Positions 1-64,000 of a stretch of 64,000 bases of DNA are shown here, one piece after another. The stretch's first letter is position 1. Every line of letters begins with the position of its first letter. The translations under genes and the position numbers were made by a program. Source of the DNA: Mimachlamys varia (lineage: Eukaryota; Mollusca; Bivalvia; Pectinida; Pectinidae); NCBI GenBank assembly GCA_947623455.1, contig OX392532.1, positions 46,379,058 to 46,443,057 on the forward strand, given 5' to 3'. Below the pieces are notes generated by a model that was given only the letters and a program-made list of their open reading frames with translations, had not been told where the DNA came from and ran no database searches.

Positions 1-530
1 CAGCTTGTTATATGTATGTACAGCTTGTTATATTTTTGTACAGCTTGTTATATGTATGTACAGATTCTTATATCTATGTACAGCTTCTTATATGTATGTA
101 CAGATTGTTATATTTATGTACAGCTTGTTATATGTATGTACAGCTTGTTATATGTATGTACAGCTTGTTATGTTTATGTACAGCTTGTTATATTTATGTA
201 CAGCTTGTTATATTTATGTACAGATTGTTATATCTATGTACAGATTGTTATATTTATGTACAGATAGTTATATGTATGTACAGTTTGTTATATTTATGTA
301 CAGCTTGTTATATGTATGTACAGCTTGTTATATGTATGTACAGCTTGTTATATTTATGTACAGATTGTTATATGTATGTACAGCTTGTTATATTTTTGTA
401 CAGCTTGTTATATGTATGTACAGCTTGTTATATTTATGTACAGCTTGTTATATCTATGTACAGCTTGTTATATCTATGTACAGATTGTTATATTTATGTA
501 CAGATTGTCATATTTATGTACAGCTTGTTA
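1..530. repeat. 20-bp minisatellite, left part (open at window start)
   Basis: About 26 units of cagcttgttatatgtatgta with substitutions at a few fixed positions (cagctt/cagatt, tatgta/tttatg/tctatg). It lies in the TBCCD1 intron upstream of exon w1 and continues after a 4.1-kb insertion at 4631-5000. Its stop-poor frames create several spurious ORFs. Confidence 0.97.
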
Positions 531-3500
531 GGTCATCTGACCCGAAGGGTCAAGATGACCTATTGCCATCATGCTTCGTCCGTCGTCGTGCGCCGTCCGC
601 CGTCCACCGTCCGTAAACTTTTCCTTTAACAATCTTCTTCTTAGTAACCAAAAGGCTCTAGGTGCTGATATTTGGCCAGTAGGCACCTGGGATTGAGTGC
701 TACAAAGTTTCCTCATTTCAATGACCTTGACCTGTTTTTAAGGTCACAGGGGTCAAATATGTAAAAACCTTTAACAATCTTCTTCTCAGTAACCAAAAGG
801 TCTAGGGTAATGATATTTGGCCAGTAGGCACCTGGGATAGAGTGCTACAAAGTTTCCTCATATCGATGACCTTGACTAACTTTCAAGGTCACAGGGGCCA
901 AAAAGGTCAAAATCTTTGAACGACTTCTTCTGAATAACCAAAAGGCCCAGAGACCTAATATTGGGCCTGTGGCATGCTGGGATAAAGGGCTACCAAGTTT
1001 GTTCAAACAAATGACCTTGACCTTCATTCAAGGTCACAGGGGCCAAAAAGGTCAAAATCTTTGAACGACTTCTTTTGAATAACCAAAAGGCCCAGAGACC
1101 TGATATTGGGCCTGTGGCATGCTGGGATAAAGGGTTACCAAGTTTGTTCAAACAAATGACCTTGACCTTCATTCAAGGTCACAGGGGCCGAAAAGGTCAA
1201 AATCTTTGTAAACAACTTCTTCTGAATAACCAAAAGGCCCAGAGACCTGATATTGGTCCTGTGTTATGCTGAGATAAAGGGCTACCAAGTTTGTTCAAAG
1301 AAATGACCTTGACCTTCATTCAAGGTCACAGGGGACAAAACGGTCATAATTTTTAAACGACTTCTTCTGAATAACCAAAAGGCCCAGAGACCTAATATTG
1401 GGCCTGTGGCATGCTGGGATAAAGGGCTACCAAGTTTGTTCAAACAAATGACCTTGACCTTCATTCAAGGTCACAGGGGCCAAAAAGGTCAAAATCTTTG
1501 AACGACTTCTTCTGATTAACCAAAAGGCCCAGAGACCTAATATTGGGCCTGTGGCATGCTGGGATAAAGGGCTACCAAGTTTGTTCAAACAAATGACCCT
1601 GACATTCATTCAAGGTCACAGAGGCCAAAAAGGTCAAAATCTTTGAACGACTTCTTTTGAATAACCAAAAGGCCCAGAGACCTGATATTGGGCCTGTGGC
1701 ATGCTGGGATAAAGGGTTACCAAGTTTGTTTAAAGAAATGACCTTGACCTTCATTCAAGGTCACAGGGGCCGAAAAGGTCAAAATCTTTTTAAACAACTT
1801 CTTCTGAATAACCAAAAGGCCCAGAGACCTGATATTGGTCCTGTGTTATGCTGAGATAAAGGGCTACCAAGTTTGTTCAAAGAAATGACCTTGACCTTCA
1901 TTCAAGGTCACAGGGGATAAAACGGTCATAATTTTTAAACGACTTCTTCTGAATAACCAAAAGGCACAGAGACCTAATATTGGGCCTGTGGCATGCTGGG
2001 ATAAAGGGCTACCAAGTTTTTTCAAAGAAATGACCTTGACTTTCATTCAAGGTCACAGGGGCCAAAACGGTCATAATCTTTAAACAACTTCTTCTGAATA
2101 ACCAAAAGGCCCAGATACCTAATATTGGGCCTGTGGCATGCTGGGATAAAGGGCTACCAAGTTTGTTCAAAGAAATGACCTTGACTTTCATTCAAGGTCA
2201 CAGGGGCCAAAACGGTCATAATCTTTAAACGACTTCTTCTGAATAACCAAAAGGCCCAGAGACCTGATATTGGGCCTGTGGCATGCTGGGATAAAGGGCT
2301 ACCAAGTTTGTTCAAAGAAATGATCTTGACTTTCATTCAAGGTCACAGGGACCAAAACGGTCATAATCTTTAAACAACTTCTTCTGAATAACCAAAAGGC
2401 CCAGAGACCTGATATTGGGCCTGTGGCATGCTGGGATAAAGGGCTACCAAGTTTGTTCAAACAAATGACCTTGACCTTCATTCAAGGTCACAGGGGCCAA
2501 AAAGGTCAAAATCTTTTTAAACAACTTCTTCTGAATAACCAAAAGGCCCAGAGACCTGATATTGGTCCTGTGTTATGCTGGGATAAAGGGCTACCAAGTT
2601 TGTTCAAAGAAATGACCTTGACCTTCATTCAAGGTCACAGGGGACAAAACGGTCATAATTTTTAAACGACTTCTTCTGAATAACCAAAAGGCCCAGAGAC
2701 CTAATATTGGGCCTGTGGCATGCTGGGATAAAGGGCTACCAAGTTTGTTCAAACAAATGACCTTGACCTTCATTCAAGGTCACAGGGGCCAAAAAGGTCA
2801 AAATCTTTGAACGACTTCTTCTGATTAACCAAAAGGCCCAGAGACCTAATATTGGGCCTGTGGCATGCTGGGATAAAGGGCTACCAAGTTTGTTCAAACA
2901 AATGACCCTGACATTCATTCAAGGTCACAGAGGCCAAAAAGGTCAAAATCTTTGAACGACTTCTTTTGAATAACCAAAAGGCCCAGAGACCTGATATTGG
3001 GCCTGTGGCATGCTGGGATAAAGGGTTACCAAGTTTGTTTAAAGAAATGACCTTGACCTTCATTCAAGGTCACAGGGGCCGAAAAGGTCAAAATCTTTTT
3101 AAACAACTTCTTCTGAATAACCAAAAGGCCCGGAGACCTGATATTGGTCCTGTGTTATGCTGAGATAAAGGGCTACCAAGTTTGTTCAAAGAAATGACCT
3201 TGACCTTCATTCAAGGTCACAGGGGATAAAACGGTCATAATTTTTAAACGACTTCTTCTGAATAACCAAAAGGCACAGAGACCTAATATTGGGCCTGTGG
3301 CATGCTGGGATAAAGGGCTACCAAGTTTTTTCAAAGAAATGACCTTGACTTTCATTCAAGGTCACAGGGGCCAAAACGGTCATAATCTTTAAACAACTTC
3401 TTCTGAATAACCAAAAGGCCCAGATACCTAATATTGGGCCTGTGGCATGCTGGGATAAAGGGCTACCAAGTTTGTTCAAAGAAATGACCTTGACTTTCAT

Positions 3501-4630
3501 TCAAGGTCACAGGGGCCAAAACGGTCATAATCTTTAAACGACTTCTTCTGAATAACCAAAAGGCCCAGAGACCTGATATTGGGCCTGTGGCATGCTGGGA
3601 TAAAGGGCTACCAAGTTTGTTCAAAGAAATGATCTTGACTTTCATTCAAGGTCACAGGGACCAAAACGGTCATAATCTTTAAACAACTTCTTCTGAATAA
3701 CCAAAAGGCCCAGAGACCTGATATTGGGCCTGTGGCATGCTGGGATAAAGGGCTACCAAGTTTGTTCAAACAAATGACCTTGACCTTCATTCAAGGTCAC
3801 AGGGGCCAAAAAGGTCAAAATCTTTTTAAACAACTTCTTTTGAATAACCAAAAGGCCCAGAGACCTGATATTGGTCCTGTGTTATGCTGGGATAAAGGGC
3901 TACCAAGTTTGTTCAAAGAAATGACCTTGACCTTCATTCAAGGTCACAGAGGCCAAAACGGTCATAATTTTTAAACAACTTCTTCTGAATAACTAAAAGG
4001 CTCAGAGACCTGATATTAGGCCTGTGGCATGCTGGGATAAAGGTCTACCAAGTTTGTTCAAATAAATGACCTTGAACTTCATTCAAGGTCACAGGGGCCA
4101 AAAGGGTCAAAATCTTTAAAACAACTTTTTCTGAATAACCAAAAGGCACAGAGATGTGATATTGGGCTTGTGGCATGCTGGGATAAAGGTGTGTCAAGTT
4201 TGTTTAAAGAAATGACCCTGACATTCATTCAAGGTCACAGGGGCCAAAAGGGTTTGTTGTCAAGTTTACTCACTAGGAATAAGCTGAAACTTGCCAGAAA
4301 TGATTCTGAGATGATGCTGATTAAGTGTTGTTATTTTTAGGTTTGTTCAAAATTCAAGATGGCCACCACAGCCGCCATTTTGAATACACATTTTAAACTT
4401 CTCAAGTTCTACCAGTGGAATTGAGCTGAAACTTGCCAGAAATGATATCCTGAGATGGTCCCAACAAAGTGTTGTTATTTTTCAAGCCCCTCAGAAATCC
4501 AAGAAGGCCACTATCTTGAACTTGGCAATCTATACAGGCATATTATAACTTGATTTAATGACTACACATATTTTCATAGTGATTTTACAATTGGTAGTCA
4601 GATGACCGTTAAGGCCCGTTGGGCCTCTTG
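531..4630. mobile_element. Pearl/Helentron-like non-autonomous element with 145-bp repeat core
   Basis: It interrupts the 20-bp array exactly: array phase resumes at 4631. The left end carries GGTCATCTGAC followed by a small palindrome; the right end carries the inverse GTCAGATGACC (4597-4607), then the hairpin GGCCCGTTGGGCC and TCTTG. Subterminal inverted repeats, a 3' hairpin and a tandem core are typical of bivalve pearl/Helentron-derived elements; the class assignment is inference. No coding capacity seen. 4260-4560 is a non-repetitive tail with two diverged copies of an AAACTTGCCAGAAATGAT segment. Confidence 0.7.
640..4250. repeat. ~145-bp tandem repeat core with 1309-bp higher-order copy
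   Basis: About 24 units, each with CAAGGTCACAGGGGCCAAAA, an ACGACTTCTTCTGAATAACC block and GGCATGCTGGGATAAAGGGC. The first two units (640-880) are more diverged. The stretch from about 1270 to 2590 recurs almost unchanged from about 2579 to 3899, an offset of 1309 bases or nine units. The 60-residue minus-strand ORFs here are repeat artefacts. Confidence 0.92.
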
Positions 4631-5000
4631 TTATGTTTATGTACAAATTGTTATATTTATGTACAGCTTGTTATATGTATGTACAGCTTGTTATATTTAT
4701 GTACAGCTTGTTATATGTATGTACAGCTTGTTATATTTATGTACAGCTTGTTATATCTATGTACAGCTTGTTATATCTATGTACAGATTGTTATATCTAT
4801 GTACAGATTGTTATATTTATGTACAGATAGTTATATCTATGTACAGCTTGTTATATTTATGTACAGATAGTTATATTTATGTACAGATTGTTATATTTAT
4901 GTACAGATTGTTATATTTATGTACAGATTGTCATATTTATGTACAGCTTGTTATATTTATGTACAGATTGTTATATTTATGTACAGCTTGTGATGTAGCT
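4631..5000. repeat. 20-bp minisatellite, right part
   Basis: About 18 units of the same 20-bp repeat as 1-530, ending in a short degenerate run (tgtgatgtagc twice) about 30 bases before the exon w1 acceptor. Each unit ends in tatgtacag, resembling the acceptor tttacag, so the array may have grown out of the 3' splice region. Confidence 0.95.
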
Positions 5001-5033
5001 TGTGATGTAGCCTGTTGTTTTTGTTGTTTACAG

Positions 5034-5152
5034 ACAGACTGCGGTCATCGGTGAACGTGTCAACCCTTCGCTTTGTTCTGTACCTCTACATACAACAGAT
5101 CTACAAGGTGTCACTCAAGGCCTCGCTTGTGTCAGGGGAGGAGTATCCTTCT
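5034..5152 (+). CDS. TBCCD1: TBCCD1 exon w1 (first exon in window)
   Basis: The acceptor is tttgttgtttacag, ending at 5033. The exon opens with two bases of a split codon, then reads RLRSSVNVSTLRFVLYLYIQ from 5036 and continues to EEYPS. It matches the TBCCD1 segment preceding the GEEWPSP region of the vertebrate protein. The donor at 5153 (CT|gtatat) is weak; it was chosen because it leaves phase 0, which joins correctly to the next exon. Use of GT at 5143 would break the frame. A 20-bp minisatellite ends about 40 bases before the acceptor. Confidence 0.85.
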
Positions 5153-8100
5153 GTATATTATACAACCATATAAGTCTGTATACTTTGGGGTTTTTGTATG
5201 ATGTAGAACGTAATTAGTCTGTATACTTTGGGGTTTCTGTTTGATGTAGAATGTAATCAGTCTGTTTACTTTGGGGTTTCTGTTTGATGTAGAACGTAAT
5301 AAGTCTGTATACTTTGGTTTCTGTTTGATGTAGAATGTAATAAGTCTGTATACTTTGGTTTCTGTTTGATGTAGAGCGTAATAAGTCTGTATACTTTGAG
5401 GTTTCTGTATGATGTAGAATGTAATAAGTCTGTATACTTTGGTTTCTGTATGATGTAGAACTTAGTAAGTCTGTATACTTTGGTTTCTGTATGATGTAGA
5501 ATGTAATAAGTCTGTATACTTTGGGATTTCTTTATGTTGTAGAACGTAATAAGTCTGTATACTTTGGGGTTTCTGTATGTTGTAGAACGTAATAAGTCTG
5601 TATACTTTGGGGTTTCTGTATGTTGTAGAACGTAATTAGTCTGTATACTTTGGGGTTTCTATATGATATAGAACGTAATAAGTCTGTATACTTTGGGGTT
5701 TCTGTATGTTGTAGAACGTAATAAGTCTGTATACTTTGGGGTTTCTATATGATATAGAACGTAATAAGTCTGTATACTTTGGGGTTTCTTTATGTTGTAG
5801 AACGTAATAAGTCTGTATACTTTGGGGTTTCTGTATGTTGTAGAACGTAATAAGTCTGTATACTTTGGGGTTTCTGTATGTTGTAGAACGTAATAAGTCT
5901 GTATACTTTGGGGTTTCTGTATGTTGTAGAACGTAATAAGTCTGTATACTTTGGGGTTTCTGTATGTTGTAGAATGTAATAAGTCTGTATACTTTGGGGT
6001 TTCTGTTTGATGTAGAATGTAATAAGTCTGTATACTTTGGTTTCTGTATGATGTAGAATGTAATAAGTCTGTATACTTTGGGGTTTCTGTTTGATGTAGA
6101 ACGTAATAAGTCTGTTTACTTTGGGGTTTCTATATGATATAGAATGTAATAAGTCTGTATACTTTGGGGTTTCTGTATGATGTAGAACGTAATTAGTCTG
6201 TATACTTTGGGGTTTCTGTTTGATGTAGAATGTAATCAGTCTGTATACTTTGGGGTTTCTGTTTGATGTAGAACGTAATAAGTCTGTATACTTTGGGGTT
6301 TCTGTATGATGTAGAATGTAATAAGTCTGTATACTTTGGTTTCTGTTTGATGTAGAACGTAATAAGTCTGTATACTTTGGTTTCTGTTTGATGTAGAACG
6401 TAATAAGTCTGTATACTTTGGTTTCTGTTTGATGTAGAATGTAATAAGTCTGTATACTTTGGTTTCTGTTTGATGTAGAATGTAATAAGTCTGTATACTT
6501 TGGTTTCTGTTTGATGTAGAACGTAATAAGTCTGTATACTTTGGGGTTTCTGTATGATATAGAACGTAATAAGTCTGTATACTTTGGTTTCTGTATGATG
6601 TAGAACGTAATCAGTCTGTATACTTTGGGGTTTCTGTTTGATGTAGAACGTAATAAGTCTGTATACTTTGGGGTTTCTGTTTGATGTAGAACGTAATAAG
6701 TCTGTATACTTTGGTTTCTGTTTGATGTAGAACGTAATAAGTCTGTATACTTTGGGGTTTCTGTTTGATGTAGAACGTAATAAGTCTGTATACTTTGGGG
6801 TTTCTGTATGATGTAGAACGTAATAAGTCTGTATACTTTGGTTTCTGTTTGATGTAGAACGTAATAAGTCTGTATACTTTGGGGTTTCTGTATGATGTAG
6901 AACGTAATAAGTCTGTATACTTTGGTTTCTGTATTATGTAGAACGTAATAAGTCTGTATACTTTGGTTTCTGTTTGATGTAGAACATAATAAGTCTGTAA
7001 ACTTTGGGGTTTCTTTATGATGTAGAACGTAATAAGTCTGTATACTTTGGTTTCTGTATGATGTAGAACGTAATAAGTCTGTATACTTTGGGGTTTCTGT
7101 ATGTTGTAGAACGTAATAAGTCTGTATACTTTGGGGTTTCTGTTTGATGTAGAACGTAATAAGTCTGTATACTTTGGGGTATCTGTATGTTGTAGAATGT
7201 AATAAGTCTGTATACTTTGGGGTTTCTGTATGATATAGAACGTAATAAGTCTGTATACTTTTGGGTTTCTGTATGATGTAGAACATAATAAGTCTGTATA
7301 CTTTGGGGTTTCTGTATGATGTAGAATGTAATAAGTCTGTATACTTTGGTTTCTGTTTGATGTAGAACGTAATAAGTCTGTATACTTTGGTTTCTGTTTG
7401 ATGTAGAATGTAATAAGTCTGTATACTTTGGTTTCTGTTTGATGTAGAACGTAATAAGTCTGTATACTTTGGTTTCTGTTTGATGTAGAATGTAATAAGT
7501 CTGTATACTTTGGTTTCTGTTCGATGTAGAACGTAATAAGTCTGTATACTTTGGTTTCTGTTTGATGTAGAATGTAATAAGTCTGTATACTTTGGTTTCT
7601 GTTTGATGTAGAACGTAATAAGTCTGTATACTTTGGGGTTTCTGTATGATATAGAACGTAATAAGTCTGTATACTTTGGTTTCTGTATGATGTAGAACGT
7701 AATAAGTCTGTATACTTTGGGGTTTCTTTATGATATAGAACGTAATAAGTCTGTATACTTTGGGGTTTCTGTATGTTGTAGAACGTAATAAGTCTGTATA
7801 CTTTGGGGTTTCTGTTTGATGTAGAACGTAATAAGTCTGTATACTTTGGGGTTTCTGTATGATGTAGAACGTAATAAGTCTGTATACTTTGGGGTTTCTG
7901 TATGATGTAGAACGTAATAAGTCTGTATACTTTTGGGTTTCTGTATGATGTAGAACGTAATCAGTCTGTATACTTTGGGGTTTCTGTATGATGTAGAACA
8001 TAATAAGTCTGTGTACTTTGGGGTTTCTGTATGATGTAGAACTTAATAAGTCTGTATACTTTGGTTTCTGTTTGATGTAGAATGTAATAAGTCTGGATAC

Positions 8101-11100
8101 TTTGGTTTCTGTATTATGTAGAATGTAATAAGTCTGTATACTTTGGTTTCTGTATGATATAGAACGTAATAAGTCTGTATACTTTGGTTTCTGTATGATG
8201 TAGAACGTAATAAGTCTGTGTACTTTGGGGTTTCTATATGATATAGAACGTAATAAGTCTGTATACTTTGGGGTTTCTGTTTGATGTAGAACGTAATAAG
8301 TCTGTATACTTTGGGGTTTCTGTTTGATATAGAACGTAATAAGTCTGTATACTTTGGGGTTTCTGTATGTTGTAGAACGTAATAAGTCTGTTTACTTTGG
8401 GGTTTCTGTATGATGTAGAATGTAATAAGTCTGTATACTTTGGGGTTTCTGTTTGATGTAAAGCCTAATAAGTCTGTATACTTTGGTTTCTGTATGATGT
8501 AGAACTTAGTAAGTCTGTATACTTTGGTTTCTGTATGATGTAGAACGTAATAAGTCTGTATACTTTGGGGTTTCTTTATGTTGTAGAACGTAATAAGTCT
8601 GTATACTTTGGGGTTTCTTTATGTTGTAGAACGTAATAAGTCTGTATACTTTGGGGTTTCTGTATGATGTAGAGCATGATAAGTGTATATACTTTGGTTT
8701 CTGTTTGATGTAGAATGTAATAAGTCTGTATACTTTGGGGTTTCTGTATGATGTAGAGCATGATAAGTGTATATACTTTGGTTTCTGTATGATATAGAAT
8801 GTAATAAGTCTGTATACTTTGGGGTATCTGTATGTTGTAGAATGTAATAAGTCTGTATACTTTGGGGTTTCTGTTTGATGTAGAACGTAATAAGTCTGTA
8901 TACTTTGGTTTCTGTTTGATGTAGAACGTAATAAGTCTGTATACTTTGGTTTCTGTTTGGTGTAGAACGTAATAAGTCTGTATAATTTGGGGTTTCTGTT
9001 TGATGTAGAACGTAATAAGTCTGGATACTTTGTGGTTTCTGTATGATGTAGAACATAATAAGTTTGTATACTTTGGTTTCTGTATACTTTAGAACCTTAT
9101 TGGAATATGAGCCTTACTTCATTTAAGGATGTGATTCCTCTGGGGTGAGGTGAGCTGGGCCAAATAATCTAAATAGTGGTTATTGTTAAAATACCTTTAG
9201 TTCCATAAAGGAAGGATCTAAATAGTGGTTATTGTTAAAATACCTTCAGTTCCATAAAGGAAGGATCTAAACATAGACCTTATAATTGTAGGGTGTTGTC
9301 AAGAGACAGAGCCAATTATTTACCACTCAAACTTGAGTCAGTCATACAGGAGAGTAACACAGGCCTTCTGAATCCTTTGTTATTCCATTACAAAGAACAA
9401 ATGTTCCCATTGTTGATGAGGTGAGTGTTGCTAGGCAACATTATCAGCTCGAGGGTACAGTAATAGCCCTTTCCTTAACACAGCAAGATGGCCAACAGTG
9501 CGTTCCAGTTCTCCGGACCTGGACGGGACAGGAAGGACAACTCCACGAGGAAATAAGGCTAGTATCACCGTAATCTCCTACCGAGCTTCTCAAACATGCT
9601 GGTATTGCTCTAAACTATGGAAGTTATTAGGCCACCTATCATCAGATGGTGGACTATACAAATCACACTCTAATGGGAGTTATTAGACCACCTATCATCA
9701 GATGGTGGACTATACAAATCACACTCTAATGGAAGTTATTAGACCACCTATCATCAGATGGTGTACTATACAAATCACACTCTAATGGAAGTTATTAGAC
9801 CACCTATCATCAGATGGTGGGCTATACAAATCACACTCTAATGGAGGTTATTAGGCCACCTATCATCAGATGGTGGACTATACAAATCACACTCTACTGG
9901 AAGTTATTAGACCACCTATCATCAGATGATGGACTATACAAATCACACTCTAATGGAGGTTATTAGGCCACCTATCATCAGATGATGGACTATACAAATC
10001 ACACTCTAATGGAAGTTATTAGTCCACCTATCATCAGATGGTGGACTATACAAATCACACTCTAATGGAGGTTATTAGGCCACCTATCATCAGATGGTGG
10101 ACTATACAAATCACACTCTAATGGAAGTTATTAGACCACCTATCATCAGATGGTGGGCTATACAAATCACACTCTAATGGAAGTTATTAGACCACCTATC
10201 ATCAGATGGTGGACTATACAAATCACACTCTAATGGAAGTTATTAGACCACCTATCATCAGATGGTGGACTATACAAATCACACTCTAATGGAGGTTATT
10301 AGACCACCTATCATCAGATGGTGGACTATACAAATCATACTCTAATGGAAGTTATTAGACCATCAATCATCAGATGATGGACTATACAAATCACACTCTA
10401 ATGGAGGTTATTAGACCACCTATCATCAGATGGTGGACTATACAAATCATACTCTAATGGAAGTTATTAGACCATCAATCATCAGATGGTGGACTATACA
10501 AATCACACTCTAATGGAAGTTATTAGACCACCTATCATCAGATGGTGGACTATACAAATCACACTCTAATGGAAGTTATTAGGCCACCTATCATCAGATG
10601 GTGGACTATACAAATCACACTCTAATGGAAGTTATTAGGCCACCTATCATCAGATGGTGGACTATACAAATCACACTCTAATGGAAGTTATTAGACCACC
10701 TATCATCAGATGGTGGACTATACAAATCACACTCTAATGGAAGTTATTAGACCATCAATCATCAGATGGTGGACTATACAAATCACACTCTAATGGAAGT
10801 TATTAGGCCATCTATCATCAGATGGTGGACTATACAAATCACACTCTAATGGAAGTTATTAGACTACCTATCATCAGATGGTGGACTATACAAATCACAC
10901 TCTAATGGAAGTTATTAGACCACCTATCATCAGATGGTGGACTATACAAATCACACTCTAATGGAAGTTATTAGTCCACCTATCATCAGATGGTGGACTA
11001 TACAAATCACACTCTAATGGAAGTTATTAGGCCACCTATCATCAGATGGTGGACTATACAAATCACACTCTAATGGAAGTTATTAGACCACCTATCATCA

Positions 11101-14100
11101 GATGGTGGACTATACAAATCACACTCTAATGGAGGTTATTAGGCCACCTATCATCAGATGGTGGACTATACAAATCACACTCTAATGGAAGTTATTAGGC
11201 CACCTATCATCAGATGGTGGACTATACAAATCACACTCTAATGGAGGTTATTAGGCCACCTATCATCAGATGGTGGACTATACAAATCACACTCTAATGG
11301 AAGTTATTAGGCCACCTATCATCAGATGGTGGACTATACAAATCACACTCTAATGGAAGTTATTAGACCACCTATCATCAGATGGTGGACTATACAAATC
11401 ACACTCTAATGGAAGTTATTAGACCATCAATCATCAGATGGTGGACTATACAAATCACACTCTAATGGAAGTTATTAGACCACCTATCATCAGATGGTGG
11501 ACTATACAAATCATACTCTAATGGAAGTTATTAGACCATCAATCATCAGATGGTGGACTATACAAATCACACTCTAATGGAAGTTATTAGGCCACCTATC
11601 ATCAGATGGTGGACTATACAAATCACACTCTAATGGAAGTTATTAGACTACCTATCATCAGATGGTGGACTATACAAATCACACTCTAATGGAAGTTATT
11701 AGACCACCTATCATCAGATGGTGGACTATACAAATCACACTCTAATGGAAGTTATTAGTCCACCTATCATCAGATGGTGGACTATACAAATCACACTCTA
11801 ATGGAAGTTATTAGGCCACCTATCATCAGATGGTGGACTATACAAATCACACTCTAATGGAAGTTATTAGACCACCTATCATCAGATGGTGGACTATACA
11901 AATCACACTCTAATGGAGGTTATTAGGCCACCTATCATCAGATGGTGGACTATACAAATCACACTCTAATGGAAGTTATTAGGCCAGCTATCATCAGATG
12001 GTGGACTATACAAATCACACTCTAATGGAGGTTATTAGGCCACCTATCATCAGATGGTGGACTATACAAATCACACTCTAATGGAAGTTATTAGTCCACC
12101 TATCATCAGATGATGGACTATACAAATCACACCTTAATGGAAGTTATTAGGCCACCTATCATCAGATGGTGGACTATACAAATCACACTCTAATGGAAAT
12201 CACACTCTTATGGAAGTTATTAGACCACCTATCATCAGATGGTGGACTATACAAATCACACTCTAATGGAAGTTATTAGGCCACCTATCATCAGATGGTG
12301 GACTATACAAATCACACTCTAATGGAAGTTATTAGACCACCAATCATCAGATGGTGGACTATACAAATCACACTCTAATGGAAGTTATTAGACCATCAAT
12401 CATCAGATGGTGGACTATCCAAATCACACTCTAATGGAAGTTATTAGACCACCTATCATCAGATGGTGGACTATACAAATCATACTCTAATGGAAGTTAT
12501 TAGACCATCAATCATCAGATGGTGGACTATACAAATCACACTCTAATGGAAGTTATTAGACCACCTATCATCAGATGGTGGACTATACAAATCACACTCT
12601 AATGGAAGTTATTAGTCCACCTATCATCAGATGGTGGACTATACAAATCACACTCTAATGGAAGTTATTAGGCCACCTATCATCAGATGGTGGACTATAC
12701 AAATCACACTCTAATGGAAGTTATTAGGCCACCTATCATCAGATGGTGGACTATACAAATCACACTCTAATGGAAATCACACTCTTATGGAAGTTATTAG
12801 GCCACCTATCATCAGATGGTGGACTATACAAATCACACTCTAATGGAAGTTACTAGACCACCTATCATCAGATGGTGGACTATACAAATCAAACTCTAAT
12901 GGAAGTTCTTAGGCCACCTATCATCAGATGGTGGACTATACAAATCACACTCTAATGGAAGTTACTAGACCACCTATCATCAGATGGTGGACTATACAAA
13001 TCAAACTCTAATGGAAGTTATTAGGCCACCTATCATCAGATGGTGGACTATACAAATCACACTCTAATGGAAGTTATTAGACCACCTATCATCAGATGAT
13101 GGACTATACAAATCACACTCTAATGGAGGTTATAAGGCCACCTATCATCAGATGGTGGACTATACAAATCACACTCTAATGGAAGTTATTAGTCCACCTA
13201 TCATCAGATGATGGACTATACAAATCACACTCTAATGGAGGTTATTAGGCCACCTATCATCAGATGATGGACTATACAAATCACACTCTAATGGAAGTTA
13301 TTAGGCCACCTATCATCAGATGGTGGACTATACAAATCACACTCTAATGGAAGTTATTAGGCCACCTATCATCAGATGGTGGACTATACAAATCACACTC
13401 TAATGGAAGTTATTAGTCCACCTATCATCAGATGGTGGGCTATACAAATCACACTCTAATGGAAGTTATTAGGCCACCTATCATCAGATGGTGGACTATA
13501 CAAATCACACTCTAATGGAAGTTATTAGGCCACCTATCATCAGATGGTGGACTATACAAATCACACTCTAATGGAGGTTATTAGACCACCTATCATCAGA
13601 TGGTGGACTATACAAATCACACTCTAATGGAAGTTATTAGACTACCTATCATCAGATGGTGGACTATACAAATCACACTCTAATGGAGGTTATAAGGCCA
13701 CCTATCATCAGATGGTGGACTATACAAATCACACTCTAATGGAGGTTATTACGCCATCTATCATCAGATGGTGGACTATACAAATCACACTCTAATGGAA
13801 GTTATTAGGCCATCTATCATCAGATGGTGGACTATAGAAATCACACTCTAATGGAAGTTATTAGGCCACCTATCATCAGATGGTGGACTATACAAATCAC
13901 ACTCTAATGGAGGTTATTAGGCCACCTATCATCAGATGGTGGACTATACAAATCACACTCTAATGGAAGTTATTAGGCCATCTATCATCAGATGGTGGAC
14001 TATACAAATCACACTCTAATGGAGGTTATTACGCCACCTATCATCAGATGGTGGACTATACAAATCACACTCTAATGGAAGTTATTAGGCCATCTATCAT

Positions 14101-17100
14101 CAGATGGTGGACTATACAAATCACACTCTAATGGAAGTTATTAGTCCACCTATCATCAGATGGTGGACTATACAAATCACACTCTAATGGAAGTTATTAG
14201 TCCACCTATCATCAGATGGTGACTATACAAATCACACTCTAATGGAGGTTATAAGGCCACCTATCATCAGATGGTGGACTATACAAATCACACTCTAATG
14301 GAGGTTATTAGGCCATCTATCATCAGATGGTGGACTATACAAATCACACTCTAATGGAAGTTATTAGTCCACCTATCATCAGATGGTGGACTATACAAAT
14401 CACACTCTAATGGAAGTTATTAGGCCACCTATCATCAGATGGTGGACTATACAAATCACACTCTAATGGAAGTTATTAGGCCACCTATCATCAGATGGTG
14501 ACTATACAAATCACACTCTAATGGAAGTTATTAGACCACCTATCATCAGATGGTGGACTATACAAATCACACTCTAATGGAGGTTATTAGACCACCTATC
14601 ATCAGATGGTGGGCTATACAAATCACACTCTAATGGAGGTTATTAGGCCACCTATCATCAGATGGTGGACTATACAAATCACACTCTAATGGAAGTTATT
14701 AGGCCACCTATCATCAGATGGTGGACTATACAATTCACACTCTAATGGAAGTTATTAGGCCACCTATCATCAGATGGTGGACTATACAAATCACACTCTA
14801 ATGGAAGTTATTAGGCCACCTATCATCAGATGGTGGACTATACAAATCACACTCTAATGGAAGTTATTAGGCCACCTATCATCAGATGGTGGACTATACA
14901 AATCACACTCTAATGGAGGTTACTAGACCACCTATCATCAGATGGTGGACTATACAAATCACACTCTAATGGAAGTTATTAGACCACCTATCATCAGATG
15001 TGGGCTATACAAATCACACTCTAATGGAGGTTATAAGGCCACCTATCATCAGATGGTGGACTATACAAATCACACTCTAATGGAAGTTATTAGGCCACCT
15101 ATCATCAGATGGTGGACTATACAAATCACACTCTAATGGAAGTTATTAGGCCACCTATCATCAGATGGTGACTATACAAATCACACTCTAATGGAAGTTA
15201 TTAGACCACCTATCATCAGATGGTGGACTATACAAATCACACTCTAATGGAAGTTATTAGACCACCTATCATCAGATGGTGGACTATACAAATCACACTC
15301 TAATGGAAGTTATTAGACCACCTATCATCAGATGGTGGGCTATACAAATCACACTCTAATCACAAATCACACTGCTTCTTTGGTATGTCATTTGTCTTTA
15401 GTTTGTCTGTCAAATTTCATAGAGTATAAGTAGTTTTTTACAAATTCATTGTAAACTATATTTAACCTGCCTGCTGTTGGTTATTGTTACAGACGCTAGA
15501 TGACCACAGTCACATGGTATTTGTACAGAACCACATCCATGAAATTCTGGAACTTCTGGTGGAGCCAGGTAAGAATATGATAATCCATTCTCTATCTCCT
15601 TGTTGAGCCAGGTAAGAATGTGAAAATCCCTTCTCTATCTTCTGGTGGAGCCAGGTAAGAATATGATAATCCCTTCTCTATCTCCTTGTTGAGCCAGGTA
15701 AGAATGTGAAAATCCCTTGTTTATCTCCTTGTTGAGCCAGGTAAGAATGTGAAAATCCCTTCTCTATCTTCTGGTGGAGCCAGGTAAGAATATGATAATC
15801 CCTTCTCTATCTCCTTGTTGAGCCAGGTAAGAATGTGAAAATCCCTTCTTTATCTCCTTGTTGAGCCAGGTAAGAATGTGAAAATCCCTTCTCTATCTTC
15901 TGGTGGAGCCAGGTAAGAATATGATAATCCCTTCTCTATCTCCTTGTTGAGCCAGGTAAGAATGTGATAATCCCTTCTCTATCTCCTTGTTGGACCAGGT
16001 AAGAATGTGATAATCCCTTCTCTATCTCCTGGTGTAGCCAGGTAAGAATATGATAATCCCTTCTTTATCTCCTGGTGGAGCCAGGTAAGACTATGATAAT
16101 CCCTTCTTTATCTCCTTGTTGAGCCAGGTAAGAATGTGATAATCCCTTGTCTATCTCCTGGTGGAGCCAGGTAAGAATATGATAATCCCTTCTCTATCTC
16201 CTGGTGGAGCCAGGTAAGAATATGATAATCCCTTCTCTATCTCCTTGTTGAGCCAGGTAAGAATGTGATAATCCCTTCTCTATCTCCTGGTGGAGCCAGG
16301 TAAGAATATGATAATCCCTTCTCTATCTCCTTGTTGAGCCAGGTAAGAATGTGATAATCCCTTCTCTATCTCCTGGTGGAGCCAGGTAAGAATATGATAA
16401 TCCCTTCTCTATCTCCTTGTTGAGCCAGGTAAGAATATGATAATCCCTTCTTTATCTCCTGGTGGAACCAGGTAAGACTATGATAATCCCTTCCCTATCT
16501 CCTGGTGGAGCCAGGTAAGAATATAATGATCCCTTCCCTATCTCCTGGTGAAACCAGGTAAGAATATGATAATCCCTTCTCTATCTCCTGGTGGAGCCAG
16601 GTAAGAATATGATAATCCCTTCTCTATCTCCTGCTGGAGCCAGGTAAGACAATGATAATCCCTTGTCTATCTCTTGGTGGAGCCAGGTAAGAATATGATA
16701 ATCCCTTCCCTATCTCCTGGTGGAGCCAGGTAAGAATATGATAATCCCTTGTCTATCTCCTGGTGGAGCCAGGTAAGAATATGATAATCCCTTCCCTATC
16801 TCCTGGTGGAGCCAGTTAAGAATATGATAATCCCTTCCCTATCTCCTGGTGGGGCCAGGTAAGAATATGATAATCCCTTCCCTATCTCCTGGTGGAGCCA
16901 GGTAAGAATATGATAATCCCTTCCCTATCTCCTGGTGGAGCCAGGTAAGAATATGATAATCCCTTCTCTATCTCCTGGTGTAGCCCGGTAAGAATATGAT
17001 AATCCCTTCTCTATCTCCTGGTGAAGCCAGGTAAGAATGTGATAATCCCTTGTCTATCTCCTGGTGTAGCCAGGTAAGAATGTGATAATCCCTTCTCTAT

Positions 17101-20100
17101 CTCCTGGTGGAGCCAGGTAAGAATGGAAAATCCCTTCTCTATCTCCTGGTGGAGCCAGGTAAGAATATGATAATCCCTTCTCTATCTCCTGGTGGAGCCA
17201 GGTAAGAATATGATAATCCCTTCTCTATCTCCTGGTGGAGCCAGGTAAGAATGTGAAAATCCCTTCTCTATCTCCTGGTGGAGCCAGGTAAGAATATGAT
17301 AATCCCTTCTCTATCTCCTGGTGGAGCCAGGTAAGAATGTGAAAATCCCTTCTCTATCTCCTGGTGGAGCCAGGTAAGAATGTGAAAATCCCTTCTCTAT
17401 CTCCTGGTGGAGCCAGGTAAGACTATGATAATCCCTTCTCTATCTCCTGGTGAAGCCAGGTAAGACTATGATAATCCCTTCTCTATCTTCTGGTGTAGCC
17501 AGGTAAGACTATGATAATCCCTTCTCTATCTCCTGGTGGAGCCAGGTAAGAATATGATAATCCCTTCCCTATCTCCTTGTTGAGCCAGGTAAGAATATGA
17601 TAATCCCTTCTCTATCTCCTGGTGGAGCCAGGTAAGAATATGATAATCCCTTCTCTATCTCCTGGCTCCGAGATCATGAAACAATCTTAGACTTAAATTT
17701 GTGCTTAGCCAATCAAGTATGACGTTACTTTTTGTGACGTTATTTGTGATTGGCTAAGTCCAAACTTAACACAACTACAGACTTAAGATTGTTTCATGAT
17801 CCGGGGGCCTGGTGTAGCCAGGTAAGAATATGATAATCCCTTCTCTATCTCCTGGTGGAGCCAGGTAAGAATATGATAATCCCTTCTCTATCTCCTGGTA
17901 GAGCCAGGTAAGAATATGATAATCCCTTCTCTGTCTTCTGATGGAGCCAGGAAAGACTATGATAATCCCTTCTCTATCTCCTGGTGGAACCAGATAAGAA
18001 TATGATAATCCCTTCTCTATCTCCTGGCTCCGAGATCATGAAACAATCTTAGACTTAAATTTGTGCTTAGCCAATCACGTATGACGTTACTTTTTGTGAC
18101 GTTATTTGTGATTAGCTAAGTCTAAACTTAAGACAACTATAGACTTAAGATTGTTTCATGATCCGGGGGCCTGGTGTAGCCAGGTAAGAATATGATAATC
18201 CCTTCTCTATCTCCTGGTAGAGCCAGGTAAGAATATGATAATCCCTTCTCTATCTCCTGGTAGAGCCAGGAAAGACTATGATAATCCCTTCTCTATCTCC
18301 TGGTGGAGCCAGTTAAGAATATGATAATCCCTTCTCTATCTCCTGGTGAAGCCAGGTAAGAATATGATAATCCCTTCTCTATCTCCTGGTGTAGCCAGGT
18401 AAGAATGTGATAATCCCTTCTCTATCTCCTGGTGGAGCCAGGAAAGACTATGATAATCCCTTCCCTATCTCCTGGTGGAGCCAGGTAAGAATATGATAAT
18501 CCCTTCTCTATCTCCTGGTGTAGCCAGGTAAGAATATGATAATACCTTCTCAGTTTGTGCCAAACTTTCAAAACCTTTACAGGACATTTGGGCAGGTTAT
18601 CCAAAAAATTTACAGGTCCAAAATAATTTTTACATTTTCATAAAACTGCACATACCGTGGGTCCTGGTGTATATACTGTACGGGTGTCTTTCTCTCCTAC
18701 AGACGTTCTGAGTACCGTAGGTCCTGGTGTATATACTGTACACATGTCTTTCTCTCCTACAGACGTTCTGAGTATCGTGGGTCCTGGTGTATATACTGTA
18801 CACATGTCTTTCTCTCCTACAGACGTTCTGAGTATCGTGGGTCCTGGTGTATATACTGTACACATGTCTTTCTCTCCTACAGATGTTCTGAGTACCTCGG
18901 GTCCTGGTGTATATACTGTACACATGTCTTTCTCTCCTACAGACGTTCTGAGTACCTTAGGACCTGGTGTATATACTGTACGCATGTCTTTCTCTCCTAC
19001 AGACGTTCTGAGTACCTTAGGACCTGGTGTATATACTGTACGCATGTCTTTCTCTCCTACAGACGTTCTGAGTACCGTAGGTCCTGGTGTATATACTGTA
19101 TGCGTGTTTTTCTCTCCTACAGATGTTCTGAGTACCTCGGGTCCTGGTGTATATACTGTACACATGTCTTTCTCTCCTACAGACGTTCTGAGTACCGTGG
19201 GTCCTGGTGTATATACTGTACGCATGTCTTTCTCTCCTACAGATGTTCTGAGTACCGTAGGTCCTGATGTATATACTGTACGCGTGTCTTTCTCTCCTAC
19301 AGACGTTCTGAGTACCGTGGGTCCTGGTGTATATACTGTACGCGTGTCTTTCTCTCCTACAGACGTTCTGAGTACCGTGGGTCCTGGTGTATATACTGTA
19401 CGCGTGTCTTTCTCTCCTACAGACGTTCTGAGTACCGTGGGTCCTGATGTATATACTGTACGCGTGTCTTTCTCTCCTACAGACGTTCTGAGTACCGTAG
19501 GTCCTGGTGTATATACTGTACACATGTTTTTCTCTCCTACAGACGTTCTGAGTACCGTGGGTCCTGGTGTATATACTGTACGCGTGTCTTTCTCTCCTAC
19601 AGACGTTCTGAGTACCGTGGGTCCTGATGTATATACTGTACACATGTCTTTGACTCCTACAGACGTTCTGAGTACCGTAGGTCCTGGTGTATATACTGTA
19701 CACATGTCTTTGACTCCTACAGACGTTCTGAGTACCGTGGGTCCTGGTGTATATACTGTACACATGTTTTTCTCTCCTACAGACGTTCTGAGTACCGTGG
19801 GTCCTGGTGTATATACTGTACGCGTGTCTTTCTCTCCTACAGACGTTCTGAGTACCGTGGGTCCTGGTGTATATACTGTACACATGTCTTTCTCTCCTAC
19901 AGACGTTCTGAGTACCATAGGTCCTGGTGTATATACTGTACACATGTCTTTCTCTCCTACAGACGTTCTGAGTACCGTGGGTCCTGGTGTATATACTGTA
20001 CACATGTCTTTCTCTCCTACAGACGTTCTGAGTACCGTGGGTCCTGGTGTATATACTGTACGCGTGTCTTTCTCTCCTACAGACGTTCTGAGTACCATAG

Positions 20101-23100
20101 GTCCTGGTGTATATACTGTACGCATGTCTTTCTCTCCTACAGACGTTCTGAGTACCATAGGTCCTGGTGTATATACTGTACACGTGTCTTTCTCTCCTAC
20201 AGATGTTCTGAGTACCGTGGGTCCTGGTGTATATACTGTACACATGTCTTTCTCTCCTACAGATGTTCTGAGTACGGTGGGTCCTGATGTATATACTGTA
20301 CACGTGTCTTTCTCTCCTACAGATGTTCTGAGTACGGTGGGTCCTGATGTATATACTGTACACATGTCTTTCTCTCCTACAGATGTTCTGAGTACCGTGG
20401 GTCCTGGTGTATATACTGTACACATGTCTTTCTCTCCTACAGATGTTCTGAGTACCGTGGGTCCTGGTGTATATACTGTACACATGTCTTTGACTCCTAC
20501 AGATGTTCTGAGTACCGTGGGTCCTGGTGTATATACTGTACACATGTTTTTCTCTCCTACAGACGTTCTGAGTACCGTGGGTCCTGGTGTATATACTGTA
20601 CGCGTGTCTTTCTCTCCTACAGACGTTCTGAGTATCGTGGGTCCTGGTGTATATACTGTACGCGTGTCTTTCTCTCCTACAGATGTTCTGAGTACCGTGG
20701 GTCCTGGTGTATATACTGTATGGGGGTGTATATACTGTACGCGTGTCTTTCTCTCCTACAGACGTTCTGAGTACCGTGGGTCCTGGTGTATATACTGTAC
20801 ACATGTCTTTCTCTCCTACAGATGTTCTGAGTACCGTGGGTCCTGATGTATATACTGTACACATGTCTTTCTCTCCTACAGACGTTCTGAGTACCGTAGG
20901 TCCTGGTGTATATACTGTACGCGTGTCTTTCTCTCCTACAGATGTTCTGAGTACCGTGGGTCCTGGTGTATATACTGTACACATGTCTTTGACTCCTACA
21001 GACGTTCTGAGTATCGTGGGTCCTGGTGTATATACTGTACACATGTCTTTCTCTCCTACAGACGTTCTGAGTACCATAGGTCCTGGTGTATATACTGTAC
21101 GCATGTCTTTCTCTCCTACAGATGTTCTGAGTACGGTGGGTCCTGGTGTATATACTGTACGGGTGTCTTTCTCTCCTACAGACGTTCTGAGTACCGTGGG
21201 TCCTGGTGTATATACTGTACACATGTCTTTCTCTCCTACAGACGTTCTGAGTATCGTGGGTCCTGGTGTATATACTGTACGCATGTCTTTCTCTCCTACA
21301 GACGTTCTGAGTACCGTGGGTCCTGATGTATATACTGTACACGTGTCTTTCTCTCCTACAGACGTTCTGAGTACCGTGGGTCCTGGTGTATATACTGTAC
21401 GCATGTCTTTCTCTCCTACAGACGTTCTGAGTACGGTGGGTCCTGATGTATATACTGTACGCATGTCTTTCTCTCCTACAGACGTTCTGAGTACCGTGGG
21501 TCCTGGTGTATATACTGTACGCGTGTCTTTCTCTCCTACAGATGTTCTGAGTACCGTGGGTCCTGGTGTATATACTGTACGCATGTCTTTCTCTCCTACA
21601 GACGTTCTGAGTACCGTGGGTCCTGGTGTATATACTGTACGCGTGTCTTTCTCTCCTACAGACGTTCTGAGTACCGTGGGTCCTGGTGTATATACTGTAC
21701 GCGTGTCTTTCTCTCCTACAGACGTTCTGAGTACCATAGGTCCTGGTGTATATACTGTACGCATGTCTTTCTCTCCTACAGACGTTCTGAGTACCGTGGG
21801 TCCTGGTGTATATACTGTACGCATGTCTTTCTCTCCTACAGACGTTCTGAGTACCGTGGGTCCTGGTGTATATACTGTACACGTGTCTTTCTCTCCTACA
21901 GACGTTCTGAGTACCGTAGGTCCTGGTGTATATACTGTACACATGTCTTTCTCTCCTACAGACGTTCTGAGTACCGTAGGTCCTGGTGTATATACTGTAC
22001 ACATGTCTTTCTCTCCTACAGATGTTCTGAGTACCGTAGGTCCTGGTGTATATACTGTACGCGTGTCTTTCTCTCCTACAGATGTTCTGAGTACCGTAGG
22101 TCCTGGTGTATATACTGTACGCGTGTCTTTCTCTCCTACAGACGTTCTGAGTACCGTGGGTCCTGGTGTATATACTGTACGCGTGTTTTTCTCTCCTACA
22201 GACGTTCTGAGTACCGTAGGTCCTGGTGTATATACTGTACGCATGTCTTTCTCTCCTACAGACGTTCTGAGTACCTTAGGACCTGGTGTATATACTGTAC
22301 GCGTGTTTTTCTCTCCTACAGACGTTCTGAGTACCGTAGGTCCTGGTGTATATACTGTACGCATGTCTTTCTCTCCTACAGATGTTCTGAGTACCGTGGG
22401 TCCTGGTGTATATACTGTACGCGTGTTTTTCTCTCCTACAGACGTTCTGAGTACCGTAGGTCCTGGTGTATATACTGTACACATGTTTTTCTCTCCTACA
22501 GACGTTCTGAGTACCGTGGGTCCTGATGTATATACTGTACGCATGTCTTTCTCTCCTACAGACGTTCTGAGTACCGTGGGTCCTGGTGTATATACTGTAC
22601 ACGTGTCTTTGACTCCTACAGATGTTCTGAGTACCGTGGGTCCTGGTGTATATACTGTACGCGTGTCTTTCTCTCCTACAGACGTTCTGAGTACCGTGGG
22701 TCCTGGTGTATATACTGTACACGTGTCTTTGACTCCTAAAGATGTTCTGAGTACCGTGGGTCCTGGTGTATATACTGTACGCGTGTCTTTCTCTCCTACA
22801 GACGTTCTGAGTACCATAGGTCCTGGTGTATATACTGTACACATGTTTTTCTCTCCTACAGACGTTCTGAGTACCGTAGGTCCTGATGTATATACTGTAC
22901 ACATGTTTTTCTCTCCTACAGATGTTCTGAGTACGGTGGGTCCTGATGTATATACTGTACTCATGTCTTTCTCTCCTACAGACGTTCTGAGTATCGTGGG
23001 TCCTGGTGTATATACTGTACACATGTCTTTCTCTCCTACAGACGTTCTGAGTATCGTGGGTCCTGGTGTATATACTGTACGCATGTCTTTCTCTCCTACA

Positions 23101-26100
23101 GACGTTCTGAGTACCGTGGGTCCTGGTGACCAAGCTGTCAGTCTGGTGGCTCTGGAGGCACTCGGATTCCTCGTTGCTGGATCGGTGGATAAGTGCAAGT
23201 AAGTTGTGATTTCCCGAACATCGTAACTTTTGGAATTTTAGCCCTCCGTCATCAGATTGAAAACACCTTGCATGCTTGACCTGTCTGGTGTGTGAGTGTC
23301 TGTGACCTGTCTGGTGTGTGAGTGTCTGTGACCTGTCTGGTGTGTGAGTGTCTATAACCTGTCTGGTGTGTGAGTGTCTATAACCTGTCTGGTGTGTAAG
23401 TGTCTGTGACCTGTCTGGTGTGTGAGTGTCTGTGACCTGTCTGTTGTGTGAGTGTCTGTAACCTGTCTGGTGTGTGAGTGTCTATAACCTGTCTGGTGTG
23501 TGAGTGTCTGTGACCTGTCTGGTGTGTGAGTGTCTGTGACCTGTCTGGTGTGTGAATGTATGTGACCTGTCTGGTGTGTGAGTGTCTGTGACCTGTCTGG
23601 TGTGTGAGTGTCTATAACCTGTCTGGTGTGTGAGTGTCTATAACCTGTCTGGTGTGTGAGTGTCTATAACCTGTCTGGTGTGTGAGTGTCTGTGACCTGT
23701 CTGGTGTGTGAGTGTCTGTGACCTGTCTGTTGTGTGAGTGTCTGTGACCTGTCTGGTGTGTGTCTGTGACCTGTCTGTTGTGTGAGTGTCTGTGACCTGT
23801 CTGGTGTGTGTCTGTGACCTGTCTGGTGTGTGAGTGTCTGTGACCTGTCTGGTGTGTGTCTGTGACCTGTCTGTTGTGTGAGTGTCTGTGACCTGTCTGG
23901 TGTGTGAGTGTCTATGACCTGTCTGTTGTGTGAGTGTCTGTGACCTGTCTGGTGTGTGAGTGTCTGTGACCTGTCTGGTGTGTGAGTGTCTGTGACCTGT
24001 CTGTTGTGTGAGTGTCTGTGACCTGTCTGGTGTGTTAGCGTCTGTGATAATCTGTGTAAAGTGTATCTAAAAACAAACCTCTACTGGTTAATAAGTGATT
24101 TAGTAGGGGAAGAACATCTGTTACTGTCAATAAAACTTTGGCTGCCCTTTTCTAAGTTTACAGATTTTACTTGATTTATTGCTGGATTCACTCCACGCTA
24201 ATGAACAATAGATAAATGTGGGAAACTTTACCAAGAATATAATTGGACATAAATGGTTGTAACCTTTTCAGAACTCTTTTTTGAAATTATTTTGGAAATG
24301 TAATTAATGTAGTCTTTCGAGACAGACAGTGATCAACAAAACCACCAAGCAGTTTTGCACATTGTACAGTCTCAATGGTCATGTTATCAAACGTAATTTT
24401 AAATTCACAACATTTTGATAGCTTTAGGGTTGAACGATCATCATGCATTGAGTTTTGTTCAGATTAAGACTTAACTTTTCTTTCATCCTCTTAACTGTAA
24501 ACTACTTGAAAATAAAAGCTGGTGTATAAGATATATCTTGAATAAATATTTGCCAAATATTCCTCAAATAGATAATCAAATAAGTTTATTTTCTCCGTCA
24601 GAATTGAACCAAATTATTTTGGTGTATTGCTTTATATCAGTAAGTTCCCAGATAAGTATGACATCGATCAAAATTTGTCAATATTTTTTGGAGTAGCGAG
24701 ACTTTGAAATACAAAATTAATGTAGATAATTTCTTGGTTTCTTGCAAATAACTTTTATTTCTACCATCAGATCCTAGGGTTATTATTTAGTCATTAGCTT
24801 ACAGTTCTAGTTTTTAAAGTCAGATTTGATATATTGGAAAACATGCCTTTGAGTTGAATATCCTAGCCCTTATGTTGTTAGCCCATCATCATCAGATGGG
24901 CATTGTCCCATTTCCAGGTGCTCTGATAAACAATATGGCCGACATCCAGCCATCTTGGAATTGACAGTAATAGTTTGTTACCACCATTTCTTGAGAAGTG
25001 TTGGATGGATCATTTTCAAACTTCATTGAAGGTTCCCCTTGGTCCCGAGTTGTGCTTTGTCCCAATTCCAAATATGGCCGACAGTCAGCCATCTTGGAGA
25101 TTGACAGTATTAGTATGTTAGCGCTATTAGATGGAACATTTCCAAATTTCATTGAAGGTTCCCCTAGGTCCCTAGTTGCACAATGGTTTGTTTTTGGACA
25201 GATCTGTAAAACAATATGGCCAATGGTCAGCCATCTTGTATTTTGAGAGTTATTGATTGTTATCACTGTTTCTTGAGAAGTTATGGATCATTCTCAAAGT
25301 TCTTATACATGTAGGTAGGGGTTGTCTCTGACAGTTTAAAACTAGTATTGCCATTACTAGAGAGGAATTCTCAAATTTCCTATAATAAAGAGCAAATGAG
25401 AGAAAAGAAGGGAAAATATCATCAGTGGTGGTATTGCCATGAAGGATGGCTTCCCCTCACGCCCATTCTCAAACATATCTTCTTGTTTTTTTTTTCATTT
25501 CACAGAAAAAAAATCATCAACTAAAATAATAATAATATAAGATATAGATAATATTGATACAAAATGAATTCATTATACTTAAAATAATCACATATATGGT
25601 GCAACTTTCAGGTCTTTGTTACCGATACAAGATGTAGCCCTCCTTCAAACTGTACAACATCGTACCGGCTACTCAAAGGTAGGTATAACCAGACAGCTAG
25701 TCCCCAGGTAGGTATAACCAGACAGCTAGTCCCCAGGTAGGTATAACCAGACAGCTAGTCCCCAGGTAGGTATAACCAGCCAGCTAGTCCCCAGGTAGGT
25801 ATAACCAGACAGCTAGTCCCCAGGTAGGTATAACCAGACAGCTAGTCCCCAGGTAGGTATAACCAGCCAGCTACTCCCCAGGTAGGTATAACCAGACAGC
25901 TACTCCCCAGGTAGGTATAACCAGACAGCTAGTCCCCAGGTAGGTATAACCAGACAGCTACTCCCCAGGTAGGTAACCAGCCAGCTACTCCCCAGGTAGG
26001 TAACCAGCCAGCTACTCCCCAGGTAGGTATAACCAGTCAGCTAGTCCCAGGAAGGTAACCAGCCAGCTACTCCCCAGGTAGGTAACCAGCCAGCTACTCC

Positions 26101-29100
26101 CTAGGTAGGTAATCAGCCAGCTAGTCCCAGGTAGGTAACCAGCCACCTTCTCCCTAGGTAGGTAACTAGCCAGCTACTCCCCAGGTAGGTAACCAGCCAG
26201 CTACTCCCCAGGTAGGTAACCAGTCAGCTAGTCCCAGGTAGGTAACTAGCCAGCTTGTCCCAGATAATTTTTTTTCCCAATGTATTTTGTAATTACGATT
26301 TATAAAAAAACCCATTATAGCCTTGACATAGCAATGCTGCTAAAACATATTCATTTTCAGCATCAACATTTCACAAAGATAGAAAATTTGATGTCACAAT
26401 CTCTTCAGATAATAATTAACTGTATTTTAAAACAGAAACCAAAAAGATTCAGGAAATTCTTTCTTTTTCAGACAAGTCAGATATTTTCATTGCGACTTCT
26501 ACAGACCTGGATAAAAGACTCTTTGATGCCAAACCCATTCGGAATATCTTCTTGTATAGCAAGTGGGCGTCGCCTCTCCTGGCCCATGGCAGGTAATGAT
26601 TCCACAATTCATTGGGTATTTTGTTGTACAGTACATGTATGGACGTCGCCTCTCCTAGCATAATTAATGATTCCTGACTTTGTTTAGTATTTTGTTGTAC
26701 AGTATGTGGGCGTCGCCTCTCCTAGCATAAATAATGATTCCTGACTTTATTTAGTATTTTGTTGAACAGTATGTGGGCGTCGCCTCTCCTAGCATAAGTA
26801 ATGATTCCTGACTTTATAAAGTATTTTGTTGTACAGTATGTGGGCGTCGCCTCTCCTAGCATAAATAATGATTTCTGACTTCATCTAGTATTTTTAGCTC
26901 ACCTGGCCCGAAGGGCCTTGACCTATATGCAAGGTCATAGGGGTCAAAACTGCTAAAACCTTCAAATGACTTTTTCTGAAATACGGCAGGCATAGAAGCA
27001 TGATATTTGGCTGAAAAGTTCTTTGGATGAAGCCCAACAAAGTTTGCAAAATGAAATGACCTTGACCTATATTAAAGGTCGCAAGGGTCAAATCTGTTAA
27101 ATTTTTCAAATGACTTCTTCTGAAATACTAATAGCCCTGGAAGCATGATATTTGGCTAAAAGATTCTTGGGATGAAGCCCAAGAAAGTTTGCCAAAAGAA
27201 ATGACCTTGACTTATATTCAATGTCATTAAGTTCAAATCTGTTAAATCCTTCTAACAACTTCTTCTGAAATACTAAAAGCCCTAGAAGCATGATATTTGG
27301 CTGAAATGTTCCTTGGATGAAGACCGACAAAGTTTTCGAAAAGAAATGACCTTGAACAATTAAGGTCACAAGGGTCAAATCTGTTAAAAATTTAAATGAC
27401 TTCTTCTGAACTACCAAAAGGCCTAGAAGCATGATATTCGGCTGAAAGGTTCCTTGATGAATCCCAACAAAGTTTGCTAACTGAAATGACCTTGACTTAT
27501 ATTCAAGGTCACAGGGGTTAAATCTGTTGAAACCTTCAAACGACTTCTTCTGAAATACCAAAAGCCCTAGAAGCATGATATTTGGCTGAAAGGTTTCTTG
27601 GATGAAGCCCGACAAAGTTTTGGAAAAGAAATGACCTTGAACAATCAAGGTCACAAGGGTCAAATCTGTTAAAAATTTAAAGGACTTCTTTTGAACTACC
27701 CAAAGGCCTAGAAGCATGATATTTGGCGGAAAGGTTCCTTTGATGAATCCCAACAAAGTTTGCTAACAGAAATGACCTTGACTTATATTCAAGGTCACAG
27801 GGGTCAAATCTGTTAAAACCTTTAAACAACTTCTTCTGATAAACCAAAAGGCCTGGGAACATGATATTTGCCTGGTAGCTTCCTTGGAAGAAGCAGAGCC
27901 AAATTTGCAAATGAAAATACCTGTGCCTACTGTCACCCCTCAGGTAAATACCTATTATCTATACCTACTGTCACCCCTCAGGTAAATACCTGTACCTACT
28001 GTCACCCCTCAGGTAAATACCTATTACCTGTACCTACTGTCAGCCCTCAGGTAAATACCTATTATCTATACCTACTGTCACCCCTCAGGTAAATACCTAT
28101 TGTCTGTACCTACTGTCACCCCTCAGGTAAATACCTGTACCTACTGTCACCCCTCTGGTAAATACCTGTACCTACTGTCACCCCTCAGGTAAATACCTGT
28201 ACCTACTGTCACCCCTCAGGTAAATACCTGTACCTACTGTCACCCCTCAGGTAAATACCTATTATCTGTACCTACTGTCACCCCTCAGGTAAATACCTAT
28301 TATCTGTACCTACCGTCACCCCTATGTATTTTAACAGGTAAATACCTATTATCTGTACCTACTGTACTGACCTAGGTTAGTGTGTACACAGTTTATATAC
28401 ACTGTTGTCCCACCGTGACCTAGGATAGGGACAGTGTGGACACAGTTTATATACACTGTTGTCCCACTATGACCTAGGATAGGGACAGTGTGTACACAGT
28501 TTATATACACTGTTGTCCCACTGTGACCTAGGTTAGGGACAGTGTGTACACAGTTTATATACACTGTTGTCCTACTGTGACCTAGGTTAGGGACAGTGTG
28601 TACACAGTTTATATACACTGTTGTCCCACCATGACCTAGGTTAGGGACAGTGTGTACACAGTTTATATACACTGTTGTCCAACTGTGACCTAGGTTAGGG
28701 ACAGTGTGTACACAGTTTATATACACTGTTGTCCCACTGTGACCTAGGTAAGGGACAGTGTGTACACAGTTTATATACACTGTTGTCCCACCATGACCTA
28801 GGTTAGGGACAGTGTGTACACAGTTTATATACACTGTTGTCCCACTGTGACCTTGGTTAGGGACAGTGTGTACACAGTTTATATACACTGTTGTTCCACC
28901 GTGACCTAGGTTAGGGATAGTGTGTACACAGTTTATATACACTGTTGTCCCACCGTGACCTTGGTTAGGGACAGTGTGTACACAGTTTATATACACTGTT
29001 GTCCCACCGTGACCTTGGTTAGGGACAGTGTGTACACAGTTTATATACACTGTTGTCCCACCGTGACCTAGGTAAGGGACAGTGTGTACACAGTTTCTAT

Positions 29101-32100
29101 ACACTGTTGTCCCACCGTGATATTTGCCTGGTAGCTTCCTTGGAAGAAGCAGAGCCAAATTTGCAAATGAAAATGACATTGTCTTGCATGGTCACAGGAG
29201 TAAAATATGTTTAAGTCTTAACATGTTTTTCTGAATGTCTTACAATAAAAGATTTTAGGGTAACACTATTATGTAAGTCAGAAATTGATACCAGGTGAGC
29301 GATGCATTAGTCTATAAAGCTTCCTATCTGTGTAATTATTTATTTACATGTTATTGTTTATTTACATGTTATTGTTTACATGTTATTGTTTATTTCTATG
29401 TTATTGTTTCCATGTTATTGTTTATTTCCATGTTATTGTTTACATGTTATTGTTTACATGTTATTGTTTATTTACATGTTATTGTTTACATGTTATTGTT
29501 TATTTCCATGTTATTGTTTACATGCTATTGTTTACATGTTATTGTTTATTTCCATGTTATTGTTTATTTACATGTTATTGTTTATTTCCATGTTATTGTT
29601 TACATGTTATTGTTTATTTCCATGTTATTGTTTACATGTTATTGTTTATTTCCATGTTATTGTTTACATGTTATTGTTTATTTACATGTTATTGTTTACA
29701 TGTTATTGTTTATTTCCATGTTATTGTTTACATGTTATTGTTCATTTACATGTTATTGTTTACATGTTATTGTTTATTTCCATGTTATTGTTTACATGTT
29801 ATTGTTTATTTCCATGTTATTGTTTACATGTTATTGTTTATTTACATGTTATTGTTTACATGTTATTGTTTACATGTTATTGTTTATTTACATGTTATTG
29901 TTTATTTACATGTTATTGTTTACATGTTATTATTTACATGTTATTGTTTATTTACATGTTATTGTTTACATGTTATTGTTTACATGTTATTGTTTATTTA
30001 CATGTTATTGTTTATTTACATGTTATTGTTTACATGTTATTATTTACATGTTATTGTTTATTTACATGTTATTGTTTACATGTTATTGTTTATTTCCATG
30101 CTATTGTTTATTTACATGTTATTGTTTACATGTTATTGTTTATTTCCATGTAATTGTTTACATGTTATTGTTTATTTCCATGCTATTGTTTATTTACATG
30201 TTATTGTTTATTTCCATGTTATTGTTTACATGTTATTGTTTATTTCCATGTCATTGTTTACATGCTATTGTTTATTTACATGTTATTGTTTACATGTTAT
30301 TGTTTACATGTTATTGTTTATTTCCATGTTATTGTTTACATGTTATTGTTTATTTCCATGTTATTGTTTATTTACATGTTATTGTTTACATGCTATTGTT
30401 TACATGTTATTGTTTATTTCCATGTTTTACAGGCGAGGACAAAGACAATAGATCAGACCAGGCTACAAAACGTGGTAAAATAGCAACCAATGCTCATGCA
30501 GTTCCCAAAGGCCACATCAAAGGGTAGGTCCAGATCGCCATGACCTACAAAAATAGAATGTCCTGCAAAGAAATTCGTTAACATAAATGGTTGCCATGTT
30601 TAATTAGATTTTCTTATGATGAAATAAAATAAGGCCCTTGACAAATCTACTAAGTGGCTTTATTTGACAAATTCACTCAGTGGCTCCACCTGACAAAATC
30701 ACTTAGTGTCTCGACTTGACAAAATCACTTAGTGTCTCGACTTGACAAAATCACTTAGTGTCTCGACTTGACAAAATCACTTAGTGTCTCGACTTGACAA
30801 AGTCACTTAGTGTCTCGACTTGACAAAATCACTTAATGTCTCGACTTGACAAAATCACTTAGTGTCTGGACTTGACAAAATCACTTAGTGTCGTGACTTA
30901 CCAAAATCAATCAGTGTCCCCACTTTTTCATAAAATCATGGTGGTTTAAAGGAGGTTACATAGTTAAAATGTTAATTTAAAAGTTCTTTTCTTTTTTCAA
31001 GGAGCAAAATAATCATTATGAGCCAAGTCAGCAAGCAGACAATCTCCCGTGTAAGTATCATTGTCTGGTAGTTAGAGGTATCACATTAAATTTAAGTATA
31101 AATGTCCAGATAGTGATAAAGTTATTGTAATATTGGTCAACAAATATTCCTCTGTCTTGAAAAGTACAAACTTCAAATATATTTTTACATCTTTTTGTTT
31201 TGTAGAGTTCTGGAACACTGGAGAATAGCAGTGTGAAGATACATCGATGTCACTATTCATACCTGTACCTACTGTCACCCCTCAGGTAAATACCTGTACC
31301 TACTGTCACCCCTCAGGTAAATACCTGTACCTACTGTCACCCCTCAGGTTAATACCTGTACCTACTGTCAGCCCTCAGGTAAATACCTATTATCTTGCCT
31401 ACTGTCACCCCTCAGGTAAATACCTATTATCTATACCTACCGTCACCCCTATGTATTTTAACAGGTAAATACCTATTATCTGTACCTACTGTCACCCCTC
31501 AGGTAAATACCTATTATCTGTACCTACTGTACTGACCTAGGTTAGTGTGTACACAGTTTATATACACTGTTGTCCCACCATGACCAAGGTTAGGGACAGT
31601 GTGTACACAGTTTATATACACTGTTGTCCCACTATGACCTAGGATAGGGACAGTGTGTACACAGTTTATATACACTGTTGTCCTACTGTGACCTAGGTTA
31701 GGGACAGTGTGTACACAGTTTATATACACTGTTGTCCCACCGTGACCTAGGTTAGGGACAGTGTGTACACAGTTTATATACACTGTTGTCCCACCGTGAC
31801 CTAGGTTAGGGACAGTGTGTACACAGTTTATATACACTGTTGTCCCACCGTGACCTAGGTTAGGGACAGTGTGTACACAGTTTATATACACTGTTGTCCC
31901 ACCGTGACCTAGGTTAGGGACAGTGTGTACACAGTTTATATACACTGTTGTCCCACCGTGACCTAGGTTAGGGACAGTGTGTACACAGTTTATATACACT
32001 GTTGTCCAACTGTGACCTTGATTAGGGACAGTGTGTACACAGTTTATATACACTGTTGTTCCACCGTGACCTAGGTTAGGGACAGTGTGTACACAGTTTC

Positions 32101-35100
32101 TATACACTGTTGTCCCACCGTGACCTAGGTTAGGGACAGTGTGTACACAGTTTCTATACACTGTTGTCCCACTGTGACCTAGGTTAGGGACAGTGTGTAC
32201 ACAGTTTATATACACTGTTGTCCCACTGTGACCTAGGTTAGGGACAGTTTGTACACAGTTTATATACACTGTTGTCCCACCGTGACCTAGGTTAGGGACA
32301 GTGTGTACACAGTTTATATACACTGTTGTCCCACCGTGACCTAGGTAAGGGACAGTGTGTACACAGTTTATATACACTGTTGTCCCACCGTGACCTAGGT
32401 TAGGGACAGTGTGTACACAGTTTATATACACTGTTGTCCCACCGTGACCTAGGTAAGGGACAGTGTGTACACAGTTTATATACACTGTTGTCCCACCGTG
32501 ACCTAGGTTAGGGACAGTGTGTACACAGTTTATATACACTGTTGTTCCACCGTGACCTAGGTTAGGGACAGTGTGTACACAGTTTATATACACTGTTGTC
32601 CCACCGTGACCTAAGTTAGGGACAGTGTGTACACAGTTTATATACACTGTTGTCTCACCGTGACCTAGGTTAGGGACAGTGTGTACACAGTTTATATACA
32701 CTGTTGTCCCACCGTGACCTAGGTTAGGGACAGTGTGTACACAGTTTATATACACTGTTGTCCCACCGTGACCTAGGTTAGAGACAGTGTGTACACAGTT
32801 TATATACACTGTTGTCCCACCGTGACCTAGGTTAGGGACAGTGTGTACACAGTTTATATACACTGTTGTCCCACCGTGACCTTGGTAAGGGACAGTGTGT
32901 ACACAGTTTATATACACTGTTGTCCCACCGTGACCTAGGTTAGGGACAGTGTGTACCCAGTTTATATACACTGTTGTCCCACCGTGACCTAGGTTAGGGA
33001 CAGTGTGTACACAGTTTATATACACTGTTGTCCCACTGTGACCTTGGTTAGGGACAGTGTGTACACAGTTTATATACACTGTTGTCCCACCGTGACCTAG
33101 GTTAGGGACAGTGTGTACACAGTTTATATACACTGTTGTCCCACTGTGACCTTGGTTAGGGACAGTGTGTACACAGTTTATATACACTGTTGTCCCACCG
33201 TGACCTAGGTTAGGGACAGTGTGTACACAGTTTATATACACTGTTGTCCCACCGTGACCTTGGTTAGGGACAGTGTGTACACAGTTTATATACACTGTTG
33301 TCCCACCGTGACCTAGGTTAGGGACAGTGTGTACACAGTTTATATACACTGTTGTCCCACCGTGACCTAGGTTAGGGACAGTGTGTATACAGTTTATATA
33401 CACTGTTGTCCCACCGTGACCTTGGTTAGGGACAGTGTGTACACAGTTTATATACACTGTTGTCCCACCGTGACCTAGGTTAGGGACAGTGTGTACACAG
33501 TTTATATACACTGTTATCCCACCATGACCTAGGTAAGGGACAGTGTGTACACAGTTTATATACACTGTTGTCCCACCGTGACCTAGGTTAGGGACACTGT
33601 GTACACAGTTTATATACACTGTTGTCCCACTGTGACCTATGAAATTAAAAAGGATTTGGTGTTTTTAGGTCGGTGACAATAGAGAAATGTCGTAACTCAA
33701 CCATTATCCTGGGACCAGTCGAGACAACTGTCTACCTCAGTCACTGTGAGAAAGTCACGCTTATAGCCCCTTGTCGCTTCCTTATGATCAGGTAAGTCAC
33801 CATAGTAACTGCTAGAGTCAGTTATCTGTGTGTACATAGTGACTCCTAGAGTCAGTTATCTGTGTGTATGTAGTAACTCCTAGAGTCAGGTATCTGTGTG
33901 TATATAGTGACTCCTAGAGTCAGTTATCTGTGTGTATGTAGTGACTCCTAGAGTCAGTTATCTGTGTGTATGTAGTAACTCCTAGAGTCAGTTATCTGTG
34001 TGTATGTAGTTACTCCTAGAGTCAGTTATCTGTGTGTATGTAGTGACTCCTAGAGTCAGTTATCTGTGTGTACATAGTGACTCCTAGAGTCAGTTATCTA
34101 TGTGTATGTAGTAACTCCTAGAGTCAGGTATCTGTGTGTATGTAGTAACTCCTAGAGTCAGTTACCTGTGTGTATGTAGTGACTCCTAGAGTCAGGTATC
34201 TGTGTGTATGTAGTGACTCCTAGAGTCAGGTATCTCTGTGTATGTAGTGACTCCTAGAGTCAGTTATATGTGTGTATGTAGTAACTCCTAGAGTCAGTTA
34301 TCTGTGTGTATGTAGTGACTCCTAGAGTCAGTTATCTGTGTGTATGTAGTGACTCCTAGAGTCAGTTATCTGTGTGTGTGGTGACACTTATGGTCAGTTA
34401 TCTGTGTGTATGTAGTGACTCCTAGAGTCAGTTATCTGTGTGTATGTAGTGACACCTATGGTCAGTTATCTGTGTGTATGTAGTGACACCTATGGTCAGT
34501 TATCTGTGTGTATGTAGTGACTCCTAGAGTCAGTTATCTGTGTGTATGTAGTGACTCCTAGAGTCAGTTATCTGTGGGTATGTAGTGACTCCTAGAGTCA
34601 GTTATCTGTGTGTATGTAGTGACTCCTAGAGTCAGTTATCTGTGTGTATGTAGTTACTCCTATAGTCAGTTATCTGTGTGTATGTAGTGACTCCTAGAGT
34701 CAGGTATCTGTGTGTATGTAGTGACTCCTAGAGTCAGTTATCTGTGTGTATGTAGTGACTCCTCGAGTCAGTTATCTGTGTGTATGTAGTGACTCCTCGA
34801 GTCAGTTATCTGTGTGTATGTAGTGACTCCTAGAGTCAGTTATCTGTGTGTATGTAGTGACTCCTAGAGTCAGTTATCTGTGTGTATGTAGTGACTCCTA
34901 GAGTCAGTTATCTGTGTGTATGTAGTGACTCATAGAGTCAGTTATCTGTGTGTAGGTAGTGACTCCTAGAGTCAGGTATCTGTGTGTATGTAGTGACTCC
35001 TAGAGTCAGTTATCTGTGTGTATGTAGTGACTCCTAGAGTCAGGTATCTGTGTGTATGAAGTGACTCCTAGAGTCAGTTATCTGTGTGTATGTAGTGACT

Positions 35101-38100
35101 CCTAGAGTCAGTTATCTGTGTGTTTGTTGTGACTCCTAGAGTCAGTTATCTGTGTGTATGTAGTGACTCCTTTAGTCAGTTATCTGTGTGTATGTAGTGA
35201 CTCCTAGAGTCAGTTATCTGTGTGTATGTAGTGACTCCTAGAGTCAGTTATCTGTGTGTATGTAGTGACTCCTAGAGTCGGTTATCTCTGTGTATGTAGT
35301 GACTCCTAGAGTCAGTTATCTGTGTGTATGTAGTGACTCCTAGAGTCAGTTATCTGTGTGTTTGTAGTGACTCCTTGAGTCAGGTATCTGGTTGTATGTA
35401 GTGACTCCTAGAGTCAGTTATCTGTGTTATCTGTTTTTTAGTGGAAGCACTCTCTGTAACCTGCACTTGCTGACCCCCAGCAGGCCGATGCTTCTTGGAG
35501 GAAATGACACTATACTTCTCGCCCCCTACCACACTCACTACCCTAGTCTGGACGATCATCTCAACACCGCAGGGCTGTGTGCTGACAGAAACCTGTGGAA
35601 CCAACCCTTATGTGTGGGTAAGTGAGGCTGTGTGCTGACAGAAACCTGTAGGACCAACCCTTATGTGTGGGTAAGTGAGGCTGTGTGCTGACAGAAACCT
35701 GTGGAACCAACCCTTGTGTGTGGGTAAGTGTGGCTGTGTGCTGACAGAAACCTGTGGAACCAACCCTTGTGTGTGGGTAAGTGTGGCTGTGTGCTGACAG
35801 AAACCTGTGGAACCAACCCTTGTGTGTGGGTAAGTGTGGCTGTGTGCTGACAGAAACCTGTGGAAGCAACCCTTATGTGTGGGTAAGTGAGGCTGTGTGC
35901 TGACAGAAACCTGTGGAACCAACCCTTATGTGTGGGTAAGTGAGGCTGTGTGCTGACAGAAACCTGTAGGACCAGCCCTTATGTGTTGGTAAGTGAGGCA
36001 GTGTGCTTACAGAAACCTGTAGGACCAGCCCTTGTGTGTGGGTAAGTGAGGCTGTGTGCTGACAGAAACCTGTAGGACCAGCCCTTGTGTGTGGGTAAGT
36101 GTGGCTGTGTACTGACAGAAACATGTAGGACCATCCCTTGTGTGTGGGTAAGTGTGGCTGTGTGCTGACAGAAACCTGTAGGACCAACCCTTGTGTGTGG
36201 GTAAGTGTGGCTGTGTACTGACAGAAACCTGTAGGACCAGCCCTTGTGTGTGGGTAAGTGTGGCTGTGTACTGACAGAAACCTGTAGGACCATCCCTTGT
36301 GTGTGGGTAAGTGTGGCTGTGTGCTGACAGAAACCTGTAGGACCAACCCTTGTGTGTGGGTAAGTGTGGCTGTGTACTGACAGAAACCTGTAGGACCAGC
36401 CCTTGTGTGTGGGTAAGTGTGGCTGTGTACTGACAGAAACCTGTAGGACCAGCCCTTGTGTGTGAGTAAGTGAGGCTGTGTGCTGACAGAAACCTGTAGG
36501 ACCATCCCTTGTGTGTGGGTATGTGTGGCTGTGTGCTGACAGAAACCTGTAGGACCAACCCTTATGTGTGGGTAAGTGTGGCTGTGTACTGACAGAAACC
36601 TGTAGGACCATCCCTTATGTGTTGGTAAGTGTGGCTGTGTACTGAAAAAAACCTGTATAACTAGCACTTATGTCTGAGGTCTTGAGGGGAGTATCTTTGT
36701 ATAAGAGAGAACATTTACTGTAGATTGTTTGTTTTGTAGGACCTGAGCACAAAGATGAGACACCTGTGTGGGAACTTTTGCCCGTCCAAGAATTTTTCAC
36801 ATTCAACATTCCCTTTCACATGGAGGGCACTACCATGGTAAGTGATGTAGACTGGAGATTTGGGGGAGAGAGATGTGATGTAGACTGGAGATTTGGGAGA
36901 GAGATGTGATGTAGACTGGAGATTTGGGGGAGAAGTGTGATGTAGACTGGAGATTTGGGGGAGAGATGTGATGTAGACTGGAGATTTGGGAGAGAGATGT
37001 GATGTAGACTGGAGATTTGGGGGAGAGAGGTGTGATGTAGACTGGAGATTTGGGAGAGAGGTGTGATGTAGACTGGAGATTTGGGAGAGAGATGTGATGT
37101 AGACTGGAGATTTGGGAGAGAGGTGTGATGTAGACTGGAGATTTGGGAGAGAGATGTGATGTAGACTGGAGATTTGGGAGAGAGGTGTGATGTAGACTGG
37201 AGATTTGGGAGAGAGATGTGATGTAGACTGGAGATTTGGGAGAGAGGTGTGATGTAGACTGGAGATTTGGGAGAGAGATGTGATGTAGACTGGAGATTTG
37301 GGAGAGAGGTGTGATGTAGACTGGAGATTTGGGAGAGAGATGTGATGTAGACTGGAGATTTGGGGGAGAGATGTGATGTAGACTGGAGATTTGGGGGAGA
37401 GGTGTGATGTAGACTGGAGATTTGGGAGAGAGGTGTGATGTAGACTGGAGATTTGGGAGAGAGGTGTGATGTAGACTGGAGATTTGGGAGAGAGGTGTGA
37501 TGTAGACTGGAGATTTGGGAGAGAGGTGTGATGTAGACTGGAGATTTGGGGGAGAGGTGTGATGTAGACTGGAGATTTGGGAGAGAGGTGTGATGTAGAC
37601 TGGAGATTTGGGAGAGAGATGTGATGTAGACTGGAGATTTGGGGGAGAGATGTGATGTAGACTGGAGATTTGGGGGAGAGGTGTGATGTAGACTGGAGAT
37701 TTGGGAGAGAGGTGTGATGTAGACTGGAGATTTGGGAGAGAGGTATGATGTAGGCTGGAGATTTGGGAGAGAGATGTGATGTAGACTGGAGATTTGGGAG
37801 AGAGGTATGATGTAGACTGGAGATTTGGGGGAGGTGTGATGTAGACTGGAGATTTTTGAGAGAGGTGTGATGTAGACTGGAGATTTGGGAGAGAGGTGTG
37901 ATGTAGACTGGAGATTTGGGGGAGAGATGTGATGTAGACTGGAGATTTGGGAGAGAGATGTGATGTAGACTGGAGATTTGGGAGAGAGATGTGATGTAGA
38001 CTGGAGATTTGGGAGAGAGATGTGATGTAGACTGGAGATTTGGGAGAGAGATGTGATGTAGACTGGAGATTTGGGAGAGAGATGTGATGTAGACTGGAGA

Positions 38101-41100
38101 TTTGGGAGAGAGGTGTGATGTAGACTAGAGATTTGGGAGAGAGATGTGATGTAGACTGGAGATTTGGGAGAGAGGTGTGATGTAGACTGGAGATTTGGGA
38201 GAAAGGTGTGATGTAGACTGGAGATTTGGGAGAAAGGTGTGATGTAGACTGGAGATTTGGGGGAGAGAGGTGTGATGTAGACTGGAGATTTGGGGGAGAG
38301 GTGTGATGTAGACTGGAGATTTGGGAGAGAGGTGTGATGTAGACTGGAGATTTGGGGGAGAGGTGTGATGTAGACTGGAGATTTGGGGGAGAGGTGTGAT
38401 GTAGACTGGAGATTAGGGAGAGAGGTGTAATGTAGACTGGAGATTTGGGAGAGAGATGTGATGTAGACTGGAGATTTGGGGGAGAGGTGTGATGTAGACT
38501 GGAGATTTGGGAGAGAGGTGTGATGTAGACTGGAGATTTGGGAGAGAGGTGTGATGTAGACTGGAGATTTGGGAGAGAGATGTGATGTAGACTGGAGATT
38601 TGGGAGAGAGATGTGATGTAGACTGGAGATTTGGGAGAGAGGTGTGATGTAGACTGGAGATTTGGGAGAGAGATGTGATGTAGACTGGAGATTTGGGAGA
38701 GAGATGTGATGTAGACTGGAGATTTGGGAGAGAGGTGTGATGTAGACTAGAGATTTGGGAGAGAGATGTGATGTAGACTGGAGATTTGGGAGAGAGGTGT
38801 GATGTAGACTGGAGATTTGGGAGAAAGGTGTGATGTAGACTGGAGATTTGGGAGAAAGGTGTGATGTAGACTGGAGATTTGGGGGAGAGAGGTGTGATGT
38901 AGACTGGAGATTTGGGGGAGAGGTGTGATGTAGACTGGAGATTTGGGAGAGAGGTGTGATGTAGACTGGAGATTTGGGGGAGAGGTGTGATGTAGACTGG
39001 AGATTTGGGGGAGAGGTGTGATGTAGACTGGAGATTTGGGAGAGAGGTGCAATGTAGACTGGAGATTTGGGAGAGAGATGTGATGTAGACTGGAGATTTA
39101 GGGGAGAGGTGTGATGTAGACTGGAGATTTGGGGGAGAGAGGTATGATGTAGGCTGGAGATTTGGGAGAGAGATGTGATATAGACTGGAGATTTGGGAGA
39201 GAGGTATGATGTAGACTGGAGATTTGGGGGAGGTGTGATGTAGACTGGAGATTTGGGAGAGAGGTATGATGTAGACTGGAGATTTGGGGGAGAGGTGTGA
39301 TGTAGACTGGAGATTTGGGGGAGGTGTGATGTAGACTGGAGATTTGGGGGAGAGATGTGATGTAGACTGGAGATTTGGGAGAGAGGTATGATGTAGACCG
39401 GAGATTTGGGGGAGAGGTGTGATGTAGACTGGAGATTTGGGAGAGAGGTGTGATGTAGACTGGAGATTTGGGAGAGAGGTATGATGTAGACTGGAGATTT
39501 GGGGGAGAGGTGTGATGTAGACTGGAGATTTGGGAGAGAGATGTGATGTAGACTAGAGATTTGGGGGAGAGGTGTGATGTAGACTGGAGATTTGGGGGAG
39601 AGATGTGATGTAGACTAGAGATTTGGGGGAGAGGTGTGATGTAGACTGGAGATTTGGGAGAGAGGTATGATGTAGACTGGAGATTTTTGAGAGAGGTGTG
39701 ATGTAGACTGGAGATTTGGGGGAGAGGTGTGATGTAGACTGGAGATTTGGGGAAAAGTGTGATGTAGACTGGAGATTTGGGAGAGAGGTGTAATGTAGAC
39801 TGGAGATTTGGGGGAGAGGTGTGATGTAGACTGGAGATTTAGGGGAGAGGTGTGATGTAGACTGGAGATTTGGGGGAGAGGCACGATGTAGACTGGAGAT
39901 TTGGGAGAGAGGTGTGATGTAGACTGGAGATTTGGGGGAGAGGTGTGATGTAGACTGGAGATTTGGGGAGGTGTGATGTAAACTGGAGATTTGGGAGAGA
40001 GGTGTGATGTAGACTGGAGATTTGGGGGAGGTGTGATGTAGACTGGAGATTTGGGGGAGAGGTGTGATGTAGACTGGAGATTTGGGGGAGAGGTGTGATG
40101 TAGACTGGAGATTTGGGGGAGAGATGTGATGTAGACTGGAGATTTCGGGGGAGAGAGATGTGATGTGGACTGGAGATTTGGGAGAGAGATGTGATGTAGA
40201 CTGGAGATTTGGGAGAGAGGTGTGATGTAGACTGGGGATTTGGTGGAGAGATGTGATGTAGACTGGAGATTTGGGAGAGAGGTGTGATGTAGACTGGAGA
40301 TTTGGGGGAGAGGTGTGATGTAGACTGGAGATTTGGGAGAGAGGTGTGATGTAGACTGGAGATTTGGGGGAGAGGTGTGATGTAGACTGGAGATTTGGGG
40401 GAGAGATGTGATGTAGACTGGAGATTTCGGGGGAGAGAGATGTGATGTGGACTGGAGATTTGGGAGAGAGATGTGATGTAGACTGGAGATTTGGGAGAGA
40501 GATGTGATGTAGACTAGAGATTTGGGGGAGAGGTGTGATGTTGACTGGAGATTTCGGGGGAGAGAGATGTGATGTGGACTGGAGATTTGGGAGAGAGATG
40601 TGATGTAGACTGGAGATTTCGGGGGAGAGAGGTGTGATGTGGACTGGAGATTTGGGAGAGAGGCACGATGTAGACTGGAGATTTGGGGGAGAGGTGTGAT
40701 GCAGACTGGAGATTTGGGAGAGAGATGTGATGTAGACTGGAGATTTTGGGGGAGAGAGATGTGATGTAGGCTTGAGATTTAGTGGAGAGGTGTGATGTAG
40801 ACTGGAGATTTGGGGGAGAGGTGTGATGTAGACTGGAGATTTGGGGGAGAGGTGTGATGTAGACTGGAGATTTGGGGGAGAGGTGGGATGTAGACTGGTG
40901 ATTTGGGAGAGAGGTGTGATGTAGACTGGAGATTTGGGAGAGAGGTGTGATGTAGACTGGAGATTTGGGAGAGAGATGTGATGTAGACTGGAGATTTGGG
41001 GGAGAGGTGTGATGTAGACTGGAGATTTGGGAGAGAGGTATGATGTAGACTGGAGATTTGGGAGAGAGATGTTATGTAGACTGGAGATTTGGGAGAGAGA

Positions 41101-44100
41101 TGTGATGTAGACTGGAGATTTGGGAGAGAGGTGTGATGTAGACTGGAGATTTGGGATAGAAGTGTGATGTAGACTGGAGATTTGGGGGAGAGGTGTGATG
41201 TAGACTGGAGATTTGGGAGAGAGATGTGATGTAGACTGGAGATTTGGGAGAGAGGTGTGATGTAGACTGGAGATTTGAGATAGAAGTGTGATGTAGACTG
41301 GAGATTTGGGGGAGAGGTGTGATGTAGACTGGAGATTTGGGGGAGAGGTGTGATGTAGACTGGAGATTTGGGGGAGAGGTGGGATGTAGACTGGTGATTT
41401 GGGAGAGAGGTGTGATGTAGACTGGAGATTTGGGAGAGAGATGTGATGTAGACTGGAGATTTGAGGGAGAGGTGTGATGTAGACTGGAGATTTGGGAGAG
41501 AGGTATGATGTAGACTGGAGATTTGGGAGAGAGATGTGATGTAGACTGGAGATTTGGGAGAGAGATGTGATGTAGACTGGAGATTTGGGAGAGGGGTGTG
41601 ATGTAGACTGGAGATTTGGGATAGAAGTGTGATGTAGACTGGAGATTGTGGGGAGAGGTGTGATGTAGACTGGAGATTTGGGAGAGAGATGTGATGTAGA
41701 CTGGAGATTTGGGGGAGAGGTGTGATGTAGACTGGAGATTTGGGAGAGAGGTATGATGTAGACTGGAGATTTGGGAGAGAGATGTGATGTAGACTGGAGA
41801 TTTGGGGGAGAGAGATGTGATGTAGACTGGAGATTTATGAGAGAGGTGTGATGTAGACTGGAGATTTGGGATAGAAGTGTGATGTAGACTGGAGATTTGG
41901 GGGAGAGGTGTGATGTAGACTGGAGATTTGGGAGAGAGATGTGATGTAGACTGGAGATTTGGGGGAGAGGTGTGATGTAGACTGGAGATTTGGGAGAGAG
42001 ATGTGATGTAGACTGGAGATTTGGGGGAGAGGTGTGATGTAGACTGGAGATTTGGGAGAGAGGTGTGATGTAGACTGGAGATTTGGGAGAGAGATGTGAT
42101 GTAGACTGGAGATTGGGGAGAGAGATGTGATGTAGACTGGAGATTTGGGGGAGAGGTGTGATGTAGACTGGAGATTTGGGAGAGAGGTGTGATGTAGACT
42201 GGAGATTTGGGAGAGAGGTGTGATGTAGACTGGAGATTTGGGAGAGAGGTGTGATGTAGACTGGAGATTTGGGAGAGAGGTGTGATGTAGACTGGAGATT
42301 TGGGATAGAAGTGTGATGTAGACTGGAGATTTGGGAGAGAGGTGTGATGTAGACTGGAGATTTGGGAGAGAGGTGTGATGTAGACTGGAGATTTGGGAGA
42401 GAGGTGTGATGTAGACTGGAGATTTGGGGGAGAGGTGTGATGTAGACTGGAGATTTGGGAGAGAGATGTGATGTAGACTAGAGATTTGGGGGAGAGGTGT
42501 GATGTAGACTGGAGATTTGGGGGAGAGATGTGATGTAGACTAGAGATTTGGGGGAGAGGTGTGATGTAGACTGGAGATTTGGGAGAGAGGTATGATGTAG
42601 ACTGGAGATTTTTGAGAGAGGTGTGATGTAGACTGGAGATTTGGGGGAGAGGTGTGATGTAGACTGGAGATTTGGGGAAAAGTGTGATGTAGACTGGAGA
42701 TTTGGGAGAGAGGTGTAATGTAGACTGGAGATTTGGGGGAGAGGTGTGATGTAGACTGGAGATTTAGGGGAGAGGTGTGATGTAGACTGGAGATTTGGGG
42801 GAGAGGCACGATGTAGACTGGAGATTTGGGAGAGAGGTGTGATGTAGACTGGAGATTTGGGGGAGAGGTGTGATGTAGACTGGAGATTTGGGGAGGTGTG
42901 ATGTAAACTGGAGATTTGGGAGAGAGGTGTAATGTAGACTGGAGATTTGGGGGAGGTGTGATGTAGACTGGAGATTTGGGAGAGAGGTGTGATGTAGACT
43001 GGAGATTTGGGGGAGAGGTGTGATGTAGACTGGAGATTTGGGGGAGAGATGTGATGTAGACTGGAGATTTCGGGGGAGAGAGATGTGATGTGGACTGGAG
43101 ATTTGGGAGAGAGATGTGATGTAGACTGGAGATTTGGGAGAGAGATGTGATGTAGACTGGAGATTTGGGGGAGAGGTGTGATGTAGACTGGAGATTTGGG
43201 AGAGAGGTGTGATGTAGACTGGGGATTTGGTGGAGAGATGTGATGTAGACTGGAGATTTGGGAGAGAGGTGTGATGTAGACTGGAGATTTGGGGGAGAGG
43301 TGTGATGTAGACTGGAGATTTGGGGGAGAGATGTGATGTAGACTGGAGATTTCGGGGGAGAGAGATGTGATGTGGACTGGAGATTTGGGAGAGAGATGTG
43401 ATGTAGACTGGAGATTTGGGAGAGAGATGTGATGTAGACTAGAGATTTGGGAGAGAGATGTGATGTAGACTAGAGATTTGGGGGAGAGGTGTGATGTTGA
43501 CTGGAGATTTCGGGGGAGAGAGATGTGATGTGGACTGGAGATTTGGGAGAGAGATGTGATGTAGACTGGAGATTTCGGGGGAGAGAGGTGTGATGTGGAC
43601 TGGAGATTTGGGAGAGAGGCACGATGTAGACTGGAGATTTGGGGGAGAGGTGTGATGCAGATTGGAGATTTGGGAGAGAGATGTGATGTAGACTGGAGAT
43701 TTTGGGGGAGAGAGATGTGATGTAGGCTTGAGATTTAGTGGAGAGGTGTGATGTAGACTGGAGATTTGGGGGAGAGGTGTGATGTAGACTGGAGATTTGG
43801 GGGAGAGGTGTGATGTAGACTGGAGATTTGGGGGAGAGGTGGGATGTAGACTGGTGATTTGGGAGAGAGGTGTGATGTAGACTGGAGATTTGGGAGAGAG
43901 GTGTGATGTAGACTGGAGATTTGGGAGAGAGATGTGATGTAGACTGGAGATTTGGGGGAGAGGTGTGATGTAGACTGGAGATTTGGGAGAGAGGTATGAT
44001 GTAGACTGGAGATTTGGGAGAGAGATGTTATGTAGACTGGAGATTTGGGAGAGAGATGTGATGTAGACTGGAGATTTGGGAGAGAGGTGTGATGTAGACT

Positions 44101-47100
44101 GGAGATTTGGGATAGAAGTGTGATGTAGACTGGAGATTTGGGGGAGAGGTGTGATGTAGACTGGAGATTTGGGAGAGAGATGTGATGTAGACTGGAGATT
44201 TATGAGAGAGGTGTGATGTAGACTGGAGATTTGGGATAGAAGTGTGATGTAGACTGGAGATTTGGGGGAGAGGTGTGATGTAGACTGGAGATTTGGGAGA
44301 GAGATGTGATGTAGACTGGAGATTTGGGGGAGAGGTGTGATGTAGACTGGAGATTTGGGAGAGAGATGTGATGTAGACTGGAGATTTGGGGGAGAGGTGT
44401 GATGTAGACTGGAGATTTGGGGGAGAGGTGTGATGTAGACTGGAGATTTGGGAGAGAGGTGTGATGTAGACTGGAGATTTGGGAGAGAGATGTGATGTAG
44501 ACTGGAGATTGGGGAGAGAGATGTGATGTAGACTGGAGATTTGGGGGAGAGGTGTGATGTAGACTGGAGATTTGGGAGAGAGGTGTGATGTAGACTGGAG
44601 ATTTGGGAGAGAGGTGTGATGTAGACTGGAGATTTGGGAGAGAGGTGTGATGTAGACTGGAGATTTGGGAGAGAGGTGTGATGTAGACTGGAGATTTGGG
44701 ATAGAAGTGTGATGTAGACTGGAGATTTGGGAGAGAGGTGTGATGTAGACTGGAGATTTGGGAGAGAGGTGTGATGTAGACTGGAGATTTGGGAGAGAGG
44801 TGTGATGTAGACTGGAGATTTGGGGGAGAGGTGTGATGTAGACTGGAGATTTGGGAGAGAGATGTGATGTAGACTAGAGATTTGGGGGAGAGGTGTGATG
44901 TAGACTGGAGATTTGGGGGAGAGATGTGATGTAGACTAGAGATTTGGGGGAGAGGTGTGATGTAGACTGGAGATTTGGGAGAGAGGTATGATGTAGACTG
45001 GAGATTTTTGAGAGAGGTGTGATGTAGACTGGAGATTTGGGGGAGAGGTGTGATGTAGACTGGAGATTTGGGGAAAAGTGTGATGTAGACTGGAGATTTG
45101 GGAGAGAGGTGTAATGTAGACTGGAGATTTGGGGGAGAGGTGTGATGTAGACTGGAGATTTAGGGGAGAGGTGTGATGTAGACTGGAGATTTGGGGGAGA
45201 GGCACGATGTAGACTGGAGATTTGGGAGAGAGGTGTGATGTAGACTGGAGATTTGGGGGAGAGGTGTGATGTAGACTGGAGATTTGGGGAGGTGTGATGT
45301 AAACTGGAGATTTGGGAGAGAGGTGTGATGTAGACTGGAGATTTGGGGGAGGTGTGATGTAGACTGGAGATTTGGGAGAGAGGTGTGATGTAGACTGGAG
45401 ATTTGGGGGAGAGGTGTGATGTAGACTGGAGATTTGGGGGAGAGATGTGATGTAGACTGGAGATTTCGGGGGAGAGAGATGTGATGTGGACTGGAGATTT
45501 GGGAGAGAGATGTGATGTAGACTGGAGATTTGGGAGAGAGATGTGATGTAGACTGGAGATTTGGGGGAGAGGTGTGATGTAGACTGGAGATTTGGGAGAG
45601 AGGTGTGATGTAGACTGGGGATTTGGTGGAGAGATGTGATGTAGACTGGAGATTTGGGAGAGAGGTGTGATGTAGACTGGAGATTTGGGGGAGAGGTGTG
45701 ATGTAGACTGGAGATTTGGGGGAGAGATGTGATGTAGACTGGAGATTTCGGGGGAGAGAGATGTGATGTGGACTGGAGATTTGGGAGAGAGATGTGATGT
45801 AGACTGGAGATTTGGGAGAGAGATGTGATGTAGACTAGAGATTTGGGAGAGAGATGTGATGTAGACTAGAGATTTGGGGGAGAGGTGTGATGTTGACTGG
45901 AGATTTCGGGGGAGAGAGATGTGATGTGGACTGGAGATTTGGGAGAGAGATGTGATGTAGACTGGAGATTTCGGGGGAGAGAGGTGTGATGTGGACTGGA
46001 GATTTGGGAGAGAGGCACGATGTAGACTGGAGATTTGGGGGAGAGGTGTGATGCAGATTGGAGATTTGGGAGAGAGATGTGATGTAGACTGGAGATTTTG
46101 GGGGAGAGAGATGTGATGTAGGCTTGAGATTTAGTGGAGAGGTGTGATGTAGACTGGAGATTTGGGGGAGAGGTGTGATGTAGACTGGAGATTTGGGGGA
46201 GAGGTGTGATGTAGACTGGAGATTTGGGGGAGAGGTGGGATGTAGACTGGTGATTTGGGAGAGAGGTGTGATGTAGACTGGAGATTTGGGAGAGAGGTGT
46301 GATGTAGACTGGAGATTTGGGAGAGAGATGTGATGTAGACTGGAGATTTGGGGGAGAGGTGTGATGTAGACTGGAGATTTGGGAGAGAGGTATGATGTAG
46401 ACTGGAGATTTGGGAGAGAGATGTTATGTAGACTGGAGATTTGGGAGAGAGATGTGATGTAGACTGGAGATTTGGGAGAGAGGTGTGATGTAGACTGGAG
46501 ATTTGGGATAGAAGTGTGATGTAGACTGGAGATTTGGGGGAGAGGTGTGATGTAGACTGGAGATTTGGGAGAGAGATGTGATGTAGACTGGAGATTTGGG
46601 AGAGAGGTGTGATGTAGACTGGAGATTTGGGATAGAAGTGTGATGTAGACTGGAGATTTAGGGGAGAGGTGTGATGTAGACTGGAGATTTGGGGGAGAGG
46701 TGTGATGTAGACTGGAGATTTGGGGGAGAGGTGGGATGTAGACTGGTGATTTGGGAGAGAGGTGTGATGTAGACTGGAGATTTGGGAGAGAGATGTGATG
46801 TAGACTGGAGATTTGAGGGAGAGGTGTGATGTAGACTGGAGATTTGGGAGAGAGGTATGATGTAGACTGGAGATTTGGGAGAGAGATGTGATGTAGACTG
46901 GAGATTTGGGAGAGAGATGTGATGTAGACTGGAGATTTGGGAGAGGGGTGTGATGTAGACTGGAGATTTGGGATAGAAGTGTGATGTAGACTGGAGATTG
47001 TGGGGAGAGGTGTGATGTAGACTGGAGATTTGGGAGAGAGATGTGATGTAGACTGGAGATTTGGGGGAGAGGTGTGATGTAGACTGGAGATTTGGGAGAG

Positions 47101-50100
47101 AGGTATGATGTAGACTGGAGATTTGGGAGAGAGATGTGATGTAGACTGGAGATTTGGGGGAGAGAGATGTGATGTAGACTGGAGATTTATGAGAGAGGTG
47201 TGATGTAGACTGGAGATTTGGGATAGAAGTGTGATGTAGACTGGAGATTTGGGGGAGAGGTGTGATGTAGACTGGAGATTTGGGAGAGAGATTTGATGTA
47301 GACTGGAGATTTGGGGGAGAGGTGTGATGTAGACTGGAGATTTGGGAGAGAGATGTGATGTAGACTGGAGATTTGGGGGAGAGGTGTGATGTAGACTGGA
47401 GATTTGGGAGAGAGGTGTGATGTAGACTGGAGATTTGGGAGAGAGGTGTGATGTAGACTGGAGATTTGGGAGAGAGATGTGATGTAGACTGGAGATTTGG
47501 GGGAGAGGTGTGATGTAGACTGAAGATTTGGGAGAGAGGTGTGATGTAGACTGGAGATTTGGGATAGAAGTGTGATGTAGACTGGAGATTTGGGGGAGAG
47601 AGATGTGATGTAGACTGGAGATTTGGGGGAGAGAGGTGTGATGTAGACTGGAGATTTGGGGGAGAGGTGTGATGTAGACTGGAGATTTGGGAGAGAGATG
47701 TAATGTAGACTGGAGATTTGGGGGAGAGATGTGTGATGTAGACTGGAGATTTGGGGGAGAGAGGTGTGATGTAGACTGGAGATTTGGGGGAGAGGTGTGA
47801 TGTAGACTGGAGATTTGGAGGAGAGATGTGATGTAGACTGGAGATTTGGGGGAGAGGTGTGATGTAGACTGGAGATTTTTGAGAGAGGTGTGATGTAGAC
47901 TGGAGATTTGGGGGAGAGGTGTGATGTAGACTGGAGATTTGGGAGAGAGGTGTGATGTAGACTGGAGATTTGGGAGAGAGATGTGATGTAGACTGGAGAT
48001 TTGGGGGAGAGGTGTGATGTAGACTGGAGATTTGGAGGAGAGAGGTGTGATGTAGACTGGAGATTTGGGGGAGAGGTGTGATGTAGACTGGAGATTTGGG
48101 GGAGAGGTATGATGTAGACTGGAGATTTGGGAGAGAGATGTAATGTAGACTGGAGATTTGGGAGAGAGATGTGATGTAGACTGGAGATTTGGGAGAGAGG
48201 TGTGATGTAGACTGGAGATTTGGGATAGAAGTGTGATGTAGACTGGATATTTGGGGGAGAGAGATGTGATGTAGACTGGAGATTTGGGAGAGAGGTGTGA
48301 TGTAGACTGGAGATTTGGGATAGAAGTGTGATGTAGACTGGAGATTTGGGGGAGAGAGATGTGATGTAGACTGGAGATTTGGGAGAGAGGTGTGATGTAG
48401 ACTGGAGATTTGGGAGAGAGGTGTGATGTAGACTGGAGATTTGGGAGAGAGATGTAATGTAGACTGGAGATTTGGGGGAGAGGTGTGATGTAGACTGGAG
48501 ATTTAGAGGAGAGGTGTGATGTAGACTGGAGATTTGGGGGAGGTGTGATGTAGACTGGAGATTTAGGGGAGAGTTGTGATGTAGACTGGAGATTTGGGAG
48601 AGAGGTGTGATGTAGACTGGAGATTTGGGAGAGAGATGTGATGTAGACTGGAGATTTGGGGGAGAGGTGTGATGTAGACTGAAGATTTGGGAGAGAGGTG
48701 TGATGTAGACTGGAGATTTGGGATAGAAGTGTGATGTAGACTGGAGATTTGGGGGAGAGAGATGTGATGTAGACTGGAGATTTGGGGGAGAGAGGTGTGA
48801 TGTAGACTGGAGATTTGGGGGAGAGGTGTGATGTAGACTGGAGATTTGGGAGAGAGATGTAATGTAGACTGGAGATTTGGGAGAGAGATGTGATGTAGAC
48901 TGGAGATTTGGGGGAGAGAGGTGTGATGTAGACTGGAGATTTGGGGGAGAGGTGTGATGTAGACTGGAGATTTGGAGGAGAGATGTGATGTAGACTGGAG
49001 ATTTGGGGGAGAGGTGTGATGTAGACTGGAGATTTTTGAGAGAGGTGTGATGTAGACTGGAGATTTGGGGGAGAGGTGTGATGTAGACTGGAGATTTGGG
49101 AGAGAGGTGTGATGTAGACTGGAGATTTGGGAGAGAGATGTGTTGTAGACTGAAGATTTAGGGTAGAGATGTGATGTAGACTGGAGATAATGGGGAGAGG
49201 TGTGATGTAGACTGGAGATTTGGGAGAGAGGTGTGATGTAGACTGGAGATTTCGGGGGAGAGAGATGTGATGTAGACTGGAGATTTGGGGGAGAGAGGTG
49301 TGATGTAGACTGGAGATTTTTGAGAGAGGTGTGATGTAGACTGGAGATTTGGGGGAGAGGTGTGATGTAGACTGGAGATTTGGGAGAGAGGTGTGATGTA
49401 GACTGGAGATTTGGGGGAGAGGTGTGATGTAGACTGGAGATTTAGGGGAGAGATGTGATGTAGACTGGAGATTTGGGAGAGAGGTGTGATGTAGGCTTGA
49501 GATTTAGGGGAGAGGTGTGATGTAGACTGGAGATTTGGGGAAAAGTGTGATGTAGACTGGAGATTTGGGAGAGAGGTGTGATGTAGACTGAAGATTGGGG
49601 GAGAGATGTGATGTAGACTGGAGATTTGGGGGAGAGGTGTGATGTAGACTGGAGATTTGGGGGAGATATTTTGTAGATATTTTGTAATCCACTGATGTTT
49701 CTACTCAGGACATTCCTGGAGGCCTGCCTACCAAGTACCAGAAAGCTGTCGCGCAACGTCAGAAGATGATAGATAGCTGGCAGAAAACGGTCAAAGAGGC
49801 AGGATTAAGTCGTGAACAACGCAAGGAGTTTCAAGCTTTAGTTGAAACCAGATTTCATGTAAGTGAGTTAGTGGTGCATTTATTTTAAATGTAATGGGGT
49901 GGCTAGTTTGGTGAGGATAGCGAGGGAGGTAATGGGAGGACTTTATTAATATCTTTGCAACCACGGCCATTGTAGCAACCACGGCCATTGTAGTTACCAA
50001 CGTAGCAACCATGGCCATTGTAACAACCAACTTCAAATTAAGTAAATAAAAGGATTGTACCTCATTTTGTGTATACGGTAGTATGCCAACGGTTGGCAAC

Positions 50101-52030
50101 AAATATATTTACTATGGAACGCTAACATGCACCATAGGATATGTTCGTTGCCAACTGCGGGATACTACCATATATTTACACCTCTCCCTTCTTGAGCTTA
50201 GTAAACTCTGACTGCGAATATATTACCGTATACGCAGTGAAAAAAGGCTTGGCGGATTGATATTTGTTCAAATATGGCGTCGCTCACGCTTCAGAAAAAT
50301 AAGTATTCACTGTCGGCCATTGTTTGGTTCCTACAAGATTTTGAAACATGGAACATATATGGAATCAATTTCTTTTGATTAAACAATAAATAGTTTCTAG
50401 CAAACTTTTGATTCCAAATGATGCGCATTTGAAATTATTTGACCGTAACGCAAACATGGCGGCGCCCTGCAATTGTGACGTCTGACGTCGGACCGCGTCA
50501 CAACCAGATCACTATGTCAATGCGTGTACATAACGACCGTTATAAATAAATAAATTTGACTTGTTAGAAATATTATTTAATACGAAATTTACATATGATG
50601 TTATGAAGAAAAATAGTGTTGTTCACAGTGTATATTCTACATCTACCAATATAATGATGAAATCCAATGAGACTATATTATCTAAGCAACCACGGCCATC
50701 GTAGTTACCATCTTAGCAACCCGCTTCAAATGCTATTTTCTTTGTATAGCACTTGAAAATAAATAATGGTGTAAATATAAGGATTGTACCTCATTTTGAC
50801 TACGTATACGGTAGTATGCCCGCAGTTGGCATACTACCGTATACGTAGTCAAAATGAGGTACAATCCGTATATACGCATTCAAAATGAAGTACAATCCTT
50901 ATATACAGAGGGTGTGTTGTGTAATCCGCCAAGTAATTATGTATATGTCCTCTCTACCAAGTAACTATGTGTATGCCCTCTCTACCAAGTAACTATGTAT
51001 ATGTCCTCTCCACCAAGTAACTATGTGTATGTCCTCTACACCAAGTAACTATGTGTATGCCCTCTCCACCAGGTTACTATGTGTATGTCCTCTCTACCAA
51101 GTAACTATGTATATGTCCTCTCCACCAAGTAACTATGTATATGTCCTCTCCACCAAGTAACTATGTATATGTCCTCTCCACCAAGTAACTATGTATATGT
51201 CCTCTCCACCAAGTAACTATGTGTATGCCCTCTCTACCAAGTAACTATGTGTATGCCCTCTCTACCAAGTAACTATGTGTATGCCCTCTCTACCAAGTAA
51301 CTATGTGTATGCCCTCTCCACCAGGTTACTATGTGTATGTCCTCTCTACCAAGTAACTATGTATATGTCCTCTCTACCAAGTAACTATGTGTATGCCCTC
51401 TCCACCAGGTTACTATGTGTATGTCCTCTCCACCAAGTAACTATGTATATGTCCTCTCTACCAAGTAACTATGTGTATGCCCTCTCCACCAGGTTACTAT
51501 GTGTATGTCCTCTCTACCAAGTAACTATGTGTATGTCCTCTCCACCAAGTAACTATGTATATGCCCTCTCCACCAGGTTACTATGTGTATGTCCTCTCCA
51601 CCAAGTAACTATGTATATGCCCTCTCCACCAGGTTACTATGTGTATGTCCTCTCTACCAAGTAACTATGTGTATGCCCTCTCTACCAAGTAACTATGTGT
51701 ATGCCCTCTCTACCAAGTAACTATGTATATGTCCTCTCCACCAAGTAACTATGTGTATGTTTAATGTGTAAGAATTTGAAATTCATATTTAATTAATCTG
51801 AAATTTGCCATGGTTTAAATTGAAACTCCATAAAAGGAAAGTGGTACTAAGAGGTATTAGTCCTGACTGGACTGTTGTAGTTTCCATGTGATTTTGGTTG
51901 ATCTACAGTTCTGTATTACTTTCTTGTGATGTTGTAGGTGTGGTTAGCAGAAACAGGCTACAAACGAGAACTTGATAGTCTGGTGGCACCTCTTCAGTCT
52001 AACAAGTCTGGTGGCACCTCTTCAGTCTAA
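5034..52030 (+). CDS. TBCCD1: TBCCD1, C-terminal 445 residues in 13 exons (gene body; 5' end outside window)
   Basis: Thirteen exons with GT/AG boundaries and matching phases (5034-5152, 15493-15568, 23102-23198, 25612-25678, 26472-26592, 30433-30523, 31002-31050, 31206-31285, 33669-33791, 35442-35617, 36740-36837, 49709-49858, 51938-52030) join into one open frame of 445 residues plus TAA. Recognisable family stretches in order: TLRFVLYLYIQQ, PNPFGISSC, VKIHRC, YLLSPLRSVTIEKCRNS, PYHTHYPSLDDH, IPGGLPTKYQKA, SWQKTVKEAGLSREQRKEF. The human protein has about 557 residues, so about 110 N-terminal residues are missing upstream. Window residues of about 190-320 form the C-CAP/TBCC beta-helix domain. 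The family is related to tubulin cofactor C and RP2 but acts in centrosome and centriole positioning and Golgi organisation (known for human TBCCD1 and its Chlamydomonas orthologue). The gene is unusual for its giant introns built of minisatellites. No frame break was found in the coding exons. Confidence 0.93.
5166..9080. repeat. 41/43-bp minisatellite in intron 1
   Basis: About 92 units of aataagtctgtatactttgg followed by (gg)tttctgtatgatgtagaacgt, in a 43-bp GGGG form and a 41-bp GG form, with tatg/tttg and atgt/ttgt variants. It begins 13 bases after the exon w1 donor. Minus-strand ORFs of up to 498 codons arise because no frame of the unit has a stop; they are not genes. Confidence 0.97.
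9081..9611. other. Non-repetitive part of intron 1 with a 49-bp direct duplication
   Basis: Ordinary intronic sequence. Bases 9168-9216 are duplicated in tandem at 9217-9265 with one mismatch. A palindromic GTTGCTAGGCAAC at 9427-9439 resembles an RFX X-box. No coding potential beyond short chance ORFs. Confidence 0.7.
9612..15365. repeat. 56-bp minisatellite in intron 1 (~102 units)
   Basis: The unit runs atggaagttattaggccacc, tatcatcagatggtggacta, tacaaatcacactcta. Common variants are gtta/ggtta, ggcc/gacc/gtcc, cacctatc/catcaatc and a one-base-shorter ggtgacta form. A rare insertion (aatcacactcttatgg) appears near 12195 and again near 12773, marking an internal segmental duplication. It has no spacer-repeat organisation, so it is not a CRISPR array. 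Confidence 0.97.
15493..15568 (+). CDS. TBCCD1: TBCCD1 exon w2
   Basis: Acceptor attgttacag; the exon reads TLDDHSHMVFVQNHIHEILE then LLVEP and ends one base into a codon. The donor is the strong consensus GCCAG|gtaagaat. The last 16 coding bases plus this donor are the founder of the 43-bp tandem array that fills the following 3 kb, so the authentic donor is the first of about 60 equivalent sites. Confidence 0.92.
17666..17808. mobile_element. Foldback MITE-like palindrome, copy 1
   Basis: About 143 bases forming a long imperfect hairpin: GATCATGAAACAATCTTAGA near the left end pairs with the inverse near the right end, continuing through GCTTAGCCAATCA / TGATTGGCTAAG. The centre has two tgacgtta motifs. 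It sits inside the 43-bp donor array between ctcctgg and tggtgtagcc. Confidence 0.8.
18028..18170. mobile_element. Foldback MITE-like palindrome, copy 2
   Basis: Same element as 17666-17808 with a few substitutions (for example caatcacg for caatcaag). It lies at exactly the same position in the repeat unit, 362 bases downstream, so it was copied by array duplication rather than a second insertion. Confidence 0.8.
18561..18649. other. Unique junction between donor and acceptor arrays
   Basis: About 90 bases of non-repetitive sequence (ttgtgccaaactttcaaaac ... cataaaactgcacatacc) separate the two arrays of intron 2. This is the only unique sequence of the 7.5-kb intron apart from the inserted palindromes, and so a likely remnant of the ancestral intron. 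Confidence 0.7.
18650..23130. repeat. 60-bp minisatellite built from the exon w3 acceptor and start
   Basis: About 74 units, each holding a pyrimidine tract and acceptor (tctttctctcctacag), then 26 bases of exon w3 coding sequence (ACGTTCTGAGTACCGTGGGT, CCTGGT), then gtatatactgtacacatg. A 26-base partial-unit insertion near 20721 shifts frame; downstream of it about 40 units stay open in the same frame as exon w3. The unit is stop-free in + and - frames, giving spurious ORFs of up to 1393 codons. Some units have tgactcctacag instead of tctctcctacag. Confidence 0.97.
23102..23198 (+). CDS. TBCCD1: TBCCD1 exon w3
   Basis: Acceptor ctctcctacag ends at 23101. The exon reads (G)AC GTT... = DVLSTVGPGDQAVSLVALEA then LGFLVAGSVDKC, and the donor is GCAA|gtaagttg. 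The first 26 or so bases (to GTCCTGGT) and the acceptor are repeated every 60 bases upstream to about 18650. This copy is taken as the real start because it is the only one continuing into conserved coding sequence. Upstream acceptors would add 20 residues each in frame. Confidence 0.88.
23270..24050. repeat. 26-bp minisatellite in intron 3
   Basis: About 30 units of acctgtctggtgtgtgagtg, tctgtg with tctataacc variants and shortened units lacking agtg-tgtg (near 23755-23870). It starts about 70 bases past the exon w3 donor and contains no recognisable copy of the splice site. Confidence 0.95.
24051..24868. other. AT-rich intron 3 sequence, nothing recognised
   Basis: About 800 bases of AT-rich, non-repetitive intronic sequence. 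I see no exon-like conservation, RNA gene or element ends. Confidence 0.6.
24869..25310. repeat. Dispersed element fragment with three ~140-bp units
   Basis: It begins with a small palindrome (gcccatcatcatcagatggg) and contains three diverged units, each with atatggccgacatccagcca-like and ttgaaggttcccctt-like blocks (24935, 25073, 25215), spaced about 140 bases. This resembles the tandem core of a non-autonomous element; both short ORFs across it are artefacts. 25311-25611 is AT-rich unique sequence up to the exon w4 acceptor. Confidence 0.55.
25612..25678 (+). CDS. TBCCD1: TBCCD1 exon w4
   Basis: Acceptor caactttcag ends at 25611. The exon completes K from the previous exon and reads SLLPIQDVALLQTVQHRTGY then SK, matching the family segment with the P(L/I)xxxALxQ pattern and GFSK-like end. 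Donor AAAG|gtaggtat is in phase 0. A 29-bp array starts at this donor. Confidence 0.9.
25679..26265. repeat. 29/27-bp minisatellite starting at the exon w4 donor
   Basis: About 21 units of gtaggtataaccagacagct, agtccccag, shortening to gtaggtaaccagccagctac, tccccag. The first unit starts at the authentic donor AAAG|gtaggt. Each unit juxtaposes an acceptor-like ccccag and a donor-like gtaggt. Exon end GGCTACTCAAAG resembles the unit end cagctactccccag, suggesting derivation from the boundary. Confidence 0.95.
26472..26592 (+). CDS. TBCCD1: TBCCD1 exon w5
   Basis: Acceptor ttctttttcag. It reads TSQIFSLRLLQTWIKDSLMP then NPFGISSCIASGRRLSWPMA, with the family hallmarks TW(I/L)..., NPFG(I/T)S.C and SG(R/K)(R/K)L.W. 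It ends one base into a codon at GCAG|gtaatgat. The last 29 coding bases recur four times in the next 300 bases as a 67-bp tandem repeat. Confidence 0.93.
26564..26890. repeat. 67-bp repeat containing the end of exon w5
   Basis: The exon w5 segment tgggcgtcgcctctcctggc and following gtaatgattcc recur four times (about 26641, 26706, 26772 and 26838) with intervening tagtattttgttgtacagta. In the copies the CCATGGCAG|GTAATG boundary has decayed to AGCATAAATAATG or AGCATAAGTAATG, so most have lost the donor GT. Confidence 0.9.
27862..27918. repeat. 57-bp direct repeat, left copy
   Basis: Starts tgatatttgcctggtagctt and ends gcaaatgaaaat; identical over 57 bases to 29118-29174. It brackets the embedded minisatellite block and marks its insertion point in the element. 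Confidence 0.95.
27919..29117. repeat. Transplanted copy of the exon 8/intron 8 repeat block
   Basis: 27919-28370 holds about eleven units of the 31-bp repeat (tacctactgtcacccctcag then gtaaatacctg), ten of them with an intact CTCAG|GTAAAT, whose founder is the end of exon w8 and its donor. 28371-29117 holds about 14 units of the 54-bp repeat also found at 31535-33640. The junction, including cccctatgtattttaacagg and tactgtactgacctaggtta, is the same in both loci, so this is one copied block. Confidence 0.93.
29118..29174. repeat. 57-bp direct repeat, right copy
   Basis: Exact copy of 27862-27918. The host element continues from here (gacattgtcttgcatggtcaca) as expected for an uninterrupted copy. 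Confidence 0.95.
29330..30430. repeat. T-rich 14/18-bp composite minisatellite before exon w6
   Basis: Alternating units tttacatgttattg and tttatttacatgttattg (or tttatttccatgttattg). It runs directly into the exon w6 acceptor, whose catgttttacag is a modified unit. The two unit lengths keep the plus frames free of stops, giving false ORFs of up to 410 codons, one of which ends in exon w6 sequence in a non-coding frame. Confidence 0.95.
30433..30523 (+). CDS. TBCCD1: TBCCD1 exon w6
   Basis: Acceptor catgttttacag ends at 30432; its bases grade directly into the T-rich array upstream. It reads GEDKDNRSDQATKRGKIATN then AHAVPKGHIK, matching the family's KRAKIA.N.H..P segment before the beta-helix domain. 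Donor AAAGG|gtaggtcc, phase 2. Confidence 0.88.
30635..30915. repeat. 26-bp minisatellite in intron 6
   Basis: About ten units of acaaaatcacttagtgtctc, gacttg, diverging at both ends. It lies wholly inside the 478-base intron 6. Confidence 0.93.
31002..31050 (+). CDS. TBCCD1: TBCCD1 exon w7
   Basis: A short 49-base exon after acceptor cttttttcaag. It completes G and reads SKIIIMSQVSKQTISR; MSQV.KQT is strongly conserved at the start of the C-CAP/TBCC domain. Donor CCCGT|gtaagtat, phase 0. Confidence 0.92.
31206..31285 (+). CDS. TBCCD1: TBCCD1 exon w8
   Basis: Acceptor gttttgtag. It reads SSGTLENSSVKIHRCHYSYL then YLLSPL, part of the beta-helical TBCC domain. The donor CCCTCAG|gtaaat is the first of a 31-bp tandem series (about six copies here, about ten more transplanted into intron 5). 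Phase 2. Confidence 0.93.
31250..31534. repeat. 31-bp repeat from the exon w8 end and donor
   Basis: About eight units of tacctactgtcacccctcag, gtaaatacctg; the first is the real coding end of exon w8. Six copies keep a pyrimidine-rich stretch followed by CTCAG|GT(A/T)AAT. One unit has an internal variant (cccctatgtattttaacagg) shared with the copy in intron 5. Confidence 0.95.
31535..33640. repeat. 54-bp minisatellite in intron 8 (~39 units)
   Basis: The unit runs gtgacctaggttagggacag, tgtgtacacagtttatatac, actgttgtcccacc. It ends about 28 bases before the exon w9 acceptor. The 54-bp length keeps a minus-strand frame open for 701 codons (18-residue repeat), which is not a gene. The TTAGGG inside each unit occurs once per 54 bases and is not telomeric. 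Confidence 0.97.
33669..33791 (+). CDS. TBCCD1: TBCCD1 exon w9
   Basis: Acceptor ggtgtttttag ends at 33668. It completes R and reads SVTIEKCRNSTIILGPVETT then VYLSHCEKVTLIAPCRFLMI, the core rungs of the C-CAP/TBCC beta-helix with alternating hydrophobic residues. Donor ATCAG|gtaagtca, phase 2. Confidence 0.94.
33792..35440. repeat. 34-bp minisatellite filling intron 9 (~48 units)
   Basis: The unit is gtgactcctagagtcagtta, tctgtgtgtatgta. It runs from the exon w9 donor (gtaagtcaccatagtaactgctagag is a diverged first unit) to the exon w10 acceptor. Each unit contains the small inverted repeat TGACTCctaGAGTCA. Confidence 0.97.
35442..35617 (+). CDS. TBCCD1: TBCCD1 exon w10
   Basis: Acceptor ctgttttttag. 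It reads GSTLCNLHLLTPSRPMLLGG, NDTILLAPYHTHYPSLDDHL and ends at NLWNQPLCV. The LTP.RP and L.AP(Y/F)HTHYP.L.DH blocks are diagnostic of TBCCD1. Donor GTGTGG|gtaagtga, phase 1. The final 46 coding bases and donor are amplified as a 53-bp array over the next kilobase. Confidence 0.94.
35572..36650. repeat. 53-bp repeat of the exon w10 end and donor (~20 units)
   Basis: Each unit copies 46 coding bases of exon w10 (ggctgtgtgctgacagaaac, ctgtggaaccaacccttatg, tgtgg) and the donor gtaagtg. Almost all keep GTGTGGGTAAGTG. The internal gtgctgacag resembles an acceptor, so each unit resembles a 29-base mini-exon. The minus-strand ORFs of up to 264 codons are repeat shadows. Confidence 0.96.
36740..36837 (+). 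CDS. TBCCD1: TBCCD1 exon w11
   Basis: Acceptor tttgttttgtag. It reads (G)PEHKDETPVWELLPVQEFFT then FNIPFHMEGTTM. (V/F).(L/Q)LLP..(E)F..F.IPF.MEG is conserved. Donor ACCATG|gtaagtga, phase 0. It opens the largest intron, a 12.8-kb tandem array that starts within ten bases of the donor. Confidence 0.93.
36838..49670. repeat. 31-bp G-rich minisatellite filling intron 11 (~410 units, 12.8 kb)
   Basis: The unit is gatgtagactggagatttgg, gagagaggtgt with ggggga, agatgt and occasional +2/-4 base forms. It begins at the exon w11 donor (gtaagtgatgtagactggag) and stops about 35 bases before the exon w12 acceptor. The RNA-like strand is G-rich with about one C per unit. Higher-order duplications are visible: 39615-39884, 42540-42809 and 44936-45205 are the same. 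Confidence 0.98.
49709..49858 (+). CDS. TBCCD1: TBCCD1 exon w12
   Basis: Acceptor tgtttctactcag. It reads DIPGGLPTKYQKAVAQRQKM, IDSWQKTVKEAGLSREQRKE then FQALVETRFH. This is the charged, helical C-terminal segment of the family (IPGGLP.(V/K)YQKA, WQKTVKEA.L...QRK.FQ.LVE). Donor TTTCAT|gtaagtga, phase 0. Confidence 0.95.
49859..50931. other. Intron 12 unique region with inverted and direct repeats
   Basis: This holds a pair of related ~110-base direct repeats (about 49955-50060 and 50680-50790), each with gcaaccacggccat and aaggattgtacctcattttg. Between them lies non-repetitive sequence with a GC-rich patch near 50455-50510 containing two GACGTC motifs. The right part ends in a perfect 40-base inverted repeat. 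It is probably a non-autonomous element or two MITE copies; no coding capacity seen. Confidence 0.55.
50781..50867. repeat. Perfect 40-bp inverted repeat with 7-base loop
   Basis: The left arm 50781-50820 begins ggattgtacctcattttgac; the right arm 50828-50867 is its exact reverse complement; the loop is cgcagtt. A further partial copy of the right arm (aaaatgaagtacaatcctta) follows at 50882-50901, and a diverged relative of the left arm is at 50052-50090. Confidence 0.95.
50932..51760. repeat. 28-bp minisatellite in intron 12 (~29 units)
   Basis: The unit is ctctaccaagtaactatgtg, tatgccct with ccaccaag, ccaggtta and tatatgtc variants. It has no clear relation to either splice site of the intron. 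51761-51937 is unique sequence leading to the exon w13 acceptor. Confidence 0.95.
51938..52030 (+). CDS. TBCCD1: TBCCD1 last coding exon w13 and stop
   Basis: Acceptor gatgttgtag ends at 51937. It reads VWLAETGYKRELDSLVAPLQ then SNKSGGTSSV and TAA at 52028-52030. The WL..TG.(R/K)..LDSLV.P part matches the family C-terminus; the final residues are translated from the first two units of the 27/28-bp array. The unit of 28 bases shifts frame between the first unit (read LQSNKSGG) and the second (read SSV stop), so the array itself provides the stop codon. Confidence 0.92.
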   Translation: MWLAETGYKRELDSLVAPLQSNKSGGTSSV

Positions 52031-54085
52031 CAAGTCTGGTGGCACCTCTTCAGTCTACAAGTCTGGTGGCACCTCTTCAGTCTACAAGTCTGGTTGCACC
52101 TCTTCAGTCTAACAAGTCTGGTGGCACCTCTTCAGTCTAACAAGTCTGGTGGCACCTCTTCAGTCTACAAGTCTGGTGGCACCTCTTCAGTCTACAAGTC
52201 TGGTGGCACGTCTTCAGTCTAACAAGTCTGGTGGCACCTCTCCAGTCTAACAAGTCTGGTGGCACCTCTTCAGTCTACAAGTCTGGTGGCACCTCTTCAG
52301 TCTAACAAGTCTGGTGGCACCTCCTCAGTCTAATAAGTCTGGTTGCACCTCTTCAGTCTACAAGTCTGGTGGCACGTCTTCAGTCTACAAGTCTGGTGGC
52401 AATTTTTCAGTCTACAAAAATCTGGTGGCACCTCTTCAGTCTAACAAGTCTTGTGGCACCTCTTCTGTCTAAAAAGACTGGTGGCAATTCTTCAGTCTAA
52501 CAAGTCTGGTGGCACCTCTTCAGTCGAACTAGTCTGGTGGCACCTCTTCCGTCTAGAAGTCTGGTGGCAATTCTTCAGTCTAAAAAAACTGGTGGCACCT
52601 CTTCCATCTACAAGTCTGGTGGCACCTCTTCAGTCTAACAAATCTGGTGGCACCTCTTTAGTCTAACAAGTCTGGTGGCACCTCTTCAGTCTAACAAGTC
52701 TGGTGGCACCTCTTCAGTCTAACAAGTCTTGTGGCACCTCTTCAGTCTACAAGTCTGGTGGCACCTCTTCAGTCTACGAGTCTGGTGGCACCTCTTCAGT
52801 CTAACAAGTCTGGTGGCACCTCTTTAGTCTAACGAGTCTGGTGGCACCTCTTCAGTCTAATAAGTCTGGTGGCACCTCTTCAGTCTACAAGTCTGGTTGC
52901 ACCTCTTCAGTCTAACAAGTCTGGTGGCACCTCTTCAGTCTAACAAGTCTGGTGGCACCTCTTCAGTCTACAAGTCTGGTGGCACCTCTTCAGTCTACAA
53001 GTCTGGTTGCACCTCTTCAGTCTAACAAGTCTGGTGGCACCTCTTCAGTCTAACAAGTCTGGTGGCACCTCTTCAGTCTACAAGTCTGGTGGCACCTCTT
53101 CAGTCTACAAGTCTGGTGGCACGTCTTCAGTCTAACAAGTCTGGTGGCACCTCTCCAGTCTAACAAGTCTGGTGGCACCTCTTCAGTCTACAAGTCTGGT
53201 GGCACCTCTTCAGTCTAACAAGTCTGGTGGCACCTCCTCAGTCTAATAAGTCTGGTTGCACCTCTTCAGTCTACAAGTCTGGTGGCACGTCTTCAGTCTA
53301 CAAGTCTGGTGGCAATTTTTCAGTCTACAAAAATCTGGTGGCACCTCTTCAGTCTAACAAGTCTGGTGGCACCTCTTCTGTCTAAAAAGACTGGTGGCAA
53401 TTCTTCAGTCTAACAAGTCTGGTGGCACCTCTTCAGTCGAACTAGTCTGGTGGCACCTCTTCCGTCTAGAAGTCTGGTGGCAATTCTTCAGTCTAAAAAA
53501 ACTGGTGGCACCTCTTCCATCTACAAGTCTGGTGGCACCTCTTCAGTCTAACAAATCTGGTGGCACCTCTTTAGTCTAACAAGTCTGGTGGCACCTCTTC
53601 AGTCTAACAAGTCTGGTGGCACCTCTTCAGTCTAACAAGTCTTGTGGCACCTCTTCAGTCTACAAGTCTGGTGGCACCTCTTCAGTCTACGAGTCTGGTG
53701 GCACCTCTTCAGTCTAACAAGTCTGGTGGCACCTCTTTAGTCTAACGAGTCTGGTGGCACCTCTTCAGTCTAATAAGTCTGGTGGCACCTCTTCAGTCTA
53801 ACAAGTCTGGTGACACCTCTTCAGTCTACAAGTCTGGTGGCACCTCTTCAGTCTAACAAGTCTGGTGGCACCTCTTCAGTCTAACAAGTCTGGTGGCACC
53901 TCTTCAGTCTAACAAGTCTGGTGGCACCTCTTCAGTCAAACAAGTATGGTGGCACCTCTTCAGTCTACAAGTCTGGTGGCACCTCTTCAGTCTAACAAGT
54001 CTTGTGGCACCTCTTCAGTCGACAAGTCTGGTGGCACCTCTTCAGTCTACAAGTCTGGTGGCACCTCTTCAGTCTAACAAGTAAA
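51978..54085. repeat. 27/28-bp minisatellite covering the TBCCD1 C-terminus and 3' UTR
   Basis: About 76 units of tctggtggcacctcttcagt, ctaacaag (28) or ctacaag (27). The first two units are translated; the rest should form about 2 kb of 3' UTR. A block recurs with an offset of 913 bases (for example 52481 and 53394). Small plus-strand ORFs across it are artefacts. Confidence 0.96.
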
Positions 54086-54184
54086 CACAGCCCGAGGGCA
54101 GTAAAATGACCGGTGTAAACACAGCTTGGAGAAGTCAAGTGACAAATATGTAGTTAAGCAATACAGGGCCTCTGGGCCTCTTGT
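54086..54184. mobile_element. Short element end abutting the 3' UTR array
   Basis: About 100 bases ending in agggcctctgggcctcttg, the 3' hairpin-plus-TCTTG terminus seen at 4630 and (reversed) at 62513. Only the right end is recognisable, so it is a truncated copy or a very short element. Confidence 0.5.
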
Positions 54185-54599
54185 TTAATCTTAATCCGTC
54201 CACTGTTCGCAAATATTAACAATTTCATTGTGTGTTTGTGTATATATATGTAGGTACTAGTTTTCAGCGGAAGGAAATAGAAGTGAATCCCATTTCATCT
54301 TCGTGCTCCGAATGTAAGATTCTCCATTTCCTGTTTTAGCTTAAGAAGATAAGGAGGCAGTGTTTAACAGTAGTCAGTAAAACAACTGATTGCTTGCTTT
54401 ATTGTTGAATATCTAATTAAACTCTTTTGTAAATCGGATTTGTATGGAGTTTTCTTTTTGTGATTTTAGTTCTGGATCCCTTTAGGTCATTTGCAAGAAT
54501 TCATTTTGTGTATATATATGTCAAATAGATAAGTTCTAATATCGGGAAGCAAAAATATATTGACAGCAAAATATTATTAAGATAAACATAATTATGCCA
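54185..54599. other. Unique sequence downstream of the TBCCD1 3' UTR array
   Basis: Non-repetitive AT-rich sequence; apart from the candidate polyadenylation signal I recognise nothing in it. Confidence 0.5.
54416..54421 (+). promoter_or_regulatory. Candidate TBCCD1 polyadenylation signal (ATTAAA)
   Basis: ATTAAA at 54416 is followed by T/GT-rich sequence (ctcttttgtaaatcggattt ... gttttctttttgtgatttt), as expected of a cleavage site with a downstream element. It is the first reasonable signal I noticed after the 3' UTR array, about 2.4 kb past the stop. Not proven. Confidence 0.3.
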
Positions 54600-56940
54600 T
54601 GGCGCAGCATCTGTCCATCAAGTCTTTTTTTTATTTGAAAGCCTTCTTAATAACCAAAAGGCCTAGAGGCATGATATTTGACTGAAAGGTTCTTTGGGTG
54701 AACACTGACAAAATTTGGGAAAAGAAATTAGAGTTAAGGGACTTCTTTTGAAATACCAAAAGGTTCTAGTCATGATAACTGGTTGGTAGCTTCCTTGGAA
54801 AAAACCTGAAAAGTTTGGGAATGAAAATAACCTTATCTTATTTTCAAGGTCACAGAAGTCAAATATGTTGAACTCTAAACATGTTCTTTTGAATGTCTTA
54901 AAAGTTATGGATTTAGAGGACTTTCGGTTACAAGAGATAGATTCCAGGTGAGCGATGCAGGTCCATTGGGTCTCCTGTAAATATATGCGGTACTTTTTAT
55001 TCACCTGTCAAAATTGACGGGATGTATTATGATATGGCATTGTCTGATCATCCGCCTTAAACTTTAAAATGTCTGGAGATCTTCTCTAACAATTTTTAGC
55101 TCATCTGGACCGAAAGTCTGGTGAGCTTATGCTATGGTGCGGCATCCGTCGTCTGTCAACATTTTCTTCAAATTGGTACTAGTCAAAAGTCCTGATTGGT
55201 TATAAACATCCTTGAGGGAATGGGAACAGATTTTGCATAAATGGTGACTCCGACCCCTAAGGGGCCAGAAGAGTAGGGCTGAATAGGGGAAATAGAAGTA
55301 ATTCCTTTAAATCGCTACCAAGGTGACAGTACCCAAATCGGATAACTTTTTTTTCAAAAATACTTCTAAATCAATAACAGTGTCAACATATTAATTATAA
55401 CAATAATATTGTCTTAGAATAGATAGTCACACACCATTTTATGTCCATATATCATAAGTTTTTGAGTTAAAATATGCCATAAAATGTTATTGAATCTTAA
55501 AACTTTGCATTTTATTACGTTTCTGAAAAAAATGGCGCGTGCAACGACTATGCGTTCTGTTTTGGAATATAAAAATAAATCCGCCCGATAGAAATACTTG
55601 TTTTCATGTAAATTCTAAAGGACATCTTTTAATGTTGATATGCTACAACAAAGATATTAATTTGAAATGTAAAATACTGCAAAATTTAAATCTTGACCCG
55701 ATTTGGGTCCTCCAATTTGCAAACTCTCGAAACGCTGATTGGTGACGTCAGAGTGTTCTACAAATATCCAACGTGAATGTCGAGTGCTATTTTTTTTGTA
55801 AGAACACCCATCGATGATCTTCTTTTGACACAAACATTCACGGATATAATTCATCCTCAGATTTTTTAATAAATGAATAAAATGATAGTTGGATGATCCG
55901 ATTTGGGTACTGTCACCTTAGTCATAAAGTTTTCAATAGATTTTAACCAAAAATGCCAGAAACATTGTTGGGGGAAGGGGCACAGATTGTATAAATGGTG
56001 ACTCTGACCCTCAAGGGGCCAGAGGGGTGGGGCCGAATAGGGGAAATTGAGGTAATGGTTTGAAATGGATTTGAACCAAATTTGGTCAGAAACATCCTTA
56101 GGGGAGGATCATGACCAAATTTGGTCAGAAACATCCTTAGGGGAGGATCATGACCAAATTTGGTCAGAAACATCCTTAGGGGGAGGGGAACAAATTTTGC
56201 ATCGATGGGGACTGAAAAGGGGAAATAGAGGGACAGCCTTTCAAATCATTACACGCCATAAAGTACTGAATTGATTTGCACCAAATTCGGTCAGAAATTT
56301 CTCTTCGGGACAACAAATGGATTCTGCATAAATGGTGACTCATACCCCCCTTAGGGAAGGAAAGGGTTGGGGCCCCAAATCTATGTTTACAATTTTTGGG
56401 CATTAATAGATGATCACAATCATGATTTTAGATTTGGGTCTGCCACACCCTTGCAGACTTGACTTGAGAGCATAACTTTTGAACACCCCAAAACTTACAT
56501 ACAATTGCAAGGCATAAAAAGAAGGTCACAATCATGATTTGGTATATACCCAGGGTCCACCACGCCCTTGCACACTTGACGCCTGAGTCATAACTTTTAA
56601 ACGGTTGAGATCTCCATACCAAAACAATATATATACAATTGCTTGGCATAAAGAGACGATCACAACCATGATTTAAGATTTGATCCCAGGGTCTGTCACG
56701 CCCATGCAGATTTAACTCAAAATTTTTAAACAGTTGAGATCTCCACCTCAATACTACATATACAGTTGCTGGGCATAAAGAAACTAAACACAATCATGAT
56801 ATTAACATTGATGTTAGGGTCTGACCACAGCCCTAGGGATCTAGTTTCTCAGTTTAACTTGAAAACTGTAAAGATACCCACCCATGAAACTAACTTTAAT
56901 TTATATCATGCCTCCGCTTGCGGTGCTCTTGTTCAGTCAT
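54600..56940. mobile_element. Mosaic of pearl/Helentron-like element fragments
   Basis: 54640-54975 is the right part of a 145-bp-family element, ending CCAGGTGAGCGATGCAGGTC with its hairpin. 54998-55090 starts a different family (cctgtcaaaattgacgggatg). 55096 onward begins another left end (AGCTCATCTGGACC). Degenerate units with ggtgactctgacccctaagg follow, and 56915-56935 has a terminal hairpin (ccgcttgcgg, then tgctcttg). 56070-56190 is a 39-bp triplication (accaaatttggtcagaaaca). None has coding capacity. Confidence 0.55.
55320..55919. mobile_element. 600-bp TIR element (MITE) nested in the mosaic
   Basis: The ends are perfect 24-bp inverted repeats, beginning AAGGTGACAGTACCCAAATC at 55320-55343 and its reverse complement at 55896-55919. 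The interior is AT-rich with no transposase. The target duplication is not obvious because the flanking sequence is degenerate. Superfamily not assigned. Confidence 0.82.
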
Positions 56941-56943
56941 TTT

Positions 56944-59915
56944 TATAAGCCCGTCAAAAATGACGGGACGTATTATGGTATGGCGTTGTCCGTCCGTCCG
57001 TCCATCATAAACTTTTGTTTGCCCGGAGATCTCTTCCTACAGTTTTCAACCGATTTCTTTCAAACTTGCTAGGCTAAACCACCATAACATGAAGTTGTGT
57101 TTTCCTGAAAGACAATTTGATTCGAGAATATTCACCAGAGTTATGGCCCTTTAGGACGCAATTTCGGGCATTATTTAGAAAACGTTTTTTGTGTTTTCTT
57201 TAATTCCTCTAAAATTTGGTATGGTACTTCGAATATCTATAATATTTAACATATATTACGAGTTTTGCTCAGTAATTTCAACTTTTTGCGTAACGGCATT
57301 TCATAGTTGGATATAGGCATTATGTAGAAAATGCATTTCTGTTGTAAACTGTTGTTTTGTCCGGAGGTCTTCTCCTACAGTTTTCAACCGATATCTTTCA
57401 AACTTGCTAGGCTTAATCATCATGACATGAAGTTGTGTTTTCCTGAATTACAGTTTGTTTCAACAATATTTACTAGAGTTATGGCCCTTTAGAACTTTAT
57501 ATCTGATGCAATTTCAGACCTTAGGCCATACCAATTTCATTTATTGTTCGTCGGATTTACCGCTCCTATTTTGAAAAAATAAAATAAAAGTAAAAGTAAA
57601 ATATTACCGCTGAAATTTTAGCGTCAATGAAAAATGACGAATCTGGATATATTTTACAATGGTTCAAAATTTAGAAAACGCCATTTCGGATTATTCGAAT
57701 GTTTTAACTAAAGGTAAAAATGGTATTTTAAGCGGTTTTTTTCGGCAGCAACACGAGGGAAATGCGCGACGAGGCTTTTTCACTTGTGAATTAAGAAAAC
57801 TGAGAATGTATCAAAATTGCTTTCTTATCGTGTTGATCACTACATAATCCGGTTGCCATAATGTATTGCAAAATACCACAATAGATAACTTATCGTTCCA
57901 AGATCTCTTGATCAAATAAACAAAATACGGAACTCAAGCGGTCTCACTAAAAAGCGACTTCAATCAAATATCTTTTAAAATCCTGAATTAAGTAAGCAAC
58001 ATCAGAAGACATATTGTTAATACAAATGTACGACTATAATAACACCTCTATATTGAATTTCAAATCGATACTCTTCTCAAGCAATCGACCCAATTTGGCA
58101 GACATCAATGTCATTTCATCAGTCTTATTTTAGTAGAAAAGGCCTAATGTTGATAGTTAAAAAACGTTTTTGTTATTCATATTTTGAAATATGTATGTAG
58201 GTATTACTATTCGAACTCTCTTCCAGATGCCGTAGTTACTTAGTCATCAGTAGTCAGAACATTTAAATCCCGAATGGATGAAGACCGGGTTCATGATGCT
58301 TATTCAACCACGAGATAAACAATAATGAACTTATTCATATATGGGGCGTCAGCTTATGAACTGATATTAATCTTTCTGATTTGGATATATAGTACACAAA
58401 TAATGCTTGTGTCCATTAATATTATTATTAATATTATTGCAACTCAAATGTTATGTCAGCAAACACCTAGTGTCACACATCTAGCCTTCAGGGTTTGTTT
58501 TATATAGCGGTACATTATACCACGGATTTAGATTAGACTATCTAAGTCTGTGATCATACATATATTTTGTTATCATTAATTTATATCAATTCAATAAAAT
58601 ATGCATTCTGCATGAATAGAAGCATCTTAATACCTACAAGAAAAAAAATGTGGTTCTTAAAAGTGTTTCCTGCGGCTTTGGTTCAATCACTAAACTTGAA
58701 TGAATGACCTTGGGTCTTCTATTAAGAAGATAATTCAAGAAAGTTTTTCTCTCAAATGTTGTTTTATTGCACAGCATTATGCAAGTAGTTTGTACCATGG
58801 AATTTATTTTTAAAAACCGCTACAACAGTTTAAATACGTGTACTATTTGGTGATATATTATATTAATAGTCAAACAATTATTCTGACATTTAGATTTTTG
58901 AAAACTACCGCTCACTCGAAATTTGAAGGAATTCAATTTTTTTGTAAAAACAAAAAACTTGCGCCCGCTCGCTCCAATTTTGTAATCTCATTTTCCGAAG
59001 AACAATAAATCAAATTGGTATGGCCTTATGTAAAAAACATTAGAACTCTTTTGCTTTTTCTTCTATTCCTCTAAAAGTTTGTATGGTACTTCAAATATTT
59101 ATAATATTTAACATATATAACGGGTTTTGTTGAGTTATTTCAACTTTTCGTGTAATAGCATTGCATAATTGCAATTGCAAAATATAGGCTTTATGTAGAA
59201 AATACATTTCTGTTGTAAACTTTTGTTTTGTCCGGAGATCTTCTCCTACAGTTTTCAACCTATATCTTTCAAACTTGTTAGGCTTAATCGTCATTATATG
59301 AAGTTGTGTTTGCCTGAATTAGTTTGTTTCAACTATATTTACTAGAGTTATGGCCCTTTGGGACTTCATATCTGATGCAATTTAAGACCTTATGTAAAAT
59401 ATGTCGGAACGTTTTTGCTTTTTCTTCAATTCATCTAAAACTTTGTATGGTACTTTGAATAGCTATAATATTTAACATAAATTACAGATTTTGTTGGGTT
59501 ATTTCAACTTTTCGTGTAACAGCATTGCATAGTTGGATAAAGGAACATGTAGAAAATTCATTTCTGTTGTAAACTCTCGTTTTGTCCGGACATCTTCTCC
59601 TACAGTTTTCAACTGATATCTTTCAAACTTTGTAGGCTTAATCAACATGACATGAAATTGTGTATTCCTGAATTACGATATCTTTCAAACTTTCTAGGTT
59701 TAATCATTATGACATGAAGTTGTGTATTCCTGTATGACAGTGTAATTCAACAACATTTACTAGAGTTATGGCCCTTTAGGACTTTGTATCTGATGCAGTT
59801 TTCGGATATTATGTCGAAAGTGTCAGAACTTTCTTTGTGTTTCCAAACCATTATACTTCTGATAGGGTACGAAGGGCGTATCATGCCTTCGCTTGCGGTG
59901 CTCTTGTTATTCTAT
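56944..59915. mobile_element. Non-autonomous element with ~380-bp units, split by a nested transposon
   Basis: It starts agcccgtcaaaaatgacggg, a palindromic end, and ends catgccttcgcttgcggtgc, tcttg with a hairpin. The interior has three diverged units with tcctacagttttcaaccgat, tttcaaacttgctaggctta and tatggccctttaggac. The nested element at 57524-59025 accounts for half its length. Short ORFs across it are not recognisable. Confidence 0.6.
57524..59025. mobile_element. 1.5-kb PIF/Harbinger-like element with TTA target duplication
   Basis: It begins GGCCATACCAATTTCATTTA and ends with the near-perfect inverse (TAAATCAAATTGGTATGGCC); the similarity of the arms extends about 35 bases. It is flanked by TTA on both sides (57521-57523 and 59026-59028). 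The related unit at 59381-59400 shows the empty site, with a single TTA (agaccttatgtaaaa). A three-base TWA duplication and GGC-starting ends fit PIF/Harbinger; no transposase-like ORF is present, so it is non-autonomous. Confidence 0.8.
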
Positions 59916-59934
59916 CAAAACTATTTTGGGGTAC

Positions 59935-61755
59935 TAAAGCTATCACGTGTCACTGCTATCAGGTGTTCTCCAGTTATCGTCTAGACAAGAGGGGGCATGG
60001 TAAAGCTGCCACACGTGTCACTGCTATCATGTGTTCTCCAGTTATCGTCTAGACAAGAGGGGGTATGGTAAAGCTGTCACATGTGTCACTGCTATCAGGT
60101 GTTCTCCAGTTATGGTCTAGACAAGAGGGGCATGGTAAAGCTGTCACACGTGTCACTGCTATCAGGTGTTCTCCAGTTATCTTCTAGACAAGAGGGGGTA
60201 TGGTAAAGCTGTCACACGTGTCACTGCTATCAGGTGTTCTCCAGTTATGGTCTAGACAAGAGGGGGCATGGTAAAGCTGTCACACGTGTCACTGCTATCA
60301 GGTGTTCTCCAGTTATCTTCTAGACAAGAGGGGGTATGGTAAAGCTGTCACACGTGTCACTGCTATCAGGTGTTCTCCAGTTATCTTCTAGACAAGAGGG
60401 GGCATGGTAAAGCTGCCACACGTGTCACTGCTATCAGGTGTTCTCCAGTTATCGTCTAGACAAGAGGGGGCATGGTAAAGCTGTCACACGTGTCACTGCT
60501 ATCAGGTGTTCTCCAGTTATCGTCTAGACAAGAGGGGGCATGGTAAAGCTGCCACACGTGTCACTGCTATCAGGTGTTCTCCAGTTATCGTCTAGACAAG
60601 AGGGGGCATGGTAAAGCTGTCACACGCGTCACTGCTATCAGGTGTTCTCCAGTTATCGTCTAGACAAGAGGGGGCATGGTAAAGCTGTCACACGTGTCAC
60701 TGCTATCAGGTGTTCTCCAGTTATCGTCTAGACAAGAGGGGGCATGGTAAAGCTGCCACACGTGTCACTGCTATCAGGTGTTCTCCAGTTATCGTCTAGA
60801 CAAGAGGGGGCATGGTAAAGCTTGTCGCTGCTATCAGGTGTTCTCCAGTTATCGTCTAGACAAGAGGGGGTAATAAAGCTGCCACACGTGTCACTGCTAT
60901 CAGGTGTTCTCCAGTTATTGTCCAGACAAGAGGGGGTATGGTAAAGCTGTCACACGTGTCACTGCTATCAGGTGTTCTCCAGTTATCGTCTAGACAATAG
61001 GGGCCATGGTAAAGCTGTCACACGTGTCACTGCTATCAGGTGTTCTCCAGTTATTGTCTAGACAAGAGGGGGTAATTAAGCTGTCACACGTGTCACTGCT
61101 ATCAGGTGTTCTCCAGTTATCGTCTAGACAAGAGGGGGTAATAAAGCTGTCACACGTGTCACTGCTATCAGGTGTTCTCCAGTTATCTTCTAGACAAGAG
61201 GGGGCATGGTAAAGCTGTCACACGTGTCACTGCTATCAGGTGTTCTCCAGTTATGGTCTAGACAAGAGGGGGCATGGTAAAGCTGTCACACGTGTCACTG
61301 CTATCAGGTGTTTTCCAGTTATCTTCTAGACAAGAGGGGGTATGGTAAAGCTGCCACACGTGTCACTGCTATCAGGTGTTTTCCAGTTATCTTCTAGACA
61401 AGAGGGGGTATGGTAAAGCTGCCACACGTGTCACTGCTATCAGGTGTTCTCCAGTTATCTTCTAGACAAGAGGGGGCATGGTAAAGCTGCCACACGTGTC
61501 ACTGCTATCAGGTGTTCTCCAGTTATCTTCTAGACAAGAGGGGGCATGGTAAAGCTGTCACACGTGTCACTGCTATCAGGTGTTCTCCAGTTATCGTCTA
61601 GACAAGAGGGGGTAATAAAGCTGTCACACGTGTCACTGCTATCAGGTGTTCTCCAGTTATCGTCTAGACAAGAGGGGGTATGGTAAAGCTGTCACACGTG
61701 TCACTGCTATCAGGTGTTCTCCAGTTATCGTCTAGACAAGAGGGGGCATGGTAAC
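59935..61755. repeat. 68-bp minisatellite (~27 units)
   Basis: The unit runs ggtaaagctgtcacacgtgt, cactgctatcaggtgttctc, cagttatcgtctagacaaga, gggggcat. Variants are gtcaca/gccaca, cgtc/cttc/ggtc and short ggtaataaagc forms. It lies between the two genes. Part of one unit occurs inverted at 61855-61881. Confidence 0.96.
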
Positions 61756-62512
61756 AAAAATACTTTACACAGACCATACTAAAATTTGATGGTGAACTTT
61801 GCCCCCTCCTAGGCAACCTGTATTTAATTCATGCAATCCTCCATTAATGTCATTCTTGTCTAGAAGATAACTGGAGAACACATGGCAGTAAGATGTTGCT
61901 TGGTGGTTAAGTTGTCCTTGGGCTAACAGAGAACTCTATTTATTTTGTGTATGGTCCACCAAAGGTCAAGGTCACTGGTGCTAAAGATAGATCTTTACTT
62001 GTGCATGCCCTATTTATATGCTAAGACAACATTTTTATGCAAAATCGGTTAATATTATATATACATGTATTTGAAAGTTATAAATTTATGACCCTCTTGG
62101 TTGGGTGATATGAAGGTTTGTCTTGGAATATGACTGCTGAGGGTAGACAAACCTTCATATCAATTGTTCATAATACCGAAAACAAACAAAACAAGTGTAA
62201 GTCAAGTTCAATCAACAAATAGATATTTTAATCACAAATATTTTACAAGTTTATAAATTTACACAATGAAACCACAAAGGACAACTCTTGATAGAATCAG
62301 AAAGAGGGTCTCCATGGGGGCACGTGTTCCAGGGAGATATGAAGTTTTGTCAGCCCTTAATTAGGAAGACTGGATGGTTTGTAACTCTGTCACATGACGT
62401 GTTCTAACTAATCAGCTTTACAGTAATGGGGATGAGGTATAATAATACAGTTTGTGGTGCTCAAGGTCATAGGGTCAAGGTCACATAAGTTATTGGAAAA
62501 CTTTCAAAACAA
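61756..62512. other. Intergenic sequence with a 16-bp inverted repeat
   Basis: AT-rich intergenic sequence. A perfect inverted repeat lies at 62107-62122 and 62146-62161 (gatatgaaggtttgtc and its complement, 23-base loop). 61855-61881 is an inverted partial copy of the neighbouring 68-bp unit. Scattered AAGGTCAAGGTCAC-like pieces suggest degraded element cores. No gene seen. Confidence 0.55.
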
Positions 62513-62545
62513 GAGGCCCATGGGCCTCAACAGTCATCTGAATGT
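62513..62545 (-). mobile_element. Reversed pearl/Helentron-like terminus
   Basis: caagaggcccatgggcctca then acagtcatctga is the reverse complement of the element end seen at 4597-4630: TCAGATGAC, a GGCCCATGGGCC hairpin and TCTTG. The element would extend to the right on the minus strand, but I could not find its other end. 62546-63249 is otherwise AT-rich unique sequence, partly the expected PLBD 3' UTR. Confidence 0.5.
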
Positions 62546-62991
62546 AAGTGTGATTTGGTGAGTTAAACCCCAAATGAACCCCAAAGATGCATCAGACAGA
62601 ACTGATCCGTTCCAGAGTTTGAAAGTGTAGCATTTTAAAGCAATATTTCAGCTAACTACCCGGGGCCATGCCCTCAAGCCCCCCGAACCAAAAAAGATCG
62701 TCAGTTGAAAGGAAGAAGTTAAATTATGGAGCCAATGATGACGACACTATTAATCCTCAATAATCTCATTATATATACATGTGCGTACAGCCATCTTAGA
62801 TAATTATGTATAAGTTGGATTTTTAAGTTCTGGTAAGATGGATTTTTTCAACAAATGATATCCACAAAGTACAAATTAAAACAGAAAATAGTTCGTTCAA
62901 ATCACAGACACAAAGTTCAAATCACATTCCTTCCCTGGTTTGTCATCCATCAATTCCAAAGCAATATAATCTCAAATTTTGTTAACAGATC

Positions 62992-62997
62992 TTTATT
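62992..62997 (-). promoter_or_regulatory. Candidate polyadenylation signal of the PLBD gene (AATAAA)
   Basis: TTTATT on the plus strand reads AATAAA on the minus strand, about 710 bases past the PLBD stop codon. Position and orientation suit a 3' UTR end; the flanking sequence gives little further support. Confidence 0.3.
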
Positions 62998-63249
62998 ATG
63001 TTTTGAGGCTGATTGGAAGAAAAATATCTGCCCCATCTCATATTCCTGCAATGAACTATCACTATTTCTGCAGTGAATTGGTACTTTTTCTGTAATGCTA
63101 TTTCTGAACTATAGACACAATTTCAAAAAATTTCCAAACATTCTAATTTAAACTTAATCTTTATACTGTAACAATTACAGGTCAATATCTCATACGCATT
63201 TTAAAAAATTCACCGGTGTTCTGTAACTACAGTTTTCACGTATTATGTG

Positions 63250-63695
63250 ACTTATATTGTATTCACAGGTCCTGTGACTACTGTACATTGTATTCACAGG
63301 TCCTGTGACTACTGTACATTGTATTCACTGGTTCTGTGACTACGTATTCACAGGTCCTGTGACTACGTATTCACAGGTCCTGTGACTACTGTACATTGTA
63401 TTCACTGGTTCTGTGACTACGTATTCACAGGTCCTGTGACTACTGTACATTGTATTCACTGGTTCTGTGACTACGTATTCATGGGTCCTGTGACTATGGT
63501 AGTCACTGGTTCTGTGACTACGTATTCATGGGTCCTGTGACTATGGTAGTCACTGGTTCTGTGACTACGTATTCATGGGTCCTATGACTGCAGTAGTCGC
63601 TGGTACTGAGACTACCATATTCACGGGTCCAGTGACTACGTATTTACGGGTCCTGTGACTACTGTACATTGTATTCACTGATTCTGTGACTTCAG
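63250..63695. repeat. 22/31-bp minisatellite in the PLBD 3' UTR
   Basis: Units of tattcacaggtcctgtgact followed by ac(tgtacattg), alternating with tattcactggttctgtgact and, to the right, catgggtcctgtgactatgg. It ends about 13 bases from the stop codon of the minus-strand gene, so it should be transcribed. Confidence 0.9.
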
Positions 63696-63707
63696 TATTC
63701 CTTCATA

Positions 63708-63911
63708 TCAATGTCTATATAAAGGATAGGGCTTGAAGTTGACTGTTCCATCAAACTGAATCGGGTCAAAGTTGAAGACATCCGGGTGCCCAGCGTGAGG
63801 ACATTCATCAGCGAAATCAGCCTTACTCCACTGGAAGGGAGGCTGCTGGTCAGAGGTTGGTCCACTGACCGTTACAAAGGCGTGAGCTTGGAACAGTCCA
63901 GCACTGGTCAC
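63708..63911 (-). CDS. PLBD1: Phospholipase B-like protein, last coding exon (partial gene)
   Basis: On the minus strand, a splice acceptor (ttttggatttag, occupying 63912-63923) precedes an open frame of 67 codons ending in TGA at 63710-63708. It contains AFVTVSGPTSDQQPPFQWS, FADECPHAGHPDVFNFDPI and ends PYPLYRH. The SGPT...PPF.W....H.G.P(D/E)V(Y/F)NFD pattern is the C-terminal signature of the phospholipase B-like family: secreted or lysosomal N-terminal-nucleophile amidase-fold proteins. The NFD ending resembles PLBD1 more than PLBD2, but the paralogue is not certain. The catalytic cysteine lies in upstream exons beyond the window. It converges with TBCCD1. Confidence 0.72.
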   Translation of the reverse strand: MTSAGLFQAHAFVTVSGPTSDQQPPFQWSKADFADECPHAGHPDVFNFDPIQFDGTVNFKPYPLYRH

Positions 63912-64000
63912 CTAAATCCAAAATACAATTTCAAATTAAACCAAAATTCAAAAAAGATTCACATGGGACTTTTATGGTGACTCAAAAGACCTGTTTTATT

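Follow-up and report, generated by a model that had tools for sequence, protein, structure and literature searches.

The introns of TBCCD1 in Mimachlamys varia contain tandem arrays in which exon DNA has been copied outwards across splice boundaries, with the splice sites mostly retained, and comparable boundary copies occur in other genes. Unit blocks within these arrays have been duplicated, and a patch of array sequence moved between introns is flanked by a 57-bp direct duplication. For donors, a small exon sample and a genome-wide word count support a process that acts at splice boundaries, a reading weakened by a conservative positional control. The window referred to below is the whole 64,000-nucleotide stretch of DNA that was analyzed, and the exons and arrays given with coordinates lie on its plus strand.

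Results

A 406-aa open frame of 12 hand-joined exons extends over positions 15493–52030, with its stop codon at 52030, and its product matches TBCCD1 (Pfam TBCC, E 2.7e-32); within the best 120 of 346 proteins, the closest matches were transcript P0001 (91%) and Tegillarca granosa (79%). With P0001 as the tblastn query, two extra exons were located upstream in the window, eA (about 5035–5139) and eB (about 9488–9556), both with edges set by hand, and two more lie upstream, outside the window. The donor of eB is apparently of the GC type (AAG|GCTAGT, a putative reading of the sequence). Tandem Repeats Finder (TRF) returned 64 rows for the window, and the arrays are minisatellites in the sense of tandem units of about 10–100 bp in several copies. 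Collectively, the arrays occupy 41,186 of the 45,601 bases in the 13 introns.

The initial annotation had described tandem units that incorporate the end or start of a coding exon along with the adjoining splice site; each of these boundary copies was recovered. The donor of exon 2 (15493–15568) is inside an array with a 43-bp unit (A4, 15556–18551) that includes the 13 terminal exon bases by TRF, or 25 by looser extension, and GT is kept in 56/62 full units. The acceptor of exon 3 (23102–23198) is inside a 60-bp unit array (A5, 18653–23128) covering 27 exon bases, with AG kept in all 73 full units. For exon 8 (31206–31285), the donor and the 27 terminal exon bases are part of a 31/38-bp unit array (A14, 31259–31530; exon bases within the 31-bp unit; GT in 5/6 full units), while the donor of exon 10 (35442–35617) is within a 53-bp unit array (A17, 35573–36657) that takes in 45 terminal exon bases and keeps GT in 20/20 full units. 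The 67-bp unit at the donor of exon 5 (26472–26592) contains 30 exon bases when read by eye (A8, 26563–26894), with the TRF start one base past the donor at 26594; by eye, the distal copies of A8 are without a donor. Lastly, the coding end in exon 13 (51938–52030) falls inside a 27/28-bp unit array (A22, 51977–54082) that begins in coding sequence, includes 54 coding bases with the stop codon and extends to the 3′ side.

Other boundaries sit at the very edge of arrays, also as initially described. The 29-bp array A7 (25677–26255) begins at the final 2 bases of exon 4 (25612–25678), a distance of −2 bp to the donor, and keeps GT in 19/20 full units. The 34-bp array A16 (33801–35427) extends from 9 bp past the donor of exon 9 (33669–33791) to 14 bp ahead of the exon 10 acceptor, the 31-bp array A18 (36842–49666; 58 types among its 412 units) begins 4 bp past the donor of exon 11 (36740–36837) and the 32-bp array A12 (29340–30426) stops 6 bp ahead of the acceptor of exon 6 (30433–30523). 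Further array edges occur 9 bp from the donor and 18 bp from the acceptor of eA and 29 bp from the exon 9 acceptor. Four arrays are not at boundaries (A3, A6, A13 and A21, with the nearest boundary at 60, 78, 76 and 177 bp, respectively). Exon 7 (31002–31050) is followed by an array-free intron of 155 bp, and exon 12 occupies 49709–49858. Beyond the upstream end of the window, an array with a 35-bp unit (38 copies) contains GGAT|GTAAG at the donor of one exon, and the next acceptor is crossed by a 50-bp array of 12 copies.

The direction of copying can be read from the encoded protein. For exons 2, 5, 8, 10 and 13, the exon part of the array encodes residues common to other bivalves, indicating that copying proceeded outwards from the exon. 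In exon 3, this part varies among relatives. Copies deviate by 4–8% on average from the consensus of their array, and the unit consensus differs from intron to intron, with the exception of a patch of intron 8 copied into intron 5. Introner-like elements consist of a single element sequence repeated in many introns, an identity rejected here by the differing units. The array of exon 3 is open in the frame of that exon (74/74 gap-free units free of stops), such that an upstream acceptor copy, if used, could add 20-residue repeats. Selection for this open frame was considered but not supported, as 0 stop-making substitutions were observed against 0.10 expected and chance suffices. At the other end of the protein, where P0001 terminates in LQSVTKK and T. 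granosa in LQSQNKKS, the frame here ends in LQSNKSGGTSSV within the 28-bp array, a tail unlike that of its relatives. From the sequence, the C-terminus of TBCCD1 seems to have been replaced by array A22, and to have become longer as a result.

Several features document how the arrays have grown and moved. Block duplication is evident in A18 (39 identical units at a lag of 77) and A22 (16 at a lag of 33), and A4 has a 362-bp period in which the block is composed of a 142-bp inverted-repeat insert (two copies, 17666–17807 and 18028–18169) and five units. The 1.2-kb copy of the intron 8 arrays in intron 5 (27862–29174) matches its source at 94% identity across 1,034 bases and at 96% across 759, and is flanked by a perfect 57-bp direct duplication (27862–27918 and 29118–29174). 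A related unbroken element aligns across the joined patch flanks at 73%, and each patch junction has 3–4 bases of microhomology by eye. A staggered break with fill-in would account for the 57-bp duplication, and repair of the same kind without a patch would leave a tandem pair of unit-like size. Among 21 low-copy pairs, the junction overlap is scattered, with 16 at 4 bases or fewer (some below zero, where the copy is shorter than the unit) and 5 at 9–18, which leaves fill-in a suggested model and not a proven one.

It had been proposed that so many arrays at the boundaries of TBCCD1 are hard to explain by random minisatellite birth, a claim that comparison with chance expectation did not support. 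When the arrays are collapsed to one unit each, 9 of the 13 introns are 57–248 bp long (full range 57–1,668 bp). Arrays that reach 5 or more exon bases across a boundary number 5/15, against 4.90 expected for random seeds of 26–67 bp and 3.67–5.10 under four sets of copying rules (P 0.27–0.65). The 15 counted arrays omit A2b, A9, A10, A11, A19 and A20, which are few-copy, element-internal or copied (21 in total), and A1 and A22 are outside the 13 counted introns. Array edges within 20 bp of a boundary are in mild excess (11/15 vs. 7.65–8.20 expected, P 0.015–0.047). If the ancestral introns are all assumed to have been at least 500 bp, the expected number of crossings falls to 1.62 (P 0.016), while at 150 bp P is 0.24. 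The TBCCD1 count alone cannot decide the matter, as it depends on the true ancestral intron lengths.

Exons of kinesin and myosin genes were the basis of a sample from the window’s own genome (975,302,275 bases in 71 contigs). The kinesin model had 131 matches, from which 25 stop-free exons were used in order of E-value, with one on a small contig (C60) skipped; these were selected before the sequence was inspected and taken with about 400 bases on either side. The myosin-head model had 74 exon matches, with 34 used from 8 loci chosen by eye as compact clusters. The rule for placing splice sites was free of array data, yet was devised after the loci had been viewed by eye, and placed 52 donors and 54 acceptors from the 59 exons. 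Arrays were counted with a unit of at least 18 bp, at least 1.8 copies and a TRF score of at least 50, and arrays at exons missed by the models (e.g., L031 1263, L033 4437 and L028 3828) are uncounted.

Donors in this sample are straddled about four times as often as expected from random seeding. Eight of the 40 arrays span a donor, compared to 1.82 expected (P 0.0002), and 7 of these 8 extend 23–73 bases into the exon by the placement rule. Arrays of this kind at the sampled loci include one with a 37-bp unit in about 65 copies that starts in LEANPIMEG|gtaagt, a 75-bp unit in 5 copies, a 46-bp pair that is 100% identical, and others. Both gene families contribute to the excess at donors (kinesin, 4 vs. 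1.19, P 0.023; myosin, 4 vs. 0.63, P 0.003), which is lower when arrays are limited to at least 2.5 copies (4 vs. 1.20, P 0.024) and amounts to 6 vs. 1.73 (P 0.005) for units of at least 25 bp. Acceptors are spanned by 3 of the 40 arrays against 1.87 expected (P 0.28; kinesin, 2 vs. 1.16; myosin, 1 vs. 0.71). An earlier count of 20 kinesin and 34 myosin exons, which dropped exons with a stop in the HMM match, had 6 donors against 1.17 and 2 acceptors against 1.32; the final count checks only the 60 edge-adjacent bases for stops and gains 5 exons. The excess at donors is found in unrelated genes on other chromosomes, which makes the recurrent boundary process suggested by the initial annotation plausible for donors; enrichment at acceptors is not supported in the exon sample.

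A direct comparison of the two site types is not significant within the sample. Donors and acceptors are spanned in 8/52 and 3/54 cases (P 0.12), and the addition of the TBCCD1 region by hand count (5/15 donors and 2/16 acceptors), which is the locus where the pattern was discovered, results in 13/67 vs. 5/70 (P 0.043). In an uncollapsed positional control, 8/52 donors are covered, compared to 6–9 of 47–52 intronic positions between +80 and +320, a flat profile that results from the same arrays continuing into the intron. With arrays limited to 3.2 copies or fewer, the values are 6/52 at donors and 2–4 of 47–52 in the intron. Two further observations were made among the kinesin loci. A 30-bp array about 170 bp inside a kinesin intron (L050, 725–953) has a unit resembling the donor region of the same exon, an arrangement that a displaced donor-derived unit or a lost flank could produce. 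On one contig (G000:C10, 7.99–8.95 Mb), there is a row of several kinesin gene copies that are almost equal in score.

A word test across the whole genome also distinguishes donors. The donor word CAGGTAAG occurs 70,845 times and in 21,300 pairs at a gap of 15–45 bases, compared to 17,047 and 1,312 for the reversed word, for a pair-to-single ratio of 0.301 vs. 0.077 (3.9×). The second donor word, AAGGTAAG, has a ratio of 0.189 vs. 0.042 for its reversed control (4.5×), the acceptor word TTTACAGG has 0.166 vs. 0.087 (1.9×) and the mutated donor CAGATAAG has 0.082 vs. 0.167 (0.5×). Both donor words exceed all five control words (0.042–0.167), in a test that tallies every copy, such that a few huge arrays weigh heavily, and in which one control (0.167) is at the level of the acceptor word. 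When sites on contig C1 are grouped within 1 kb, two copies within 100 bp occur among the matches listed at 3/22 sites for CAGGTAAG and 2/92 for CAGATAAG (one-sided P 0.049), at 3/79 for TTTACAGG and at 7/46 for AAGGTAAG, with all seven inside a pair of repeat regions at about 0.1 and 1.03 Mb; these counts are from the first 100 matches per word, with the strands unequally covered.

Short microhomology such as CAGGT had been put forward as a possible factor behind the arrays, and as a general array property this was not supported. In 17 arbitrary 10-kb stretches of the genome, the share of minisatellites varies from 0 to 100% (mean 28%; zero in 4), and none of the 37 array units in these stretches matches the donor consensus at 8 or 9 of 9 positions, where shuffles average 1.35. 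The donor motif is accordingly not supported as a general source of arrays in these stretches. R-loops at transcribed junctions had been offered as another possible cause, and strand skew does not support them as a general one. The GC skew of six boundary arrays is mixed in sign (A4, −0.06; A5, −0.03; A8, 0.03; A14, −0.47; A17, 0.28; A7, −0.14), with a consistent G-rich skew of the sense strand absent among them. Separately, A18, the 12.8-kb array in intron 11, has a sense-strand GC skew of +0.86, where the next highest array has 0.45, which brings to mind strongly skewed R-loop regions.

Discussion

The explanation that best accommodates these observations, held with a confidence just short of even, is that tandem duplications produced by break repair are tolerated at splice sites and are biased towards donors. 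Under this explanation, the genome would spawn minisatellites at many places, each unit of about 20–90 bp beginning as a local tandem duplication, most simply through fill-in and low-homology rejoining of a staggered break. The array would then expand by the copying of unit blocks. Duplications internal to exons would presumably be purged, while those straddling a splice site would be tolerated, as a complete site is present in every copy and the one nearest the exon is usable, allowing these duplications to persist and grow. Exon definition provides a context for this tolerance, since the exon-proximal splice site among several copies could serve. With donors of the sampled genes straddled at about four times the random expectation, a further bias acting on the 5′ splice site is inferred, most likely a mutational one tied to transcription or splicing. 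The stronger form of this proposal is more tentative: the 5′ splice site may be a mutational hotspot in this lineage, subject to breaks coupled to splicing or transcription, with about 1 conserved donor in 6 or 7 (8/52) straddled and introns turned into arrays whose copies number in the dozens to hundreds and often include a splice site that looks functional.

The most serious alternative, though a doubtful one, is that geometry alone is responsible, with arrays born at random, short introns forcing contact with the boundaries and exons purged, without a process at splice sites. The TBCCD1 count agrees with this alternative (5/15 spanning arrays vs. about 3.7–5.1 expected), as does the flat positional coverage control. 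Geometry is less able to account for the kinesin and myosin loci, which are mostly array-poor (a share of 2–35% in the eight myosin loci) and yet have eight donors spanned, or for donor words that surpass every control word. Such over-representation of donor words in tandem pairs could instead indicate that the AGGTAAG word itself promotes slippage or cutting anywhere, independent of transcription or splicing, and A7, L033 1426 and L032 441 do begin at or a few bases from a donor. This is improbable given the units of the 17 arbitrary stretches, which have no excess of the motif, and given that nearly all of the donor-spanning arrays reach well into the exon, away from the word. The high rates at which the splice sites of the copies are intact might also be the product of selection for spare donors, for instance if array-expanded introns were spliced more efficiently when their 5′ splice site is repeated. 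The motif positions are not reliably less variable (ranks of 6/43, 37/60, 6/29, 30/31 and 16/53) and the exon 5 array has copies without a donor, making such selection very unlikely.

Two further readings are given almost no weight. The introns themselves could have been born from tandem duplication of exon segments bearing AGGT; the units of A7 and A14 contain AG|GTA, and fission yeast offers a precedent (PMC4974935, PMC3629103). In a comparison with proteins of molluscs, an annelid and mammals, however, gaps or inserts end within 3 residues of 9/13 junctions, including those of introns 2, 4 and 11, with 6 of the 9 resting on one protein each and about 1 residue in 5 lying that close by chance. 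Gap edges of these proteins offer no support for introns 5, 8, 9 and 10, and some gap edges match no junction (both ends of the 421–446 gap in P0048, the start at 120 in P0012 and several mammalian starts at 112–113). Gain by tandem duplication was rejected for most introns on this basis, and the protein comparison points to an origin of introns 2, 4 and 11 other than these duplications. An assembly artefact is equally remote; the arrays are known from one assembly, but their copies differ from the consensus to the degree noted above and the same anatomy is found on several chromosomes.

It should be noted that parts of this pattern have counterparts in known systems. Intron gain has been modelled as tandem genomic duplication (Rogers 1989, as cited; reviewed in PMC3443670), with a case in potato (PMC4974935) and introns built of tandem exonic units in the fission yeast genes SPOG_01682/SOCG_00815 (PMC4974935, PMC3629103). 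That model shares with the present arrays short tandem duplications bearing AGGT/GT splice signals; the arrays differ in that 9/13 introns look older, no intron birth is seen and copies number in the dozens to hundreds. Compared to intronic minisatellites and VNTRs, the unit size, copy number, block duplications and degenerate edges are alike, whereas in several genes of this genome the unit takes in coding sequence along with an entire splice site. In the scallop Chlamys farreri, tandem repeats are the most abundant repeat type, at 11.3% of the genome (PMC5700196); the sample mean of 28% here was derived with another TRF filter. The open-access literature searched yielded no report of minisatellites arising at splice sites genome-wide. 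A search for relatives among viral contigs was negative.

Several equivalent splice sites in a row are also a feature of tandem alternative splice sites, such as NAGNAG acceptors. The candidate sites in the arrays would likewise be equivalent and in series, but with a spacing of 20–90 bp and in up to about 75 copies. Should donors prove to be duplication hotspots, the genome would offer many natural events in which to study the damage that transcription and splicing cause to DNA. It would also provide a view of the origin of minisatellites and of how the spliceosome chooses among dozens of near-identical sites, and a concrete route from tandem duplication to altered gene structure, as in the apparently changed end of the TBCCD1 protein.

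Additional repeats and a further open frame occur in the window. A dispersed element with internal repeats of about 145 bp is present at 624–4253, 26910–29298 and 54620–54960, and by eye one copy of it splits a 20-bp array ahead of exon eA. On the minus strand, an exon-like open frame of 67 aa is located at 63711–63911, with a 23/54-bp array just past its end.
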